From Mariniflexile maritimum (GTDB lineage: Bacteria; Bacteroidota; Bacteroidia; Flavobacteriales; Flavobacteriaceae), in assembly GCF_009746565.1 (NCBI RefSeq), contig NZ_WRPN01000001.1, positions 124,001-188,000 of the forward strand: a stretch of 64,000 bases of DNA, written 5' to 3'. Below the pieces are notes generated by a model that did no database searches, was not told the origin of the DNA, and saw nothing but the letters and a program-made list of their open reading frames with translations. Shown one piece after another: positions 1 through 64,000 of the stretch (the first letter of the stretch is position 1; each line of letters begins with the position of its first letter). The translations under genes and the position numbers were made by a program.

Positions 1-2682
1 CATCGGGCGCCATTTGGTAGCATCAAATGTTTCGTAATCTTTGTTTACCATATTTATTTCGTAGAAAATTTTCCATGCTTCACCCCGCATTTCCTTGGCG
101 CGAATTCTATTGGCCGGTAAATTGGTGACCTGTATTTTCAGCTCGTTTTTTCCTTTTTTAAGTGGCCCTAAATGGATGCTGAACGGTACCGACCAAACCG
201 TTCCGATATCATTTCCGTTAAGCCAAACCTTGGCACTTTCCCGAACATCGCCTAAATTCAAATGCCAATTATCGGCTTCCATATTTGGGGCATCAAATTG
301 TAAGGTATAAGTTGCGGTTCCCGAAAAGGCTTCGGCTTTGTCACTTAAATTTGTCCAAGATTTTAAGGTATCCATTTTTGCTGAAGGCGGCAATTCCGGG
401 CCTCCTTTTTCAAAAACAAGCGTCCATTCGCCTTCTAAAGGAATTGGTTTGTTGGCTGCTTCGTAATATTTCCAATCTTGTTGCGATTTTGTGTTTTCAG
501 TTTTAAGAAGGAACGATTGCCCAGGTTCTAAGCGAAGCTTTACCAAGGTGTTTTTATCTGTTTTTTTAACGGTGGCGTTACCATAAGCTTTGGTTAAAGG
601 GTTTAAAATCAATACCTCTTTATTGGCAATTGCTAATGGAATAAAATCATCTATTACTTTAGATGTATGATTTACTAAGTAGTATATTTTTTCGCCATCA
701 ACATCTCTTCTAATAAATTTCAAGCCCGTTTTAACCAAGGTTTCTGGGTAAACATGGGCAATTTCCAAATCTTGAAATAAGTTTGAAGTGGGGTTTACAA
801 GGTCCTGATTGTTTGAAATGGCAGCCAACATTTTTGAGGTTTGGGCTTCGTAATCGTGAAAACCCGGTATGGTTTGTGGCAACCCTCCAAAAATAATGTT
901 GGCGCCTTCCTTTTTTAGGGCGATCAATTTTTCCAAGGTTTTTAATGGCATTTTTTCGCATGGCGGAATTACCAGCGATTTGTAAGTACCGCCCGGTAAA
1001 ACAATACGTCCGTTTCTAGCAGTGGCCTGCGCTATGAATTTATCGGAAATAAAATCGACACCATAACCGTTTTCCATTAATTTTTTTGTTGTGCTGTAAA
1101 ATGGTGTATTGTGCAACCATTCATCCAGTGAATGGATTTTAAATTGAAAAAACAAATTACCTCCTAAATTTTTGCCCCAAGTATCGTAAATGGGCCAGTA
1201 AAGTAAGGTTTCGTTATCCGGCTTTCCTGTTTGAAGCATCGATTGGCAATTTGCTATATATGAAAATAGGGCAGACGCATCTTCCCATATAGTGTTGGTA
1301 GCATTAAAATTGACCGATGCGTAGAATTTCCAACCTGGCCATACCGCTTCTTTTGGTGAATACGTTGAACCATGCAAAAACACATGGTTGATGCCATTTA
1401 GCAATAAATCCTCAACCTCTGGCTTGCATTGTGATAAAGCCGTTTTAAAATGGTCGCGCAACCATGTAAAGGTTTCTGAGGAGGTAAGTTGTTTGCCTGA
1501 AATATGTGCCGCCGATGATGAGAATTTAAGCATCACAGGATCAGCATCGCCTTCCCTAATATCTTCCGCATCGCGCCTAAACCCGGGGATGTCGTACGGC
1601 ATAGAGCCGAAGGTTTCACATTCCGGAATGTCGGCTGAGGCATATAAATCCAACAAATTCCCGGGCGAGCCATGTGCCTGCAATTTTGTTTTGAGGTTTT
1701 TGGAATGGGCCCATGCCGTCCAGGGCATATCAAATTTATTCAGCAATAAATCGGATATGGTTTCCCTGTAATCGCTTTTTATCCTGTTGCTTATTGGCCC
1801 GTCCTCCTTGTTCAAAAGCTGTGGCATGTATTTTTTTAAATCGTAACCACGGCGTTCTTCAAATTCCTGAAAAAATTGGGGCGTAAAATCGGTGCCATAC
1901 ACTTCGTAGCTGTCATTAAAAATGGCCCTGGGTTGGTTTTCAATCGTTTGAAAAGCTTTGTTGAAAGGTTGCACGTAAGCGTTTAAGGCCTCGGTTGAAT
2001 AATGGTCCAATGTGTAACCCTTGCCACCGGGAGCGGCACGCTTAACCTGTTGCCCTGTTTTGCCTGCAAATACGGCATAAACGGTATAATCTGTTTTTTT
2101 GGCCTTCCAGTTTAGTTGTTTGCCGTTCAATTGGTTTGTTAAATCTATAAAAGTTCCGTTTTTGCCATAAGCCAAAACGTGCAGCAGTTCTGCGGGCATT
2201 TTTTCCTTGGTGGCATCAACGGTTATGGTTTTGCTTATCTGTTCGTTTTTCTTCACCCCAAATGTTTCTATAACCAGTTTTGTGGCGGCGTAAGGCCCGG
2301 TAACCTGCGGGCCACCATAGGGCCACCCGGTTCCTAAAACCATATCAACCTGCATATTTAGGTTATCGGCAATTTTAATGGTGTAGTCCAGCATTTCGAG
2401 ATACTTTGGCGATAGGAAATCAATAAAGTTTGCTTCTTGTCCTTTTACACCATAAATGGGTGTAATTTCTACCCCGCCTAGGCCCGCTTTTTGAAAATCG
2501 ATTAAGCTAGACCTTAAATTAGCGCTATCAACCGCGCTACCCATCCACCACCAGCGTGCCCAAGGTTTTGTTTGCGAGGTGTTTTCGGGCCAAACGGTAT
2601 TGTTTTGTGCTTGCAGGTTCAACAAGGCAAAGACACTTAAAGCTAAAAGGACTATTGAATTTTTATTTGGCATCATATTCAT
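1..2682 (-). CDS. GH106 alpha-L-rhamnosidase, 3' end cut by window edge
   Basis: The reading frame is open from an ATG at 2682 down to position 1, giving 894 codons with the last few residues outside the window. A signal peptide (LLALSVFALLNLQAQ) is followed by PWARWWWMGSAVDSANL, then GGVEITPIYGVKG and DMVLGTGWPYGGP. These are typical of the N-terminal catalytic part of GH106, exo-acting alpha-L-rhamnosidases that release rhamnose from rhamnogalacturonan-type oligosaccharides, probably in the periplasm. The visible end (ATKWRPM) resembles the family's C-terminus, so little seems missing. The start overlaps the 3' end of the lyase gene by 20 nt; ATGs at 2676 and 2673 are alternatives. It is therefore the second gene of a lyase-GH106 operon. 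Confidence 0.87.
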   Translation of the reverse strand, partial: MNMMPNKNSIVLLALSVFALLNLQAQNNTVWPENTSQTKPWARWWWMGSAVDSANLRSSLIDFQKAGLGGVEITPIYGVKGQEANFIDFLSPKYLEMLDYTIKIADNLNMQVDMVLGTGWPYGGPQVTGPYAATKLVIETFGVKKNEQISKTITVDATKEKMPAELLHVLAYGKNGTFIDLTNQLNGKQLNWKAKKTDYTVYAVFAGKTGQQVKRAAPGGKGYTLDHYSTEALNAYVQPFNKAFQTIENQPRAIFNDSYEVYGTDFTPQFFQEFEERRGYDLKKYMPQLLNKEDGPISNRIKSDYRETISDLLLNKFDMPWTAWAHSKNLKTKLQAHGSPGNLLDLYASADIPECETFGSMPYDIPGFRRDAEDIREGDADPVMLKFSSSAAHISGKQLTSSETFTWLRDHFKTALSQCKPEVEDLLLNGINHVFLHGSTYSPKEAVWPGWKFYASVNFNATNTIWEDASALFSYIANCQSMLQTGKPDNETLLYWPIYDTWGKNLGGNLFFQFKIHSLDEWLHNTPFYSTTKKLMENGYGVDFISDKFIAQATARNGRIVLPGGTYKSLVIPPCEKMPLKTLEKLIALKKEGANIIFGGLPQTIPGFHDYEAQTSKMLAAISNNQDLVNPTSNLFQDLEIAHVYPETLVKTGLKFIRRDVDGEKIYYLVNHTSKVIDDFIPLAIANKEVLILNPLTKAYGNATVKKTDKNTLVKLRLEPGQSFLLKTENTKSQQDWKYYEAANKPIPLEGEWTLVFEKGGPELPPSAKMDTLKSWTNLSDKAEAFSGTATYTLQFDAPNMEADNWHLNLGDVRESAKVWLNGNDIGTVWSVPFSIHLGPLKKGKNELKIQVTNLPANRIRAKEMRGEAWKIFYEINMVNKDYETFDATKWRPM

Positions 2683-3937
2683 TTGAGGGTTTTTTAATAT
2701 CCACAGCATAAATTTGCGTACTTCCTTCAAAATTGGCCCTAAAGATAATTTGTTTCCCATCCGGCGAAAAATGTACGTTGGGCTCCAAATCGTAATCATG
2801 GTTTTTCATGTTCACCAATTTTTTTGAAACCAAACTATCACCTTTTGGCGTGAAATGGTACAGCCACCTACCGTCTTTGGCACGGGCCACCTGCCCTTCA
2901 TCGCCACCATCGCCGGCAAAGGTTTTTTGGTCGGGCGCTATGTTATAGTGAATGGACCATTCGTCCCGTTTTAAAGCATAACGTGTTTCAGCGCCTGTTT
3001 CAATATGTTTTCCTGCCAAGTAAAAGGTTTCCCCCCGCGGTATTTGAAGATCGAACCAAATGGTTTTTCCATCCGGACTAAAAAACTCATGGCCCGCAAT
3101 TTCGCGATCTACCGTTCTTTTGTGGATGAGCTGGTTTTGTTTTGCGGTAATGTCCATGGTCCAAATTCTATCAACCTTATGCCATGGGCCTTCATGGCAA
3201 TACATTAGTAAGGCTGGGTTTGTTGGCGAAAACTGAATGTGGTTTAACCAAGCATTTTCAGAATACAGATGGCTGTAGGCTTTGGTGTTTACATTAATGG
3301 TTATTAAACTTCTTTCAAGTTTCGCTTCGTAGATTTTATCGAAATAACTTGATTTTGAAGGGTTTTTTTTGAAAATCTCGTTTTCCTCCTTGGTTATTAA
3401 GGCACCGCCCAAAAGCGTTTCATCGGCATTTAAAGTAGTGATGGAGCCTATAACATCATCATCAAATTTATAGATGAAATCTGTTTGGTGCGTATCTATA
3501 TGGGTTGAAAACACGCTGTCGTTCACCATATAAAATACTTTACGGGTTTTTGTGCCCAAGATTTCACCGCGCTTGTTTCCGTTGGTATCTGTAATTTGCT
3601 GAATGTCTTTTGTTTTCAAATTAACCGTGAAATATTGGTTGCCTGCTTCGGTTCTGCCAGAAAAAACCATTAAATCAGTGTTTCCATCCTTAGATTTCAA
3701 AAACGGATTGTTATGGAAATAAAAGCTGCTATTGTTTCCGTCCCTATGCACCAGTTTTTCTATTTTATGGCCAGTTGAGGCGTCAATCCAAACCTTTGCC
3801 AGAGAACTTTCCTTGCCTGTTTCCATCATTGGAACAGCATTGTTTTTTGAACTGTTTTCTGTTTTGGAACGGTTCATTTTACAAGAAAAATTCAAAACAA
3901 TCAACATTGCCAGAAGCGTGGTTTTAATAAATTTCAT
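2663..3937 (-). CDS. PL22-like oligogalacturonate lyase, lipoprotein
   Basis: The 424-residue protein has a lipoprotein signal (LNFSC, Cys about residue 19) and repeated beta-propeller blade sequences. The stretch WLNHIQFSPTNPALLMYCHE, then GPWHKVDRIWTMD and the later HFSPDGKQIIFRANFEG are characteristic of oligogalacturonate lyases of family PL22. These beta-eliminate unsaturated or saturated digalacturonate to monomeric keto-uronates. The residues after the lipid-bearing Cys (KMNRSK) are basic rather than acidic, so I infer a periplasmic position, not surface display. It is the first gene of a unit with GH106 and has the shared direct-repeat promoter 49 nt upstream of its ATG. Family assignment is by motif only. 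Confidence 0.82.
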   Translation of the reverse strand: MKFIKTTLLAMLIVLNFSCKMNRSKTENSSKNNAVPMMETGKESSLAKVWIDASTGHKIEKLVHRDGNNSSFYFHNNPFLKSKDGNTDLMVFSGRTEAGNQYFTVNLKTKDIQQITDTNGNKRGEILGTKTRKVFYMVNDSVFSTHIDTHQTDFIYKFDDDVIGSITTLNADETLLGGALITKEENEIFKKNPSKSSYFDKIYEAKLERSLITINVNTKAYSHLYSENAWLNHIQFSPTNPALLMYCHEGPWHKVDRIWTMDITAKQNQLIHKRTVDREIAGHEFFSPDGKTIWFDLQIPRGETFYLAGKHIETGAETRYALKRDEWSIHYNIAPDQKTFAGDGGDEGQVARAKDGRWLYHFTPKGDSLVSKKLVNMKNHDYDLEPNVHFSPDGKQIIFRANFEGSTQIYAVDIKKPSNEYDAK

Positions 3938-3958
3938 CTAAATCTATTTTATTTTCAA

Positions 3959-4003
3959 TAAAAATAAGGTTTGTGTTTATATATTCTATCCTGTGGCATC
4001 CTG
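3959..4003 (-). promoter_or_regulatory. Direct-repeat promoter of the PL22-GH106 unit
   Basis: On the minus strand CAGGATGCCACAGGAT (4003 to 3988) is two CAGGAT copies with a 10-bp period. After 21 bp comes TATTTTTA (3966 to 3959), a 7/8 match to the Bacteroidetes -7 box TAnnTTTG. The repeat occupies the -33 region. The 18-mer around it is identical to the one in front of GH28 at 5397. Confidence 0.65.
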
Positions 4004-4026
4004 CTATGGCCTGCCAATAAGCAACT

Positions 4027-5397
4027 CTAATTTGGGGTTGTGCTAAAATTTAAAACATGCTCATGGATGTGTTTTTGTTGGCTTATTGAATCCACTTCAA
4101 CATTGTTCAGGAAAATATTTTTTACAGGAAGGGCTTCTTGACCTAAAATGCGCGACAGGAATTCTGTTTTGGTTGCTTTCACATTTTTTAAATAAACATC
4201 GTGAATAGGGGTCAATCTCCTTTCAATGGTCGGTACTAAGTCGCGCCATTGGTAGAAAACATCGGTCTCGATACCAAGTATGCCATTTTGTATGGCACCT
4301 GCGCGAATGTTTTCAACATAAATGTTTTTTACATAGCCACCACGGCGCTCGTTGGTCTTTATAAACACCAAATGGAACATTTTAGCGCCATCAACCACCT
4401 TACAATTTTCAACAAACACGTTTTCTATACCGCCAGATAGTTCGCTGCCAATGGCCAATAACTGGTGCCCGTTTTTCATGGTGCAATGGCGCATCACAAT
4501 ATTTTTACAGGGGGTGTTTAAGCGCCAAGCATCTTGGTTTCTGCCCGATTTTACCGCAATGGCATCATCACCTTGGTCGAAAACGCAATTTTCAATTAAC
4601 ACATTTTCGCTCATTTCTGGGTCCACGCCATCGTTGTTGTGGCCATGGGCATATACATTCAGGTTTCTAATAACAACGTCTTTGGAAAGGTAAGGGTGAA
4701 TGGTCCAGAACGGACTGTTTTCTATGGAAACACCTTCCAGCAAAATATGCTTGCTGCGGTTAAACTGTATAAATTGTGGCCGAAAATGGGCGGTATCGTT
4801 TACCATTTGGCGTTGCGCAACAGGTTTGTTGTAAGCGGCCAAATTGTAAAGCCGTTTTAAACTCTGCATGTGCGGTTCGGGGCGGGCAAACCATTTTTCC
4901 CAAACATCCATTTTAGCTTTTAGCTTGCCTGGGCCCGTAATGGCAATGTTTTCACAATTAAACGCGTAAATGAGCGGTGAGTAGTTATAACATTCCATGC
5001 CTTCCCAAGTGGTGTGCACTGCGGGCAAATAATCTTGTGGGTTTTCAGAAAAAAGTAATACCGCACCTTTGTTCAAATGAAGGTTTACGTTGCTTTTTAA
5101 ATGTATTTTTTTCGTTATCCATTCACCTTCGGGGATAACCACAACACCGCCAGCATTTTTATTGGCCTCTGTAATAGCATCGGCAATGGCCTTGGAAATG
5201 AGTTCCTTATCCCCTAGAACGGCACCAAAATCGGTAATTAAAAACTGCTTGCAATTGCTAAAATCTGGAATTTTGATAGTGGGCATTTTAAAAGGTGCTT
5301 CCACTTTTATTTCGGTTGTTTTAAGGTTGTGGTCATTCACCTTGCATGAAAAATGACTTAACACGCATGCCATGAGGGCTACTTTAAGGATGTTCAT
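4027..5397 (-). CDS. GH28 polygalacturonase-family enzyme, lipoprotein
   Basis: The 456-residue protein has a lipoprotein signal (ACVLSHFSC) and a parallel beta-helix sequence. The GH28 active-site blocks appear in order: NNDGVDPE, GDDAIAVKSGRN, GHQLLAIGSE and IKTNERRGG, corresponding to the NTD, DD, GHG and RxK blocks of polygalacturonases. GH28 enzymes hydrolyse alpha-1,4 galacturonic acid linkages in homogalacturonan or galacturonic acid-rhamnose linkages in rhamnogalacturonan. The beta-helix starts after an ITDFGA motif near residue 55, as usual. It is a single-gene unit, separated by 89 bp from the lyase gene, with its own direct-repeat promoter. Exact linkage specificity cannot be read from the sequence. 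Confidence 0.9.
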   Translation of the reverse strand: MNILKVALMACVLSHFSCKVNDHNLKTTEIKVEAPFKMPTIKIPDFSNCKQFLITDFGAVLGDKELISKAIADAITEANKNAGGVVVIPEGEWITKKIHLKSNVNLHLNKGAVLLFSENPQDYLPAVHTTWEGMECYNYSPLIYAFNCENIAITGPGKLKAKMDVWEKWFARPEPHMQSLKRLYNLAAYNKPVAQRQMVNDTAHFRPQFIQFNRSKHILLEGVSIENSPFWTIHPYLSKDVVIRNLNVYAHGHNNDGVDPEMSENVLIENCVFDQGDDAIAVKSGRNQDAWRLNTPCKNIVMRHCTMKNGHQLLAIGSELSGGIENVFVENCKVVDGAKMFHLVFIKTNERRGGYVKNIYVENIRAGAIQNGILGIETDVFYQWRDLVPTIERRLTPIHDVYLKNVKATKTEFLSRILGQEALPVKNIFLNNVEVDSISQQKHIHEHVLNFSTTPN

Positions 5398-5417
5398 CGT
5401 TTATTTTTTTCAGTCTT

Positions 5418-5462
5418 TAAAAATAACTCCGATTTTTAAAATTGCTATCCTGTGGCATCCTG
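5418..5462 (-). promoter_or_regulatory. Direct-repeat promoter of GH28
   Basis: CAGGATGCCACAGGAT on the minus strand (5462 to 5447) is followed after 21 bp by TATTTTTA (5425 to 5418). Both elements are identical in sequence and spacing to those at 3959-4003, although the surrounding bases differ. Confidence 0.65.
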
Positions 5463-5511
5463 TTTAAATTTAAAAATGATATGTTAAATCATCTAAAAAA
5501 CACAGAAAATT

Positions 5512-5523
5512 GTAATCGATTAC
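5512..5523. promoter_or_regulatory. Perfect 12-bp palindrome GTAATCGATTAC
   Basis: A perfect palindrome lies in the 304-bp divergent region 5398-5701, between the GH28 and SusC promoters. The core AATCGATT with a central CG resembles operators of LacI-type regulators. The same core occurs at 22926-22933 upstream of the GntR gene and GH28. No LacI-type gene is present in the window. The rest of 5398-5701 holds the two promoters and AT-rich sequence with no gene. Confidence 0.3.
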
Positions 5524-5627
5524 TAAAATTTAATTTTAAAGAAAATATTTTCATAAAAATTTGTTAAAACTATGTGACTGAATAACAAATAGTTAGATGG
5601 CACATAAACTAACTTATTGATTGTTAA

Positions 5628-5672
5628 CAGGTAAGAGCAGGATGGAACAACAATTTCTAATAAATAGATTTG
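5628..5672 (+). promoter_or_regulatory. Direct-repeat promoter of the pectin SusC-SusD operon
   Basis: CAGGTAAGAGCAGGAT (5628-5643) has CAGG copies 10 bp apart. After 21 bp follows TAGATTTG (5665-5672), a full match to TAnnTTTG. Transcription would start about 25 nt before the SusC ATG at 5702. Confidence 0.68.
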
Positions 5673-5701
5673 GTTTCAATAATTACTAAACTAAATGTTA
5701 T

Positions 5702-8700
5702 ATGAAAAACAAATTAATTCTATTAATGAGTTTGTTCATGTTTGCTTTCATGCATACATCAACATTTGCTCAGGAAAAAAAGGTTTCGGGGACAGTTACA
5801 GATCTCTCCAACTTGCCATTACCAGGTGTTAATATCATTATAAAAGGAACAAAAAAAGGAGCGAGTTCCGATTTTGATGGCAATTATAGTATTTCTGCAA
5901 CTGCTGGCCAAACCCTGGTGTTTTCTTATGTTGGTTTTAAATCTAAAGAACTTGTGGTTGGAAGTGCCAACACATACAATATTTCTTTAGAAACCGATGA
6001 TGAAGTTTTGGACGAGGTGGTAATAGTGGGGTATGGTACGCAAAAACGAACCATGACCACAGGCGCGGTATCATCAATTAAAACCGAAAATTTTGTAGAG
6101 CGGCCTATTTCTAGGGTTGACCAAGGACTTATTGGTCAAATTGCGGGTGTTCGCGTTAAACAAACCTCAGGTTTGCCAGGGCAACCGTTTAGCATTAATA
6201 TCCGCGGTACAGGATCTATTTCTGCGGGCAATGAGCCCTTATATGTCATTGATGGATTTCCAATTCATACCGAAGGATCGTCAAGTAGTGGCGGTTTTGG
6301 AAACGGTAGTCCGTTGGACAATATGAACCCAAATGATATTGCATCGGTTGAGATTTTAAAAGATGCCGCAGCCGCTGCCATTTATGGTTCTAGGGCTTCA
6401 AACGGTGTCGTTTTAATAACCACAAAAAGAGGTAAATCAGGAAAAGCGAAATTTACATTTAATACCTATTCAGGAGTTTCAAAAGAAGTAAAAAGAGTTG
6501 ACATGTTAAGTGCCGAAGGATGGATAGATAGAGCTAAAAATATGATAGACACTCAATGGGTAGCTTCAGGAATAGCGGGCGCATCTGCCGACCAGACCGT
6601 AGATGAACGGCGCGTACTTTATAATGCGGCCAGAAACCCTGATTTGGGACCAAACGAGTTCAATACTGGCTTCATGTACGACCCACGCTGGGACGTTCCA
6701 GGTCACCCAGGATTAGATTATATTAATTGGCAAGACATTATTTTCCGTAGAGGCGAATTTAACAACTATCAGGTATCAGCATCTGGAGCAACCGACGCGG
6801 TAAATTATTATGTTTCAGGAAATTATCAAAAAAACAAAGGTTATATTATTGGTACGGATTACAGTTTGTATTCGGCCAGAGCCAATGTTGACATCAATCT
6901 ATCGGATAGCTTTAAAATTGGCATCAATATTTCGCCTTCCTATTCTATAAAAAACGACCCAGGTGTTGAAGGTAAGGACAATGTAATACACAAAGCCCTT
7001 GGAGCGACTCCTGTATTTGAAAGTACCGTAAATGAAAATGGCGAAAAATATACTACGAAATATGCTTGGGGAAGCAGCACAACCAACATGTTGCCCCTTT
7101 TAAGCAGGGTAGGGAAAAACTCAATGTTTAGAAATCTACTTTCAGGTTATGCCAGTTACAACATCTTCAATAACCTAACACTAAAAAGTACCATCAATTT
7201 CGATAATTCGGATAACACAACCGAAACTTATACCCCAAACGATGTATTAACAAGTATAAGAGGTGGATACAGCACATATAGAAGACAAAATATTGTTAAT
7301 GAAAACACATTAACCTATCGTACAACAATAGCTGATGCCCATAATGTTACTTTACTTGCGGGTCAATCTTACAGTGCTTACCAGATAACCAGATCGAGTC
7401 TGTCTTCTGGAAATCTCTACAACAGCTTTACCATCCAAACCTTACCAAATGGTTCAATAGGTTATACAAATTCTGAAAAAAATGTTCAAATTTCATATTT
7501 CGGAAGGCTTCAATACGATTACAAGGAAAAATACCTGCTTTCTGCGAGTTTAAGGCGTGATGGCTCATCAAAATTTGGTTTTGAACAACGCTGGGGCACA
7601 TTCCCTTCAGTATCATTGGGATGGCGTGTTACCGAAGAAAATTTTATGAAAAATGTTAGTTGGTTGAGCGAATTAAAACTAAGGGGAAGCTCTGGTATAA
7701 ACGGTAGCAACAACATTGGCAACTATGCTGCGTTCTCAACTTTGGGCAGTTACAATTACGCATTAGGCGGTGCTACTGGGTTGGGACAAGGCGTATCTGG
7801 AATACCTAATCCTTTCCTACACTGGGAAGAATCAAAAACAAATGATATAGGGATGGATTTCGGTTTATTAAAAAACAGGATCACAGGGGTTTTTGATTAT
7901 TATAAAAAAACAAATACCGACCTTTTATTGCAAGTTCCTGCGTTGGCATCGTCAGGGTACACCAGTTACCTTTCAAACATAGGTGAAGTTGAAAATACAG
8001 GATGGGAGTTTGAACTAACAAGCGTTAACATAAGCAATAACGATTTTCAATGGAAAACCTCAGCAAACATTAGCCATAACGAAAACAAGGTATTGGCTTT
8101 AGGTCCAGATCAAGACAAAATTGAAATTGGTTCTAGTTGGGGCGGTGGCGTGCCATTTTACAAACTTGAGGTTGGCAAGCCCATGTACACCATTTTTGGA
8201 ATAAAACAAGACGGTGTGGTTACGCAAGCTGATATTGATGCTGGAGGTACCACATGGGGCGGTAAAGCCTTGGTTTTAGGAGACCCCCGCTATGTTGACC
8301 AGAACGGCGATAAAAAAATAACCACCGATGATAGGGTAGATTTAGGAAACCCAACACCAAAATATACTTGGGGCGTTACCAATACCTTTAAATACAAAGA
8401 TTTTGATTTGAATGTTTTGGTTGAAGGACAAAATGGAGGTTATATTTATAGTTTGTTAAGCCGGGGCATTAACCGTACTGGCATGGGAGCCGTTGAAAAC
8501 AACTTAGATGTCGATCCTGCTGTAAGAGGTAACTGGAAAACAAATTTTGGGTATGTGCCCAATACCGATTGGCTATATAAATCGGATTATGTAAGTATAA
8601 GAAACATCACATTAGGCTATGACCTTTCAAAAGCGTTAAAATCTATTAGCCGAATTGATAATGCCAGATTATATTTAAGTCTTGAAAACTGGTTCTATTG

Positions 8701-8842
8701 GGATAAATACGACGGTGGTTTTAACCCAGAAGCAACAAATACATCGGGAAGTAGCGATAGTAGATACCCAGTTCCAGCAGATTACGGTGGTGCTCCATTG
8801 GCAAAATCATTAGTAGTAGGACTTAACATTAATTTTAATTAA
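5702..8842 (+). CDS. SusC-like TonB-dependent outer-membrane transporter (pectin locus)
   Basis: The 1046-residue protein has a signal peptide ending near SSTFAQ, then the carboxypeptidase-regulatory-like domain that begins KVSGTVTDLSNLPLPGVNI. A TonB-box-like DEVVIVGYGTQ (about residues 103-113), a plug domain containing the typical LYVIDG and KDAAAAAIYGSRASNGVV, and a beta-barrel ending in a terminal aromatic-type strand (GLNINFN) follow. SusC proteins import oligosaccharides across the outer membrane with energy from TonB. Length is usual for the family. The partner SusD gene starts 7 bp downstream. Its position among GH28, GH105, GH106 and CE12 genes suggests rhamnogalacturonan or galacturonan oligosaccharides as cargo (inference). 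Confidence 0.95.
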   Translation: MKNKLILLMSLFMFAFMHTSTFAQEKKVSGTVTDLSNLPLPGVNIIIKGTKKGASSDFDGNYSISATAGQTLVFSYVGFKSKELVVGSANTYNISLETDDEVLDEVVIVGYGTQKRTMTTGAVSSIKTENFVERPISRVDQGLIGQIAGVRVKQTSGLPGQPFSINIRGTGSISAGNEPLYVIDGFPIHTEGSSSSGGFGNGSPLDNMNPNDIASVEILKDAAAAAIYGSRASNGVVLITTKRGKSGKAKFTFNTYSGVSKEVKRVDMLSAEGWIDRAKNMIDTQWVASGIAGASADQTVDERRVLYNAARNPDLGPNEFNTGFMYDPRWDVPGHPGLDYINWQDIIFRRGEFNNYQVSASGATDAVNYYVSGNYQKNKGYIIGTDYSLYSARANVDINLSDSFKIGINISPSYSIKNDPGVEGKDNVIHKALGATPVFESTVNENGEKYTTKYAWGSSTTNMLPLLSRVGKNSMFRNLLSGYASYNIFNNLTLKSTINFDNSDNTTETYTPNDVLTSIRGGYSTYRRQNIVNENTLTYRTTIADAHNVTLLAGQSYSAYQITRSSLSSGNLYNSFTIQTLPNGSIGYTNSEKNVQISYFGRLQYDYKEKYLLSASLRRDGSSKFGFEQRWGTFPSVSLGWRVTEENFMKNVSWLSELKLRGSSGINGSNNIGNYAAFSTLGSYNYALGGATGLGQGVSGIPNPFLHWEESKTNDIGMDFGLLKNRITGVFDYYKKTNTDLLLQVPALASSGYTSYLSNIGEVENTGWEFELTSVNISNNDFQWKTSANISHNENKVLALGPDQDKIEIGSSWGGGVPFYKLEVGKPMYTIFGIKQDGVVTQADIDAGGTTWGGKALVLGDPRYVDQNGDKKITTDDRVDLGNPTPKYTWGVTNTFKYKDFDLNVLVEGQNGGYIYSLLSRGINRTGMGAVENNLDVDPAVRGNWKTNFGYVPNTDWLYKSDYVSIRNITLGYDLSKALKSISRIDNARLYLSLENWFYWDKYDGGFNPEATNTSGSSDSRYPVPADYGGAPLAKSLVVGLNINFN

Positions 8843-8849
8843 AATTACT

Positions 8850-10388
8850 ATGAAAAAACATATTTATCTAATAGCAAATATTTTTGCATTCCTCGTTTTA
8901 GTCTCATGTGAAGAAGAACTAAATCAAATTCCTTTATCACAAGGCACCACAGAGAATTTTTACTCTACGCAAAACGATTTTATCCAAGCCAGAAATGCCA
9001 CCTATTCCATAGCATTTCATGGCACGGGAACGTATGGTTATGCAAACAGAATATTGAACTTAAGTGAAACCAGATCCGACAATTTTTATGCAACCACCCA
9101 AGCATCAAGGGATTGGGAAGGCATCAATAATTTTTTCACATCCTTAAGTACAAACGGATACATTAATGAAGCTTATGTAAGTAACTACAACGCCATTTAC
9201 AAGGCCAATCAATTGTTGGAGCAATTAGCGGCAAAGGGCGACATTATACCCGTAGTTGCCGATAGGACCAATATGGAAGCGGAAGCACGTTTTTTAAGGG
9301 CTTTCTGTTATTTCGACTTGATAAGATGGTTTGGCAGGGTGCCTTTAATCAAAAATACGCTATCCCCACAAGAGGTTTCAACCATTGGCAGAAGTCCCAT
9401 TACAGAAATTTATGATTTAATTCTTTCTGATTTACAATTTGCGGTTACAAATTTAGCACCATCCTACGATGCTGCCAATTTTGGTAGGGTTACAAAATAT
9501 GGCGCAAAAGGATTGTTGGCTCAAGTTTACATGACACGCTCTAGCCCAAACTACGGAATTGATGGATCTACATTGGGTTTAAATGAATGGGATAAAGCCT
9601 ATCAACAATTAAATGACATCAAAACAAGTGGCCTTTATGTGTTTTCCCCAACCTATGCTTCCATATTTACTGTTGAAGGTATTGCCAACAAGGAAAACGT
9701 ATTGGTTATCCCTTATACTCAAAATACAGGGAATAGTGTGGGTGGAAATTTTATGGTTGAATTAGGTTATGAGCCATATTTTGCTTCATTGAGTTTATCG
9801 CAACAAGGCTCTTTGGAATACCGCCCAATGTCGGCATCGCTTTTAAATTTGTTAAGCGCAACCGACAAGAGACGCATTTTCGGTATTGCTGATACTTATA
9901 CCGTAACCTCAGGAACCTATATTGGCACTTATACAGACCGTCCAACTATTAAAAAATACATCGACAAAACCAGATATGGTAACGGAAGAGAAGATTGGGG
10001 AGTAGATTTCATAGCCATGAGATACACCGATGTACTAATGTTAATGGCCGAATGTACATTGCACAGTGGCGGCGGCACCCAAGCCGATGTCGATGCCATT
10101 GTAAACGACGTTAGAGAGCGTGCTGGTTTGCCAAGAGATGCCAGTAACGTTACATTACAACAATTGTTTGAGCATAGAAGGGCTGAGTTTTTTGGCGAGG
10201 GCACCAGATGGTTCGATTTGATTAGGTCTGGTAACGCTATAACCATTATGAACAATTGGAAAGCTGCTGAAGATGCCTCCAACAGTATTGGAACCATCGA
10301 TAAAAACGCGTTGCTTTACCCAATTCCACTTCAAGAACTTTTAACAGTTCCAGGGCTTTACGATCAAAACCCAGGATACGATAATTAA
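8850..10388 (+). CDS. SusD/RagB-family surface glycan-binding lipoprotein (pectin locus)
   Basis: The 512-residue protein has a lipoprotein signal (LVLVSC) followed directly by acidic residues (EEEL), which fits a surface-export signal. It shows the TPR-rich SusD pattern: ARFLRAFCYFDLIRWFG near residue 150, YGAKGLLAQVYM near 212, and the C-terminal RRAEFFGEGTRWFDLIRSG. The end, LLYPIPLQEL then NPGYDN, is the standard SusD closing motif. SusD caps the SusC barrel and captures the glycan at the cell surface. It is co-transcribed with SusC and followed 27 bp later by a hairpin terminator, so downstream enzymes need the separate promoter at 10457. Confidence 0.95.
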   Translation: MKKHIYLIANIFAFLVLVSCEEELNQIPLSQGTTENFYSTQNDFIQARNATYSIAFHGTGTYGYANRILNLSETRSDNFYATTQASRDWEGINNFFTSLSTNGYINEAYVSNYNAIYKANQLLEQLAAKGDIIPVVADRTNMEAEARFLRAFCYFDLIRWFGRVPLIKNTLSPQEVSTIGRSPITEIYDLILSDLQFAVTNLAPSYDAANFGRVTKYGAKGLLAQVYMTRSSPNYGIDGSTLGLNEWDKAYQQLNDIKTSGLYVFSPTYASIFTVEGIANKENVLVIPYTQNTGNSVGGNFMVELGYEPYFASLSLSQQGSLEYRPMSASLLNLLSATDKRRIFGIADTYTVTSGTYIGTYTDRPTIKKYIDKTRYGNGREDWGVDFIAMRYTDVLMLMAECTLHSGGGTQADVDAIVNDVRERAGLPRDASNVTLQQLFEHRRAEFFGEGTRWFDLIRSGNAITIMNNWKAAEDASNSIGTIDKNALLYPIPLQELLTVPGLYDQNPGYDN

Positions 10389-10414
10389 ATAATAGTTTGT
10401 TTTATTAAGTTTGT

Positions 10415-10452
10415 AAAGGCGCTATGGTAACATTCACTGTAGCGCTTTTTTT
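10415..10452 (+). terminator. Intrinsic terminator after SusD
   Basis: A stem GGCGCTA...TAGCGCT with flanking A/T pairing is followed by a run of seven T residues. It separates the SusC-SusD unit from the GH105 unit. Confidence 0.75.
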
Positions 10453-10456
10453 AGTA

Positions 10457-10501
10457 CAGTATAGCACAGGATGCTTTTAAAAAAGTAAACCAATATATTT
10501 G
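10457..10501 (+). promoter_or_regulatory. Direct-repeat promoter of the GH105 operon
   Basis: CAGTATAGCACAGGAT (10457-10472) shows the 10-bp repeat with one weaker copy. After exactly 21 bp follows TATATTTG (10494-10501), a full TAnnTTTG match. The transcript would have a leader of roughly 90 nt before the ATG at 10601. Confidence 0.65.
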
Positions 10502-10600
10502 GGTTCAAATTCTTTAATCTGTTGGAAAACAACCTTTAGTTGCCTTATTATAGACATCCTTATCAATAAATAAAAAATATTCATTTTTAAAAATAAAATC

Positions 10601-11944
10601 ATGAAGCTTTCAAAAAAAAAAATGATAAACGCCCCCGTTATTGCATTATTGATATGCTTTAATGCTGCTGCCCAGATTAACGACGCAACGGCACCGTTGC
10701 ATGCCCTTCAGCCAGAATATCCTACGCCTTACATAGTGCCACAAAATGAGAGTATTAAACAGGTTTTAAACCGGGTGCATAATTTTCTTGAAGCAAATAG
10801 TGCCGATAAAATAATTAATGCCTCTACCAAGGCCGAAATAACGGACTTTAAAAAAAACAAAGATGTAGATATTACGTTTGAACCCGGCGCCTTTAGACTA
10901 ACCAGTTATGAATGGGGCGTTACCTATGCCGGTATGCTATTGGCCTATGAAGCTACGGGCGAAAACTATTTTGCCGATTATTCAAACAAACGCATTAAAT
11001 TAATTGCAGATGTGGCCGAAAATTTTCCTGCAAAGCATATTAAAGACCCCGATATGCTTAAAACGCTGCATCCGGAGGCCCTGGATTTTGCCGGTGCCCT
11101 GTGTGCCGCCTTCATAAAAGCAAAACAAGCAGGCCTAAAAACCGATGTGAACCCATTGGTAAATAATTACATCGATTTTATTAGCAACAAACAGTTTAGG
11201 TTAAAGGATGGCACCTTGGCCAGAAACAGGCCTCAGGACAACACCCTGTGGCTTGATGATTTGTTTATGAGCGTGCCAGCACTGGCCCAAATGGGAAAAT
11301 ATACCGGCGATGTAAAATATTTTGACGATGCCGTTAAACAGGTAAAACAATTTTCCGAAAGGATGTTCAACCCTCAAAAAGGCATCTTCATGCACGGGTG
11401 GGTTCAAGATATGGGGGTGCACCCGCAGTTCCATTGGGGAAGGGCCAACGGGTGGGCCGTTATGGCCATGGTAGAATTGTTGGAAGTTTTGCCAAAGGAC
11501 CATCCAGGTTATGCTGAAGTTCTGTCGCAATTACAGGCACATATTGCAGGCTTGGTCAACTATCAAGATGGAACAGGGTTTTGGCATCAGCTTTTGGACA
11601 GAAATGATTCCTACCTTGAAACCTCAGCAACGGCCATTTATACCTATGCCATTGCTAGAGCCATCAATCGGGGTTATATTGATAAAATGGCATACGCTCC
11701 CGTGGTATTACTTGGTTGGAATGCTGTGGCCACAAAAGTAAACGATAAAGGTCAGGTTGAAGGCACTTGTGTGGGTACCGGTATGGCGTTCGACCCTGCT
11801 TTTTATTATTACAGGCCTATCAATGTTTTTGCCTCCCATGGCTACGGCCCTGTTTTACTTGCCGGCTCCGAAATGATTTTATTGTTGAAAAACAATGACT
11901 TTGAAATGAACGATAGTGCTTTACAATTGAAAGTAAAAAAGTAA
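10601..11944 (+). CDS. GH105 unsaturated rhamnogalacturonyl hydrolase
   Basis: The 447-residue protein has a signal peptide (IALLICFNAAAQ) and an (alpha/alpha)6-barrel sequence. The block TLWLDDLFMSVPALA carries the Asp pair at 219-220 that matches the catalytic region of GH105, and MHGWVQDMGVHPQFHWGRAN and the late CVGTGMAFDPAFYYYRP are also family signatures. GH105 enzymes hydrate and remove the 4,5-unsaturated uronic acid left by polysaccharide lyases at non-reducing ends, here probably in the periplasm. It is the first gene of a five-gene plus-strand unit (GH105, sulfatase, propeller glycosidase, rhamnose mutarotase, GH28), and the sulfatase begins 6 bp later. Confidence 0.92.
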   Translation: MKLSKKKMINAPVIALLICFNAAAQINDATAPLHALQPEYPTPYIVPQNESIKQVLNRVHNFLEANSADKIINASTKAEITDFKKNKDVDITFEPGAFRLTSYEWGVTYAGMLLAYEATGENYFADYSNKRIKLIADVAENFPAKHIKDPDMLKTLHPEALDFAGALCAAFIKAKQAGLKTDVNPLVNNYIDFISNKQFRLKDGTLARNRPQDNTLWLDDLFMSVPALAQMGKYTGDVKYFDDAVKQVKQFSERMFNPQKGIFMHGWVQDMGVHPQFHWGRANGWAVMAMVELLEVLPKDHPGYAEVLSQLQAHIAGLVNYQDGTGFWHQLLDRNDSYLETSATAIYTYAIARAINRGYIDKMAYAPVVLLGWNAVATKVNDKGQVEGTCVGTGMAFDPAFYYYRPINVFASHGYGPVLLAGSEMILLLKNNDFEMNDSALQLKVKK

Positions 11945-11950
11945 CCCAAC

Positions 11951-13324
11951 ATGATTTTTCAAACGGATAAAGTCTTTCTTGTTTTAATGGTTTTTATAGG
12001 ATTGTTTTCTTGTAAAGAAATTCCAAGGGAAACCAAGAAACCCAACCCGCCCAATATTTTGGTAATCATTGCCGATGATGCCGGTTGGAACGATGTGGGC
12101 TACAATGGCTCAGAAATCCACACGCCAAACATCGATGGGCTGGCAAACAACGGCGTACAACTTAATAGGTTTTACGCCAACCCCACATGCTCTCCCTCGC
12201 GTGTGTCGTTGTTAACGGGCATGCCGGCAAGTCGCCTAGGTATTGTGGCGCCCATAAGCGATAAAAGCGATAAAACCCTGCCAGATTCTATAACCACCTT
12301 GCCCCAAGCATTAAAAAAACAAAACTATCAAACAGCCTTATTTGGGAAATGGCATTTGGGATTAAATATTTCCAACGGGCCCAATGCTTTTGGTTTCGAT
12401 TATTCGTATGGGTTTCTGCATGGGCAAATAGACCAATATACGCATCGCTATAAAAACGGCGATGCCAGTTGGTACAGAAACAATGAAATGATTGAGGAAG
12501 CAGGCCATACCACCGATTTGGTGACCCAGGAAACCATCAATTGGCTGACCAAAAAAAGGGATGTTTCCAAAAACTTTTATGTTCAATTGGCATACAGTGC
12601 GCCACATTTTCCTTTGCAGGAGGAAGATAGGTGGAAAGAACCTTATCTGGAAACTATCAAAAATGGTTCGCGAAGGGATTTTGCCGCAGCCATGGCACAC
12701 ATGGATTATAGCATTGGGTTGGTTTTGGAAACTTTAAAGCAACAGAATTTAGAAGACAATACCTTGGTTATTTTCATAAGTGATAACGGCGCCATGGAAA
12801 ATTGGTATCCAGAAAATCAATATGATGGTAAATTTAAACCAAACCCGGTTTTGGGCAGTAATGAACCTTTGCGCGATTGGAAAACCTCAAACTATGAGGG
12901 CGCCATTCGTGTACCAGCAATTATGTATTGGAAAAACCATTTAAAAGCTTCCAAAAATGAAAATTATATGTCGGTTTCAGATGTAATGCCAACTCTGCTT
13001 TCTTTGGTTAATCAAAATATACCTAAAGACGTTGAAGGGGTCAATGTATGGCCATCAATTTTAAATTCAAAAACCGAAACACATCACGATATCTACATTA
13101 GAGGGCATAAACAAGAAAGCTTGATACATAAACCATGGAAAATTATTAGAACCCGTAACAAACATAATTCGCCACCTTTATATGAACTTTTCAATATAGA
13201 GATTGACCCGGAAGAAAAACAAAATATTATAGATACAGATGACGACGTTACTTCAACAATGAAACAATTATTAAACAAGCAATTTGCCAAAGACGATAAA
13301 ACGGTAAACGTAGAATTGAAATAA
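11951..13324 (+). CDS. S1-family type I sulfatase, lipoprotein
   Basis: The 457-residue protein has a lipoprotein signal (GLFSC, Cys21). The sulfatase N-terminal metal site PPNILVIIADDAGWNDVGY is followed by the maturation motif CSPSR at Cys80, which a formylglycine-generating enzyme would convert to the catalytic residue. HGQIDQ, the SDNGAMENW block and GKWHLG are further S1 features. Such enzymes release sulfate from sulfated glycans in the periplasm. It is tightly packed in the GH105 operon, so the substrate of this locus appears to carry sulfate, which land-plant pectin normally does not. The S1 subfamily was not determined. A matching formylglycine-generating enzyme is not in the window. 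Confidence 0.92.
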   Translation: MIFQTDKVFLVLMVFIGLFSCKEIPRETKKPNPPNILVIIADDAGWNDVGYNGSEIHTPNIDGLANNGVQLNRFYANPTCSPSRVSLLTGMPASRLGIVAPISDKSDKTLPDSITTLPQALKKQNYQTALFGKWHLGLNISNGPNAFGFDYSYGFLHGQIDQYTHRYKNGDASWYRNNEMIEEAGHTTDLVTQETINWLTKKRDVSKNFYVQLAYSAPHFPLQEEDRWKEPYLETIKNGSRRDFAAAMAHMDYSIGLVLETLKQQNLEDNTLVIFISDNGAMENWYPENQYDGKFKPNPVLGSNEPLRDWKTSNYEGAIRVPAIMYWKNHLKASKNENYMSVSDVMPTLLSLVNQNIPKDVEGVNVWPSILNSKTETHHDIYIRGHKQESLIHKPWKIIRTRNKHNSPPLYELFNIEIDPEEKQNIIDTDDDVTSTMKQLLNKQFAKDDKTVNVELK

Positions 13325-13337
13325 ACAGAAACACTAA

Positions 13338-14351
13338 ATGAAATTAAAATTTGCCTATCTATTTTTAATGCTATGCTGTTTATCCTGTTTTGCCCAAAAA
13401 ACGGACCACGCTACAAAAAACAATATGGCAGACAAGCCTTTGTTTAGGGACCCGGTATTTGATGGGGCTGCCGACCCATCGGTTATTTGGAACAAACACG
13501 AAAAAAAGTGGTTTATGTTTTATACCAATAGGCGTGCTAAAGATTCCACAGCTCGTGGCGTGGCTTGGGTACATGGCACTAGAATTGGTATAGCAGAATC
13601 CTATGATGGTGCGCATTGGACCTATAAAGATACCTGTAATATAGATTATCAAATTAAAGATGTTACCCATTGGGCACCCGATGTTATGGAGCACAAAGGT
13701 ATTTACCACATGTATTTAACTATTGTTCCGGGTGTTTTTGAAGATTGGTACCACCCGCGTTATATCATTCATCTAACCAGTGAAAATTTAACTGATTGGA
13801 AGTTTCAATCGCAATTAAAATTAGCCTCCGAGCGCTGTATTGATGCTTCCGTTTTTCAATTGCCAAACGGTACTTGGCGTATGTATTACAATAATGAGAA
13901 TGATGGAAAATCCATTTATTATGCCGATAGCAACGATTTATATCATTGGGTGGATAGCGGGAAAAAAGTTGTAAAAGATAGGGGGGAAGGCCCCAAGGTA
14001 TTCAAATGGAAAGGGAAAAACTGGATGGTAAACGATGCCTGGAATGGCTTGGGGGTTTATTCATCGGAAGATTTTACCAATTGGACCCGTCAACAACACA
14101 ACATCTTGCAAATTCCGGGTACAGGAATGGATGATGCCGTAATAGGTGGGCATCCTGATGTCGTTGTGAATGGCGATAAGGCCTATGTTTTTTACTTTAC
14201 ACACCCGGGAAGATTGCCAGAAAACAAAGGAGAGGACACCTACCAAACCCGACGAAGCTCTATTCAGGTAGCCGAACTGGAATATGTTAATGGCAACATT
14301 ATTTGCAATAGAAACAAACCGGTATTTATTAACTTAAAATTTACTGAATAA
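13338..14351 (+). CDS. Exported five-bladed beta-propeller glycosidase-like protein (GH43 clan type)
   Basis: The 337-residue protein has a signal peptide (LMLCCLSCFAQ) and GH43/GH117-like blade features: RDPVFDGAADPSVIWN with a candidate base Asp, THWAPDVMEHKGIYHMYLT, CIDASVFQLPNGTWRMYY with a second Asp, and RGEGPKVFKWKGKNWMV with a candidate acid Glu. This three-carboxylate layout is that of retaining or inverting five-bladed propeller glycosidases. I do not recognise the specificity. Its TAA overlaps the ATG of the rhamnose mutarotase gene (TAATG), indicating translational coupling and a shared role in handling rhamnose-containing products. Confidence 0.72.
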   Translation: MKLKFAYLFLMLCCLSCFAQKTDHATKNNMADKPLFRDPVFDGAADPSVIWNKHEKKWFMFYTNRRAKDSTARGVAWVHGTRIGIAESYDGAHWTYKDTCNIDYQIKDVTHWAPDVMEHKGIYHMYLTIVPGVFEDWYHPRYIIHLTSENLTDWKFQSQLKLASERCIDASVFQLPNGTWRMYYNNENDGKSIYYADSNDLYHWVDSGKKVVKDRGEGPKVFKWKGKNWMVNDAWNGLGVYSSEDFTNWTRQQHNILQIPGTGMDDAVIGGHPDVVVNGDKAYVFYFTHPGRLPENKGEDTYQTRRSSIQVAELEYVNGNIICNRNKPVFINLKFTE

Positions 14352-14674
14352 TGAACAATAGTATTAGAAATGCCTTCAAAATGAAACTTAAACCTGGTTT
14401 TGAGGCCGAATATAAAAAGCGCCATGATGAAATTTGGCCAGAATTGGCAGCACTACTTTCAGAAACGGGTATTCAAGATTATAGCATTTTTTTGGATGAA
14501 GAAAGCCTAACCCTCTTTGCGGTTCAAAAAATAAGTAAAGATTATGATGAAGCCTATTTGCCAAACCACCCCATTGTAAAAAAATGGTGGGCCTTTATGG
14601 CAGATATTATGGAAACAAATGCAGACCGTTCGCCCGTTGCAAAACCTTTAAAGGAAGTGTTCCATTTAGATTAA
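14351..14674 (+). CDS. rhaM: L-rhamnose mutarotase
   Basis: The 107-residue protein matches the RhaM/YiiL family in length and sequence: RNAFKMKLKPGFEAEYKKRH at the N-terminus, then HDEIWPELAALL, SIFLDEESLTLFA and a C-terminal WWAFMADIMETN block. It interconverts alpha and beta anomers of L-rhamnose so that the isomerase can use the sugar. There is no signal peptide, so it acts in the cytoplasm. Its start overlaps the stop of the preceding glycosidase gene. Its presence is the best evidence that the locus liberates L-rhamnose, in agreement with GH106 at the left edge. Rhamnose isomerase, kinase and aldolase genes are not in this window. Confidence 0.93.
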   Translation: MNNSIRNAFKMKLKPGFEAEYKKRHDEIWPELAALLSETGIQDYSIFLDEESLTLFAVQKISKDYDEAYLPNHPIVKKWWAFMADIMETNADRSPVAKPLKEVFHLD

Positions 14675-14715
14675 AATTTTCAGTAATTTGTAAAACATCC
14701 AATTTAAAAAATATA

Positions 14716-16038
14716 ATGAGAAATTTATTGACTTTTATTATTTGTGTAGCTTCATTTCTGCAAAATAGCCATTCGCAAAACAACAATAACACCTTTCCCG
14801 ACGGGACTGAAATTCCAGCTTGGTTTTCGGATGTTTCAAAAATAAAGATTGAGGATTTGGGCAAACAATATATCGTTACCAACTTTGGGGCTGTAAGCGA
14901 TAGTACCGTTTTACAAACAGCCACCATCCAAAAAATAATTGATAGGGCCAGTAATGAAGGCGGCGGCGTTATAATTATTCCCAAAGGTACATTTTTAAGC
15001 GGTGCATTGTTTTTTAAACCCAATACCCATTTGCACGTTTCTGAAGGGGGCACTTTAAAAGGTTCGGATGATATTGCCCATTATCCCATCATGCCTTCAA
15101 GAATGGAAGGACAAAATTTGGATTATTTTCCGGCCTTGGTGAATGCCTACGGGGTGGATGGTTTTACCATTTCGGGAACCGGAACCATTAATGGCAACGG
15201 GCTTAAATATTGGGAAGCGTTCTGGGACCGAAGAAAGGAAAACCCCAACTGTACAAATTTGGAGGTTTCAAGGCCACGTTTGGTGTTTATTTGGAAATCG
15301 AACAACGTACAATTGCAAGATGTGAAACTTATAAATTCGGGCTTTTGGAGCAGTCATTATTACCAGTGCAATAATCTGAAAATATTGGATTTGTACATTA
15401 CTTCACCGCACGAACCCGTTAAGGCGCCCAGTACCGATGCCATAGATATAGATGTATGCACCAATGTGCTTATCAAAGGCTGTTATATGGCGGTGAATGA
15501 TGATGCCATTGCCCTTAAAGGCGGAAAAGGCCCGTGGGCAGATATTGTGCCAAACAACGGTGGGAATGCCAATATTATTATTGAAGATTGCGATTTTGGG
15601 TTTTGCCATTCGGCCTTAACCTGTGGCAGTGAATCCATTCATAATAAAAATATCTTGATGAGGAACTGCACGGTGAACAATGCCCAAAGATTGTTATGGC
15701 TTAAAATGAGACCAGATACGCCACAAAAATATGAGTTTATTACGGTAGAAAACATAAAAGGGTCGGCAAAAAGCATGATATTTGTGAAGCCATGGACGCA
15801 GTTTTTCGACCTAAAAGGAAGAGAGGAAGTGCCTTTGTCTTATTGCGACCATATTACCATGAGGAACATTGAATTTGAATGCGATGTGTTTTATGATATG
15901 AAAATTACCGAATACGACCGTCTTTCAAACTTTACTTTTGAAAATTTGAAAGTGAAGGCCAAAAATGCCGATTACGATAAAAGTATTATAGACGGATTAA
16001 CCCTAAAAAATGTTTACTTAGTGCCTTACAAAATGTAA
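14716..16038 (+). CDS. GH28 family enzyme, exported
   Basis: The start at 14716 is chosen because it gives a proper signal peptide (MRNLLTFIICVASFLQNSHS); the frame is open further upstream but only into the mutarotase gene. The 440-residue beta-helix protein shows the GH28 blocks STDAIDIDVC, NDDAIALKGGKG, CHSALTCGSE and LKMRPDTPQ. Compared with the GH28 at 4027 the last block reads LKMR rather than IKTN, so the two are likely to act on different linkages, for example an exo-galacturonidase for rhamnogalacturonan oligosaccharides. It is the last gene of the GH105 unit. Its 3' end overlaps the convergent CE12 gene by 13 bp. Confidence 0.9.
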   Translation: MRNLLTFIICVASFLQNSHSQNNNNTFPDGTEIPAWFSDVSKIKIEDLGKQYIVTNFGAVSDSTVLQTATIQKIIDRASNEGGGVIIIPKGTFLSGALFFKPNTHLHVSEGGTLKGSDDIAHYPIMPSRMEGQNLDYFPALVNAYGVDGFTISGTGTINGNGLKYWEAFWDRRKENPNCTNLEVSRPRLVFIWKSNNVQLQDVKLINSGFWSSHYYQCNNLKILDLYITSPHEPVKAPSTDAIDIDVCTNVLIKGCYMAVNDDAIALKGGKGPWADIVPNNGGNANIIIEDCDFGFCHSALTCGSESIHNKNILMRNCTVNNAQRLLWLKMRPDTPQKYEFITVENIKGSAKSMIFVKPWTQFFDLKGREEVPLSYCDHITMRNIEFECDVFYDMKITEYDRLSNFTFENLKVKAKNADYDKSIIDGLTLKNVYLVPYKM

Positions 16039-17522
16039 TCTCTTAAACCTATTTCTTTTGAGTTTTTAAGTATTTCAGCAACAAGTTTTGCGGTAAACGT
16101 GGCACCTTCCAAATTGGTATGTGTATGGTCCTGCGGAAAGAAATCCTTTACTTTATCCTTTCCCAAAGTTTCGTAGGCTTTGGCAACCACATCGTTAACA
16201 TCTATAAAAAAAACATCTTCTGCCATGGCAACTTCCTTGGCCCATTTCACATAGGTTTCAGTTCTTCTTTCTACGTTTCCATTTGGCCATTCGTTACGGG
16301 GCGTTAAGCTTAAAACAATGGGTTTTGCACCTTTGTCTTTGGTTTCTTGAATCATTTTTTTTAGGTACCAGCCGTACGTGTGCACTGTTTTAACACCAGT
16401 ACTATCGCGCATCACTTTCTGGGTTTCGTCTCCAATACCTTGTAGGGAGCCTCTGTATTTGGCCTTGTCAATATTTCCAGCATCATTGTGACCGAATTGG
16501 ATAATTACAAAATCATCTTGTTGAAATTCTTTTTTTGCGGCGTCCCATAACCCTTCATAAATAAACGTTCTGGTGCTTCTGCCACCTCTTGCCATGTTGA
16601 TAACGTTCACTTGTGTGGTGTCGCAAAACTGCGGAAAAGGCACGCCCCAGCCAATGGTGTTTGGGTTGCTGCTGCTTGCCATGGTGGAATCGCCAATTAA
16701 AAAAATATGCTTTTTTCTGGGAAGCTCTATTTTGGGGTTTGAAACTATATAATTTTTAAGCGAATTGGTTGTGCTTTTTAATTCGCCTATAATAATGGAA
16801 GCGGCCATAAGTGCGCCCCTTGCCGATGTATGGGTGTGGTCGCGTTTATAAAAATAAGTGCCCGTAACCTGCTCTTGTCCCAGTTTTTCTAATTTGGAGG
16901 CCATTTTATCGTTCAAATCAATAAAAGTGACGTTGTTTCTTTTGGCTATTTGTTTGGCCCATAATCCGTACGAGGTATTGTTTCTTGGTACTTTGCCCTC
17001 TTTCCAATCGTTTCTAGGTATTGGCGACATTATTACTGGAATCGCACCTTTTGATTTCGCATCTTTTACAATTTTTTCGATGTACCAACCATAGCTATGC
17101 ACAATTTCGTGCTTTTTGGTAATCATGTTGTCAATTTCCTCGGTTTCGTTTCCTATGCCTTTAATGGTGCCACGGGCCCTAATGGTGTCGTTTACAGGGC
17201 CGTCGTCGTTATGCCCAAATTGTATTAAAACATAATCGCCCGCCTTTAGTTTATTGTTTACGGCATCCCATAAGCCTAAATTTTGAAAGGTTCTGCTGCT
17301 GGTGCCGCCCAATGCGTGATTTTCAACTGAAACTTGGGTGCTGTCCAGAAACTGACCAATAAAATCGCCCCAACCCCAAAGACCGCCAGAACCATCACCT
17401 TTACCATTTTTTACTGTTGAATCGCCCACAGCATACACCGTTGGCTTTATGTTTTGTGCATGGAAGCAACTTGTAAATAAAAAAGTTGTAAAAAGAATCG
17501 TTAGAAGTTGTAATGTTTTCAT
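16026..17522 (-). CDS. Two-domain CE12 rhamnogalacturonan acetylesterase (tandem SGNH)
   Basis: The 498-residue protein carries two complete SGNH-hydrolase domains behind one signal peptide. Domain 1 has GDST (Ser35), GHND (103-106) and DHTH (228-231). Domain 2 has GDST (Ser279), GHND (344-347) and DHTH (465-468). Both also share WGxxxxQF, GRSxRTF-type and HSYGWY/HTYGWY blocks. CE12 esterases remove acetyl groups from galacturonic acid in rhamnogalacturonan. Neither domain has lost a catalytic residue, so both may be active. It ends convergently with GH28 (13-bp overlap) and is the last gene of a CE12-GH2-CE12 minus-strand unit, 13 bp behind GH2. Confidence 0.9.
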   Translation of the reverse strand: MKTLQLLTILFTTFLFTSCFHAQNIKPTVYAVGDSTVKNGKGDGSGGLWGWGDFIGQFLDSTQVSVENHALGGTSSRTFQNLGLWDAVNNKLKAGDYVLIQFGHNDDGPVNDTIRARGTIKGIGNETEEIDNMITKKHEIVHSYGWYIEKIVKDAKSKGAIPVIMSPIPRNDWKEGKVPRNNTSYGLWAKQIAKRNNVTFIDLNDKMASKLEKLGQEQVTGTYFYKRDHTHTSARGALMAASIIIGELKSTTNSLKNYIVSNPKIELPRKKHIFLIGDSTMASSSNPNTIGWGVPFPQFCDTTQVNVINMARGGRSTRTFIYEGLWDAAKKEFQQDDFVIIQFGHNDAGNIDKAKYRGSLQGIGDETQKVMRDSTGVKTVHTYGWYLKKMIQETKDKGAKPIVLSLTPRNEWPNGNVERRTETYVKWAKEVAMAEDVFFIDVNDVVAKAYETLGKDKVKDFFPQDHTHTNLEGATFTAKLVAEILKNSKEIGLRDYIL

Positions 17523-17535
17523 AATGAAATTTTAA

Positions 17536-20403
17536 TTAATTGTCCCTGAAATCAAACCACAGCGTCATGGGGATGCCGTCATCGCCACTTTTTATGCGAA
17601 TGTTGGTCGGTTGGCTTTCGGGCCCTTGGTGTTCCAAAGGTTTAAAGGCACGCATAGCGGGTATTTCATACATAAAGGATATATTGCCTTCTGGAAATTC
17701 CGGTTGCGGAAAGGTGCCGGAAAAGGCATTTTTTGGTAGGTCGGGCGTAAACAATCTTAAAAACAATTTATCGTTTTCACTAAAAAACTTAATAGCGCCC
17801 TTTTCTGTTTTAAGGTTCGCGCCTATTACATTGGCATGATAGCCCTTAAATTCCGGATATACCAAATTTTCAAAACTTTCGCCCGTAATGGTGTTGTTAT
17901 AATCTTTTTCCCAAAGGCCAAATGTGGTGCCTTTTATTCTGTTTTTCCAAACATGGTATGGGCCATTTCCAATCCACTTGACGCCTTGTACACCTGCTTC
18001 AGGGTAATCGAACGTGATACCAAGTTTACTGATTTTATCTTCAAAGGCCGACCCATCAAAACCCTCATTTCTACCGGCATCCTTTAATAGAATCATTTCC
18101 ATTTTTAACCTTCCGTCGTTAAACAAGGTCCATTTTATGGAATGGATACCGCCAAAATAGTTAAAAAAACATACGGCGCCTTCTTTGTTCTGTTCTATGG
18201 AAACGTTTTCAACCTTGGCTTTCATACCAACGGGTTTTGGGCCATTGATAAAAGGCACATTCCCTTGATTGTTTTCTATACTTGTAATCTCGCCCGTGGT
18301 AGCGTTTAAATGAACACGAAGCTTTTCGCTGGATAAAAGAATTTTGTCTTGCGATTTTGAAACGGTAGCTGTTTTTGTTGAAGCTTCCTTGGCCATGAAC
18401 TTATTGGCAAAATAGGGCGCACGGTGAATGGGCCACGACCACGTATAAATTTCCCTGCCATGTTTATCGTGGGCGGTAATTTCCAGCCAATCGCCATCAA
18501 AAAAAATGGCTGGAACCTCGAAATGTATTTTTCTGGTTTCACTGGGTTCAATGCTCTCAATTTGAATGGTGTTTGAATCAATAACTTCAGCTTTGTTGTG
18601 GGTGTACAGGATATTGTTTGCGGTTTTTAACACCCGGTATTCTAATTTACATTCGTTTAAATTTGTGTAAATGTAATCGTTTGTTATTAGGAAAGAGCCG
18701 TCAAATGTTGTTGTAATCATTTTTGGTTGAAATTGAATGGGCGCCCAAACCTCTTTCACGGTATAGAAACTGCCTTCCTTTTCCCGATGTGGCCCCAAAA
18801 CGCCATCGGCAGCAAGCGAGCCTTTGGAATCGTATTTCTGCTCGCCGCTCCAATCGGTTCTTAATACCGCTTCATCTAGCATGGCCCACATAAAGCCACC
18901 GGCAAAAAGCGGACTTTGTTTATAGCGTGTCCAAAAATCCTCTAACCCGGCACCAATGCCATTATCGTAAGTGCCGTGCATGAATTCGGTTGGGAAAAAT
19001 ACATTCTCGCCATTGTTAAAACGGTGCATGCCAGTTAAATAAGTAGGGTAGTGGTGGGAATCCCAACCGTTAAAGTCGGCCCAAGGATGGATAACGATGC
19101 GCTTTTGTGGGTCGTATTGATGGAAAACATGGTCTATATCGTAATTCCAGCCACCTTCGTTGCCATGGTCCCAAATAATTACCGACGGATGGTTTACATC
19201 GCGCTGAACGGTTTCCTTAATTAATTTGGCCCCTGTTTTGGTGTCGTAACCGTTTTGCCAACCCGCCAGCTCGTTCAGCACAAAAAGGCCCAAGGAATCG
19301 CAAACTTCCAAAAAATGCGTGTCTGGGGGGTAATGGCCACGAACCGCGTTCATGTTCATGTCCTTTAACAGATTAACATCCAGAATACTAATGGCTTTAT
19401 CGGTGCTTCTGCCCGATTCGGGCCAAATGGTATGGCGGTTGATGCCTTTCATGATGATTTTTTTGCCATTCACATAAATGCCATCTTTTTTTAAAAACGC
19501 CAGTGTTCTAAAACCGATTTTTGTTTTATAGGTATGGTGTACCTCGTTTTTGGTCTTTAAAGTTAAGGTTAGCGTGTATAAATTGGGCGATTCTGGGGCC
19601 CAAGTCTGAACATCGTTCCATTTGGCATGTATGGTTTGGGAATTTTCGTTTTGGTTTAAAGGAATATTTACGGTAGGATACGTTTTGGAATTTCCAATGG
19701 CTGCAATGCTAGCGTCAAGACTGGCATTTTTAGGAAGGTTTACAAAATCCAGTTTGGCGGTAAACGATCCGTCCATTTTGGCATCTACGGCAACATGTTC
19801 TATATACGATTTTGGCGAAACCTCTAACCAAACGGGGCGGTAAATGCCCCCAAACAACCACCAATCGGTTTTGCGTTCGGCATTATTTACGGTATTGTTG
19901 CTGGAATGTTTGGAAACATGCACTTCCAACAGATTTTCTGCGCCATAGTTTATTAAGGCAGTAATATCAAATTTAAACTCATAAAAGCCACCTTGATGGG
20001 TCTCACCTGCCGATTTGCCATTTATTTTTACATCGGTATCGGTCATGGCGCCCCCAAAAACAATCGTGATGTTTTTACCCTTATAGCTGTTAGGGATATT
20101 GAATTTGTATTTGTAAAACCCTTCTTCCTTACTGGGTTCTTTTTCATTTAATTCCTTATACCATCTACCGTAGGTATAGGTTCCAAAGCCCTGTAATTCC
20201 CAGTTGGATGGCACATTTATAGTGCTCCAGGTTTTACTGTTGTTGCCATCGGTACACATAAAATCCCATTTTACGGGGTTTTTGAAATCTTTGCCCGATA
20301 AGTAAATTTTTTGGGTTTCCTGCGAATGGAAATTCAGGGAAATAAGAAAGGCAAGGGCAAAAAATGCCAGAAGTTTACGTGGGTATGTTGTGCTGTGTCT
20401 CAT
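17536..20403 (-). CDS. GH2 family glycosidase, probable beta-galactosidase
   Basis: The 955-residue protein has a signal peptide (LAFFALAFLISLNFHSQ), then the GH2 order: sugar-binding jelly-roll domain (VPSNWELQGFGTYTY, GGIYRPVWLEV), immunoglobulin-like domain, TIM barrel and C-terminal beta-galactosidase-type domains. The likely acid/base Glu is E416 in WDHGNEGGW and the likely nucleophile is E473 in PTEFMHG. Domain architecture and length fit beta-galactosidases, which would remove galactan side chains or terminal galactose from rhamnogalacturonan; beta-glucuronidase activity cannot be excluded. It lies 6 bp behind the CE12 gene at 20410 in the same operon. Confidence 0.88.
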   Translation of the reverse strand: MRHSTTYPRKLLAFFALAFLISLNFHSQETQKIYLSGKDFKNPVKWDFMCTDGNNSKTWSTINVPSNWELQGFGTYTYGRWYKELNEKEPSKEEGFYKYKFNIPNSYKGKNITIVFGGAMTDTDVKINGKSAGETHQGGFYEFKFDITALINYGAENLLEVHVSKHSSNNTVNNAERKTDWWLFGGIYRPVWLEVSPKSYIEHVAVDAKMDGSFTAKLDFVNLPKNASLDASIAAIGNSKTYPTVNIPLNQNENSQTIHAKWNDVQTWAPESPNLYTLTLTLKTKNEVHHTYKTKIGFRTLAFLKKDGIYVNGKKIIMKGINRHTIWPESGRSTDKAISILDVNLLKDMNMNAVRGHYPPDTHFLEVCDSLGLFVLNELAGWQNGYDTKTGAKLIKETVQRDVNHPSVIIWDHGNEGGWNYDIDHVFHQYDPQKRIVIHPWADFNGWDSHHYPTYLTGMHRFNNGENVFFPTEFMHGTYDNGIGAGLEDFWTRYKQSPLFAGGFMWAMLDEAVLRTDWSGEQKYDSKGSLAADGVLGPHREKEGSFYTVKEVWAPIQFQPKMITTTFDGSFLITNDYIYTNLNECKLEYRVLKTANNILYTHNKAEVIDSNTIQIESIEPSETRKIHFEVPAIFFDGDWLEITAHDKHGREIYTWSWPIHRAPYFANKFMAKEASTKTATVSKSQDKILLSSEKLRVHLNATTGEITSIENNQGNVPFINGPKPVGMKAKVENVSIEQNKEGAVCFFNYFGGIHSIKWTLFNDGRLKMEMILLKDAGRNEGFDGSAFEDKISKLGITFDYPEAGVQGVKWIGNGPYHVWKNRIKGTTFGLWEKDYNNTITGESFENLVYPEFKGYHANVIGANLKTEKGAIKFFSENDKLFLRLFTPDLPKNAFSGTFPQPEFPEGNISFMYEIPAMRAFKPLEHQGPESQPTNIRIKSGDDGIPMTLWFDFRDN

Positions 20404-20409
20404 AATGTT

Positions 20410-21714
20410 TTAGTTACCGTCTGGTTTTGTGTTTTCAAAGCGTGTGCTCATGGGCAGCTTCCAACTACTAAAAATGTCGGGGTTTTTGGGGTTGTAGTTT
20501 GGTACATTGGGGTTTAGGTATTGGGCAATGTCCAAATTCAAATCTTTAATGCCTTGCACCACACATTTGGCAATTTCATTGGCGCCAAAACCGTTAAAGT
20601 GCGTGTTGTCTTCCAGCTTTTCTGTTTGCCCCGGAAAAGTGTTTGCAGGGTATTGCACAAAGGCTTTTCTTGAGGGTTCATCGCCCCAGGTTTCGTACAG
20701 GTAGGTGGTCATTTTTGTAAGGTCGATGAGTGGTACCTGCAAATTGGTTGCCACGTGTCGCATCGCATCGGGAAAATCGCCATGTGTTGGTTTTAAGGTG
20801 CCATCGTCGTTAAAGGCCCTCCGTTGCGTTGGTGTTACCAATACAGGAATACCACCTTTTTCCCTAAATTTAGTAATATATTCCTTTAAAGAGTTTGTGT
20901 ACAACCCCCAGGCGCCATTGCCTTCGCCTTTTATTTTTTCGTCATTATGTCCAAATTCAATAAAAACATAATCGTTTGGCTTTAAAAGGCTTAGTATTTT
21001 TTCCAATCGGTTTGTAGCTTTAAACGAACTTAAGGTGGCGCCCGATTCGGCATAATTGGCTATAACCACTTCATTTGAAAAATAATTGGTAATAAACTGC
21101 CCCCAAGAGGCCCAAGGCTCTAAATCTTGGTCGGTTACGGTGGAATCGCCAGCTAAAAACAGGGTTTTAACTGTTGAAGTGGGGATGATTTTTATATGCT
21201 GAACAGTAGGGTTTCCCAAGAATTCCAAGGTTAGTTTATCGTCCCAATTTAGTTGGTTTTTATCCCGATCCTTAATTTTAATATGTGTTGTGCCGTTAAT
21301 TTTGGGAGACCTCACATTAACGGTAAACGAACGCTGTGCCGTATGGTTTTTTCCTAAAGTGATTTCTTTTAGCATCAACCTTCTGGATTCGGCCTTTACC
21401 GTGGTTTTTGAAGGTTTTTCACCACCTAAAACCACCTCTATTTTGTAATGGCCCTCTGGAAGTTTCACCGAAAAATAAATGCTACTTTTGCTACTGATGT
21501 AGTTTTTTTTGAAAATAACATTTTCGGCAGACTCAAAATCGAAACCGTATCCTAAAGTGTTGGTGTACACGATGGGTTTATGTATTGAAATGCCCTTGTT
21601 TTTGTTGGCCTTCATCCCAAAATAGAAGCTTTTAGTAAATTGGTTTTGTGCTGAAACATTCAAAAAAAAGACGATGCTAAGTAGGAATATAAAAGATGTG
21701 CTTAGTTGTTTCAT
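20410..21714 (-). CDS. CE12 rhamnogalacturonan acetylesterase with N-terminal accessory domain
   Basis: The start at 21714 gives MKQLSTSFIFLLSIVFFLNV, a good signal peptide; a GTG five codons upstream is less likely. Of 434 residues, about the first 165 form a beta-rich domain (FYFGMKANKNKG, HYKIEVVLGG) that resembles malectin- or galactose-binding-like accessory domains. The SGNH domain follows with AGDSTVTDQ, ESGAT, GHND and DNTHFNGFG, where the last block carries the catalytic Asp and His. CE12 enzymes deacetylate rhamnogalacturonan. It is the first gene of the CE12-GH2-CE12 unit and has its own direct-repeat promoter. The GntR-type regulator is encoded directly upstream on the same strand. 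Confidence 0.88.
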   Translation of the reverse strand: MKQLSTSFIFLLSIVFFLNVSAQNQFTKSFYFGMKANKNKGISIHKPIVYTNTLGYGFDFESAENVIFKKNYISSKSSIYFSVKLPEGHYKIEVVLGGEKPSKTTVKAESRRLMLKEITLGKNHTAQRSFTVNVRSPKINGTTHIKIKDRDKNQLNWDDKLTLEFLGNPTVQHIKIIPTSTVKTLFLAGDSTVTDQDLEPWASWGQFITNYFSNEVVIANYAESGATLSSFKATNRLEKILSLLKPNDYVFIEFGHNDEKIKGEGNGAWGLYTNSLKEYITKFREKGGIPVLVTPTQRRAFNDDGTLKPTHGDFPDAMRHVATNLQVPLIDLTKMTTYLYETWGDEPSRKAFVQYPANTFPGQTEKLEDNTHFNGFGANEIAKCVVQGIKDLNLDIAQYLNPNVPNYNPKNPDIFSSWKLPMSTRFENTKPDGN

Positions 21715-21728
21715 CCATAAAATTTTCA

Positions 21729-21774
21729 CTAAAATAGTTTCAAAAAAAAAAAAAATCCATCCTGTACTATGATG
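21729..21774 (-). promoter_or_regulatory. Direct-repeat promoter of the CE12-GH2-CE12 unit
   Basis: On the minus strand CATCATAGTACAGGAT (21774 to 21759) holds one perfect and one weaker CAGGAT copy at the 10-bp period. After 22 bp follows TATTTTAG (21736 to 21729), one mismatch from TAnnTTTG. In addition CATCCTG (21758-21764) and CAGGATG (21778-21784) form a perfect inverted repeat with a 13-bp spacer, seen only at this promoter. Confidence 0.6.
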
Positions 21775-21818
21775 TATCAGGATGAATGCTTCAATTTTAT
21801 ATGGTGCGCCAACGGCAT

Positions 21819-22865
21819 TTAAACAGAATTACGCTCTATGTATTCAAAAACATTTCTAATTTTTTCTGTTTTATTGTTAAGAACCAAATAAGCCGCGGTT
21901 TCTCCCATCCCCTCAAAATGGGTGCTAACTACGTTGATGCCCAACAGGTTTTTTAAAGGCGTATCGTTATAGGAAATAATACCTATGTCTTTGCCAAGGA
22001 TTAAGTTTTTAGCACGGATCTGTTGTACTAAATTAACCAGATCGGTTTCTTCAATAATGATGTAGGTGTCTTTGCTGTCCAGATCCATATCATCATAAAT
22101 TTCATCTAAAATTTCAAAATCGAAGTTATGTTTTGAACAAAATTTTCTGAAGCCTTGAACAATTCTTAAAGGATAAGGATATACTGATTTTAATGGATAA
22201 ACTAAAACTAATTTATCATATTTCTTAAGTGTTTTTAAGCCCTTTTGTAGTGCATTGTAAATATCATCTTCAAAGTCTTGATATACTGTGCCGTATTCAC
22301 CACTAATTTCTAGTTTATTGTTGTCTAAAATTATGAGTTTGTCTTTAGGAATTTTCTCAATTATATCCTTTACCAGATTAGTGTTACTTATATGGTTCAA
22401 ATCCTCTGTTTTAAAATGTGGCATGATCACATAATAATCAAAAGCTCCGAGATTTCTTTCTAAAGTTCTAACAAAAAGAGACTCTTCACAGTGATAAACC
22501 GATAATGTTACATGGCCATTTATGCCAATGCTATTTACAAAAGAATTATAGATCATCATTTTGTAAGAACTTGGCTTGTTAATCATGAAGAAAATCTGAA
22601 TCTTTGAAATCAAATCGGTCTTGGCCGTATAATACCCCTTTCCTTTAACCGATACAATAACTTTTTGTTTTTTAAGTTGTTTATATGCTTTTTCAACGGT
22701 ATCCCGTGATAAATAGCACGACTCGCTCAACTCGTTTATAGAGGGGATTTTTTCTCCAATTTTTAAATTCCCTTTTGCAATGTCATTAATGATGGAATCA
22801 ACAATTTGCTTGTATTTAGGAACACGAGAATAATCGTTAATTTTTATTGTTATTATTTGAGACAT
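21819..22865 (-). CDS. GntR-type transcriptional regulator with a LacI/periplasmic-binding-like sensor domain
   Basis: The 348-residue protein starts with a GntR winged helix-turn-helix (VPKYKQIVDSIINDIAKG, GEKIPSINELSESCYLSRDT, VSVKGKGYYT; residues about 14-75). The remaining 270 residues form an alternating alpha/beta domain (SKIQIFFMINKP, YYVIMPHF, IILDNNK, DIGIISYNDTPLKNLLGINV) like the sugar-binding half of LacI proteins. The same architecture occurs in AraR of Bacillus. It probably senses a pectin breakdown product and controls the surrounding units, but ligand and operator are unknown. No direct-repeat promoter precedes it. Its codon use is more AT-rich than that of the neighbouring enzyme genes. 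Confidence 0.85.
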   Translation of the reverse strand: MSQIITIKINDYSRVPKYKQIVDSIINDIAKGNLKIGEKIPSINELSESCYLSRDTVEKAYKQLKKQKVIVSVKGKGYYTAKTDLISKIQIFFMINKPSSYKMMIYNSFVNSIGINGHVTLSVYHCEESLFVRTLERNLGAFDYYVIMPHFKTEDLNHISNTNLVKDIIEKIPKDKLIILDNNKLEISGEYGTVYQDFEDDIYNALQKGLKTLKKYDKLVLVYPLKSVYPYPLRIVQGFRKFCSKHNFDFEILDEIYDDMDLDSKDTYIIIEETDLVNLVQQIRAKNLILGKDIGIISYNDTPLKNLLGINVVSTHFEGMGETAAYLVLNNKTEKIRNVFEYIERNSV

Positions 22866-23019
22866 AAAAATTCTATAAAAAAAGTATAGTTATGAAAAGG
22901 TGATTGCAGCGAATTTAAAAAAATTAATCGATTGCATTAAGCTAAGCCTTAAAAATTAATCATAAATAATTAATAGCAATAAGAAACGGATATTGGTTGT
23001 AGAGCAATCTGGTCGTTAG

Positions 23020-23064
23020 CATGTAGGTACAGGACACATTACCTTCTTAAATTTTTTAAATTTA
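23020..23064 (+). promoter_or_regulatory. Direct-repeat promoter of the GH28-DUF4450 unit
   Basis: CATGTAGGTACAGGAC (23020-23035) is the most degenerate copy of the element. After 21 bp follows TAAATTTA (23057-23064), 7/8 to TAnnTTTG. Taken alone it would be weak; the matching spacing in five other promoters supports it. Confidence 0.5.
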
Positions 23065-23083
23065 CTTCCCACAAACATTTTTT

Positions 23084-24562
23084 ATGAAAAAGGTAAATTT
23101 TTTATTGTTCCTTATTGTTCCTTATCTCATGCTGTCCTGTAAACAAATAAATTCTGTAAACGAGTTTCCGGTTTTAAGTCAATTTAAGCCATTTTGGGTA
23201 GATAAAGTAGGAGCAAAATCATTTAGTGTAAACAGTAATATATATTTTGTTAATAGTTATGGAGCTGTTAATGATGGAAAAATGCTATGCACAGAGGCCA
23301 TTCAAAAAACCATTGAGGCCTGTGCCAAAAACGGGGGAGGCACCGTTACCTTTAAACCGGGCGTTTATTTAACGGGTTCAATTTTTATAAAGGAAGGCGT
23401 CAAATTTTTAGTGCCAAAAGATGTTGAAATTAAAGGTAGTGAAAATATTAAGGACTATAAGGAAATTGATACACGGGTGGCAGGTATTGAAATGCTTTGG
23501 CCCGCGGCCTTAATAAACGTTCTGGGTCAAAAAAATGTTGTTATTGAAGGCGACGGCCTTATTGACGGACAGGGAAAGGTGTTTTGGGATTATTACTGGG
23601 ACTTAAGAAAAAACGATTACGAACCTCGAGGCTTGCGCTGGATTGTGGATTATGATGCCAAACGCCCACGGACCATTTTGGTCTCAAACTCAAAAAATGT
23701 TTTTGTAAAGGATTTGAATATACAACGGGCTGGTTTCTGGACGATTCAAGTGCTGTATTCAGAATACATTACGGTTGATGGGCTCACCATAAAAAACAAT
23801 ATAGGCGGCCACGGCCCCAGTACCGATGGGATAGACATTGATTCCTCACAATGGATTTTGGTACAAAATTGCGATATCGATTGTAACGATGATAATTTTT
23901 GCCTGAAAGCCGGCAGGGATTGGGATGGGCAACGGGTTAACAAACCAACCGAATATGTGGTAATAAAAGACTGCATAGCCAGAAAAGGCGCCGGATTATT
24001 TACTTTAGGTAGTGAAACAGCCGGAAGCATTCGCCATGTATATGTATCAAACATTAAAGGACTAGGAACAAAAAACGGATTAAATATAAAATCAGCCACC
24101 AATAGAGGCGGTACGGTTGAGGATATTTATATGGAAAACATTAAAATGGATAGTGTTCGCACGTTTATGCAAGTTGGTATGAACTGGAATCCTGCATACA
24201 GCTATTCAAAACTACCTGAAGAATTTATTTTTGATTCCATCCCCGAGCATTGGAAAAAAATGCTCCAAAAGGTAGAGCCAGCATCAAAGGGCATTCCTAC
24301 GTTTAGAAATATCAGTCTTAACAATATCCATGTAAAAGGCGCTGAAACGGCCATAAACGTTAATGGTATGGAGGGTTCCCTAATTAGCAATGTTACCTTG
24401 AACAATGTGCATATTGAAGCTGAAAAGGCAGGACAGATAAGTTACAGTTCAAATTGGATACTTAAAGACGTGAAAATAAAATCTAAAGACGGGTCTAAAG
24501 TCTCTTTAGAAAATACTTCAGGAATCAATTTTTCAGATGCTGTATATCTTCAAAATAATTAA
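23084..24562 (+). CDS. GH28 family enzyme, lipoprotein
   Basis: The 492-residue protein has a lipoprotein signal (LMLSC, Cys about 19) and a beta-helix start at NSYGAVNDGKMLCTEAI. GH28 blocks in order are STDGIDIDSS, NDDNFCLKAGRD, GAGLFTLGSE and NIKSATNRGG. The block sequence differs from the other two GH28 enzymes of the locus (NDDNFCLK instead of DDAIA), so it is a third, non-redundant subtype. It probably removes galacturonic acid from branched or rhamnogalacturonan oligosaccharides in the periplasm. It is the first gene of a four-gene plus-strand unit, with only 3 bp to the next gene. Confidence 0.9.
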   Translation: MKKVNFLLFLIVPYLMLSCKQINSVNEFPVLSQFKPFWVDKVGAKSFSVNSNIYFVNSYGAVNDGKMLCTEAIQKTIEACAKNGGGTVTFKPGVYLTGSIFIKEGVKFLVPKDVEIKGSENIKDYKEIDTRVAGIEMLWPAALINVLGQKNVVIEGDGLIDGQGKVFWDYYWDLRKNDYEPRGLRWIVDYDAKRPRTILVSNSKNVFVKDLNIQRAGFWTIQVLYSEYITVDGLTIKNNIGGHGPSTDGIDIDSSQWILVQNCDIDCNDDNFCLKAGRDWDGQRVNKPTEYVVIKDCIARKGAGLFTLGSETAGSIRHVYVSNIKGLGTKNGLNIKSATNRGGTVEDIYMENIKMDSVRTFMQVGMNWNPAYSYSKLPEEFIFDSIPEHWKKMLQKVEPASKGIPTFRNISLNNIHVKGAETAINVNGMEGSLISNVTLNNVHIEAEKAGQISYSSNWILKDVKIKSKDGSKVSLENTSGINFSDAVYLQNN

Positions 24563-24565
24563 GGC

Positions 24566-27500
24566 ATGTGTTTCACTAATAATTATAAAAAACATTTTAG
24601 TTTATTTTTTCTGCTAGGGGTGTTGTTTCATATATCGGCTCAAGACATAAGCACTCGAAAAATCCATTATGTTCCCGAAGGTGAAAGTTTCGTTTTAAAA
24701 AATGGATCAAGAAAATTCAACAGGGCATTGTATGGCACCAACACCGGTTTTAGGGTAGAAGCGGGCGATTTGCCGGAATTCGCACTTTACATGCCCGGTA
24801 TGGGCGGCAACTTTAAATTGGGAATTGTAACAAATTCGGGCAGCAAATGGCTAGCAGCATGCGATTCGATTGTAACACGTTACATTCAAGGCACGATGCA
24901 TTATGAACTGAGGGATGCCTCTTTTCCAAATGGAATTATAAACATGCAAGTGGTTGCACATGCCAAAAACGAAGCCATGATTTTAAAGGTTGAAACCGAA
25001 AACATCCCTAAAAACGTCGATTTAATTTGGATATATGGAGGAGCAAGCGGTAAAAAGTTTAGTCGGGATGGCGATATTGGTGCCGACCCAGAATCGGTGT
25101 TTTACCTGCAACCGGACTATTGCATCAATAATCAATACACCCTTCAAAAGGATGGGTTTCTGTTGAATTTCGGTTCAGAAAACAACAAACAAAAAACTGG
25201 AAACAATAGAGCCATTTCTGGATATTACCCTAAGTCCGATATCAAGTTGGTGGAGGTTGATCCTGAAAAAAATCCAAAGGAACTATTTGAATCTGAAGTT
25301 GATAAGTTACCTGTCATCATTGGCAACATCCATTTGAATTCCAATGATACATTGCTGTGGAAATTAGAAAATGATGAAACTGTAGTTCCAACCACCCAAA
25401 CCCAATTGGCATCGGAGTTTGTTGAAGCGGTACAAAAGATGAAAAAATTGGCATCGCGCGTTACTTTAAAAACGCCCGACCCCTACCTCAATACACTGGG
25501 CGGTGCCTTGGCCATTGCAGGTGATGCCATTTGGGAATCGCCCGCCTTTTTGCATGGTTCCATAGCATGGCGTATGCACTTGAACGCATGGCGAGGTGCT
25601 TCGGTTGCCAATCCATTGGGTTGGCACGACAGGGCTGAAACACATTTTAGAAGCTACGGAAACTCTCAGGTTTTAGAACCCGAAACTGGTTCTGTGGTAT
25701 TGGATACCTTCCGCAATTTTGCCAGACAAAAAGAGGTTCTGGGAACGGCCATGTTCAGCAGCGGTTATATCAGTCGCCATCCCAACAATAATACGGTAGC
25801 ACACCATTATGATATGAATTCGGTATTCATCAACCAAATCCTTCGTCATTATCAATGGACGGGCGATGTGGGTTTTATGAAAGAAATATGGTCGGTTATA
25901 AAACGCCACATCGCTTGGGAAAAGCGAAATTTTGATGCAGATGGCGACGGACTTTACGATGCCTATGCCATGATTTGGGCAAGCGATGCGCTGCAATATT
26001 CTGGTGGCGGCGTTACTTATGCGTCGGCATATAATTATAGTTGCAATGTGTTAGCCGCAAGTATTGCCAAGCTTTTGGGCGAAAATCCGGAGCCATACAT
26101 CAAGGAGGCTAAACATATCAAATCGGCCATAGACAGTAAATTGTGGATACCCGAAAAAGGTGTTTTTGCGGAGTATAAAGACTTGTTGGGCAACCAATTG
26201 CTACACGATGCACCGGGCCTTTGGACCATTTACCATGCGTTGGATGAAAACATAGCCAACCCGTTTCAAGCATATCAATCGTTAAGGTATGTTGATGCTG
26301 AAATCCCGCATATTCCCGTACAGGCGGGAGGCTTGCCCTTTGAAGATTTACAACTTGTTTCAACCACCAATTGGCAACCCTATACATGGTCGGTTAACAA
26401 CGTCGCGTTGGCTGAAAATTTACATACAGCCTTGGCGTATTGGCAAGGTGGCAGAAGCGAAAAAGCGTTTCAGTTATGGCACAGTGTCTTGGTGGAAAGC
26501 ATGTATTTGGGCGCATCGCCAGGAAGTTTTCAACAGTTGTCTTATTACGATGCGATTCGTGGCGAATTGTACCGCGATTTTGCCGACCCCATTGCCATGG
26601 CTGCACGGTCGTTGGTAGAGGGCTTGTTCGGGATTCAACCCAATGCCATTACAAATACTCTGTATATAAAACCAGGGTTTCCCAAAGATTGGAAGTATGC
26701 TTCGTTGGATATTCCTGATATTAAAATCGCTTTCGCGGAAGAGCATTCCATTTTAAAATATACAATCGATTCCAAATTTAACAACCACATGGCACTTCAT
26801 TTCGCTGTGAACGTCTCAAATGAAGGTGTTGCATACGTTAAAATAAATGGCAATAAAGTTGATTGGAAACTTGATGAAACCGCCATTGGTACGCCTAAAA
26901 TAATAATTGAAAGTCCGTATCAAAAACAGTATATCATCGAAATCAAGTTGAAGGAAGGAAGGTTGGAACAACCTAAATTTGAGTTTGAAGGCCATCACAA
27001 TAAACAACTTCAATTTAAAACTTCAAAAGCGGAAATTGTTAAGGTTTACGACCCACAAACTTCAATTTCAGAAGTAAGGAAAACGAAGAACCAATTCGAT
27101 TTTACGGTTAATTCAAAAAAAGGACATAAAACATTTTTTGTTCAACTGAAACAAAATGGCATGCTTTGGTGGCAACCGGTTCATTTAAAAGTAATTTCTG
27201 AAAAAGATGTTATCTCTAAATTCCAAAATTGGGATGAAAAGCTATCGCCTGAAACCAAGTTTGAAAAAATCAACTTAGAAACCGTTTTCAACAGTAAAGT
27301 AACCGACGTTTTTGAACAGCAATATTTAAGTCCGAGACCAACATCACCAACCTTACAGCTCCCCACACAAGGGATTGGCAATTGGTGTTATCCGTTTATA
27401 AAACCCATTATTGACGATTCTGGTTTGCGTAAAATAGCAGGCGAAAACAATACGATTGTAAGTCCGCAGCATATTCCCTTTAGCACGCCTTCGGAAGCAA

Positions 27501-27982
27501 ATAAAAAGAATATCGCTTTTGTATCGCAATGGGATAATTTTCCAAAATCCATTGAAATACCACTTTCCGGTAAAGCAACCCATGCGTATTTTATGATGGC
27601 AGGCACTACCAACCCGATGCAAAGCAGGTTTGTAAATGGTGAAATTACAGTAACTTACACCGATGGCACCATTGAAACCTTAGAACTTAAAAACCCAGAA
27701 AATTGGTGGCCTATTGAACAGGATTATTTTGTAAATGGTTTGGCCTTTACAACCGATGCGCCCAAACCGCCACGGGTTTATTTAAAATCTGGAACCATCA
27801 CCAGGGACTTTAAGGATTTCAAGCCCATAAATGGTTTTACCGATTTTGGTATTGATGGCGGCGCCGCAACCATTTTGGATTTACCGTTAAATGGAAACAA
27901 AACGCTAAAAGACCTTGAAATTAAAGCGGTTGCAAATGATGTGGTTATTGGATTGATGGGTTTAACCTTAACAAGGAATTAA
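24566..27982 (+). CDS. Large exported DUF4450-like protein with (alpha/alpha)6 core
   Basis: The 1138-residue protein has a signal peptide (LFFLLGVLFHISAQ). An N-terminal beta-sandwich-like region (about 25-290; SRKFNRALYGTNTGFRVEAG) is followed by a helical six-hairpin region (about 300-690) with GDAIWESPAFLHGSIAWRMH, the calcium-binding-like DADGDGLYDAYAMIWASDA and QPYTWSVNNVALAENLHTALAYWQG. A C-terminal beta region follows. I associate this with DUF4450 proteins found in Bacteroidetes glycan loci; the (alpha/alpha)6 core suggests a glycosidase. The catalytic residues and substrate are not known to me. The next gene starts directly after its stop codon. Confidence 0.62.
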   Translation: MCFTNNYKKHFSLFFLLGVLFHISAQDISTRKIHYVPEGESFVLKNGSRKFNRALYGTNTGFRVEAGDLPEFALYMPGMGGNFKLGIVTNSGSKWLAACDSIVTRYIQGTMHYELRDASFPNGIINMQVVAHAKNEAMILKVETENIPKNVDLIWIYGGASGKKFSRDGDIGADPESVFYLQPDYCINNQYTLQKDGFLLNFGSENNKQKTGNNRAISGYYPKSDIKLVEVDPEKNPKELFESEVDKLPVIIGNIHLNSNDTLLWKLENDETVVPTTQTQLASEFVEAVQKMKKLASRVTLKTPDPYLNTLGGALAIAGDAIWESPAFLHGSIAWRMHLNAWRGASVANPLGWHDRAETHFRSYGNSQVLEPETGSVVLDTFRNFARQKEVLGTAMFSSGYISRHPNNNTVAHHYDMNSVFINQILRHYQWTGDVGFMKEIWSVIKRHIAWEKRNFDADGDGLYDAYAMIWASDALQYSGGGVTYASAYNYSCNVLAASIAKLLGENPEPYIKEAKHIKSAIDSKLWIPEKGVFAEYKDLLGNQLLHDAPGLWTIYHALDENIANPFQAYQSLRYVDAEIPHIPVQAGGLPFEDLQLVSTTNWQPYTWSVNNVALAENLHTALAYWQGGRSEKAFQLWHSVLVESMYLGASPGSFQQLSYYDAIRGELYRDFADPIAMAARSLVEGLFGIQPNAITNTLYIKPGFPKDWKYASLDIPDIKIAFAEEHSILKYTIDSKFNNHMALHFAVNVSNEGVAYVKINGNKVDWKLDETAIGTPKIIIESPYQKQYIIEIKLKEGRLEQPKFEFEGHHNKQLQFKTSKAEIVKVYDPQTSISEVRKTKNQFDFTVNSKKGHKTFFVQLKQNGMLWWQPVHLKVISEKDVISKFQNWDEKLSPETKFEKINLETVFNSKVTDVFEQQYLSPRPTSPTLQLPTQGIGNWCYPFIKPIIDDSGLRKIAGENNTIVSPQHIPFSTPSEANKKNIAFVSQWDNFPKSIEIPLSGKATHAYFMMAGTTNPMQSRFVNGEITVTYTDGTIETLELKNPENWWPIEQDYFVNGLAFTTDAPKPPRVYLKSGTITRDFKDFKPINGFTDFGIDGGAATILDLPLNGNKTLKDLEIKAVANDVVIGLMGLTLTRN

Positions 27983-29059
27983 ATGGACAGGAAAACATTT
28001 ATATCAACGTCAATGCTTGCTTCTTTAGGGGCCTGTTTGCCCATGCAGGCGATGGCTCTCCTTAGCGGAAGAGAGCAGCAACTACCATTGTCTGATTTTG
28101 AAAAACGCCTTACGCCTGTCGGTCGCGCCTTAGAGTTTGAAGATTATTATGTGTGGTGCAATAGCCCAATTGAAGGGCCGGATGGTAAAATCCATGTGTT
28201 TTTCTCACGATGGCCTAAAGCCAAAAGCATGAGTGGTTGGACCAATAGTTCGGAAATTGCCCACGCCGTAGCCGATAAACCAGAAGGTCCATACAAATAT
28301 GTAAGTACTGTTTTGGCATCACGAGGTGAAGGTTATTGGGATGCCACCACTTGCCACAACCCAAATATCCATTTTGTTGATGGAAAATATGCCTTGTTTT
28401 TTATGGGCAACTCCAATGGTAAACTGGATACACAGCGCATAGGTTTGGCAACCGCCGATTCGCTTTATGGGCCATGGAACCGTCCTGACGAACCTTTATT
28501 GCATCCTGGAAAAGTTGGGGATTGGGACGACCATTGTACTACAAATCCATCCTTTTTAAAACACCCAAATGGCGAATATTGGTTATACTATAAGTCGTTT
28601 GATACCGAAGGTTATGTAAACCCCAAGTTTGAAGTTAGGGGCAATCGAAAATATGGATTGGCCATTGCAAAATCGTTGCAAGGGCCTTACGTTAAATATC
28701 AAGGAAACCCAGTGATAGATTATCATGCTATGGGAAACAATCAGCAATGCGAAGATGCTTTTACGTGGTACGATGGTGAAAAATTCAACATGCTAGCAAG
28801 GGATTTAGGTGTTTTCGGAATTGATAAAGGATTGTATATGAGTTCAAAAGATGGCAAACACTGGTCGGAACCATTAATTGCTTATCAAGAGCTCAGTAAA
28901 TATGTAAACCAACCGCCAGCACCAAAACATTTAAACCGTTATGGACGTGCCGAACGCCCGCAAGTATTGTTTCAAAACGGAAAACCAACGTATTTATTTA
29001 CAGCCTCGCAAGGAGGAAAATATGAAACAGCTTCAGGATTTATCTTTAAAATAAACTAA
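27983..29059 (+). CDS. Exported beta-propeller glycosidase-like protein (GH43/GH117-type fold)
   Basis: The 358-residue protein has an export signal (MDRKTFISTSMLASLGA) and repeated propeller-blade sequences: WCNSPIEGPDGKIHVFFSRW, TCHNPNIHFVDGKYALFFMG, HCTTNPSFLKHPNGEYWLYY, QQCEDAFTWYDGEKFNMLAR and RAERPQVLFQNGKPTYLFTA. The evenly spaced blades, each with an acidic or Asn residue before the strand, indicate a five-bladed propeller. The usual GH43 base motif xDP is not obvious, so the active site may differ from classical GH43. It starts at the stop codon of the DUF4450-like gene and probably works on the same side chain. Confidence 0.65.
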   Translation: MDRKTFISTSMLASLGACLPMQAMALLSGREQQLPLSDFEKRLTPVGRALEFEDYYVWCNSPIEGPDGKIHVFFSRWPKAKSMSGWTNSSEIAHAVADKPEGPYKYVSTVLASRGEGYWDATTCHNPNIHFVDGKYALFFMGNSNGKLDTQRIGLATADSLYGPWNRPDEPLLHPGKVGDWDDHCTTNPSFLKHPNGEYWLYYKSFDTEGYVNPKFEVRGNRKYGLAIAKSLQGPYVKYQGNPVIDYHAMGNNQQCEDAFTWYDGEKFNMLARDLGVFGIDKGLYMSSKDGKHWSEPLIAYQELSKYVNQPPAPKHLNRYGRAERPQVLFQNGKPTYLFTASQGGKYETASGFIFKIN

Positions 29060-29075
29060 ATATTTAAAATATTAA

Positions 29076-31232
29076 ATGATGAAAACAACGCTTCTTTTAC
29101 TCCCAGTTTTAGCTTTTTTAAGCCTTCATTCATGCAAGGAAAAACCATCTTCCCAACCAGAAAAAATAGATAGAAATGCAGTAGTTACACGTCATAATGT
29201 AAAAATAACAACCATTGACACGTTGGGTTCGTTAAATGTGGGGAATGGAAAATTTGCTTTCACCGTTGATGCTACCGGGTTGCAATCGTTCCCAGAGTTT
29301 TATGAAAAAGGTGTGCCTTTGGGAACACAATCGGAGTGGGGCTGGCACACCTTTCCAAATACTGAAAATTTTGAATTTAGCGAAACTTTAAAGGGTTACG
29401 ATTTCAACGGAAACCCAAATAGTTTATATGCCATACAGGATAGGGCCAATGACAGAAACATGGCTGCAGCCGATTATTTTCGGGCAAATCCGCACGGTTT
29501 GCAATTGGGAAACGTAGGGTTGGAAATTCTTAAGAAAGATGGAACCGTGGCCAAACCAGAGGACTTAAAAGACATCAATCAGGAACTAAACCTTTGGACC
29601 GGTAAGATTGAAAGTCATTTTACTGTTGAAGGCATTCCTGTAAAAGTAATCACCTATGCAGATTTTAAAACAGACGGTATTGCAGCAAAAGTAGAGTCGC
29701 CATTATTAAAGGAAAACCGCATTAAATTAAAATTTAGGTTTCCATACCCAACCAACCAGTTTGCCGATAGAGGTGTTCATTATTCCAACAATGAATTGCA
29801 TCAAACAACCGTAAACGAACAAAAAGGAAAAAGCTTTGTTTTCAACAGGATTTTGGATAACGACCGCTATTTTGTAAAAGCCATTTTGAATACAGAAGCT
29901 TCGGTCTCAAAAGTTGAAGACCATTATTTTACCATGCAACCAGATGCAGAGGATAGTTTTGAAGTTGCGGTCGTTTTTTCAGAGGAAAACCCTAACGAAA
30001 CCCTTACTTTTAACGAGGTTGAAACAAATAGTATAACCGCTTGGAAAGACTTTTGGCAATCGGGCGGTGCAGTTGATTTTTCAGCATGTACCGACCCTCG
30101 GGCTTTTGAATTGGAACGACGCGTGGTGCTATCGCAATATTTAACGCGTTCGCAATGCGCAGGAAACTATCCTGTTCAGGAAACAGGTTTAACCTATAAT
30201 AGTTGGTACGGCAAACCGCACATGGAAATGTATTGGTGGCATGCGGCACATTATCCGCTTTGGGGACGAACCGAATTTCTGGAAAAAAGTATCGGTTGGT
30301 ATTTTACAGCCTATGATAAAGCGAAGTTGATAGCCGAAAGACAAGGTTATAAAGGGGTGCGTTGGCAAAAAATGACCGACCACAATGCCGATGAAGCACC
30401 ATCAAACGTGGGCTCGTTTTTAATATGGCAACAACCGCATGTTATTTATCTGGCAGAATTGATTTATAGAAACAACCCGTCAAAGGAAAATTTGGAAAAG
30501 TATAAAAAGCTCATCTTTTCAACGGCCGATTTTATGGCATCCTACCCAAATTACGATGCTAAAAACGACCGGTATATTTTAGGAAAAGGTGTTATACCAG
30601 CACAAGAATGTTTCGATAAAATGGAAACCTTCAACCCGCCTTGGGAACTGGCCTATTGGAAATGGGCATTGCAAACAGCGCAACAATGGCGTGAACGATT
30701 GGGATTGGAACCCCAAACTGAATGGCAAAACATTATTGATAAACTATCGCCAATGGCCCAAAAAAACGGGGTGTATTTAGCGGCCGAAAGTGTGCCAGAT
30801 TCTTATTCGCCAACAAGTAAACACACCATAGACCATCCAGCAGTTTTGGGCGCCATGGCCATGTTGCCGCACAACAACTTTGTTGATGTTAAAACAATGG
30901 GCCAGACCTTTGATATAGTTGATAAGGTTTGGCATTGGGACCACACTTGGGGCTGGGATTTTCCATTGGAAGCCATGACCGCCACACGGCTAAACAGACC
31001 AGAAGATGCCATTAAAGCACTTTTAAGGGATGAAACAACCAATACCTATTTACCAAGCGGGCACAATTACCAAAACGAAAGATTAACCTTATACTTGCCC
31101 GGAAATGGCGGAATCCTTTCGGCGATGGCGCTTATGTGCGCCGGTTTTGATGGCAATACCATTGAAAATCCAGGGTTTCCCAAAGACGGCACATGGCATG
31201 TTAAATGGGAAGGTTTAAAGCCTATGCCTTAA
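29076..31232 (+). CDS. Lipoprotein with GH65/GH95-like (alpha/alpha)6-barrel architecture, function unknown
   Basis: The 718-residue protein has a lipoprotein signal (LAFLSLHSC). An N-terminal beta domain (about 40-320; LGSLNVGNGKFAFTVDATG) is followed by a helical barrel with VVLSQYLTRSQCAGNYPVQE, WYGKPHMEMYWWHAAHYPLW, KGVRWQKMTDHNADEAPSNV and HPAVLGAMAMLPHN. The KPHMEMYWWH block resembles the substrate-lining region of GH65/GH95-clan enzymes, including alpha-L-fucosidases, but I cannot place it in a family. Candidate acids are the Glu and His in this block. It closes the four-gene GH28 unit. After it, 31233-31417 carries no gene, only AT-rich sequence and an inverted repeat. Confidence 0.6.
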   Translation: MMKTTLLLLPVLAFLSLHSCKEKPSSQPEKIDRNAVVTRHNVKITTIDTLGSLNVGNGKFAFTVDATGLQSFPEFYEKGVPLGTQSEWGWHTFPNTENFEFSETLKGYDFNGNPNSLYAIQDRANDRNMAAADYFRANPHGLQLGNVGLEILKKDGTVAKPEDLKDINQELNLWTGKIESHFTVEGIPVKVITYADFKTDGIAAKVESPLLKENRIKLKFRFPYPTNQFADRGVHYSNNELHQTTVNEQKGKSFVFNRILDNDRYFVKAILNTEASVSKVEDHYFTMQPDAEDSFEVAVVFSEENPNETLTFNEVETNSITAWKDFWQSGGAVDFSACTDPRAFELERRVVLSQYLTRSQCAGNYPVQETGLTYNSWYGKPHMEMYWWHAAHYPLWGRTEFLEKSIGWYFTAYDKAKLIAERQGYKGVRWQKMTDHNADEAPSNVGSFLIWQQPHVIYLAELIYRNNPSKENLEKYKKLIFSTADFMASYPNYDAKNDRYILGKGVIPAQECFDKMETFNPPWELAYWKWALQTAQQWRERLGLEPQTEWQNIIDKLSPMAQKNGVYLAAESVPDSYSPTSKHTIDHPAVLGAMAMLPHNNFVDVKTMGQTFDIVDKVWHWDHTWGWDFPLEAMTATRLNRPEDAIKALLRDETTNTYLPSGHNYQNERLTLYLPGNGGILSAMALMCAGFDGNTIENPGFPKDGTWHVKWEGLKPMP

Positions 31233-31332
31233 GCATAAAAAAAAATAATTGATATTTTATGGCGATATTAGAAATAGTGTAGTTGTTATTTTTTTTTTTG
31301 AAATATCCCATAATCTATTGCTAAAATTATAG

Positions 31333-31373
31333 TTACAGTTTTATGATATTTTAAAAAAAAACAGAAACTGTAA
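31333..31373. terminator. Possible bidirectional terminator hairpin
   Basis: TTACAGTTT (31333-31341) and AAACTGTAA (31365-31373) are a perfect 9-bp inverted repeat with a 23-nt AT-rich loop. It lies between the convergent ends of the 718-residue protein gene and araR. There is no clean T-run after the stem, so this is tentative. Confidence 0.35.
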
Positions 31374-31417
31374 AAGTGAAAGCTTCTTATTACTTTAAGG
31401 AAGTTTTTGAAATGATT

Positions 31418-32107
31418 TTATAATTTTAGATAAAAGTTGTTGGTTTGCTTATCGTCATATTTTTCTTGATCAAACATAAATAGGTAAGAACCTTTTGTAG
31501 AGGAGCTCATATCCTTTTCCTTTAATTTTATCAATATATCCATAGAATTTATTTTATTGATAAAATTTCTTTTGTCTAATTCTTTATCTAAGATTGCCTC
31601 GTATAATTTTTGAAGTTGCCTCATTGTAAATTTCTCAGGCAAAAGTTCAAACCCAATAGGACTGATTGATGTCCTTCTACGCAATCTTCTAATGGCTCTG
31701 CCTAACATTTCGTCATGGTCAAAAATTAAATGTGGCGCTTTAGAAAGGCTAAACCACTTTGCTTCATAATTTGCGATTAATTCTTCATTATGCTTTTCAA
31801 TATTAATAATGGCATAATAGGATGTAGATATGGTTCGTGCTACAGGGTCACGATTAACTTCACTAAACGAATACAACTGCTCCATATAAATGTTATGCAT
31901 ACCGGTTAGTTTAAATAATATACGGGATGCGGCATCATTTAGTGTTTCATCTTTTTTCAGAAATCCACCCATTAGCGACCATTTACCCTTTTCGGGCTCA
32001 AAATCCCTTTTAATTAAAAGCACTTTTAAATCTTCATTGTCAAATCCAAAAATTATACAATCTACAGCAAGAAATACTTTGTCTGCTTGATTATAGCCTC
32101 TATTCAT
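31418..32107 (-). CDS. araR: AraR-type arabinose regulator (degenerate Nudix domain plus winged helix)
   Basis: The 229-residue protein has an N-terminal Nudix fold (FLAVDCIIFGFDNEDLKVLL, GKWSLMGGFLKKDETLNDAA). The Nudix box is broken: the REUxEE metal-binding part reads SRILFKL, so hydrolysis is unlikely. The C-terminal part (FELLPEKFTMRQLQKLYEAI, LDKRNFINKI) matches the winged-helix DNA-binding half of NrtR-family regulators. This architecture is that of AraR of Bacteroides thetaiotaomicron, a repressor of arabinose and arabinan genes released by L-arabinose. It is divergent from the arabinan SusC gene, and an operator-like site lies 62-80 bp upstream of its ATG, which suggests autoregulation (inference). 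Confidence 0.85.
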   Translation of the reverse strand: MNRGYNQADKVFLAVDCIIFGFDNEDLKVLLIKRDFEPEKGKWSLMGGFLKKDETLNDAASRILFKLTGMHNIYMEQLYSFSEVNRDPVARTISTSYYAIINIEKHNEELIANYEAKWFSLSKAPHLIFDHDEMLGRAIRRLRRRTSISPIGFELLPEKFTMRQLQKLYEAILDKELDKRNFINKINSMDILIKLKEKDMSSSTKGSYLFMFDQEKYDDKQTNNFYLKL

Positions 32108-32168
32108 AGTAAATAATTTTAAGCTAATATATAATTTTTATTAAAAGTAACATAGCATCCCATTCAAT

Positions 32169-32187
32169 AAGTGTTAATATTACATTT
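32169..32187 (+). promoter_or_regulatory. Operator-like site 1 in the araR-susC region
   Basis: AAGTGTTAATATTACATTT is an imperfect palindrome with half-sites AAGTGTTA and, inverted, AAATGTA. It overlaps TACATTTA (32181-32188), a -7-like box for the arabinan SusC operon, so bound protein would block transcription. It matches site 2 in inverted orientation at 17 of 19 positions. Confidence 0.6.
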
Positions 32188-32233
32188 ATTTGCCTAAAAA
32201 TTTGTTTTTGTTGTTTTTTTGTTTTTAATTTAC

Positions 32234-32252
32234 AAATGTAAAACTAACACTT
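32234..32252 (-). promoter_or_regulatory. Operator-like site 2 in the araR-susC region
   Basis: Read on the minus strand this is AAGTGTTAGTTTTACATTT, differing from site 1 at two positions. It ends 24 bp before the SusC ATG at 32277, within the expected leader. Two such sites about 65 bp (six helical turns) apart could support looping or co-operative repression. Confidence 0.6.
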
Positions 32253-32276
32253 ATAAATTAATTAAACTAAATTAGT

Positions 32277-35200
32277 ATGACAACAACTAAACTATTATTT
32301 GGTAATTACAAATTCTACAGGTCGTTTAAAGGGTGGCTTATGGCGTTGGTAATTATACTTTTTTGCGCGAATTACACATTTGCTCAGCAAAAAAAAATTA
32401 TTCAGGGGATTGTTACTTCGGTAAATGAAAATCTTCCCTTGCCAGGTGTGAATATTTTGGTTAAAGGTACAGCAAATGGTGTTGTAACAGACTTTAATGG
32501 AAATTATTCAATTAATGCTTCAAGCAATGATGTACTGGTATTTTCTTATCTCGGTTTTAAAAGTAAGGAAATCACTGTGGGCAATCAAACTCAAATTAAT
32601 GTGGCCTTACAAGAAGATGCCACCTCGTTGGACGAAGTAGTGGTGGTGGGCTACGGCACGCAAAAGAAATCGGACTTAACCGGTTCGATAAGTGTTGTGG
32701 ACATTGACAACGCCAAAAAAACCGTAACTTACGATGCCGCCAAAATGTTGCAGGGGCAGGTTGCGGGTGTTACCGTACAATCTTCTGGAGAACCGGGTGG
32801 TTTTGTAAACATTAAAATTAGAGGGATTAGTTCGTTTAGTAATAACAATCCGCTTTTTGTTATTGATGGCATGATCATAGACAGTCCTTACGATTTTGCG
32901 GCTGGCGATATTGAATCTATGCAAGTGCTTAAAGATGCCTCGGCAGCGGCCATTTATGGTGTGCGTGGTGCGAACGGCGTTGTAATCATTACCACCAAAA
33001 AAGGTAAAGAAGGTAAATTCGACATTAATTTTAAATCACTTTACGGCGTACAAAATGTGGCCAAGAAATGGTCGGTTACCGATAGGGTGGGTTATCAAAA
33101 CATCACCACTGCGGCCGAATTAAATGCAGGCCTAACCATAGCACCTGGAAACGATCCAAGTAATCCTTCATACATTAATAATGTAGATACCAATTGGCAA
33201 GATGCTGCTTTTGGTACGGGTTACATTCAAAACCACGCCGTAACTTTTAGCGGTGGGGCGGAGAGTTTAGGCTACAATATGAATGTAGATTACTTTAAAA
33301 ACAGTAGTTACATGGACTCGCCGCAAGATTACGAACGTATCTCAACCAATTTGAATTTAACCGGTACTAAAGGAAAATTCAAATATGGTTCCAAGATTGG
33401 TTATACGCAATCCAATAAGGAAATTTTCAATGAATATCTAGCAGGTGAATCTCCCATAAGCGATTTATTAGGCGCTATCCCAACCATGCCAGTTTATGAC
33501 GCTAATAGATTAGGGGGTTATGGCGGTACCGATAATTTAACCCAACGAGCCATCTCCATGAACGTAATTGGTTTTAACAATGTGAATGAAAGAACAGGTG
33601 AAAGAAACCGTTTTATTGGAAATATTTGGGGTGAGCTGGAAATTGTTAAAGGCTTGAAATATAAATTGGATGCCAGTTTTGATAGATTGGATTGGAAAAA
33701 CAGAACGTTTTTCCCGGAAAGCAATTTAGGATGGTATTACTTAACAACCGCAGATGAAGCTTCCTTGGATATTGCAACGGGCAGCCAAACCAGGACATTT
33801 TTAAATAATTTATTGACTTATGATGTAACCTTGCAGGACAAACATAGCATTAGCGTATTGGCAGGTATTGTACAGGAAAGAAATGATTATTACAACCATT
33901 GGTCTAGGGGCGTGGGGTATCCAACAGGCACCATAAGCCATTTGGAATATGCCGCCGATACCAGCACGGGTGAATATGAAAGCACCATAGCGGGCCTTTC
34001 TTATTTAAGCAGGTTAAATTATGGTTATGACGACCGTTATTTAATAACAGTAAACTTTAGGCAAGATAAAACCTCGCTTTTTAGCACAATTAATAATTCA
34101 GCAAATTTCTATTCTTTCTCTGGAGCTTGGAAACTTAGTAACGAAAACTTTATAACATTGCCCGAATGGTTAAATACCGTAAAGTTAAGAGGTGGTTATG
34201 GCGAGTTAGGAAACAATACCATTTCTCCTTACTTTTTTGCAACCACTACAAACCAGTTTGCTGGATATGATTTCAATAATACATTAGCACCAGGTACCAC
34301 GGTGGTTAGTGCTTTAGATCCAAATGTACATTGGGAAAAAACCAATACCACAAACGTAGCGTTAGAATTAGGCATGCTAAATAATGATTTGCAATTTACT
34401 GCCGAATATTATGTTAAAAAATCAAACGATTTGTTAATTGGCGTGCCGCTGCCTTATTCCACTGGCGCTTTTCCAGCCAGTATTACTACCAATGCGGGTG
34501 CAGTACAAAATAAAGGTTTAGAGTTTACGGCTTCATATAAAAATAACAGCCATGAGTTTAAGTACGAGCTCTCTGCAAATCTAGGAACTCTTAAAAATGA
34601 AGTATTACAAATAGGCATTAACGGAAACCCAATTTATGGAGCTGCTTCTAAAACAGAAGTTGGCAGATCTATTGGAGAGATATTTGCTTATGAAACCGAT
34701 GGTATTTTCCAAACCAATGCCGAAGTAACTGCCTCACCTACACAAGTGGGTGCTGCTGCCGGTGATATTAAATTTAAGGATCAATTAACGGTTGATACCG
34801 ATGGTGATGGTGTTTTTGATGCCACCGATGGTATTATCAACGATCAAGACAGGGTTTACCAAGGGGTAACCATCCCAAAATACAGCTATGGCATTAACTT
34901 CAGCAGTACTTATAAAAACTTTGATCTGTCCTTCTTTTTACAAGGTGCAGGCGGAAACAAAGTATTCAATGGCATGTACAGAAATTTAATGATCGAGCAA
35001 TATGTGAACCATCATACCGATGCCTTGAACTACTGGACACCTACCAATACCGATACCAATGTGCCTAGGCCCATTATAGGCGACCCTAATGCCAATGCAA
35101 GGGATTCCAATAGATTTATTGAAAAGGGCGATTACATAAAACTTCAAAATATGGAAATTGGCTATAATATTCCTTTATCGCAAACAAAATTGGTCCAAAA

Positions 35201-35363
35201 CGCCAGAGTGTATGTAAATGCACAAAATGTATTTACAATAACTAAGTATAAAGGTTACGATGCAGATTTCAATTATAACGATGGCTTGTTCTCCAGAGGT
35301 TATGACGGTGGGTCTTTCCCAAATCCTAGAACGTTCTCATTAGGAGTTCTGGTAGGTTTTTAA
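32277..35363 (+). CDS. SusC-like TonB-dependent transporter (arabinan locus)
   Basis: The 1028-residue protein has an unusually long positively charged n-region before its signal peptide core (LMALVIILFCANYTFAQ). The carboxypeptidase-like domain (IIQGIVTSVNENLPLPGVNI), the DEVVVVGYGTQ TonB-box-like motif, the plug motif KDASAAAIYGVRGANGVV and a barrel ending in SLGVLVGF follow. It would import arabino-oligosaccharides across the outer membrane. It is only broadly similar to the pectin SusC at 5702, so this is not a recent duplication. Expression is probably controlled by the two AraR-like sites upstream. SusD follows after 31 bp. Confidence 0.95.
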   Translation: MTTTKLLFGNYKFYRSFKGWLMALVIILFCANYTFAQQKKIIQGIVTSVNENLPLPGVNILVKGTANGVVTDFNGNYSINASSNDVLVFSYLGFKSKEITVGNQTQINVALQEDATSLDEVVVVGYGTQKKSDLTGSISVVDIDNAKKTVTYDAAKMLQGQVAGVTVQSSGEPGGFVNIKIRGISSFSNNNPLFVIDGMIIDSPYDFAAGDIESMQVLKDASAAAIYGVRGANGVVIITTKKGKEGKFDINFKSLYGVQNVAKKWSVTDRVGYQNITTAAELNAGLTIAPGNDPSNPSYINNVDTNWQDAAFGTGYIQNHAVTFSGGAESLGYNMNVDYFKNSSYMDSPQDYERISTNLNLTGTKGKFKYGSKIGYTQSNKEIFNEYLAGESPISDLLGAIPTMPVYDANRLGGYGGTDNLTQRAISMNVIGFNNVNERTGERNRFIGNIWGELEIVKGLKYKLDASFDRLDWKNRTFFPESNLGWYYLTTADEASLDIATGSQTRTFLNNLLTYDVTLQDKHSISVLAGIVQERNDYYNHWSRGVGYPTGTISHLEYAADTSTGEYESTIAGLSYLSRLNYGYDDRYLITVNFRQDKTSLFSTINNSANFYSFSGAWKLSNENFITLPEWLNTVKLRGGYGELGNNTISPYFFATTTNQFAGYDFNNTLAPGTTVVSALDPNVHWEKTNTTNVALELGMLNNDLQFTAEYYVKKSNDLLIGVPLPYSTGAFPASITTNAGAVQNKGLEFTASYKNNSHEFKYELSANLGTLKNEVLQIGINGNPIYGAASKTEVGRSIGEIFAYETDGIFQTNAEVTASPTQVGAAAGDIKFKDQLTVDTDGDGVFDATDGIINDQDRVYQGVTIPKYSYGINFSSTYKNFDLSFFLQGAGGNKVFNGMYRNLMIEQYVNHHTDALNYWTPTNTDTNVPRPIIGDPNANARDSNRFIEKGDYIKLQNMEIGYNIPLSQTKLVQNARVYVNAQNVFTITKYKGYDADFNYNDGLFSRGYDGGSFPNPRTFSLGVLVGF

Positions 35364-35394
35364 TAAATTGTTTAAAAAATTAAAACGAATTAAA

Positions 35395-36957
35395 ATGAAA
35401 TATATAAATTTTAAGTACTCATTATTATTTCTTTCGCTATCTGTTATATTAACTGCTTGTGTGAAAGAAGATGATTTAATACAAATTGACCCTAATAACG
35501 ATGCGGTTGATTCTTTTTGGAAAACAGATAATGATGCACTAGAGGGTGTTAACGCTGCTTACGGTAGTTTATTAACAGATGGAACTTATATGAGAAGCAC
35601 ACCTTTATTATTAGATCTAAAAGGCGATGATTGTAAAAGCAATAGCCCTTGGGGCGCTATGTACGTGGTAGGTAAATTTAATTCAAACGTTACCGATGCT
35701 GCCATTTATGGTTGGGCTTACGAAACGTACTATCAAGGGATATATCGTGCAAATCAAGTGTTAACAAATGTTCCTAACATCGATTTTGCCGATGCAGCGC
35801 TTAAAAACAGAATTTTAGGACAAGCTTATTTTTTACGGGGCTTATATTTGTTCCATGCAGTAAATATGTTTAAAAATGTACCTGTTCCTACTGAATTAGC
35901 CGCTATATATCCTCAAAAAACTGAAGCCGAAGGATGGGCACAGGTAATTGAAGATTTTAAATCTGCGGCCGATTTGCTTCCGTTATCATACACCAATGTG
36001 TCTGGGCTGGATGCAGGTCAAAAAGGACGCGCCACTAAAGGTGCTGCGTTAGCATATTTAGGCAAATCATATTTGTTCACTAAAGATTTCCCTAATGCAA
36101 GAGATACCTTTAAACAAGTTATTGATCTAAATGTGTATTCGTTGGTTTCTAATTACAGGGATAACTTCACAGATGTAAATGAAAACAATTCAGAATCTGT
36201 ATTTGAAGTACAATTTAGTAGAGATGCAGGTGGTGTAGATTTAGGCTGGGGCGGTGCTCCCGCTTCAGGTTGGGGAAAAACATCGGCAAGGGCTATTACC
36301 TATGGGCCCAGGGCTTTTGGATGGACCGATGTTCAGCCTACCAGAGCATTATTTAATGAATTTCAGCAAGAATTAACAATTTCTGGGGCTGTTGACCCTC
36401 GTTTAGATGCCACTATGTTCTATAATAAACCTGGGGGCATGATGTTGTACGGTCAAGACTTTGCAACGTTTTATGGAGGTAATGCACAAGATTTGAACGA
36501 TCTTTTTTGTAGAAAATATCAAAATTCTGATGGTGCCTATCCAAACGAATACGATTGGCGTTCTGGAATCAATGAGCGTATTATGCGTTATGCAGATGTA
36601 CTGTTAATGTATGCCGAATGTTTAAATGAAACAAACGATACGCCAGGGGCCTACAATTATATTAAACCAGTAAGAGATCGTGTTGGATTGCCTAATTTAA
36701 GCATTGTAAAACCAAACATGACAAAAGAGCAAATGAGAGAACAAATAGGCCATGAAAGATACTTAGAATTTGCACTGGAAGGACACAGGTTTGACGATAT
36801 TCGTCGTTGGGGATGGTTGCAAGACCAAACAAAACTTACCTGGTTAAAATCAAGAGACCCAGAGTTTGATACCTATTCTCCTGGACGGGAGTTTTTCCCA
36901 ATCCCACAGCTAGAAATGGACAACAACCCAGGGACCGTACAAAATTCAGGCTATTAA
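35395..36957 (+). CDS. SusD/RagB-family glycan-binding lipoprotein (arabinan locus)
   Basis: The ATG at 35395 is preferred over an in-frame TTG at 35368 because it starts a clean lipoprotein signal (LSLSVILTAC). The Cys is followed by VKEDD, which fits the acidic K-(D/E)2 surface-export signal of flavobacterial lipoproteins. The 520-residue protein shows SusD features: RILGQAYFLRGLYLFHAVNM, GAALAYLGKSYLF, then RYLEFALEGHRFDDIRRWG and the closing FFPIPQLEMDNNP. It captures arabinan fragments for the SusC partner. A hairpin terminator follows 42 bp after the stop, before the GH51 gene. Confidence 0.95.
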   Translation: MKYINFKYSLLFLSLSVILTACVKEDDLIQIDPNNDAVDSFWKTDNDALEGVNAAYGSLLTDGTYMRSTPLLLDLKGDDCKSNSPWGAMYVVGKFNSNVTDAAIYGWAYETYYQGIYRANQVLTNVPNIDFADAALKNRILGQAYFLRGLYLFHAVNMFKNVPVPTELAAIYPQKTEAEGWAQVIEDFKSAADLLPLSYTNVSGLDAGQKGRATKGAALAYLGKSYLFTKDFPNARDTFKQVIDLNVYSLVSNYRDNFTDVNENNSESVFEVQFSRDAGGVDLGWGGAPASGWGKTSARAITYGPRAFGWTDVQPTRALFNEFQQELTISGAVDPRLDATMFYNKPGGMMLYGQDFATFYGGNAQDLNDLFCRKYQNSDGAYPNEYDWRSGINERIMRYADVLLMYAECLNETNDTPGAYNYIKPVRDRVGLPNLSIVKPNMTKEQMREQIGHERYLEFALEGHRFDDIRRWGWLQDQTKLTWLKSRDPEFDTYSPGREFFPIPQLEMDNNPGTVQNSGY

Positions 36958-36999
36958 AAATGTTTTTGATTAAAGTTTGTTAATCGAGTTAATTAGTTT

Positions 37000-37033
37000 C
37001 ATATGGCAGGCGCTATGCTTGCCATATGTTTTT
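37000..37033 (+). terminator. Hairpin terminator or attenuator after the arabinan SusD
   Basis: CATATGGCA (37000-37008) pairs perfectly with TGCCATATG (37020-37028) and is followed by five T residues. Only 12 bp separate it from the GH51 ATG and no clear promoter lies between, so partial read-through is expected. The SusCD transcript would then be more abundant than the enzyme genes. Confidence 0.7.
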
Positions 37034-37045
37034 AAAATAAACCCT

Positions 37046-38605
37046 ATGAAAAATAAAGCACTGTTCAAATTATCGAAGTTATTTGTATTTTTTCTTGTCA
37101 CTTTTTTAAGTTTTTCTCAAAATAATGTTACTGTTTTAGAAATAAAAACAGATATAGAATCACCTATTATCAGCAAACATATTTATGGGCATTTTGCAGA
37201 ACATTTAGGAAGATGTATTTATGACGGTATCTATGTTGGTGAAGACAGTAAAATCCCTAATACAAATGGTGTAAGAAACGATATTATTCTTGCCCTAAAA
37301 GAATTAAAAATACCAAATTTACGTTGGCCAGGTGGTTGTTTTGCAGATACATACCATTGGAAAGATGGAATTGGGCCTAAAGAAAATAGACCTTCTATGG
37401 TAAACAGATGGTGGGGTGGTGTAACCGAAGACAATAGTTTTGGCACCCACGATTTTTTAAACCTTTGTGAAGTGTTAGAAACGGAACCGTATTTAGCTGC
37501 CAATGTTGGCAGTAGCACAGTAAAAGAATTTACAGAATATATAGAATATGTAAGCCATAAAGGAGGAAGTCCTATGGCAGATCTTAGAAAAGAAAATGGT
37601 CGAGAAAAACCGTGGAATGTTTCTTTTTGGGGTGTTGGTAATGAAATGTGGGGATGCGGCGGAAACATGACTCCAGAATACTATGCAAATTTGTATAGAC
37701 AATACGCTACATTTATGACCGATTGGATCAATAGTGATAAAATGTTTAGAATAGCTTCAGGAGCGAATGTTGCCGATTACCATTGGACTGAAGTTTTAAT
37801 GCGTGATATTCCAAAAAATTTAATAGAGGGCGTTGCTTTACACTCCTATTCGTTTGTTACATGGGATAAAAAAGGGTCTTCAACTAAGTTTGATGAAGCG
37901 CAATATTTTTCAACCATGCAAACAGCCCTTAAAATGGAAGAATTGGTTACCAAACATTCTGAAATTATGGATAAATACGATCCAAAAAACAAAATAGCAC
38001 TTATTGTTGATGAATGGGGCGGTTGGTACGATGTTGAAGAGGGAACAAATCCGGGGTTTTTATATCAACAAAACACCATGCGCGATGCTATGATAGCTGG
38101 TACTACATTAAATATATTCAATAACCATAGCGCAAGGGTAAAAATGGCAAATTTAGCACAAACAGTAAACGTGTTACAGGCAGTAATTTTAACTGAAGGC
38201 GAAAAAATGTTACTAACGCCAACATATCATATCATGAAAATGTACACGGCGCACCACGACGCTAAGCTATTACCATTAACATTTGAATCGCCATCATATA
38301 GATTTAACAACGAATCACTTCCTGCAATTTCAGCTTCGGCTTCTATTGATAAAAACGGATCGGTACATATTTCTTTGGTAAATATTGATTCGAAAAAAGA
38401 AAATAAAGTAGAAATTGACATCACAAAATTAGGTGTTAAAAACTTCTCAGGCACCATTTTAACAGCTTCAAAATTACAAGACCATAACACTTTTGATACC
38501 CCTAACAAAATTAAGCCTGTTGTTTTTAAAACTTTTGAAAATAAAAAAGGAAAACTAGAAATAACAATTCCACCATTTTCAGTTGTGATGATGGAAGGTA
38601 AATAA
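37046..38605 (+). CDS. GH51 alpha-L-arabinofuranosidase
   Basis: The ATG at 37046 is used; the frame is open upstream to a TTG at 36977, but that would run through the terminator hairpin and lacks a signal. The 519-residue protein has a signal peptide (FVFFLVTFLSFSQ) and GH51 motifs: YGHFAEHLGRCIYDGI, LRWPGGCFADTYHWKDGIGP, the acid/base Glu in WGVGNEMWGCGGNM and the nucleophile Glu in LIVDEWGGWYDV. GH51 enzymes remove arabinofuranose side groups from arabinan. Codon use is clearly more AT-rich than in the following GH43 genes. GH43 follows after 8 bp. Confidence 0.93.
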   Translation: MKNKALFKLSKLFVFFLVTFLSFSQNNVTVLEIKTDIESPIISKHIYGHFAEHLGRCIYDGIYVGEDSKIPNTNGVRNDIILALKELKIPNLRWPGGCFADTYHWKDGIGPKENRPSMVNRWWGGVTEDNSFGTHDFLNLCEVLETEPYLAANVGSSTVKEFTEYIEYVSHKGGSPMADLRKENGREKPWNVSFWGVGNEMWGCGGNMTPEYYANLYRQYATFMTDWINSDKMFRIASGANVADYHWTEVLMRDIPKNLIEGVALHSYSFVTWDKKGSSTKFDEAQYFSTMQTALKMEELVTKHSEIMDKYDPKNKIALIVDEWGGWYDVEEGTNPGFLYQQNTMRDAMIAGTTLNIFNNHSARVKMANLAQTVNVLQAVILTEGEKMLLTPTYHIMKMYTAHHDAKLLPLTFESPSYRFNNESLPAISASASIDKNGSVHISLVNIDSKKENKVEIDITKLGVKNFSGTILTASKLQDHNTFDTPNKIKPVVFKTFENKKGKLEITIPPFSVVMMEGK

Positions 38606-38613
38606 AGATAAAA

Positions 38614-40299
38614 ATGAAAAACCTTAAAATAGGAACTAAGTTTGCAACCTTCTTGTTGGTGTGTTTTGTAGCTAGTTGTTCAAAAGATGATAGCATTGAA
38701 AAACCAAAGGCAGGCACCGTGCTGGGCAAGGAATGCTCTGGAACCACCCAAATTATTAAATATGCCGATGGCAAGGGTGGCTTTACCATAAGTAATGTTG
38801 AAAATTCGGTAGAGTGTGGCTACGTGGCGCCAACCACCTTTAATGGCCCCACGTATGCCGATAATTATTCGCCCATAGCGTCCTGGGACAGTCGTGCCCA
38901 ATGGAACTTGGCCAATGTACACGATCCAACGGTTGTTAAGGATGGCGAATACTATTATATGTACCAAACCGATGCTTCCTATGGAAACGCCCATGATGGC
39001 CATGGACATTTTCACCATAGAAGATCGAAGGATTTAGTGAACTGGGAATATCGCGGTAGTACCATGGCCGTTGCCCCAGCTTGGGTAAAAGATTCATTGA
39101 ACAATAAAAGGGCCCGCATGGTGCCGGCATTGCCTGCCATTGCAAACCCCAATTATGGCTATTGGGCGCCCTACATTACCAAGGTGGGAAACAAGTTCAG
39201 GATGTACTACAGCATTGTGGTCGTGGAACCCATTGTTGGGAACGATACCAATAAATCCTGGTCTGAAAGGGCCTTTATCGGTCTTGCGGAAGCAGATGAT
39301 TTGGCCTCTAATATTTGGACGGATAAAGGCATGGTGGTGTGTTCGGAACCAGACGGACTTGAAACCTACACCCGAACCAGCGGCAATGATTGGAGCGGCT
39401 ATTTTAAATATAATGCGATAGACCCCACAATGGTTGTTACCAAGGAAGGCGAACATTGGTTAATTTACGGGTCTTGGCATTCGGGCATCGCCGCCCTAAA
39501 ATTAAATCCAGCTACCGGGAAACCTGATAAGTTAAAAACTTTACCGGACTATGGCGTAACAATAGCCAAACGCGGCAATAGCCGTTGGCAGGCATCGGAA
39601 GGACCTGAAATAATCTATAATCCAGATACCGATTACTACTATTTGTTTTTGGCCTATGATGAACTGTCGGTGGCCTACAACACGCGTGTGGCACGTTCAA
39701 AAAACATTACAGGCCCCTATTTGGGAATCAATGGGGCGAATGTAACCAATGGCGCCGATTGCTACCCCATGTTAACGCACCCCTATAGTTTTAAAAACCA
39801 TACGGGTTGGGTAGGCATTTCCCATTGTGCCGTTTTTCAAAATCCGGATACCAAGCAATGGTTTTATGCCTCACAGGCACGTTTGCCCGAAAATGTACCG
39901 GGCATTGCGGTATCGAACGCCATTATGATGGGGCATGTTCGCGAAATGCAATGGACGGAAGATGGCTGGCCCGTTATAGCGCCTGAACGCTATGCCGGTG
40001 TACCTACCACAGAAATTACCGAAGCCTCCTTTATTGGCAGTTGGGAACATATTGCGATGAAGTATCAGTACAAAACCATGCAAACATCATCAACCATTAA
40101 CTTAACAGCCGATAAAAAAATTACGGGCGGCATAACAGGCACTTGGGCTTTCGACAGTACAACCAAAACCTTGACCATTAATGGCGTGAAGTGCAAGGTG
40201 AAGGATGCCTGGGATTGGGAAGCGTCGCCTAGAAAAGTAACCATAACCTATTCCGGCCTTACCGCAGATGGTTTGCCGTTATGGGGCAAGAAAATATAA
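38614..40299 (+). CDS. GH43 endo-arabinanase-type lipoprotein, probably surface-exposed
   Basis: The 561-residue protein has a lipoprotein signal (LLVCFVASC) with SKDDS after the Cys, matching the acidic K-(D/E)2 surface-export signal that most other enzymes here lack. A short linker region (about 25-85) precedes the GH43 propeller: VHDPTVVKDGEYYYMYQTDA with the base Asp, AIDPTMVVTKEG with the second Asp, and ASEGPEIIYNPD with the acid Glu. HDGHGHFHHRRSKDLVNWEY is typical of arabinan endo-1,5-alpha-arabinosidases. A C-terminal beta domain of about 90 residues (GSWEHIAMKYQYKTMQTSST) resembles lipocalin-like add-ons of such enzymes. It would make the first cut outside the cell. Confidence 0.88.
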   Translation: MKNLKIGTKFATFLLVCFVASCSKDDSIEKPKAGTVLGKECSGTTQIIKYADGKGGFTISNVENSVECGYVAPTTFNGPTYADNYSPIASWDSRAQWNLANVHDPTVVKDGEYYYMYQTDASYGNAHDGHGHFHHRRSKDLVNWEYRGSTMAVAPAWVKDSLNNKRARMVPALPAIANPNYGYWAPYITKVGNKFRMYYSIVVVEPIVGNDTNKSWSERAFIGLAEADDLASNIWTDKGMVVCSEPDGLETYTRTSGNDWSGYFKYNAIDPTMVVTKEGEHWLIYGSWHSGIAALKLNPATGKPDKLKTLPDYGVTIAKRGNSRWQASEGPEIIYNPDTDYYYLFLAYDELSVAYNTRVARSKNITGPYLGINGANVTNGADCYPMLTHPYSFKNHTGWVGISHCAVFQNPDTKQWFYASQARLPENVPGIAVSNAIMMGHVREMQWTEDGWPVIAPERYAGVPTTEITEASFIGSWEHIAMKYQYKTMQTSSTINLTADKKITGGITGTWAFDSTTKTLTINGVKCKVKDAWDWEASPRKVTITYSGLTADGLPLWGKKI

Positions 40300-40322
40300 T
40301 GGATTTTTAAATTGAAATAGTT

Positions 40323-41297
40323 ATGATGAAGAACCTATTTTTGGTAATCATGGGGCTTTTGCTCGTGTTTTCCTGTAAAGCACCTAAGGTTTCTGGTTCT
40401 AGGGCGGAAAATTTAAAATTCAACAATCCTATTATTACGGATACATATACCGCAGATGCCGCAGCCATTGTGTACAAAGACAAGGTGTATTTATACGCAG
40501 GCCACGATGAAGCGCCCAATGATGTGAATGCCTACCGCATGTACGAGTGGCTGGTGTATTCCTCCTCTAATATGGTGGACTGGGAAGCGCATCCCGTGCC
40601 GCTAAAACCAACCGATTTTAAGTGGGCCTCCGGCGAAGCCTGGGCATCACAGGTTATTGAAAAGAACGGCAAATTTTATTGGTTTGTAACCGTAGAACAT
40701 GGCAGTATCCATGGCAAGGCCATTGGTGTGGCGGTTTCCGATAGTCCCACCGGGCCTTTTAAGGATGCTTTAGGCAAAGCTTTGATCACCAACGATATGA
40801 CCAACCAAACCAAAATAAGTTGGGACGATATCGATCCAACCGTTTGGATTGACGATGATGGACAGGCTTATCTGTTTTGGGGCAATACGGTGTGCAAATA
40901 CGCTAAGTTAAAGGACAATATGATAGAATTGGATGGCCCCATTAAAACCATTGATTTGCCAAACTTTACCGAAGCGCCATACATCCATAAAAAGGGCGAT
41001 TGGTATTACTTATCGTATGCGTACCAGTTTCCTGAAAAAATTGCTTATGCCATGAGCAAATCCATAACCGGCCCCTGGGAATTTAAGGGTATTTTGAATG
41101 AATTGGCAGGCAATTCAAACACAAACCATCAAGCCATTATAGAATTTAAAGGCAACGATTATTTTATTTATCACACAGGGGGCATACAACCAAACGGCGG
41201 CAGTTTTAGGCGTTCGGTTTGTGTTGATAGGCTTTATTATAATGAGGACGGCACCATGAAACGCGTGGTGATGACTTCCGAAGGCATTCAAAAATAG
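40323..41297 (+). CDS. GH43 family arabinofuranosidase-like lipoprotein
   Basis: The 324-residue protein has a lipoprotein signal (GLLLVFSC). GH43 features are TYTADAAAIVYKDKVYLYAG with the base Asp, DDIDPTVWIDDDGQAYLFWG with the second Asp, and NFTEAPYIHKKGDWYYLSYA with the acid Glu. The final block (GGSFRRSVCVDRLYYNEDGT) is common in GH43 exo-enzymes with arabinofuranosidase or xylosidase activity. The residues after Cys (KAPKVS) are not acidic, so a periplasmic location is likely. It lies within the arabinan operon, 23 bp after the endo-arabinanase gene and 5 bp before the next GH43. Confidence 0.88.
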   Translation: MMKNLFLVIMGLLLVFSCKAPKVSGSRAENLKFNNPIITDTYTADAAAIVYKDKVYLYAGHDEAPNDVNAYRMYEWLVYSSSNMVDWEAHPVPLKPTDFKWASGEAWASQVIEKNGKFYWFVTVEHGSIHGKAIGVAVSDSPTGPFKDALGKALITNDMTNQTKISWDDIDPTVWIDDDGQAYLFWGNTVCKYAKLKDNMIELDGPIKTIDLPNFTEAPYIHKKGDWYYLSYAYQFPEKIAYAMSKSITGPWEFKGILNELAGNSNTNHQAIIEFKGNDYFIYHTGGIQPNGGSFRRSVCVDRLYYNEDGTMKRVVMTSEGIQK

Positions 41298-41302
41298 ATG
41301 AT

Positions 41303-42289
41303 ATGGAACTATTGAAGCATTACACGGCACTATTTATATTTTTTATTTCGATGGCGGCCTGTGCCCAAACACAAAAACCCATTACCCACGATCCCGTTGT
41401 TGCCAAACAGGGCGACACATATTATCTATTTTGTACGGGTCCCGGCATTACGGGCTTTACGTCCAAGGATTTAAAAACTTGGACACAAACTGCCCCAATC
41501 TTTGCAAAATCGCCCGACTGGGCCTTACAAGTTGCGCCCGGTTTTAATGGCCATATTTGGGCGCCCGATATTACGCTTCATAAGGGCACTTATTATGTGT
41601 ATTATTCAGTATCGGCTTTTGGCAAGAATACTTCTGCAATTGGGCTGGTAACCAATAAAACCTTAAACCCCAAAGACGACCATTATAAATGGGAAGACCA
41701 AGGCATCGTTATCCAGTCCGTCCCCAACAGGGATTTATGGAATGCCATCGATCCCAACTTGATTTTTGACGACAACGGAACCCCTTGGCTCGCCTTTGGT
41801 TCGTTTTGGAGCGGCTTAAAAATGCTGAAACTGGACACCGATTTAAAAACCCCCGCACAACCGCAGGAATGGCATACCATTGCAAGGCGCGATAGGGATA
41901 GCCAATTGGAAGATGCCGAGGCTGGCAACGCCGCTTTGGAAGGGCCTTTCATCTTCAAAAAAGGCGATGATTACTATCTGTTTTTGTCTTGGGATTATTG
42001 TTGCCGTGGCGACAAAAGCACCTATAAATTAATGGTGGGCCGCTCAAAATCGGTTACGGGGCCTTACATCGACAAAAACGGAACCGAACTTAATAAAGGT
42101 GGTGGCTCTTTGGTGATTGAAGGCAATAAAAACTGGTATGGCGTGGGGCACAACAGCGTGTTTACTTTTGATGGTAAAGATTACAGTTTTATGCACGGCT
42201 ACGATTCCAGCGACAACGGAAAACCAAAACTGATCGTAAAGGAAATAATCTGGGTGGATGGTTGGCCAACCGTAAAACCAATGGATTAG
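41303..42289 (+). CDS. GH43 arabinan endo-1,5-alpha-L-arabinosidase-like enzyme
   Basis: The 328-residue protein has a short signal ending near MAACAQ, possibly a lipobox. The GH43 arabinanase pattern is clear: ITHDPVVAKQGDTYYLFCTG with the base Asp, GHIWAPDITLHKGTYYVYYS, NAIDPNLIFDDNGTPWLAFG with the second Asp, AALEGPFIFKKGDDYYLFLS with the acid Glu, and the W-x-YCC-like DYCCRGDKSTYKL segment. The length equals a single-domain AbnA-type arabinanase. Placed between a GH43 exo-enzyme and GH127, it probably shortens imported arabino-oligosaccharides in the periplasm. The GH127 ATG lies 2 bp after its stop codon. Confidence 0.9.
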   Translation: MELLKHYTALFIFFISMAACAQTQKPITHDPVVAKQGDTYYLFCTGPGITGFTSKDLKTWTQTAPIFAKSPDWALQVAPGFNGHIWAPDITLHKGTYYVYYSVSAFGKNTSAIGLVTNKTLNPKDDHYKWEDQGIVIQSVPNRDLWNAIDPNLIFDDNGTPWLAFGSFWSGLKMLKLDTDLKTPAQPQEWHTIARRDRDSQLEDAEAGNAALEGPFIFKKGDDYYLFLSWDYCCRGDKSTYKLMVGRSKSVTGPYIDKNGTELNKGGGSLVIEGNKNWYGVGHNSVFTFDGKDYSFMHGYDSSDNGKPKLIVKEIIWVDGWPTVKPMD

Positions 42290-42291
42290 CT

Positions 42292-44253
42292 ATGAAACTA
42301 TCAACATACATGGTCATTGCGGTATTTGTTTTTTTCAGTTGTAAAACAAATAAACAGGACAAGGTTGAAATGGAGGCTTCCAACAAAGGCTATCCCATTG
42401 TACCCATAAACATTCAGCATGTAAAATTAACCGATGCGTTTTGGTTGCCCATTATAAAGAGGGTCCAGGAAAAAACCATTGCCTATGCCATTAACAAATG
42501 TGAGGCCGAAGGGCGGTTTGACAACTTTTTAATTGCAGGAAAACAAATGGAAGGTGCGGTAAAAGGCGCCATGCCCTTTGATGATTCCGATGTGTATAAA
42601 ATTATTGAAGGCGCCTCAAATTCATTGATTAGCGCACCAAACAAACAGCTCGAAACCCTTTTGGATTCCTTGATTGGCATTGTAAAAACAGGCCAGGAAC
42701 CCGATGGTTATTTAACCACCTGGCGCACCATAAACCCCGCAAAACCGCCCGCACCTTGGGTGAAGGTGATAGCGGGCAAACGTTGGGAATCCTTATTTAT
42801 GAGCCATGAACTGTACAACGCCGGCCACCTGTATGAAGCCGCCGCAGTACATTTTGAAGCTACCGGCAAACGTAATTTTTTGGACATTGCCATAAAGAAC
42901 GCCAATTTAATGGTGAAAACCTTTGGAGACGGCAACGGGCAAATAAAGGCAGTTCCGGGGCATCAAATTATTGAATCTGGGTTGATAAAATTATATCAGA
43001 TTACTAACAATGAAGCCTATTTTAATTTGGCAAAATACTTTCTGGACAACCGGGGCAACCCTGAAAACCATGAACTGTATGGGCCTTATTCCCAAGACCA
43101 TATACCTGTTGTTCAGCAAGATGAGGTCGTGGGGCATGCCGTTAGGGCGGTTTATATGTATGCTGCCATGACCGATGTGGCGGCTTTTAAAAAAGACACT
43201 GCCTATGCGAGTGCCATAAACAAGTTATGGGACAATATGGTCTATAAAAAAATGTACATTACGGGTGGCATTGGGGCCAAACATGATGGCGAGGCTTTTG
43301 GCGAAAATTACGAACTGCCCAATCTTACCGCATACAACGAAACCTGCGCAGCCATTGGCGATGTGTATTGGAACCATCGCTTGCATAATTTGTATGGATA
43401 TTCAAAATATTTTGATGTTATTGAGCGCACATTATATAATGGTTTAATTTCAGGTTTATCGTTGGATGGTACTAATTTTTTCTATCCAAATGCTTTAGAG
43501 TCTGATGGGATATATAAATCCAATCGCGGGGCGTGTACGCGTCAGTCTTGGTTCGATTGCTCTTGCTGTCCCACCAATTTAATCCGGTTCATTCCATCCC
43601 TTCCGGGGTTGATCTATTCAAAAACAAGCAATGAAATATATGTTAATTTATATGCTTCCAATGAAGCGACCATTCATTTGGGCACGAAGCGCATCCATCT
43701 ATCACAAAAAACCGACTATCCTTGGAACGGGCAAATTTCCATAACGGTAAATCCAGGGAAAACCGCTAAGTTCAGTCTTAAGCTACGCATTCCCGGTTGG
43801 GCCAGGAATGAAGTGCTGCCCGGTGATCTGTACAGTTTTAAAAACCCATCAAACGCTTCGGTTTCTGTATTGGTTAACGGAAATCCCATTGCAGTTGGTT
43901 CAACCAATGGCTATGTAACCATCAACAGAACTTGGAAAGCAAATGATACAGTTAATATACATATCCCGATGGCCGTTAGGGAGGTTGTCACCAATTCAAA
44001 AGTACAGGAAAACAAAAACAAGGTGGCCTTGGCGTTTGGTCCCTTGGTGTATGCCTTGGAGGAAATTGACAATCCGCAAGATTTCGACAACATCAAAATT
44101 GATAAAAACGAGGTTTTTGAAGTTAAAAAGGAACACAACCTTTTAAATGGCGTACAGACCATTCAAACAAAAAACATGAAAGCCATACCGTATTATGCTT
44201 GGTCCAATAGGGGCGTAGGCAAAATGAAGGTTTGGATTGACGAACAACCTTAA
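42292..44253 (+). CDS. GH127-like beta-L-arabinofuranosidase, lipoprotein
   Basis: The ATG at 42292, 2 bp after the GH43 stop, begins a lipoprotein signal (MVIAVFVFFSC); the frame upstream would only overlap GH43. The 653-residue protein matches the DUF1680 family. GKQMEGAVKGAMPFDDSDVY, GHAVRAVYMYAAMTDVA, GAKHDGEAFGENYELPN with a conserved Glu, NETCA, and WFDCSCCPTNLIRF are the family blocks. The Cys cluster corresponds to the zinc-bound nucleophilic cysteine centre of GH127 enzymes. These release beta-linked arabinofuranose; the related family GH146 is an alternative placement. Beta-linked arabinose occurs at chain ends of some pectic arabinans. Confidence 0.88.
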   Translation: MKLSTYMVIAVFVFFSCKTNKQDKVEMEASNKGYPIVPINIQHVKLTDAFWLPIIKRVQEKTIAYAINKCEAEGRFDNFLIAGKQMEGAVKGAMPFDDSDVYKIIEGASNSLISAPNKQLETLLDSLIGIVKTGQEPDGYLTTWRTINPAKPPAPWVKVIAGKRWESLFMSHELYNAGHLYEAAAVHFEATGKRNFLDIAIKNANLMVKTFGDGNGQIKAVPGHQIIESGLIKLYQITNNEAYFNLAKYFLDNRGNPENHELYGPYSQDHIPVVQQDEVVGHAVRAVYMYAAMTDVAAFKKDTAYASAINKLWDNMVYKKMYITGGIGAKHDGEAFGENYELPNLTAYNETCAAIGDVYWNHRLHNLYGYSKYFDVIERTLYNGLISGLSLDGTNFFYPNALESDGIYKSNRGACTRQSWFDCSCCPTNLIRFIPSLPGLIYSKTSNEIYVNLYASNEATIHLGTKRIHLSQKTDYPWNGQISITVNPGKTAKFSLKLRIPGWARNEVLPGDLYSFKNPSNASVSVLVNGNPIAVGSTNGYVTINRTWKANDTVNIHIPMAVREVVTNSKVQENKNKVALAFGPLVYALEEIDNPQDFDNIKIDKNEVFEVKKEHNLLNGVQTIQTKNMKAIPYYAWSNRGVGKMKVWIDEQP

Positions 44254-44329
44254 AACTAAACCCAACAAATAACAGAAAAGATAAAAGCTTAACTGTTGCC
44301 TGTTTAAAAAACCTTTTAGAACATCATTT

Positions 44330-45670
44330 ATGAAATCCAACAATCAAAAGTTAAGCATTCTTGAAAAAATAGGCTACGGCTCCGGAGATGCGGCGGTAAA
44401 CGTGGTTATCTCGTCTATGTTTCTTATTATCACTTTTTTTTACACCGATATCTATGGCTTAAAACCCAAGGATATGGCCATTTTATTCCTGTTGGTAAGG
44501 CTTATTGATGCCATTACCGATCCACTTATGGGGCTTATAACCGATAAGTTCACTACCAAATGGGGGCGTTACAGACCCTATTTCCTGTATCTGTCGGTGC
44601 CTTTTGGTATTTCGGTTTTCTTAACGTTTACAACCCCTGGGTTTGATTATACGGGTAAACTCATTTATGCCTACATCACCTATATTTTTGTAACCATCAT
44701 GTTTACGGGGGTTACCATCCCCTATATTTCGCTCATTGGCGTATTGACCAGCGACCCAAAGGAACGGCTATCTGCAAATGGTTACCGACTTTTCTTCGCG
44801 AAGATTGCTGCTTTTCTGGTTTCTATTGTTGTGCCTATTATGGCAGAATCGTTAGGCAAGGACAATTTGGCGAGAGGGTACCAACTTTCAATGGGCTTTA
44901 TGGCGCTTTTGGGCACGCTGCTATTTCTGTTCAGTTTCTTTACAACCAAGGAACGGGTAGAACATGTGGTTGATAAAAAACCACTTTTGGAACAGTTTAA
45001 ATTACTGATTAATAATGGGCAATGGACGCTGTTGTTCGGCGTGTGCTTTACGGGCACCGTTGGGTATGTTATTCGTGGTTCGGTGGCCATTTTTTATGCT
45101 AAGTATTTCCTTGGGGGCGATGCCAGTGTGCAGTCAACTTTTATGGCAACAGGCGTTATCGCTGCCATTTTGGCTATGCCGGCCTCTACTTTTATCACCA
45201 AGCGTTATTGCAAGGTTAAACTGTTTAAATACACTCAGTTGGCGGTGGGCGCCATTAGTTTGGTCATGTTTTTTGTGATTAAACCGGGCGATATGGTTTT
45301 GGCTTATGTGCTGTATTTTATACTCTCCTTTGTGGTCGATCTGCACGCGCCCGTATTTTGGTCGGCTATCGCCGAAGCGGTTGATTATGGCCATGCAGAA
45401 ACCGGAAAACGTGTTTCGGGGCTTTCCTTTGGAGGCATTTCCTTTGCCCAAAAGGCAGGCATGGGCGTAGCAGGGGCTGCGGTTGGTTATTTATTGGACT
45501 TTTTTGGCTACATCCCCGATACGGTGCAAAGCGAAACGGCCTTGGTGGGTCTTGCGCTTATGTTGACCATCATTCCCGGAATTTTCCATGTCATTATGGG
45601 CGGATTGATGTTCCGCTACAAAATTACCGACGCCTATTATGAAACCATCAAAACCAAATTGAACATATAA
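44330..45670 (+). CDS. MFS glycoside/pentoside cation symporter (GPH family)
   Basis: The 446-residue protein has about 12 hydrophobic segments. The N-terminal KIGYGSGDAAVNVVIS, the loop RLIDAITDPLMGLITDKFTT followed by KWGRYRPYFL, and the later FWSAIAEAVDYGHAETGKRV are hallmarks of the melibiose/xyloside carrier (GPH) family. It would move arabinose or short arabino-oligosaccharides over the inner membrane by Na+ or H+ symport. The neighbouring GH43 gene, 1 bp downstream, lacks a signal peptide, which supports import of oligosaccharides rather than only the monosaccharide. A 76-bp gap without a recognisable promoter separates it from GH127. Confidence 0.93.
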   Translation: MKSNNQKLSILEKIGYGSGDAAVNVVISSMFLIITFFYTDIYGLKPKDMAILFLLVRLIDAITDPLMGLITDKFTTKWGRYRPYFLYLSVPFGISVFLTFTTPGFDYTGKLIYAYITYIFVTIMFTGVTIPYISLIGVLTSDPKERLSANGYRLFFAKIAAFLVSIVVPIMAESLGKDNLARGYQLSMGFMALLGTLLFLFSFFTTKERVEHVVDKKPLLEQFKLLINNGQWTLLFGVCFTGTVGYVIRGSVAIFYAKYFLGGDASVQSTFMATGVIAAILAMPASTFITKRYCKVKLFKYTQLAVGAISLVMFFVIKPGDMVLAYVLYFILSFVVDLHAPVFWSAIAEAVDYGHAETGKRVSGLSFGGISFAQKAGMGVAGAAVGYLLDFFGYIPDTVQSETALVGLALMLTIIPGIFHVIMGGLMFRYKITDAYYETIKTKLNI

Positions 45671-45671
45671 A

Positions 45672-46622
45672 ATGGATACAGCTGGAAAAAATACCCCTAT
45701 TGTCGCGCAACGAGCCGACCCGTTTATCTATAAGCATACCGATGGTTATTATTATTTTACGGGTTCCGTGCCAACCTACGATGTTATCGAGTTAAGAAAA
45801 GCCAAATCTATAAATGATTTGCAACACGCCGAAACCCATATCATTTGGCTAAAGCATAAAACGGGCCCGATGAGCCAACATATTTGGGCACCAGAAATTC
45901 ATTATTTAGACGGAAAATGGTATATTTATTTTGCTGCTAGTGAAGTTGATGATATATGGAAATTAAGGCCTTACGTGCTGGAATGTAAAGGCCAGGATCC
46001 GTTACAGGATGATTGGCTGGAACTTGGGCAAATGCAGGCAGCAGAGGGCGATACCAAATCGTTCACCGATTTTTCATTGGATGGAACCGTTTTTGAAAAA
46101 AATGGCAAGCGGTATTTTTGTTGGGCAGAAAAAACAGGCGGCCAGTTTGCGGCCTCCAATTTATATTTGGCCGAAATGGCATCGCCAGTGAAGCTAAAGA
46201 CCGCCCAATTTATGTTAACCACGCCCGATTACGACTGGGAGCGCATTGATTTTTGGGTAAACGAAGGGCCCGCAGTTATAAAAAACAACGGCAACATTTA
46301 CATCACATTTTCGGCAAGTGCCACGGGTGCCTGTTATTGCATGGGCATGATGGAAGCCGATGCGGCCTCCGATCTGTTGGATAGAAATTCATGGAAAAAA
46401 TCGAGATACCCGGTTTTAAAAACTGATTATGAAAAAGGTATTTATGGCCCGGGACATAACAGTTTTACCGTAGCGGAAGACGGCGTAACCCCTTTAAGCA
46501 TCTACCATGCACGCGATTATGAACATATTGTGGGCGACCCGCTATACGACCCCAACCGACACGCAAGAGCTATGGAAGTAAAATTTGACGAGTCCGGAAA
46601 ACCACTATTCGAGTATTATTAA
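45672..46622 (+). CDS. Cytoplasmic GH43 exo-arabinofuranosidase-like enzyme
   Basis: The 316-residue protein has no signal peptide, unlike all other glycosidases in the window, and starts 1 bp after the MFS stop. The GH43 features are AQRADPFIYKHTDGYYYFTG with the base Asp, FSLDGTVFEKNGKRYFCWAE with the second Asp, VNEGPAVIKNNGNIYITFSA with the acid Glu, and GPGHNSFTV...SIYHARDYEH. This pattern and length fit the GH43 exo-1,5-alpha-L-arabinofuranosidase group (subfamily 26-like). I infer that it cleaves arabino-oligosaccharides carried into the cytoplasm by the adjacent symporter. Confidence 0.88.
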   Translation: MDTAGKNTPIVAQRADPFIYKHTDGYYYFTGSVPTYDVIELRKAKSINDLQHAETHIIWLKHKTGPMSQHIWAPEIHYLDGKWYIYFAASEVDDIWKLRPYVLECKGQDPLQDDWLELGQMQAAEGDTKSFTDFSLDGTVFEKNGKRYFCWAEKTGGQFAASNLYLAEMASPVKLKTAQFMLTTPDYDWERIDFWVNEGPAVIKNNGNIYITFSASATGACYCMGMMEADAASDLLDRNSWKKSRYPVLKTDYEKGIYGPGHNSFTVAEDGVTPLSIYHARDYEHIVGDPLYDPNRHARAMEVKFDESGKPLFEYY

Positions 46623-46632
46623 ATTAAGTTTT

Positions 46633-48648
46633 ATGAAACTCCCATTTTCAGTAAATACACTTTTTGGCGCTTTTTTAGTTGCGAGCTTAATCAGTTTTAA
46701 AGGAATAGGCCAACAAGCAATAACTTCGTCTTTAAATGAAACTATTAATTTGGTTTTAGACATTAAAGCTACGGGTGTTAAAATTCAACCAACTATGTAT
46801 GGTATCTTTTTCGAGGATATCAATTTTGCTGCAGACGGTGGTTTATACGCTGAAATGGTTAAAAATCGTTCATTTGAATTTTTGGATTCTAAGATGGGTT
46901 GGTTAGAGCCCAATAGTAAAAAACTCAGTCTTAACAATCAATCAGGTTATTTGAGCCCTATAAAATATGCTGGACAAAACACAAATCACACGTACGCACG
47001 AGTGGAAGTTAAAGGTCTGAATTATGAATTAATCAATGAAGGATTTAGAGGCATGGGAGTAAAAAAAGATGCTAAATATAATTTGACTATTGATGCTAAA
47101 AAATTCAGTGGAGATATTACTAAAATAAAATTTCAACTCATAGATGAAAATGGTTCAAGTATTGGAGAAGCTTCAATTATACCAAATAGCGGCATTTGGA
47201 AAAATTATGAAGCGCAATTAATTGCTTCAAAAACGGTAATGAAAGCCCAATTGAAGATAACTTTTGAAGGTACGGGAAAAATTGATTTAGATATGATTTC
47301 TTTGTTTCCAGAAGATACTTGGAAAGGTAGAAAAAAAGGTTTACGGAAAGATATTGTTGAATTGTTAGCAGATATAAGACCAGGTTTCTTAAGATTTCCC
47401 GGAGGGTGTATTGTGGAGGGTAGAACTTTGGCACGGCGCTATCAATGGAAAAAAACGGTGGGCAATATAGAAGATAGGGAAATATTAGTTAACCGATGGA
47501 ATACGGAGTTTTCCCATAAGCCTGCACCAGATTATTACCAAAGTTTTGGTTTAGGGTTCTTTGAATATTTTCAATTATCGGAAGACTTAGTGGCATCGCC
47601 ATTACCAATATTAAGTTGTGGTATCGCATGCCAGTTTAATACAGGCGAACTGGTACCTATGGATGAACTAGACCCTTATGTGCAAGACGCATTAGATTTA
47701 ATCGAGTTTGCTAACGGTAGCATTTCAACCTCATGGGGAAAACTTCGCGCAAGCATGGGGCATCCAGAACCTTTCAATTTAAAATACTTAGGCATTGGAA
47801 ACGAACAATGGGGCGAAGCTTATATAGAGCGTTACGAAATATTTCATAAGGCAATTAAGGCGAAATATCCAGAAATCATACTTGTTTCAGGAAGTGGGCC
47901 TTTCCCAGATGGCGATTATTTTGAATACGGCTGGGAAGAACTAAAAAAATTGAATGTAGAAATTGTAGATGAACACTACTACCGCCCCCCGCAATGGTTT
48001 AGAGACAATGCAAACAGATATGATAGTTATGATAGAACTGGCCCAAAAGTATTCGCCGGCGAATATGCGGCTCATCCAAAGGATGTTGCAGATGGCCCAA
48101 AAGAGAACAATTGGGAAGCGGCACTTTCAGAAGCTGCTTTTATGACTGGTTTAGAACGGAATGCAGATGTGGTTAACTTAACTTCATACGCACCATTAAT
48201 GGCGCATGTAGATGCGTTTCAATGGGCACCAGACATGATTTGGTTCAACAATTTAGAATCTTATGGAACGGCAAATTACCATGTTCAAAAGTTATATGGA
48301 AACAATCCAGGAACAGATCTCTTAGCAATTACTCAAGATGGTAAAGCTGTAACTGGACAAAATAATGTGTACGCTAGTGCAGTTAAAGATGTTATAAAGA
48401 AAGAAATTATCATTAAATTGGTAAATACTTCAAATCGGCCCAAAAATATAGCCGTCAATTTATCAGGATATAAGTTAAAATCAAAGGCTAAAATAATTGT
48501 TTTGTCGCATACTAATTTAATGGCGGTAAATACTTTTGAAAATCCCTTCGCAATTAGTCCGCAAGAAACACAATATGGACTTAAAGGCAAAAAAGCCGAA
48601 ATAAATTTGCAACCAAATTCTTTTACTGTTTTAAAATTTAATTTTTAA
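46633..48648 (+). CDS. GH51 alpha-L-arabinofuranosidase with accessory beta domain
   Basis: The ATG at 46633 is chosen because it begins a signal peptide (LFGAFLVASLISFKGIGQ); the open frame upstream only overlaps the GH43 gene. The 671-residue protein opens with QPTMYGIFFEDINFAADGGL and VKNRSFEF, then a carbohydrate-binding-like beta-sandwich (about 100-245), then the barrel with FLRFPGGCIVEGRTLA, the acid/base Glu in GIGNEQWGEAY and the nucleophile Glu in KVFAGEYAAHP. This arrangement is the larger GH51 type. Like the first GH51 gene it uses more AT-rich codons than the GH43-GH127 block between them. It is the last gene of the arabinan operon. Confidence 0.92.
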   Translation: MKLPFSVNTLFGAFLVASLISFKGIGQQAITSSLNETINLVLDIKATGVKIQPTMYGIFFEDINFAADGGLYAEMVKNRSFEFLDSKMGWLEPNSKKLSLNNQSGYLSPIKYAGQNTNHTYARVEVKGLNYELINEGFRGMGVKKDAKYNLTIDAKKFSGDITKIKFQLIDENGSSIGEASIIPNSGIWKNYEAQLIASKTVMKAQLKITFEGTGKIDLDMISLFPEDTWKGRKKGLRKDIVELLADIRPGFLRFPGGCIVEGRTLARRYQWKKTVGNIEDREILVNRWNTEFSHKPAPDYYQSFGLGFFEYFQLSEDLVASPLPILSCGIACQFNTGELVPMDELDPYVQDALDLIEFANGSISTSWGKLRASMGHPEPFNLKYLGIGNEQWGEAYIERYEIFHKAIKAKYPEIILVSGSGPFPDGDYFEYGWEELKKLNVEIVDEHYYRPPQWFRDNANRYDSYDRTGPKVFAGEYAAHPKDVADGPKENNWEAALSEAAFMTGLERNADVVNLTSYAPLMAHVDAFQWAPDMIWFNNLESYGTANYHVQKLYGNNPGTDLLAITQDGKAVTGQNNVYASAVKDVIKKEIIIKLVNTSNRPKNIAVNLSGYKLKSKAKIIVLSHTNLMAVNTFENPFAISPQETQYGLKGKKAEINLQPNSFTVLKFNF

Positions 48649-48820
48649 TCTTCTTTAAAGATTAATTTTTTTATACTCTTAACGCATGTTTAGCGTCAAT
48701 TTAATCAAGTTGTGATGAAAAAATGTCATAAAAACTGAAATTTTTTCAGGTATTTTCAATTGGTATTCTATTTGCTATACATTAGTTGTAACTGATTGTT
48801 TAATCTTAAATTATTTAATT

Positions 48821-49300
48821 ATGAGCACTTTAATTCCAACAATTAAATCAGATAACAAAAAGTTGAACGACCCTAAATTTAATGTGTTACCAAGTTTACC
48901 ATCTTGGTTTGATGATATTCTTGGAAAAGGTTTGGGTACCGAATTTATGTCCAACTTCAATACAGGCATGACATTGCCCGCAGTAAATGTTATCGATGGC
49001 GACCATGAATTTGCTATTGAAGTAGCAGTTCCAGGATTAAAAAAATCTGATTTTGATATCAATATTGATAACCGTGTGTTGTCAATTGGTGTAGAATCGA
49101 AAACTGAGAGTAACGAAAAAACCGAAAATTATACACGCAGGGAATTTGGTTATTCTACCTTTAAAAGAACATTTACCATCCCAGAATCTGTAAACACCGA
49201 GGCTATTTCGGCCGACTACAACGATGGTATTCTAAAAATTCATCTTCCCAAAAGAGAAGAAGCCAAGAAAAAACCGGCTAAAAAAATAAAAATTTCTTAA
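48821..49300 (+). CDS. Hsp20/alpha-crystallin small heat-shock protein
   Basis: The 159-residue protein has an N-terminal arm with WFDDILGKG, an alpha-crystallin domain (about 55-145: AVNVIDGDHEFAIEVAVPGL, FDINIDNRVLSIGVES, FGYSTFKRTFTIPE, ADYNDGILKIHLPK) and a Lys-rich tail. The GILKIHLP block contains the conserved G-I-L of the family. It is a holdase that binds unfolding proteins. It is a single gene outside the arabinan locus, in a region with a plausible -7-like box (about 48768-48778) and ending in a strong terminator. Confidence 0.94.
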   Translation: MSTLIPTIKSDNKKLNDPKFNVLPSLPSWFDDILGKGLGTEFMSNFNTGMTLPAVNVIDGDHEFAIEVAVPGLKKSDFDINIDNRVLSIGVESKTESNEKTENYTRREFGYSTFKRTFTIPESVNTEAISADYNDGILKIHLPKREEAKKKPAKKIKIS

Positions 49301-49303
49301 CTT

Positions 49304-49335
49304 AAAAAAGAGAGCAAAAAACGCTCTCTTTTTTT
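49304..49335 (+). terminator. Intrinsic terminator after Hsp20
   Basis: AAAAAAGAGAGC pairs with GCTCTCTTTTTT around a 7-nt loop and runs into a T-tract. The stem is perfect. Confidence 0.9.
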
Positions 49336-49364
49336 ATTTCAATCCCTTCACAATAAGAATTTTG

Positions 49365-49372
49365 TATATTTA
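49365..49372 (+). promoter_or_regulatory. -7-like box for the 3D-domain protein
   Basis: TATATTTA is 7/8 to TAnnTTTG and lies 17 nt before the ATG at 49389, directly after the Hsp20 terminator. Confidence 0.4.
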
Positions 49373-49388
49373 GTGCCAAAGTCAGGGT

Positions 49389-49817
49389 ATGTTTAAATAT
49401 GGCATCGTTTTATGGGCGGTCGTTTTTTTTCTTTTTGGTTGCAAGAAGGAGGAAATCCCTTTTGAAAAAAAGTATGATTGGCACCCATTAAAAGTAACCG
49501 CATCTGCTTACAACTCGGTAAAGAGCCAAACCGATGCCAACCCGCATATCACTGCTTTTGGCGATAGTTTAATACCTGGGCTGCGATACATAGCGGTTTC
49601 CCAAGATTTGTACAGAAAAGGCTTAAAGCACAATACCCCGGTAAAAATTAAAGGGTTTGATAGCATATATTTTGTTAAGGATCGCATGCACGGGCGTTGG
49701 AAAAACAAAATTGATATTTACATGGGAACCGATGTGAAATCTGCTAAAAAATGGGGCAGAAAAAAGGTTTCCATCGCTTACGGCACTCTAAAACCTGTTG
49801 ATAGCTTAAAAAAATAA
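49389..49817 (+). CDS. 3D-domain lipoprotein
   Basis: The 142-residue protein has a short lipoprotein signal (FFLFGC) followed by KKEEI, an acidic pattern compatible with surface export. The remainder fits the 3D (Asp-Asp-Asp) double-psi beta-barrel: VTASAYNS, ITAFGDSLIPGLRYIAVSQD, NTPVKIKGFDSIYFVKDRMH and GRWKNKIDIYMGTDVKSAKK. The domain is related to the C-terminal domain of MltA-type lytic transglycosylases and often acts on peptidoglycan. Activity here is not established. It is apparently a single gene. Confidence 0.82.
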   Translation: MFKYGIVLWAVVFFLFGCKKEEIPFEKKYDWHPLKVTASAYNSVKSQTDANPHITAFGDSLIPGLRYIAVSQDLYRKGLKHNTPVKIKGFDSIYFVKDRMHGRWKNKIDIYMGTDVKSAKKWGRKKVSIAYGTLKPVDSLKK

Positions 49818-49826
49818 GTCATTTAA

Positions 49827-49904
49827 TTAATAGGCATATTTTTTGGGTGCATTCCAAATGGTTTCGCAGGTATGTTTAAAACACTCAATACGCCTACTAA
49901 CCAT
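49827..49904 (-). CDS. Possible third tiny basic protein (25 residues)
   Basis: The frame runs from ATG at 49904 to TAA at 49827. The C-terminal part reads TIWNAPKKY, which resembles the WN-x-KRR-Y/N ending of the two frames upstream, and the DNA around it is distantly similar. Its N-terminal half does not match. It is weak on its own and may be a decayed copy. Confidence 0.18.
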   Translation of the reverse strand: MVSRRIECFKHTCETIWNAPKKYAY

Positions 49905-50006
49905 TAAATTTGTATGGGTTAAATACCGATTTTGTTTTTTTATCCTGATTTTTGTCTTCATTTTTTTTTTGCTGATTGATGATGGGCTCGGTTAAATTAA
50001 ATTCTG

Positions 50007-50093
50007 TTATCTGTAACGTCTTTTGGTGTTCCACAAATGGCTTTTTGTGTTCTTTGGTGAGTCGGTTTTCTGATGGGTGTTTAATGTTTTCAT
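50007..50093 (-). CDS. Tiny basic protein A (28 residues), tandem paralogue
   Basis: The frame runs from ATG at 50093 to TAA at 50007. It begins MKTLN, has SPKNTKSH in the middle and ends WNTKRRYR. Against the frame at 50147-50233 it is identical at 17 of 28 positions, with most others conservative (K/R, D/E, S/A, L/I, T/S), equal length and several silent codon differences. That pattern suggests selection on the protein. The net charge is about +7, with no signal peptide or hydrophobic stretch. The name and function are unknown. Bacteroidetes genes lack strong ribosome-binding sites, so their absence here is uninformative. Confidence 0.45.
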   Translation of the reverse strand: MKTLNTHQKTDSPKNTKSHLWNTKRRYR

Positions 50094-50146
50094 AATGGCT
50101 GTATTTTATTGTTTTTTAGTTTCTTAAATGTCTAATTGAAGGCCTA

Positions 50147-50233
50147 CTATCTGTTGCGCCTTTTGCTGTTCCAAATATGAATTTTTGTGCTTTTTGGGGC
50201 TTCGGTAATTTGGTTGTTGTTTAAAGTTCTCAT
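50147..50233 (-). CDS. Tiny basic protein B (28 residues), tandem paralogue
   Basis: The frame runs from ATG at 50233 to TAG at 50147. It begins MRTLN, has APKSTKIH in the middle and ends WNSKRRNR, so it shares the pattern M(K/R)TLN...Q.T...PK.TK.H.WN(S/T)KRR.R with protein A. It lies about 70 nt downstream of a palindrome with a -7-like TTACTTTG on the same strand, and 53 nt upstream of the ATG of protein A, which fits a small operon. A DNA-binding tail, an antimicrobial peptide or a leader peptide are all possible. The sequence does not decide. Confidence 0.45.
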   Translation of the reverse strand: MRTLNNNQITEAPKSTKIHIWNSKRRNR

Positions 50234-50291
50234 TATGTGTTTTTTTAATGGTTTATATGGGATAGACGATGGAAGATGATAATTGTTACAG

Positions 50292-50310
50292 TACTATGTA
50301 TAACAAAGTA
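50292..50310 (-). promoter_or_regulatory. 19-bp operator-like palindrome
   Basis: The minus strand reads TACTTTGTTATACATAGTA, with arms TACTnTGT and ACAnAGTA. The shape and sequence resemble operators of PadR-type regulators in Bacteroidetes (from memory, not verified). It overlaps TTACTTTG (50311 to 50304), one mismatch from the -7 box, directed toward the tiny reading frames. No PadR gene is nearby. Confidence 0.4.
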
Positions 50311-50482
50311 ATAAATTAACATTTTTTAACACTTAACCTAAAATGTTCAAAAGCGCAGTAAAACTAAAATGGTTCTAATAAAAACGGAGAACCTATTTTA
50401 ATACCAAGAAATTTTAGGAATGGTTTTTGTTAAATGAATGTAAAATAAATGGGTATAAAGTGCCATATTTAAGATAAAAAAA

Positions 50483-50490
50483 TATCTTTG
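50483..50490 (+). promoter_or_regulatory. -7 box of the secreted hypothetical gene
   Basis: TATCTTTG is a full TAnnTTTG match, 45 nt before the ATG at 50536. Confidence 0.6.
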
Positions 50491-50535
50491 ATATCTAAAT
50501 TCAAGCCTTTACCCCAAAATCATTATTTAAGCTGA

Positions 50536-51207
50536 ATGAAACTGTTTTTATCATTTCTTGTTTTTTGTTCCATCACATTAGCTTTGAACGCGCAAATCGA
50601 TAGCCAAAAAAAATCGATGGCAATACCCGCGGTTGAAAGCAAAAAGGAAACAAACGAAACCCAAAAAACAATACCCGCGCAACCTTTAAATAATAATACC
50701 AACTTTGGAAGCTTGAACGTGCCAAATTTATCAACCGGTGTCGAGGCGCCCAAAAAAGAGTTTTCATTGTTTGGTGAAGCGTTTGGAAACCCCGGAGAAC
50801 TTTATCAGAAGCAGCTTAAAAAACAGGAAGACGATTTGAAACCCGAAGGATTTGGAGACAATGCAGGTTTAAAAACTGATGCCTATTGGGGAGATTATAG
50901 AACAAAATCGGAATATATCGATATTTCGTATCGGGATTTTGGGCAGGTTGATGGCGATCTTTTGAATATTTTGGTTGATGATGATATTTTGAGATCGAGT
51001 GAGTTGTTGATGGCCAGTTTCAAGGGCTTCCGGTTAAGGTTGAAGGAAGGCCTGAATAAAATTGAGTTTTACGCCGTTAATGAAGGTTCCTTATTGCCTA
51101 ATACCGCCGAGTACCGAATTGTAGATCAGTGGAAAAATGTTATTACAGGTAAAATTTGGGCGCTGGCAACAGGCGTAAAAGTAACCATCATTATTGTTAA
51201 GGAATAA
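50536..51207 (+). CDS. Conserved-looking secreted protein of unknown function
   Basis: The 223-residue protein has a signal peptide (LSFLVFCSITLALNAQ). Residues 20-105 are low-complexity, rich in Lys, Glu, Asn and Pro, and probably disordered. The C-terminal half (DAYWGDYRTKSEYIDISYRD, DGDLLNILVDDDILRSSELL, KGFRLRLKEGLNKIEFYAVN, TGVKVTIIIVKE) is a beta-rich domain with regular strand spacing. I do not recognise a named family; similar proteins are usual in flavobacteria. It stands alone between the tiny frames and the convergent aldo/keto reductase gene, and a full -7 box precedes it. Confidence 0.78.
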   Translation: MKLFLSFLVFCSITLALNAQIDSQKKSMAIPAVESKKETNETQKTIPAQPLNNNTNFGSLNVPNLSTGVEAPKKEFSLFGEAFGNPGELYQKQLKKQEDDLKPEGFGDNAGLKTDAYWGDYRTKSEYIDISYRDFGQVDGDLLNILVDDDILRSSELLMASFKGFRLRLKEGLNKIEFYAVNEGSLLPNTAEYRIVDQWKNVITGKIWALATGVKVTIIIVKE

Positions 51208-51259
51208 TCATTAAAAAAATAAATCTTCGTGTATTGGTGGCTTCTTTTTATACCCAATA

Positions 51260-52273
51260 CTAGCCAACAATCAAATCAATCAAATCCAGTTCTTCTTTAC
51301 TGAACTTTAAATTATCCAAGGCTTTTACGTTTTCCTTTAATTGATTGGGCGAACTGGCACCTATTAAAACCGAGGCCACTTGCGGTTGCCTTAAAATCCA
51401 AGCCAAAGCCATTTGCGATAGTTTTTGACCTCTATTTTCGGCAATTTGGTTTAGTTTTTTTACTTTTTCCAGATGGTTGTTTACGGTTTCAATATTTAAA
51501 AAAGTCAATTCTTTAGCAGCACGGGAATCTTTCGGAATACCGTTTAGATAACGTTCGGTAAGCATGCCTTGTGCCAAGGGCGAAAAGGCTATGCAGCCCA
51601 CGCCGTTTTGCTCTAAGGTTCTTAACAGGCCATCTTCAACCCAACGGTCAAGCATGGAATACCGCGCTTGGTGCAATATAAAAGGTACATTTAAGCGTTT
51701 TAAAATTTCGGCAGCTTCTTGGGTTTCTAGAGGCTGGTAATTGGATATGCCCACATAAAGTGCCTTGCCTTGCCTAACAATATCAGCCAAGGCACCCATG
51801 GTTTCTTCCAAGGGTGTATTGGGGTCGGGGCGGTGGTGGTAAAAAATATCAACATAATCCAATCCCATGCGTTTTAAACTTTGGTCTAAACTAGAAATCA
51901 AATATTTTCTGGAGCCCAAATTGCCATAAGGCCCCGGCCACATATCATAACCTGCCTTTGATGCTATAAAAAGTTCGTCGCGATAGTTTTTAAAATCTGC
52001 CTTTAAAATAGTACCGAAATTCTCTTCTGCTGAACCGTATGGTGGTCCATAATTATTTGCGAGATCAAAGTGGGTGATGCCTAAATCGAACGCACAACGC
52101 AACACATTTCTGGCATTTTGAATAGCGTCAATAAACCCGAAATTATGCCACAAACCTAAGGATAAAGCGGGTAGAAGAATGCCACTTTTGCCTGTTCTGT
52201 TATAGGTCATGGCATCATAGCGTTGCGAACTTGCCAAATAGTCTTTTGTTTCAGATTTATCGTTGGTGTGCAT
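51260..52273 (-). CDS. Aldo/keto reductase, YghZ/Gpr-like
   Basis: The 337-residue protein closely resembles E. coli YghZ (L-glyceraldehyde 3-phosphate reductase): LPALSLGLWHNFG, THFDLANNYGPPYGSAEENF, KAGYDMWPGPYGNLGSRKYL, SLDQSLKRMGLDYVDIFYHH and LQNNGVGCIAFSPLAQG-like blocks. The catalytic tetrad is visible as Asp and Tyr in FDLANNY, Lys in ASKAG and His in FYHHR. It is an NADPH-dependent cytoplasmic reductase of aldehydes. The family conservation begins already at YLASSQRYDAM, which supports the upstream ATG at 52273, although the leader would be short. It is convergent with the secreted hypothetical gene. Confidence 0.9.
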   Translation of the reverse strand: MHTNDKSETKDYLASSQRYDAMTYNRTGKSGILLPALSLGLWHNFGFIDAIQNARNVLRCAFDLGITHFDLANNYGPPYGSAEENFGTILKADFKNYRDELFIASKAGYDMWPGPYGNLGSRKYLISSLDQSLKRMGLDYVDIFYHHRPDPNTPLEETMGALADIVRQGKALYVGISNYQPLETQEAAEILKRLNVPFILHQARYSMLDRWVEDGLLRTLEQNGVGCIAFSPLAQGMLTERYLNGIPKDSRAAKELTFLNIETVNNHLEKVKKLNQIAENRGQKLSQMALAWILRQPQVASVLIGASSPNQLKENVKALDNLKFSKEELDLIDLIVG

Positions 52274-52483
52274 AGTACAAAAATTAAAAGGTTAAATATA
52301 TAAATTACTTTTTATTTGAGGGTAAAATTATCAACGTTGTCCAATTACACATTAAAAAAACCGCTAAGAGGTGTAAAAAATAAAGTGCAAAGCCATCTTG
52401 TTTCCCATGAGCGATTCGGCTTTTCAACAAAAAACATGATAAATTTTCCAACAAACATGCCTTATAAACCCTTTAAAGATGTT

Positions 52484-52491
52484 ATTTTTGC
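52484..52491 (+). promoter_or_regulatory. -7 box of the helicase gene
   Basis: TATTTTTG fully matches TAnnTTTG and lies 20 nt before the ATG at 52512. The predicted leader is only about 14 nt. Confidence 0.6.
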
Positions 52492-52511
52492 ACGTCTTAT
52501 AAAAATGTAGC

Positions 52512-54065
52512 ATGTCTATATCAAAAACAGAATTAGAGGAACGTAAAGCGGGTAAGGATTTATATAGCTACCAGAAAGGGGCCATCGACAAAATTTTTAA
52601 AGCTTTTGAAGAGTCGCCAGACGATTACCATTTACTCTACCAATTGCCAACAGGCGGTGGTAAAACGGTTATTTTTTCTGAAATTGTAAGACAATATCTT
52701 AAACACCACAAAAAGAAGGTGTTGGTAATGACACATCGAATAGAATTGTGCAAGCAAACCTCTAACATGCTTACGGAATTTGAAGTGGTAAACAAGGTTA
52801 TTGACAGTAAGGCCGATTTAAGTGACCAAGGAAATTACAGTTGTTTTGTGGCCATGGTGGAAACCTTGAACAACCGATTGAACGATGATAAATTGGATAT
52901 TTCGGACATTGGCCTGGTAATTATTGATGAAGCACATTACAATTCCTTTACAAAATTGTTCAAGTTTTTTAGCCAATCCTTTATCTTGGGCGTTACCGCA
53001 ACACCTTTAAGCTCGAGTATTGAATTGCCAATGACCGACAATTACGACGAACTGATTGTTGGCGAAAGCATCGAATCGCTTATTGAAAACGGATTTTTGG
53101 CACGTGCCGAAATGTTTACCTATAACGTTGGCTTAACCTCGCTTGTTGTGGGAGCCAATGGCGATTATACCGTTAAATCTTCGGAAGATTTATATACGGC
53201 CGATGACATGCTATCGAAGCTCATCCAAGCGTATGAAGAACGTTCCAAAGGCAAAAAAACCCTCATTTTCAACAACGGTATCAACACCTCATTGCACGTT
53301 TACGATACCTTTAGAAGGGCCGGTTACCCCATTGCCCATTTAGATAATACGAACACAAAAAAAGAACGCGCCCTCATTTTAAAATGGTTCAAAAAAACGC
53401 CCGATGCCATTTTAACCTCGGTTAGTATTTTAACAACGGGGTTTGATGAGCCTACTGTTGAAAGCATTATCCTAAATCGCGCTACCAAATCGTTAACGCT
53501 TTATTATCAAATGATTGGCCGTGGGTCGCGTATTTTAAAAAATAAAAAAACGTTCAGCGTCATCGACTTAGGAAATAATTTTTACCGCTTCGGGCCCTGG
53601 GGCGATGATCTGGATTGGCAACGTATTTTTAGGTCGCCAAACTACTATCTGGATTCTATTCTAGGTGATGAGGAACTGGAAAGCAATTTTAGGTATGAAA
53701 TGCCCGATGATTTACGTGCGGAGTTTTCAAAATCAAAGGATGTGTATTTCGATATCCAAAAAACCTACGTCGATTCTATTAGAAATGGCGAATCATCAAA
53801 AGTGGTTCTGGAACGTTCCATCGAGCAACATGCCAAAATTTGTATTGAAAATAGTGAAGATGTTTACGATGCCCTAGGTTTGGCAAAAATGTTAGGGGAT
53901 GATATTGATTTTAGAATTCAGCGCTATACCAAATGCATCAGCAAAAGCACCTTTAACTTTGTAGAATGGTTGAAAGACGATTACAGAAAAAAACTCAACG
54001 CATATCTACGTGCCAATTTTGATACTGTTTTTGAAAGCATCCACGGGTATCCGCCAGAAGATTAA
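52512..54065 (+). CDS. Superfamily 2 DEAH-type helicase
   Basis: The 517-residue protein has the SF2 motifs in order: Q-like YQKGAIDKIF, Walker A PTGGGKT (about residue 46), THRIELCKQ (Ia), DEAH (about residue 138), GVTATP (III), then LIFNNGI, VSILTTGFDEP (V) and YYQMIGRGSRIL (VI). This arrangement resembles the RadD/SSL2-type helicases that act in DNA repair. The C-terminal 140 residues (VYFDIQKTYVDSIRNG onward) are a helical domain without a family I recognise. It stands as a single gene with a short leader. The exact role is unknown. Confidence 0.88.
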   Translation: MSISKTELEERKAGKDLYSYQKGAIDKIFKAFEESPDDYHLLYQLPTGGGKTVIFSEIVRQYLKHHKKKVLVMTHRIELCKQTSNMLTEFEVVNKVIDSKADLSDQGNYSCFVAMVETLNNRLNDDKLDISDIGLVIIDEAHYNSFTKLFKFFSQSFILGVTATPLSSSIELPMTDNYDELIVGESIESLIENGFLARAEMFTYNVGLTSLVVGANGDYTVKSSEDLYTADDMLSKLIQAYEERSKGKKTLIFNNGINTSLHVYDTFRRAGYPIAHLDNTNTKKERALILKWFKKTPDAILTSVSILTTGFDEPTVESIILNRATKSLTLYYQMIGRGSRILKNKKTFSVIDLGNNFYRFGPWGDDLDWQRIFRSPNYYLDSILGDEELESNFRYEMPDDLRAEFSKSKDVYFDIQKTYVDSIRNGESSKVVLERSIEQHAKICIENSEDVYDALGLAKMLGDDIDFRIQRYTKCISKSTFNFVEWLKDDYRKKLNAYLRANFDTVFESIHGYPPED

Positions 54066-54277
54066 AAATTTGTTATCGGCGGCATGCTTGCGGTTTAATC
54101 AACATGGTTAAATTCATGCTACATAATTTTAATAGTGGCACAGCAATTGAAATTGTATAGTAGGCTATTATTTAATGCTTTGTTTAAGTAATTGATATTT
54201 AGTGCTTTAATTTTTTTTGTAATTCTTTAAAAATCAAGGAAAATTTGTTTTAATGACAGATTGACTTAAATATATAT

Positions 54278-56728
54278 ATGAAAAAATCTAATTTTTTAAC
54301 GCTTGACAGTTTGTCATTGCAGGATTTTGATGAAAATTCAGAATTGATCCCGCTCATGACACCTGAAGATGAAGAAGAAATAAACAACGAAAAACTACCG
54401 GAAACCTTGCCAATTTTGTCCTTGCGCAATACGGTGCTGTTTCCGGGCGTGGTTATTCCTATCACAGCGGGTCGCGATAAGTCCATACGTTTAATTAACG
54501 ATGCCAATAAAGGCAACAAGGTTATTGGCGTGGTGGCGCAGAAAGATGAATCGGTTGAAAACCCTTCGGCCAAAGAAATCCACGAAATAGGTACGGTTGC
54601 CAAAATTTTGCGGGTTTTAAAAATGCCCGATGGTAACGTAACGGTAATCATACAAGGAAAAAAACGATTTAAGGTTGCCCAGGTTTTAACCGAGGAACCT
54701 TATATGAACGCTACAATCCGCCCCATTCCAGAGGCTAGACCTGCACAAAAAAACAAGGAGTTTTTGGCGATAATCGATTCGATTAAAGAATTGGCGCTTA
54801 ACATTATTAAGGAAAGTCCCAATATTCCAAGTGAAGCTTCTTTTGCCATAAAAAATATCGAAAGCGATTCGTTTTTGATCAATTTTGTTTCCTCAAACAT
54901 GAACCTTTCTGTTGCCGAAAAACAATCGTTGCTGCAAATTGACGATCTAAAAAAACGCGCCTTGGCCACCCTTAGGTTTATGAATTTGGAGTTTCAAAAA
55001 CTGGAATTGAAAAACGATATCCAGTCGAAAGTGCAAATGGATATGAACCAGCAACAGCGCGAATATTTTCTGCACCAGCAAATGAAAACCATCCAAGAAG
55101 AATTGGGTGGTGTTAGCCATGATCAAGAAATTGAGGAAATGCAAATGCGCGCTACTGAAAAATTATGGGACGAAAAGGTAGCAAAGCATTTCGAGAAAGA
55201 ACTTTCCAAAATGCAGCGCATGAACCCGCAGGTAGCGGAATATTCCATTCAGCGCAATTATTTAGAGCTGTTCTTGGATTTACCTTGGAACAAATTTAGC
55301 AAGGATAAATTCGATTTAAAACGCGCCATGAAAATTCTGGATCGCGATCATTTTGGGTTGGAAGACGTTAAACGACGTATTATTGAATATCTAGCGGTTT
55401 TAAAATTGCGTAACGATATGAAATCGCCCATTTTATGCCTGTACGGGCCTCCGGGCGTTGGTAAAACATCGTTAGGCAAATCGATTGCCGAGGCTTTGGG
55501 TAGGGAATATGTGCGCATTTCGCTAGGGGGCTTGCGCGATGAGGCCGAAATTCGCGGGCATCGAAAAACCTATATAGGCGCCATGCCCGGGCGAATCATT
55601 CAAAGTTTGAAAAAAGCAGGTACCTCAAACCCGGTTTTTGTATTGGATGAAATTGATAAATTGTCAAATTCCAACCAAGGCGATCCTTCTTCGGCGATGT
55701 TAGAAGTTTTGGACCCCGAACAAAACAACGAGTTTTACGATAACTTTCTGGAAATGGGCTACGACCTTTCAAAGGTTATGTTCATCGCCACCTCCAATAA
55801 TCTTTCTACCATTCAGCCCGCACTGCGCGACCGAATGGAAATTATCAATGTTACAGGTTATACCATCGAGGAAAAAATAGAAATTGGCAAGCGCCATTTA
55901 CTGCCAAAACAGTTAAAGGAACACGGTTTAACCGATGCGCATCTTAAAATAGGCAAGGCTCAGCTTGAAAAAATTGTTGAAGGTTACACCCGCGAATCGG
56001 GGGTTCGTGGTTTGGAAAAACAAATCGCAAAAATGGTACGCTATGCAGCAAAAAATATTGCGATGGACGAGCCTTACAACATAAAAGTTACCAATGAAGA
56101 TGTTATTGAAGTTTTGGGCGGTCCCAAAATGGAACGCGATAAATACGAAAACAATGATGTAGCCGGCGTTGTAACGGGGTTGGCCTGGACCAGCGTAGGC
56201 GGCGATATCCTGTTTATCGAATCTATTTTGTCCAAAGGAAAAGGCACATTGAGCATAACGGGCAATTTGGGTACGGTTATGAAGGAATCGGCTACTATTG
56301 CCATGGAGTATATAAAATCGAACGCTGAAGCTTTTGGTATCGAATCGGATATTTTCGATAAGTACAACGTGCATATCCACGTGCCAGAAGGTGCAACCCC
56401 AAAGGATGGGCCAAGTGCGGGCGTTACCATGTTAACCTCATTGGTATCATTGTTCACACAGCGAAAAGTAAAGAAAAGTTTGGCCATGACGGGCGAAATT
56501 ACCCTTCGTGGAAAAGTGCTTCCCGTGGGTGGCATCAAGGAAAAAATTCTCGCTGCAAAACGTGCAAGAATCAAGGAAATTTTACTTTGTGAAGAAAACC
56601 GTCGCGACATCGAGGAAATAAAACCCGATTACCTAAAAGGCTTAACGTTTCATTACGTTACCGATATGAGCGATGTTATCAAAATTGCGCTCACGCAACA
56701 AAAGGTTGTAAACGCTAAGAAACTTTAA
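54278..56728 (+). CDS. lon: ATP-dependent protease Lon
   Basis: The 816-residue protein has the N-terminal substrate-recognition domain ([20 protein letters not shown]), a coiled helical segment ([20 protein letters not shown]), the AAA+ module with Walker [10 protein letters not shown] (K396) and Walker [10 protein letters not shown], and the protease domain with [11 protein letters not shown], where S713 is the catalytic Ser, and a downstream Lys in GGIKEK. Lon degrades misfolded and regulatory proteins in the cytoplasm. Length and order are normal. The acidic stretch [17 protein letters not shown] near residue 30 is typical of Bacteroidetes Lon. It stands 212 bp after the helicase gene. 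Confidence 0.97.
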
Positions 56729-56770
56729 ATAGTAGCAGACTTTCTGAAAATTTAATTTAAAGCGTTATCA

Positions 56771-56830
56771 CGAGGTACGAAGCCATCTCAAAATTTGGGG
56801 TTCTTATTTAGCAGATTGCTTCGTAGCTCG
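56771..56830. repeat. Degenerate intergenic palindromic repeat
   Basis: CGAGGTACGAAGCCATCT (56771-56788) and AGATTGCTTCGTAGCTCG (56813-56830) form an 18-bp inverted repeat with 16 matches around a 24-nt loop. The arms resemble the GCGAGGTACGAAGCAATCT-type repeat that I recall as scattered between genes in Bacteroidetes genomes. It lies between lon and porQ. Confidence 0.6.
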
Positions 56831-56935
56831 CAAACACGTAAAATACACTTTTAAGAGAATCTCTTTTTTAATGATTTAAAATAAAAGACTCTTACTGCCG
56901 TTTTAAGATAGATTTCTTACTTTGCGCCCGTAAAT

Positions 56936-57955
56936 ATGCTGAAAAAAATTATTCTAACTTGTTGTTTGCTTTTTGGTATGTTCAGCCATGCGCAGGTTGG
57001 GGGTGAAGCTACCTATCGGTTTTTAAATCTGGTTTCGTCGCCACGGCAAGCAGCTTTAGGAGGAAAGGTGCTAACGAATGTTGACTATGATGTTACGCAA
57101 GCACTTTTTAATCCGGCCACCATTAATGTGGAAATGGATAACCAACTAGCATTAAATTATACCAGTTATTTGGGGGGCATCAGTTATGGTACTGCGGCGT
57201 ATGCATATACTCTTGATAGACGAACACAAACATTTCACGTGGGCGTAACCTATGTGAATTACGGTTCGTTCGATGGTTATGATGAAGCAGGCAATGCCAC
57301 CGGAACGTTTTCTGGCAATGAAACGGCTTTGTCATTCGGGTATGCGCTTCAAATTGGGTATTCCGATTTTTATTTTGGCGCAAACGCAAAGTTAATCACT
57401 TCAAAATTAGAACAATACAATTCCTTTGGGGTCGCAACCGATTTGGGTTTGCTTTATATAAATGAAGATCTGGATTTTCAAGCTGCTTTGGCCGTTAGAA
57501 ATTTTGGAACGCAACTCACAACCTATGCGGGTTTAAATGAAAAACTGCCTTTTGAGGTCGATTTTGGCATGTCGCAGCGCCTTGAAAACGTTCCCATTCG
57601 TTGGCATGTCACTCTAGAAAACTTACAGCAATGGCCCATTGCTAGACCAAACCCTGCACGTACAACTAGCGATTTAAGTGGCAATCAAGCCAATGAAAAA
57701 ATTGGATTTCTTGGCCAGGTGATACGGCATAGTATTTTTGGGGCCGAAATATTTCCGGAAGGCGGTTTTAACATCCGTTTGGGCTATAACTTCAGGCGTG
57801 CCGAAGAATTGCGCATCGTCGATCAACGGAATTTTTCAGGACTCTCGGCCGGTTTTTCCATAAAAATGAACAAAATGCGCTTTAGTTATACCCATGCCAA
57901 ATATACAAGTGCGGCCAATTCTAATTTTTTTGGGCTGCAAATCGATTTACGATAG
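56936..57955 (+). CDS. porQ: Type IX secretion system protein PorQ
   Basis: The 339-residue protein has a signal peptide (CCLLFGMFSHAQ) and an outer-membrane beta-barrel pattern. YRFLNLVSSPRQAALGGKVL at the mature N-terminus, then DVTQALFNPATIN, NYTSYLGGISYGTAAYAY, GAEIFPEGGFNIRLGYNFRR and the terminal FFGLQIDLR are the PorQ hallmarks. PorQ takes part with PorU, PorV and PorZ in the cell-surface part of type IX secretion. A TTACTTTG-like -7 box lies about 20 nt before the start. The cmk gene follows after 120 bp, an arrangement I recall as common in flavobacteria. Confidence 0.92.
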   Translation: MLKKIILTCCLLFGMFSHAQVGGEATYRFLNLVSSPRQAALGGKVLTNVDYDVTQALFNPATINVEMDNQLALNYTSYLGGISYGTAAYAYTLDRRTQTFHVGVTYVNYGSFDGYDEAGNATGTFSGNETALSFGYALQIGYSDFYFGANAKLITSKLEQYNSFGVATDLGLLYINEDLDFQAALAVRNFGTQLTTYAGLNEKLPFEVDFGMSQRLENVPIRWHVTLENLQQWPIARPNPARTTSDLSGNQANEKIGFLGQVIRHSIFGAEIFPEGGFNIRLGYNFRRAEELRIVDQRNFSGLSAGFSIKMNKMRFSYTHAKYTSAANSNFFGLQIDLR

Positions 57956-58007
57956 AACAAACTAAAGTATCCAAAACGACACTAAACTAAAAGCATTAAT
58001 TTTATAT

Positions 58008-58061
58008 TTTAGACACTTTAGACACTTTAGACACTTTAGACACTTTAGACACTTTAGACAC
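58008..58061 (+). repeat. Six perfect tandem copies of TTTAGACAC
   Basis: Six 9-bp units without a mismatch are followed by a partial copy. They end 14 bp before the cmk ATG and would lie in the cmk leader or promoter. The unit length is a multiple of three but the array is outside any reading frame. Confidence 0.95.
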
Positions 58062-58075
58062 TTAAAACTTATAAC

Positions 58076-58771
58076 ATGAGCAAAATTACCATCGCCATCG
58101 ACGGGTTTTCTTCCACCGGAAAAAGTACGGTAGCAAAGCAAATTGCCAACCGTTTAGGGTATGTATATGTAGATTCTGGAGCGATGTACCGTGCGGTAAC
58201 CTTTTACGCCATGCAAAATGGTTTCATCAAGGAAAATTATTTTAATGCCAAAGCTTTGGTAGCCAACCTAAAAAATATAACTATCAGTTTTAAGTTCAAT
58301 CCACAATTAGGTTTTGCGGAAGTTTATCTTAACAACAGAAATGTAGAAAATGAGATTCGTACGTTGGAGGTGTCAAATTTTGTTAGTAAAGTGGCCGAAA
58401 TTTCAGAAGTACGCCAAAAATTGGTAGAACAGCAACAGCACTTGGGCAAACAAGGCGGTGTGGTTATGGATGGGCGCGATATAGGAACCGTGGTTTTTCC
58501 CCATGCCGAACTTAAATTATTTATGACGGCTTCCGCGGAAACACGAGCAAAAAGGCGTTATTCTGAATTGATTGCAAGAGGCGAAACCGTTACTTATGAA
58601 GCAGTTTTAAAAAACGTACAAGAAAGAGATTATATTGATACAAATCGAGAAGATTCACCTTTAACAAAAGCCGAAGATGCCATTGAAATTGATAATTCGC
58701 TCATGGGTTTGCAAGAACAGTTTGATAAAATCATGCAACTTGTAAAAGTAACTTTGAAAAAAGAAGTTTAA
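58076..58771 (+). CDS. cmk: Cytidylate kinase
   Basis: The 231-residue protein begins ITIAIDGFSSTGKSTVAKQI, with the P-loop at residues 8-16, followed by YVDSGAMYRAVTFYA, the CMP-binding region and GRDIGTVVFPHAELKLFMTA. RAKRRYSEL and ERDYIDTNREDSPLTKAEDA complete the family pattern. It phosphorylates CMP and dCMP with ATP in the cytoplasm. Length and motifs are ordinary. The unusual part is the tandem repeat array just upstream. It is convergent with the LysM gene, and a hairpin lies between them. Confidence 0.97.
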   Translation: MSKITIAIDGFSSTGKSTVAKQIANRLGYVYVDSGAMYRAVTFYAMQNGFIKENYFNAKALVANLKNITISFKFNPQLGFAEVYLNNRNVENEIRTLEVSNFVSKVAEISEVRQKLVEQQQHLGKQGGVVMDGRDIGTVVFPHAELKLFMTASAETRAKRRYSELIARGETVTYEAVLKNVQERDYIDTNREDSPLTKAEDAIEIDNSLMGLQEQFDKIMQLVKVTLKKEV

Positions 58772-58813
58772 TGTTCAGTCGCCATTATTTTAAATTCAGA
58801 TATTCGTAGCTAT

Positions 58814-58850
58814 AAAAAAACGAACCTTTAAATAAATAAAGATTCGTTTA
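58814..58850. terminator. Bidirectional terminator between cmk and the LysM gene
   Basis: AAAAACGAA...CTTTA and TAAAG...TTCGTTTA form a stem with one internal mismatch. The A-tract on one side and the short T-tract on the other could serve both convergent transcripts. Confidence 0.55.
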
Positions 58851-58859
58851 GTAATTTCG

Positions 58860-58887
58860 CCTAAAGCCTAAAGCCTAAAGCCTAAAG
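58860..58887. repeat. Four perfect tandem copies of CCTAAAG
   Basis: Four 7-bp units directly abut the stop codon (58888-58890) of the minus-strand LysM gene and lie outside the coding frame. Confidence 0.95.
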
Positions 58888-59268
58888 CTATATATTAGGA
58901 ATCACCAATTCTTGCCCTGGGTGTATTAAATCTGGGTTTTTCAAAATAGTTGTGTTCGCATTAAAAATTGCTTGGTATTTTGCAGCATTATCATAATAGT
59001 GCTTTGCAATTTTACTTAAAGTTTCCCCACTTTTAACGGTATGCCTGTGGTAGATACTGTTGTCGGCAACGGTAATGTTGGCCATGATATCGGTTGGTTT
59101 TTCGCCGCCAATTTCTTTAATTTTATCCCAAAGCAGGTTTTTTTCATAAGGTGTGTTGGCAGTTCCCTTAACTTTTAAAACGCCGTTTTCTTCAGTAACA
59201 TCCCCGTTTTTAATGTTTAGTTTTTCACCTAAATCCAATACGGGTTGGTATTTTGCTTTTGCTGTCAT
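58888..59268 (-). CDS. BON-LysM protein, Kbp/YgaU-like
   Basis: The 126-residue protein has no signal peptide. The N-terminal part (about 10-65; KNGDVTEENGVLKVKGTANT, LLWDKIKEIGG) is a BON-like domain, and the C-terminal part (HTVKSGETLSKIAKHYYDNA...NPDLIHPGQELVIP) a complete LysM motif. The order equals E. coli Kbp (YgaU), a cytoplasmic potassium-binding protein. The E. coli protein is somewhat longer (149 residues). Function by similarity only. It is convergent with cmk and divergent from rpsA. Confidence 0.85.
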   Translation of the reverse strand: MTAKAKYQPVLDLGEKLNIKNGDVTEENGVLKVKGTANTPYEKNLLWDKIKEIGGEKPTDIMANITVADNSIYHRHTVKSGETLSKIAKHYYDNAAKYQAIFNANTTILKNPDLIHPGQELVIPNI

Positions 59269-59437
59269 AATTTTATAAAAGTTTAATAGTTAAAAAAGTG
59301 TCATCAATATAGTTAATTTTTCAATCGCAACTTCTTAATTTTCAGTTAAGTTTTCATTACTTAAACTAGACACAATAATTATAAAAAGTCACATTAATTT
59401 TATGTGTTCATTTTTAGGTAATTAAGCTAATAATTTG

Positions 59438-59445
59438 TATTTTTG
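59438..59445 (+). promoter_or_regulatory. -7 box of rpsA
   Basis: TATTTTTG, followed by CGCTCC, fully matches TAnnTTTG. The implied leader to the ATG at 59612 is about 160 nt. Confidence 0.6.
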
Positions 59446-59557
59446 CGCTCCTTTTAGCAAATCGTCGGAACGATAAAGGGAACACGAAACAAAAAATCAA
59501 TAACACTTCTGTGCGTTATTTGCTTAAATCTTCCGAAGCATACAGAATACAAACCGT

Positions 59558-59607
59558 AAATGAATAAAGTTTACAAGCGTTAAATTTTATTTTTTACTTA
59601 TTCATTT
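59558..59607 (+). promoter_or_regulatory. Stem-loop next to the rpsA start codon
   Basis: AAATGAATAA (59558-59567) pairs perfectly with TTATTCATTT (59598-59607), ending 4 nt before the ATG. Folding would enclose the initiation region. S1 is known to control its own translation in other bacteria, so this may be a control element. Confidence 0.45.
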
Positions 59608-59611
59608 TTAA

Positions 59612-61465
59612 ATGGCTGAAAAAGCAAACCAAGCTGAAGTTGAAGCAACTGAAGCAAAAACAGTAGAGGCTCCGGTAATTTCGGAAGCAAAAGCAAACCC
59701 TGAAAAATTCTTAAAAGAGTTCAATTGGCACAATTACCAAGAAGGTATTGATGAAGTTGATGAAAAACAATTGCAGGAATTTGAAAAATTAGTAGCTGAA
59801 AATTTCGTTGATACCCTGAACGATGAAGTGGTTATGGGTACGGTAGTTCACATTTCTGATAGGGATGCGATTATCGATATCAACGCAAAATCGGAAGGCG
59901 TTATTTCATTAAACGAATTCCGTTACAACCCAAACTTAGCCGTAGGCGACAAAGTTGAAGTATTAATCGATGTGCGCGAAGATGCCACAGGCCAATTGGT
60001 ATTATCGCACCGTAAAGCGCGCGTAATCAAAGCTTGGGACCGTGTTATCAGAGCGAACGAAACGGGCGAAATCGTTAATGGTTTTGTTAAATGTAGAACC
60101 AAAGGCGGTATGATTGTAGATGTGTTCGGCATTGAAGCCTTCTTACCAGGTTCTCAAATTGACGTGAAACCAATTAGGGATTACGACCAATATGTAAATA
60201 AAACTATGGAATTCAAAGTTGTTAAAATCAACCACGAATTCAAAAACGTAGTCGTTTCCCATAAAGCGCTTATTGAAGCGGATATCGAGGTTCAGAAAAA
60301 AGAAATCATTGGCCAATTAGAAAAAGGTCAAGTATTGGAAGGTATTGTTAAAAACATCACGTCTTACGGTGTATTCATCGATCTTGGTGGCGTAGATGGT
60401 TTAATCCACATTACCGATTTATCTTGGTCTCGTATCAATCATCCAAACGAGATTGTAGAATTAGACCAAAAACTGAACGTGGTAATCCTTGATTTTGATG
60501 AAAACAAATCAAGAATCCAATTAGGTTTAAAACAATTAAGCAAACACCCATGGGAAGCATTAGCTGATACGGTGGCCGTTGGTGATAAAGTAAAAGGCAA
60601 AGTAGTGGTTATTGCAGATTACGGTGCATTTATTGAAGTTGCCGATGGTGTTGAAGGTTTAATCCACGTTTCTGAAATGTCATGGTCAACCCACTTACGT
60701 TCTGCTCAAGATTTCGTAAATGTTGGTGATGAAGTTGAAGCGGTTATCTTAACTTTAGATAGGGAAGAACGTAAAATGTCATTGGGTATCAAACAATTAA
60801 CCTCTGATCCTTGGACCGATATTACAACTAAATACCCATTAGGTTCTAAGCACACAGGTATTGTTCGTAACTTTACAAACTTTGGTGTTTTTGTTGAACT
60901 GGAAGAAGGTATCGATGGCTTGATTTACATCTCAGATTTATCTTGGACCAAAAAAATCAAGCACCCATCCGAATTCTGTGCAGCTGGCGATAAGTTAGAA
61001 GTAATTGTATTGGAATTGGATGTTGAAGGTCGTAAATTATCTTTAGGCCACAAACAAACAACCGCAAACCCTTGGGATGAATACGAAACAGATTTTGCTT
61101 TAGAAACCGTTCACACAGGAACAATTTCTGAAATCGTTGACAAAGGCGCAACCGTTGAATTTAACGAAGACATCGTAGCCTTTATTCCAACACGTCACCT
61201 TGAAAAAGAAGACGGAAGCAAACTTAAAAAAGGCGATACCGCCGAATTTAAGATTATTGAATTCAATAAAGAGTTTAAGCGCGTTGTAGCATCGCACACT
61301 GCCATTTTTAAAGCAGAGGAAATTGCAAACGTAAAAGCGGCTGCAAAGAAAATAGAAGCGGCTGCTGCCGAAGCAAAACCAACCTTAGGCGATGCCAATG
61401 AAGCGTTACAAGCCCTTAAAGACAAAATGGACGGAAAAGTAGCAAAAACGAAAACCAAAAAATAA
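59612..61465 (+). CDS. rpsA: 30S ribosomal protein S1
   Basis: The 617-residue protein begins with a short acidic and Ala-rich tail, followed by six S1 RNA-binding repeats. Examples are VVMGTVVHISDRDAIIDINA (repeat 1), LEGIVKNITSYGVFIDLGGV (3), VKGKVVVIADYGAFIEVADG (4), HTGIVRNFTNFGVFVELEEG (5) and HTGTISEIVDKGATVEFNED (6). The C-terminal tail is Ala- and Lys-rich. S1 binds mRNA leaders on the 30S subunit and helps initiation. In Bacteroidetes, where Shine-Dalgarno sequences are weak, this task is thought to be especially important. It is followed by a perfect terminator. Confidence 0.97.
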   Translation: MAEKANQAEVEATEAKTVEAPVISEAKANPEKFLKEFNWHNYQEGIDEVDEKQLQEFEKLVAENFVDTLNDEVVMGTVVHISDRDAIIDINAKSEGVISLNEFRYNPNLAVGDKVEVLIDVREDATGQLVLSHRKARVIKAWDRVIRANETGEIVNGFVKCRTKGGMIVDVFGIEAFLPGSQIDVKPIRDYDQYVNKTMEFKVVKINHEFKNVVVSHKALIEADIEVQKKEIIGQLEKGQVLEGIVKNITSYGVFIDLGGVDGLIHITDLSWSRINHPNEIVELDQKLNVVILDFDENKSRIQLGLKQLSKHPWEALADTVAVGDKVKGKVVVIADYGAFIEVADGVEGLIHVSEMSWSTHLRSAQDFVNVGDEVEAVILTLDREERKMSLGIKQLTSDPWTDITTKYPLGSKHTGIVRNFTNFGVFVELEEGIDGLIYISDLSWTKKIKHPSEFCAAGDKLEVIVLELDVEGRKLSLGHKQTTANPWDEYETDFALETVHTGTISEIVDKGATVEFNEDIVAFIPTRHLEKEDGSKLKKGDTAEFKIIEFNKEFKRVVASHTAIFKAEEIANVKAAAKKIEAAAAEAKPTLGDANEALQALKDKMDGKVAKTKTKK

Positions 61466-61477
61466 TTTTTGCCATTT

Positions 61478-61489
61478 CTGCGCAAGCAG
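61478..61489. repeat. Small dyad CTGC-gcaa-GCAG within a dispersed-repeat-like stretch
   Basis: The stretch TTTCTGCGCAAGCAGGAATC resembles the dispersed CCTGCGCAAGCAGGAATC repeat that I recall from many bacterial intergenic regions. It lies between the rpsA stop and its terminator. Confidence 0.4.
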
Positions 61490-61510
61490 GAATCCATTTT
61501 TATAAAAATT

Positions 61511-61539
61511 AAAGCCTTCAATTTCTTGAAGGCTTTTTT
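61511..61539 (+). terminator. Intrinsic terminator after rpsA
   Basis: AAAGCCTTCAA pairs perfectly with TTGAAGGCTTT around the loop TTTC, and T residues continue. Confidence 0.92.
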
Positions 61540-61578
61540 ATTTACCATTTTTAAAACCAAGTTTTTAAAATTTTGCAT

Positions 61579-61586
61579 TACATTTG
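61579..61586 (+). promoter_or_regulatory. -7 box of pyrR
   Basis: TACATTTG matches TAnnTTTG fully and lies 26 nt before the ATG at 61612. It excludes the in-frame TTG at 61573 as a start. Confidence 0.65.
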
Positions 61587-61611
61587 TATTCCGAACACGT
61601 TTGGATACTAT

Positions 61612-62151
61612 ATGAGTCAAAAAGTTTTACTTAACCAAAAAGAGGTAAACATCATTCTTCACCGATTGGCTTGTCAATTAATTGAAAAACATACCGATTT
61701 TTCAAATACCGTCCTTATTGGTTTGCAGCCTCGTGGCATATTTTTAGCCGATAGGATTGCTAAAATTTTACGGGAAGATTACAAAGTAAAGAACATACAA
61801 TTGGGCCACTTGGATATTACTTTTTTTCGCGATGATTTCCGCCGTGGCGAAAAACCATTGGAAGCCAATACCACCAAAATCAATTTTCTGGTTGAAGATA
61901 AAAACGTGGTTTTTATTGATGATGTTTTATACACCGGCCGAAGTATCCGCGCCGCATTAACGGCCATCCAATCGTTTGGAAGACCCAACGAAATTGAGCT
62001 TTTAACGTTAATAGACAGACGTTTTAGCAGGCATCTACCCATACAGCCCAATTACCGTGGGCGACAAGTAGATGTTATCAATAATGAAAAAGTAAAAGTA
62101 AACTGGAAAGAGCGCGATAGCGAAGATTCCGTTTATTTAATAGAAAAATAA
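61612..62151 (+). CDS. pyrR: PyrR-type uracil phosphoribosyltransferase/pyrimidine regulator
   Basis: The start at 61612 (MSQKVLLNQKEV) is chosen because the promoter overlaps the longer open frame. The 179-residue protein has the PRTase fold: LIGLQPRGIFLADRIAKIL, DITFFRDDFRR, the PRPP-binding loop VVFIDDVLYTGRSIRAAL and IELLTLIDRRFSRHLPIQPN, GRQVDV. PyrR in Gram-positive bacteria binds pyr leader RNA; in Bacteroidetes the regulatory role is less certain, while UPRTase activity is plausible. It stands directly upstream of pyrB, which supports a pyrimidine role. Confidence 0.93.
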   Translation: MSQKVLLNQKEVNIILHRLACQLIEKHTDFSNTVLIGLQPRGIFLADRIAKILREDYKVKNIQLGHLDITFFRDDFRRGEKPLEANTTKINFLVEDKNVVFIDDVLYTGRSIRAALTAIQSFGRPNEIELLTLIDRRFSRHLPIQPNYRGRQVDVINNEKVKVNWKERDSEDSVYLIEK

Positions 62152-62205
62152 CATTAATTACCAATTAATAATTAAAATTAACAATGATAAGTTACCGTTT
62201 AAAAA

Positions 62206-62213
62206 TGCCTTTG
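62206..62213 (+). promoter_or_regulatory. -7-like box of pyrB
   Basis: TGCCTTTG, followed by CAACC, has one mismatch to TAnnTTTG and lies 39 nt before the ATG at 62253. pyrB may have its own promoter in addition to read-through from pyrR. Confidence 0.4.
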
Positions 62214-62252
62214 CAACCTTAAACTTCTAACTTTTAATCTTTAACTTTAACA

Positions 62253-63182
62253 ATGAGCGAATTAAGTGTAAACCACTTATTAGGGATCAAATATCTGAAC
62301 AAACAAGATATTCAACTTATTTTTGAAACGGCCGATCATTTTAAGGAAGTGATCAATCGTCCCATTAAAAAAGTACCTTCGCTTCGCGATATTACCATTG
62401 CCAATTTATTCTTTGAAAACTCTACCAGAACCAAATTATCATTTGAATTGGCCGAAAAACGCTTGTCCGCCGACGTGCTTAACTTTTCGTCATCGCAATC
62501 ATCAGTAAAAAAAGGAGAGACCTTAATAGATACGGTAAACAACATATTATCCATGAAGGTAGATATGGTGGTGATGCGGCATCCCAATCCTGGAGCGGGT
62601 GTGTTTTTGTCAAAACATGTAAAGGCAAGTATCATCAATGCTGGTGATGGCGCGCACGAACACCCAACGCAAGCTTTGTTGGATTCCTATTCCATTCGCG
62701 AAAAATTGGGTGATGTTAGCGGCAAAAAAGTGGTTATTGTGGGCGATATTTTACACAGTAGGGTAGCGCTTTCTAATATTTTTGCTTTACGGCTTCAAGG
62801 TGCACAAGTTATGGTTTGCGGCCCTAAAACATTATTACCAAAATATATTGATAAACTGGGAGTAAAAGTTGAAACAAACTTGCTTAAAGCACTCAATTGG
62901 TGTGATGTAGCAAATATGCTTCGTGTGCAAAATGAGCGCATGGACATCAGTTATTTTCCATCAACAAGAGAATATACACAACAATTTGGCGTTAATAAAG
63001 AACTGCTGGACTCGTTAAACAAAGAAATAATTATCATGCACCCAGGGCCCATAAACCGTGGTGTTGAAATTACAAGCGATGTGGCCGACTCCAAGCAATC
63101 CATCATCCTGGACCAAGTACAAAACGGCGTTGCAATAAGGATGGCGGTCATTTATTTATTGGCTTCAAAAATAAAACAATAA
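62253..63182 (+). CDS. pyrB: Aspartate carbamoyltransferase catalytic subunit
   Basis: The 309-residue protein shows the carbamoyl phosphate motif FFENSTRTKLSFELA (STRTK instead of the commoner STRTR), then VKKGETLIDTV with the active-site Lys, MRHPNPGA, DGAHEHPTQALLDSYS and the aspartate-binding HPGPINRGVEI. It catalyses the first committed step of pyrimidine synthesis in the cytoplasm. Length is normal for the catalytic chain. No PyrI regulatory chain is present in the window. The following small gene starts 4 bp after the stop. Confidence 0.96.
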   Translation: MSELSVNHLLGIKYLNKQDIQLIFETADHFKEVINRPIKKVPSLRDITIANLFFENSTRTKLSFELAEKRLSADVLNFSSSQSSVKKGETLIDTVNNILSMKVDMVVMRHPNPGAGVFLSKHVKASIINAGDGAHEHPTQALLDSYSIREKLGDVSGKKVVIVGDILHSRVALSNIFALRLQGAQVMVCGPKTLLPKYIDKLGVKVETNLLKALNWCDVANMLRVQNERMDISYFPSTREYTQQFGVNKELLDSLNKEIIIMHPGPINRGVEITSDVADSKQSIILDQVQNGVAIRMAVIYLLASKIKQ

Positions 63183-63186
63183 CAGT

Positions 63187-63519
63187 ATGATTATCGATCA
63201 AGACGGCACTATTTCCATCATCACACAAGAAAAAGCGACCATTATTGAGTTGGTTAAAAAGCTACAGGCACTCTATCCAAAATTTAAAAAAAATAATATT
63301 ATTGTATGTTTATCATCATTGCATAAACTGGATTTACAGGATATTATTGAGTTCCTTGAGATTTCAAATACCCACAGGGGCTCAAAACAGTCGTTTGTAA
63401 TCGTTTCAGATAAGATTGATTTAGATAGCGTTCCCGATGAAATTATGGTAGTGCCAACCATCCAAGAGGCCTACGATATTATTGAGATGGAAGAAATGGA
63501 ACGCGATTTGGGGTTCTAA
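63187..63519 (+). CDS. Small conserved-looking protein between pyrB and RNase Z, function unknown
   Basis: The 110-residue protein alternates strands and helices (GTISIITQEKATIIELVKKL, NIIVCLSSLHKLDLQDIIEF, SFVIVSDKIDLDSVPDEIMV), giving a STAS-like alpha/beta impression, and ends in an acidic helix. It contains no metallo-beta-lactamase motifs. I recall similar flavobacterial proteins being labelled ribonuclease Z, probably only because of their neighbour. It is co-directional with pyrB (4-bp gap) and followed by rnz after 82 bp. No function can be given. Confidence 0.8.
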   Translation: MIIDQDGTISIITQEKATIIELVKKLQALYPKFKKNNIIVCLSSLHKLDLQDIIEFLEISNTHRGSKQSFVIVSDKIDLDSVPDEIMVVPTIQEAYDIIEMEEMERDLGF

Positions 63520-63530
63520 CAAAATAGTTG

Positions 63531-63571
63531 GTTGTTAAGTTGTGAGTTGGTGAGTTGTTCGACTTAACAAC
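63531..63571. repeat. Inverted repeat upstream of rnz
   Basis: GTTGTTAAGT (63531-63540) and ACTTAACAAC (63562-63571) are a perfect 10-bp inverted repeat with a 21-nt loop. It is followed by CAA-rich sequence up to the rnz ATG. It could be a weak terminator or leader stem. Confidence 0.4.
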
Positions 63572-63601
63572 AAACAACTAAACGACAAACAACAAAGGAA
63601 A

Positions 63602-64000
63602 ATGAAAGTAACCATACTAGGTTGTTATAGTGCCACGCCAAGAACTTTAAATAATACCACTTCGCAAGTACTCGAAATCAATAACCACATGTTTTTAATC
63701 GATTGTGGTGAAGGTACACAAATACATTTGCGCAGGCACAAGGTTAAATTCAACCGCATTAAGCATATTTTTATTTCCCATTTACATGGCGACCATTTTT
63801 TTGGTTTGGTAGGCTTAATCTCAACATTCAGGTTGCTAACGCGCGAAACCGATTTGCATATTTACGGGCCCGTGGGCATCAAGGAAGTGGTAACGCTTCA
63901 AATGAAATTGGCCGATTCATGGACCAATTTCAACCTTATATTCCACGAACTGGCTTCGGAAAAATCGGTGCTTATTTTTGAGGATGATGAAGTTGAAGTG
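63602..64000 (+). CDS. rnz: Ribonuclease Z, N-terminal part (cut by window edge)
   Basis: The frame is open from the ATG at 63602 to the last base, giving 133 codons; a full RNase Z has about 300. The N-terminus KVTILGCYSATPRTLNNTTS and FLIDCGEGTQIHLRRH are typical, and HIFISHLHGDHFFGLVGLIS contains the zinc-binding HxHxDH motif of the metallo-beta-lactamase fold. IYGPVGI follows as expected. RNase Z trims 3' trailers of tRNA precursors in the cytoplasm. The C-terminal His residues lie outside the window. Confidence 0.95.
   Translation, partial: MKVTILGCYSATPRTLNNTTSQVLEINNHMFLIDCGEGTQIHLRRHKVKFNRIKHIFISHLHGDHFFGLVGLISTFRLLTRETDLHIYGPVGIKEVVTLQMKLADSWTNFNLIFHELASEKSVLIFEDDEVEV

Follow-up and report, generated by a model that had tools for sequence, protein, structure and literature searches.

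In Mariniflexile maritimum, an 18-bp tandem repeat precedes the promoter −7 box at each of the six enzyme and transporter units of a pectin locus, and our analysis points to it as the probable operator of a rhamnose regulon under the control of a rhamnose-sensing regulator of the GntR-LacI type, probably a class-II activator. The observations behind this reading are the motif, its rarity, its spacing, its target genes, and its co-occurrence and synteny with the gene for a GntR protein encoded in the locus. The window analyzed comprises 64,000 nt of contig NZ_WRPN01000001.1 (assembly GCF_009746565.1, positions 124,001–188,000); the search of the own genome covered 3.66 Mb in 38 contigs.

The element in the pectin locus and in the genome

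The six elements had been proposed in a preliminary description, and their coordinates and strands were all verified (Table 1), as were the 21-bp spacer, with 22 bp at element 5, and the identical 18-mer of elements 1 and 2, CAGGATGCCACAGGATAG. The pattern CAGNW-N5-CAGGAY-N21-TANNTTTR exactly fits four of the six elements; the exceptions are elements 5 and 6, in which the first box reads CATCAT and CATGTA, respectively. Element 1 has a third box, which starts at 4013 in the same 10-bp register as its tandem boxes. The GTG start listed at 21729 coincides with the final nucleotide of the −7 box in element 5; ATG 21714 is the more likely start of the GDSL gene. The GH106 assignment in the unit behind element 1 was seen in an orthologue (locus L087).

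Table 1. Putative operator elements of the pectin locus, the units behind them, and the proposed regulator (window coordinates).
Feature	Position	Strand	Boxes	Spacer	−7 box	Unit behind the element, or evidence
Element 1	3959..4003	−	4003–3986	21 bp	TATTTTTA 3966–3959	oligogalacturonate lyase (PL22-like), GH106-like rhamnosidase, GH105, esterase/GH43
Element 2	5418..5462	−	5462–5445	21 bp	TATTTTTA 5425–5418	GH28 (4027–5397)
Element 3	5628..5672	+	5628–5645	21 bp	TAGATTTG 5665–5672	SusC/SusD (5702–10388)
Element 4	10457..10501	+	10457–10474	21 bp	TATATTTG 10494–10501	GH105, sulfatase, GH43, rhaM, GH28 (10601–16038)
Element 5	21729..21774	−	21774–21757	22 bp	TATTTTAG 21736–21729	GDSL, GH2, double GDSL (21714–16026)
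Element 6	23020..23064	+	23020–23037	21 bp	TAAATTTA 23057–23064	GH28, DUF4450, GH43, 718-aa protein (23084–31232)
Proposed cognate regulator, proposed name RhaR (GntR type)	21819..22865	−				Pfam, AlphaFold2, Foldseek, co-distribution, synteny

With two mismatches and a spacer of 21 bp, the window contained six matches, against a mean of 0.27 and a largest count of 3 in 100 dinucleotide shuffles. One of these (21150–21194), absent from the sites described previously, lies inside a gene on the opposite strand and is therefore probably a chance match, and element 5 is missing because of its 22-bp spacer. A pattern fitted post hoc to all six elements matched six times, whereas 100 shuffles of the window gave 0.0 matches on average. 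Scanning of the window at 10 bits or more with a position weight matrix (PWM), built from 105 training sites, returned the six elements, the third box at 4013, and nothing else; thus, the GntR gene and the arabinan genes have no element in front of them, in agreement with the preliminary description. In six intergenic stretches near the promoters, a search for palindromic operators with 7-bp arms revealed AT-rich inverted repeats only.

Genome-wide, there are four exact matches to the pattern, all of them in the pectin locus (reversed control, 0). The family-tuned pattern with one mismatch gave seven matches (control, 0), namely five of the six window elements and a divergent pair at the L-rhamnose catabolic operon, about 91 kb from the pectin locus. 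Allowing three mismatches to CAGNAT-N4-CAGGAT-N21-TANNTTTG yielded 22 matches vs. 3 in the control, so that the majority of the weak matches do not, on their own, stand out from the background. Weak half-element matches (24 vs. 3 in the control) were rejected as further sites; the three inspected outside contig 1 (L011, L012, and L013) lie inside open reading frames (ORFs). Its great rarity elsewhere in the genome supports the common, meaningful promoter architecture postulated earlier.

Across 105 sites, the motif is CAGKAYAG-YA-CAGGAYRS, a tandem repeat with a 10-bp period and without two-fold symmetry, and no information above 0.3 bit was found upstream of the 18-mer. In two site sets collected without the −7 box, 30/31 and 58/62 sites have a TA at a distance of exactly 21 bp from the 16-mer, a spacing that was not imposed by the search; at this distance, TAnnTTTR was found 13 and 35 times, respectively, vs. 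1 and 3 times at other spacings. Even when sites were picked by the second box and the −7 box alone, the first box was still visible (C in 36/36, A in 94%). According to mapped starts in F. psychrophilum, the −7 box occupies −12 to −5 (PMC9723704, partial text); by analogy, the 18-bp element would extend from about −49 to −32, with its center near −40.5. A fixed phase and a site center near −41.5 characterize class-II promoters, and the rigid 21-bp spacing and the predicted position support the earlier suggestion of an activator touching RNA polymerase. The missing −33 element was dropped as proof of activator dependence, because 43 promoters of this genome that have a TAnnTTTG box but not the motif likewise show no TTG enrichment at spacers of 12–39.

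Targets and co-occurrence with the GntR protein

A survey of 99 genomes, the own genome included, revealed 47 exact sites in 12 genomes vs. one match in the reversed control, and the targets, where annotated, were rhamnose, rhamnogalacturonan, and ulvan genes. The scope of the element is wider than first described: it belongs to all six pectin units, as had been claimed, but it is not restricted to pectin, being located also at the own rhamnose operon and, in relatives, before ulvan or other rhamnosidase/sulfatase genes. RhaEW at the own rhamnose/lactate divergon passes the curated cut-offs of NF006191, NF006189, and TIGR02632. The 99 genomes contain 17 rhaEW genes, and 13 of these have a site of at least 20 bits upstream. 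As for the remaining genes, only a half site precedes rhaEW in G025 (GntR protein 44% identical), no site in G029 and G042 (43%), where an ORF lies close upstream of rhaEW, and in G007 the upstream region is cut by the contig end. In five loci (L060, L065, L071, L073, and L084), the motif is associated with genes without an established link to rhamnose.

A GntR orthologue, defined by an identity of 53% or more, is present in 14 of the 99 genomes. The exact motif was found in 11 of these 14 vs. 1 of the 85 without the orthologue (Fisher 3e-11, ignoring phylogeny), and in the three other GntR-bearing genomes (G002, G003, and G054) a PWM site lies upstream of rhaEW. With the GntR protein as the sole criterion, 80 named loci were retrieved, from which 37 of the 105 training sites were taken; 70 of these loci carry a PWM site, in 53 cases directly before rhaEW; the reversed control gave 0 in these 80 and nine other loci. 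No more than 10 kb separates rhaEW (>60% identity) from the GntR gene in 64 of the 80. Four of the ten loci without a site hold rhaEW with its upstream region cut off, and six hold no rhaEW. A paralogue, 79% identical, is encoded in the own genome (contig C38), with no site in the 20 kb around it. It is the GntR protein of the locus, set aside in the preliminary description, whose distribution follows that of the motif, and the hint at AraC-type or hybrid regulators is not supported.

The candidate regulator and its possible modes of action

The GntR winged helix (PF00392) spans residues 17–79 of the protein (50.7 bits vs. a cut-off of 27), and no Pfam family was matched over the C-terminal part. 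In the AlphaFold2 model (mean pLDDT 86.1, pTM 0.68), this part, about residues 89–343, is a predicted LacI/RbsR-like sugar-binding fold: the top Foldseek matches in the PDB were RbsR, CelR, and LacI (E ~1e-10, probability 1.00), headed by RbsR 9ny7_B (E 4.8e-11). The AraR DNA-binding domain (4egy_A) was also a match (E 2.2e-6). Assignment to the MocR subfamily was rejected, since its models match the winged helix only (PdxR, residues 17–88, 57.8 bits vs. a cut-off of 320).

That the protein binds directly, that it activates and does not repress, and which inducer it responds to are our inferences. The GntR protein or its paralogue would bind the boxes CAGKAYAG and CAGGAYRS, which, being one helical turn apart, would place both DNA-binding domains on one DNA face. 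Bound at about −49 to −32 relative to the start of a sigma-A promoter that has a TAnnTTTG box, the protein could contact RNA polymerase and activate transcription in the class-II manner when the LacI-like domain carries L-rhamnose or a close metabolite. The outcome would be a joint induction of outer-membrane uptake, cleavage of the rhamnogalacturonan-I backbone (of ulvan in relatives), and cytoplasmic catabolism of rhamnose and lactate. Such a tandem operator and activation would be unusual, because most GntR regulators repress their targets and have operators that are inverted repeats (PMC5320631, partial text). No GntR rhamnose regulator or matching motif is described in the available parts of the literature searched (PMC3870299, PMC3878776 without its additional-file motif tables, PMC11669328, PMC9296495, PMC12323373, PMC5507952, PMC9723704, PMC5320631, and PMC12858550). 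We lean, with some reserve, toward a Flavobacteriales-wide rhamnose regulon, in which a GntR-LacI chimera may act as a class-II activator through a one-turn tandem repeat 21 bp from the sigma-A box, and one monosaccharide signal, replacing polysaccharide-specific sensors, may open pectin and ulvan loci together with catabolism.

Most characterized GntR and LacI-type sugar regulators repress transcription, and the same protein might block RNA polymerase until rhamnose releases it, which we consider unlikely, even though the element reaches into the upstream portion of the core promoter. A repressor does not require its site to be in a fixed phase to the −7 box, whereas here the TA is found at 21 bp in 88/93 sites collected without that box; yet such geometry could also result from an element that serves as a sigma contact as well. 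Autorepressors often have a site before their own gene, whereas the window scan found no element before that of the regulator. The predicted class-II position near −40.5 also suits activation, against which stands the preponderance of repressors in the family (PMC5320631, partial text).

Binding of the element by an AraC-family or hybrid two-component regulator, as hinted at in the preliminary description, is very improbable. AraC proteins are typical class-II activators, the Bacteroides RhaR is AraC-type (PMC3870299 and PMC3878776, partial texts), and in G007 and G049 (L066 and L081) an AraC orthologue (72–78%) is encoded close to ulvan genes that have the motif. However, the window contains no AraC-domain match, all 18 of the genome being elsewhere, and the best candidate, the one of the 18 that was profiled, has matches at E <= 1e-40 in 6/99 genomes and in only 3/12 motif-bearing ones, with no site in the 20 kb around its own gene (L246). 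No second conserved half-site was found 21 bp upstream of the 18-mer, and of the 80 loci retrieved with the GntR protein, only 7 contain an AraC-type ORF, compared with 64 that contain rhaEW. A DeoR-type rhamnose regulator is less probable still: the motifs described for RhaR proteins of the DeoR type have the geometry seen here, that of an imperfect direct repeat with a 10–11-bp period (PMC3870299, partial text), but the two DeoR-domain proteins of the genome are both encoded off the contigs of the pectin locus and the rhamnose operon.

Glycan sensing by marine and soil flavobacteria is poorly known beyond the Bacteroides models, and our results offer a concrete regulon, a candidate operator, a promoter geometry, and a named candidate regulator. 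If the GntR activator reading is true, the digestion of land-plant pectin and green-algal ulvan would be under one rhamnose signal, a GntR-LacI protein would use a tandem repeat in the activator position, and a simple sequence rule would predict rhamnose-glycan genes in Flavobacteriales.

Comparison with known systems

AraR of Bacillus, a repressor with palindromic operators, combines a GntR winged helix with a LacI-like sugar domain. The protein described here has a like architecture (GntR winged helix and predicted LacI-like domain), but its putative operator is a tandem repeat of 10-bp period in the activator position and not a palindrome. The MocR activators GabR, TauR, and PdxR share the GntR fold and often bind direct repeats (PMC5320631, partial text); however, they carry an aminotransferase-like PLP domain in place of the predicted LacI-like one. 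FucR of B. thetaiotaomicron, which controls fucose genes, is alike by its listing as GntR only (PMC3878776, partial text).

The AraC-family RhaR of Bacteroides (BT3768) exerts sugar-responsive positive control of L-rhamnose catabolism (PMC3870299 and PMC3878776, partial texts) and thus resembles the presumed activator in phylum and in positive rhamnose control, but belongs to another protein family. The direct repeat in its motif has a period of 21 bp, and its gene is linked to rhamnose genes, in contrast to the 10-bp period and the few AraC-type ORFs observed here. The reconstructed FucR and RhaR regulons each contain just one target operon and no polysaccharide loci, unlike the regulon proposed here (PMC3878776, partial text). 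In Bacteroides, HTCS_Rgu-1 and HTCS_Rgu-2 govern rhamnogalacturonan loci through direct repeats, as here, but with 12-bp or 14-bp sites, 9- or 6-bp spacers, an AraC-type DNA-binding domain, and oligosaccharide sensing at the membrane (PMC3878776, partial text). AusR of Zobellia is, like our candidate, a GntR regulator of a flavobacterial polysaccharide locus, but its locus is for alginate and it is described as a repressor.

The tandem-box element in the pectin locus

The six promoter elements that the preliminary description placed between positions 3959 and 23064 were all confirmed in the window sequence, and they head six units of a rhamnogalacturonan/pectin locus (see table). Scanning the window with a position weight matrix (PWM) of the element at 10 bits or more recovered all six, plus an additional tandem box at 4013, with no further site anywhere in the window. 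At the PL22 promoter three boxes thus stand in tandem (CAGGCCATAG CAGGATGCCA CAGGAT), the third keeping the 10-bp register. At the GDSL gene, the called GTG start overlaps its own -7 box; judging from the sequence, ATG 21714 is the likelier start.

At up to two mismatches, and leaving out the site with the 22-bp spacer, the window yielded 6 matches, compared with an average of 0.27 over 100 shuffles; one of the six is probably a chance match. The genome-wide pattern search proposed in the preliminary description gave four exact matches, all in the pectin locus, and none in the control with the reversed pattern. With three mismatches allowed, 22 matches were obtained versus 3 in the control, loose matches being noisy. 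A family-tuned pattern with one mismatch found seven (five in the pectin locus and a divergent pair outside it; control 0).

The consensus of 105 aligned non-redundant sites was CAGKAYAG-YA-CAGGAYRS, in which ascertainment fixes those positions that the search patterns specified; no conservation was seen in these sites upstream of the element or between it and the -7 box. Even the 36 sites selected solely on their second and -7 boxes retained the first box. TA lay at 21 bp in 30/31 and 58/62 sites picked without the -7 box, and in 125/135 of a larger set, partly ascertained with fixed spacing. If the -7 box lies at -12 to -5, as reported for F. psychrophilum (PMC9723704), the element would span about -49 to -32. 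By this analogy it would occupy a class-II activator position, which is hard to account for by a plain repressor site.

Positions of the elements and of other features (window coordinates unless a contig is named)
Feature	Position	Remark
Unit with PL22-like oligogalacturonate lyase, GH106-like rhamnosidase, GH105		element upstream
GH28 gene		element upstream
SusC/SusD pair		element upstream
GH105-sulfatase-GH43-rhaM-GH28 unit		element upstream
GDSL-GH2-GDSL unit		element upstream
GH28-DUF4450-GH43 unit		element upstream
Divergent pair of elements	C1:238358-238557	family-tuned pattern, 1 mismatch
Third box, PL22 promoter	4004-4013	
GDSL start/-7 box overlap	21714-21729	
Near-palindrome	5511-5524	TGTAATCGATTACT
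NrtR-family AraR-like gene	31418-32107	
19-mer	32169-32187	AAGTGTTAATATTACATTT
19-mer, inverted	32234-32252	AAATGTAAAACTAACACTT
GntR paralogue	G000:C38:148348-149391	L238:9348-10394

Targets outside the locus

The sites outside the pectin locus give the element its meaning. The divergent pair on contig C1 separates a rhamnose operon from an oppositely transcribed unit. The operon begins with the gene for a bifunctional rhamnulose-1-phosphate aldolase/dehydrogenase (rhaEW), above NCBIfam cut-offs, and includes L-rhamnose isomerase-like and FGGY kinase genes, both under theirs. The opposite unit encodes a CCG-domain protein (LutA-like) and KduI, and we read the genes between them as putative LutB and LutC.

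Exact sites numbered 47 in 12/99 genomes, our own included (reversed control 1), all within the window or 31 fetched regions, where neighbours were annotated by BLAST against the proteins of our genome and, for a chosen part only, by Pfam. Genes directly following sites were rhaEW (L059, L063, L072, L074), rhamnogalacturonan genes (PL11 in L061; GH28, PL22, GH105 and sulfatase units in L075, L078, L087, L089) and ulvan-lyase-domain, GH78 rhamnosidase and sulfatase genes (L066, L067, L068, L077, L079, L082); in L081 a PL28 ulvan lyase adjoins the site on its upstream side. A rhamnose link could be established for part of the sites, several lying outside that part (e.g., in L060, L065, L071, L073, L084).

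Co-distribution with the GntR gene

Orthologues of the GntR protein encoded in the locus (53-100% identity) occur in 14/99 genomes. The exact motif is present in 11 of these versus 1 of the 85 others (Fisher 3e-11, uncorrected for phylogeny). In each of the three GntR-bearing genomes without it, a PWM site precedes rhaEW; the sole exact-motif genome lacking an orthologue, G025, carries a GntR gene of 44% identity that diverges from rhaEW, where a half site lies. rhaEW at E <= 1e-150 occurs in 17 genomes, each of which also has a GntR match of at least 43%. Of these 17 rhaEW genes, 13 have a site of at least 20 bits upstream and that of G025 has the half site; those of G029 and G042 have no site, and in G007 a contig end cuts the upstream region.

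In a test that is not fully independent, since 37 of the 105 PWM training sites come from the same loci, an independent named collection of 80 loci, retrieved with the GntR protein as the only query, contained 111 sites in 70 loci, 53 of them directly preceding rhaEW; with nine further loci the count was 116 sites in 74/89 loci, and 0 in the reversed control, which shared the PWM. The ten loci without a site have the rhaEW upstream region cut off (4) or lack rhaEW (6).

Before rhaEW, the Chryseobacterium group has CGGGAT as its second box; loci from both Chryseobacterium and Epilithonimonas (L198, L202 and L225, for example) show this form instead of CAGGAT. Genome G063 has both versions, with CGGGAT before rhaEW (L242) and, at a GH28 unit (L078), CAGGAT. 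A second GntR paralogue, 79% identical, lies on contig C38, with no site of at least 17 bits within its 20 kb.

The proposed regulator and known systems

The element is a real, lineage-wide regulatory element. Its motif and spacing, its rarity, the genes it precedes and its occurrence together with the GntR gene across genomes are direct observations; our preferred interpretation is that of an operator for a rhamnose activator of the GntR-LacI type. The N-terminal part of the protein is a GntR winged helix, whose segment LSRDTVEKAY is near-identical across 25 aligned relatives, and the predicted structure (pLDDT 86.1, pTM 0.68) has a sugar-binding domain resembling those of LacI and RbsR (Foldseek E about 1e-10). 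The protein would dock directly on the element, in tandem, and, once bound, activate transcription, with rhamnose or a rhamnose metabolite as the presumed inducer. An AraC-type regulator, at which the preliminary description had hinted, fared poorly: the window holds no AraC domain, all 18 in the genome lying elsewhere. Of these 18 AraC proteins and two DeoR proteins, the one profiled was an AraC protein picked for orthologues near two ulvan loci (L066, L081); it had matches in 6/99 genomes and 3/12 motif genomes. AraC-type ORFs occur in 7/80 GntR-fetched loci.

Other operator-like sequences occur in the window. The stretch that separates the NrtR-family AraR-like gene from the arabinan SusC gene holds the inverted 19-mers, a likely operator pair of the AraR-like regulator. 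A near-palindrome lying where the GH28 and SusC promoters diverge is reminiscent, like its core AATCGATT, of LacI-type operators; in four loci (L161, L162, L176, L177) the 300 bp upstream of the GntR gene contain this core too.

Neither a GntR rhamnose regulator nor the present motif was found for Flavobacteriales in the open-licence literature, with subscription papers, preprints and RegPrecise outside the scope. Published accounts place the B. thetaiotaomicron rhamnogalacturonan loci under hybrid two-component systems (PMC3878776). RhaR belongs to the AraC type in Bacteroides, where its motif has a 21-bp period, and DeoR-type RhaR elsewhere has motifs of 10-11 bp period (PMC3870299); MocR-type GntR activators use direct repeats as sites (PMC5320631).
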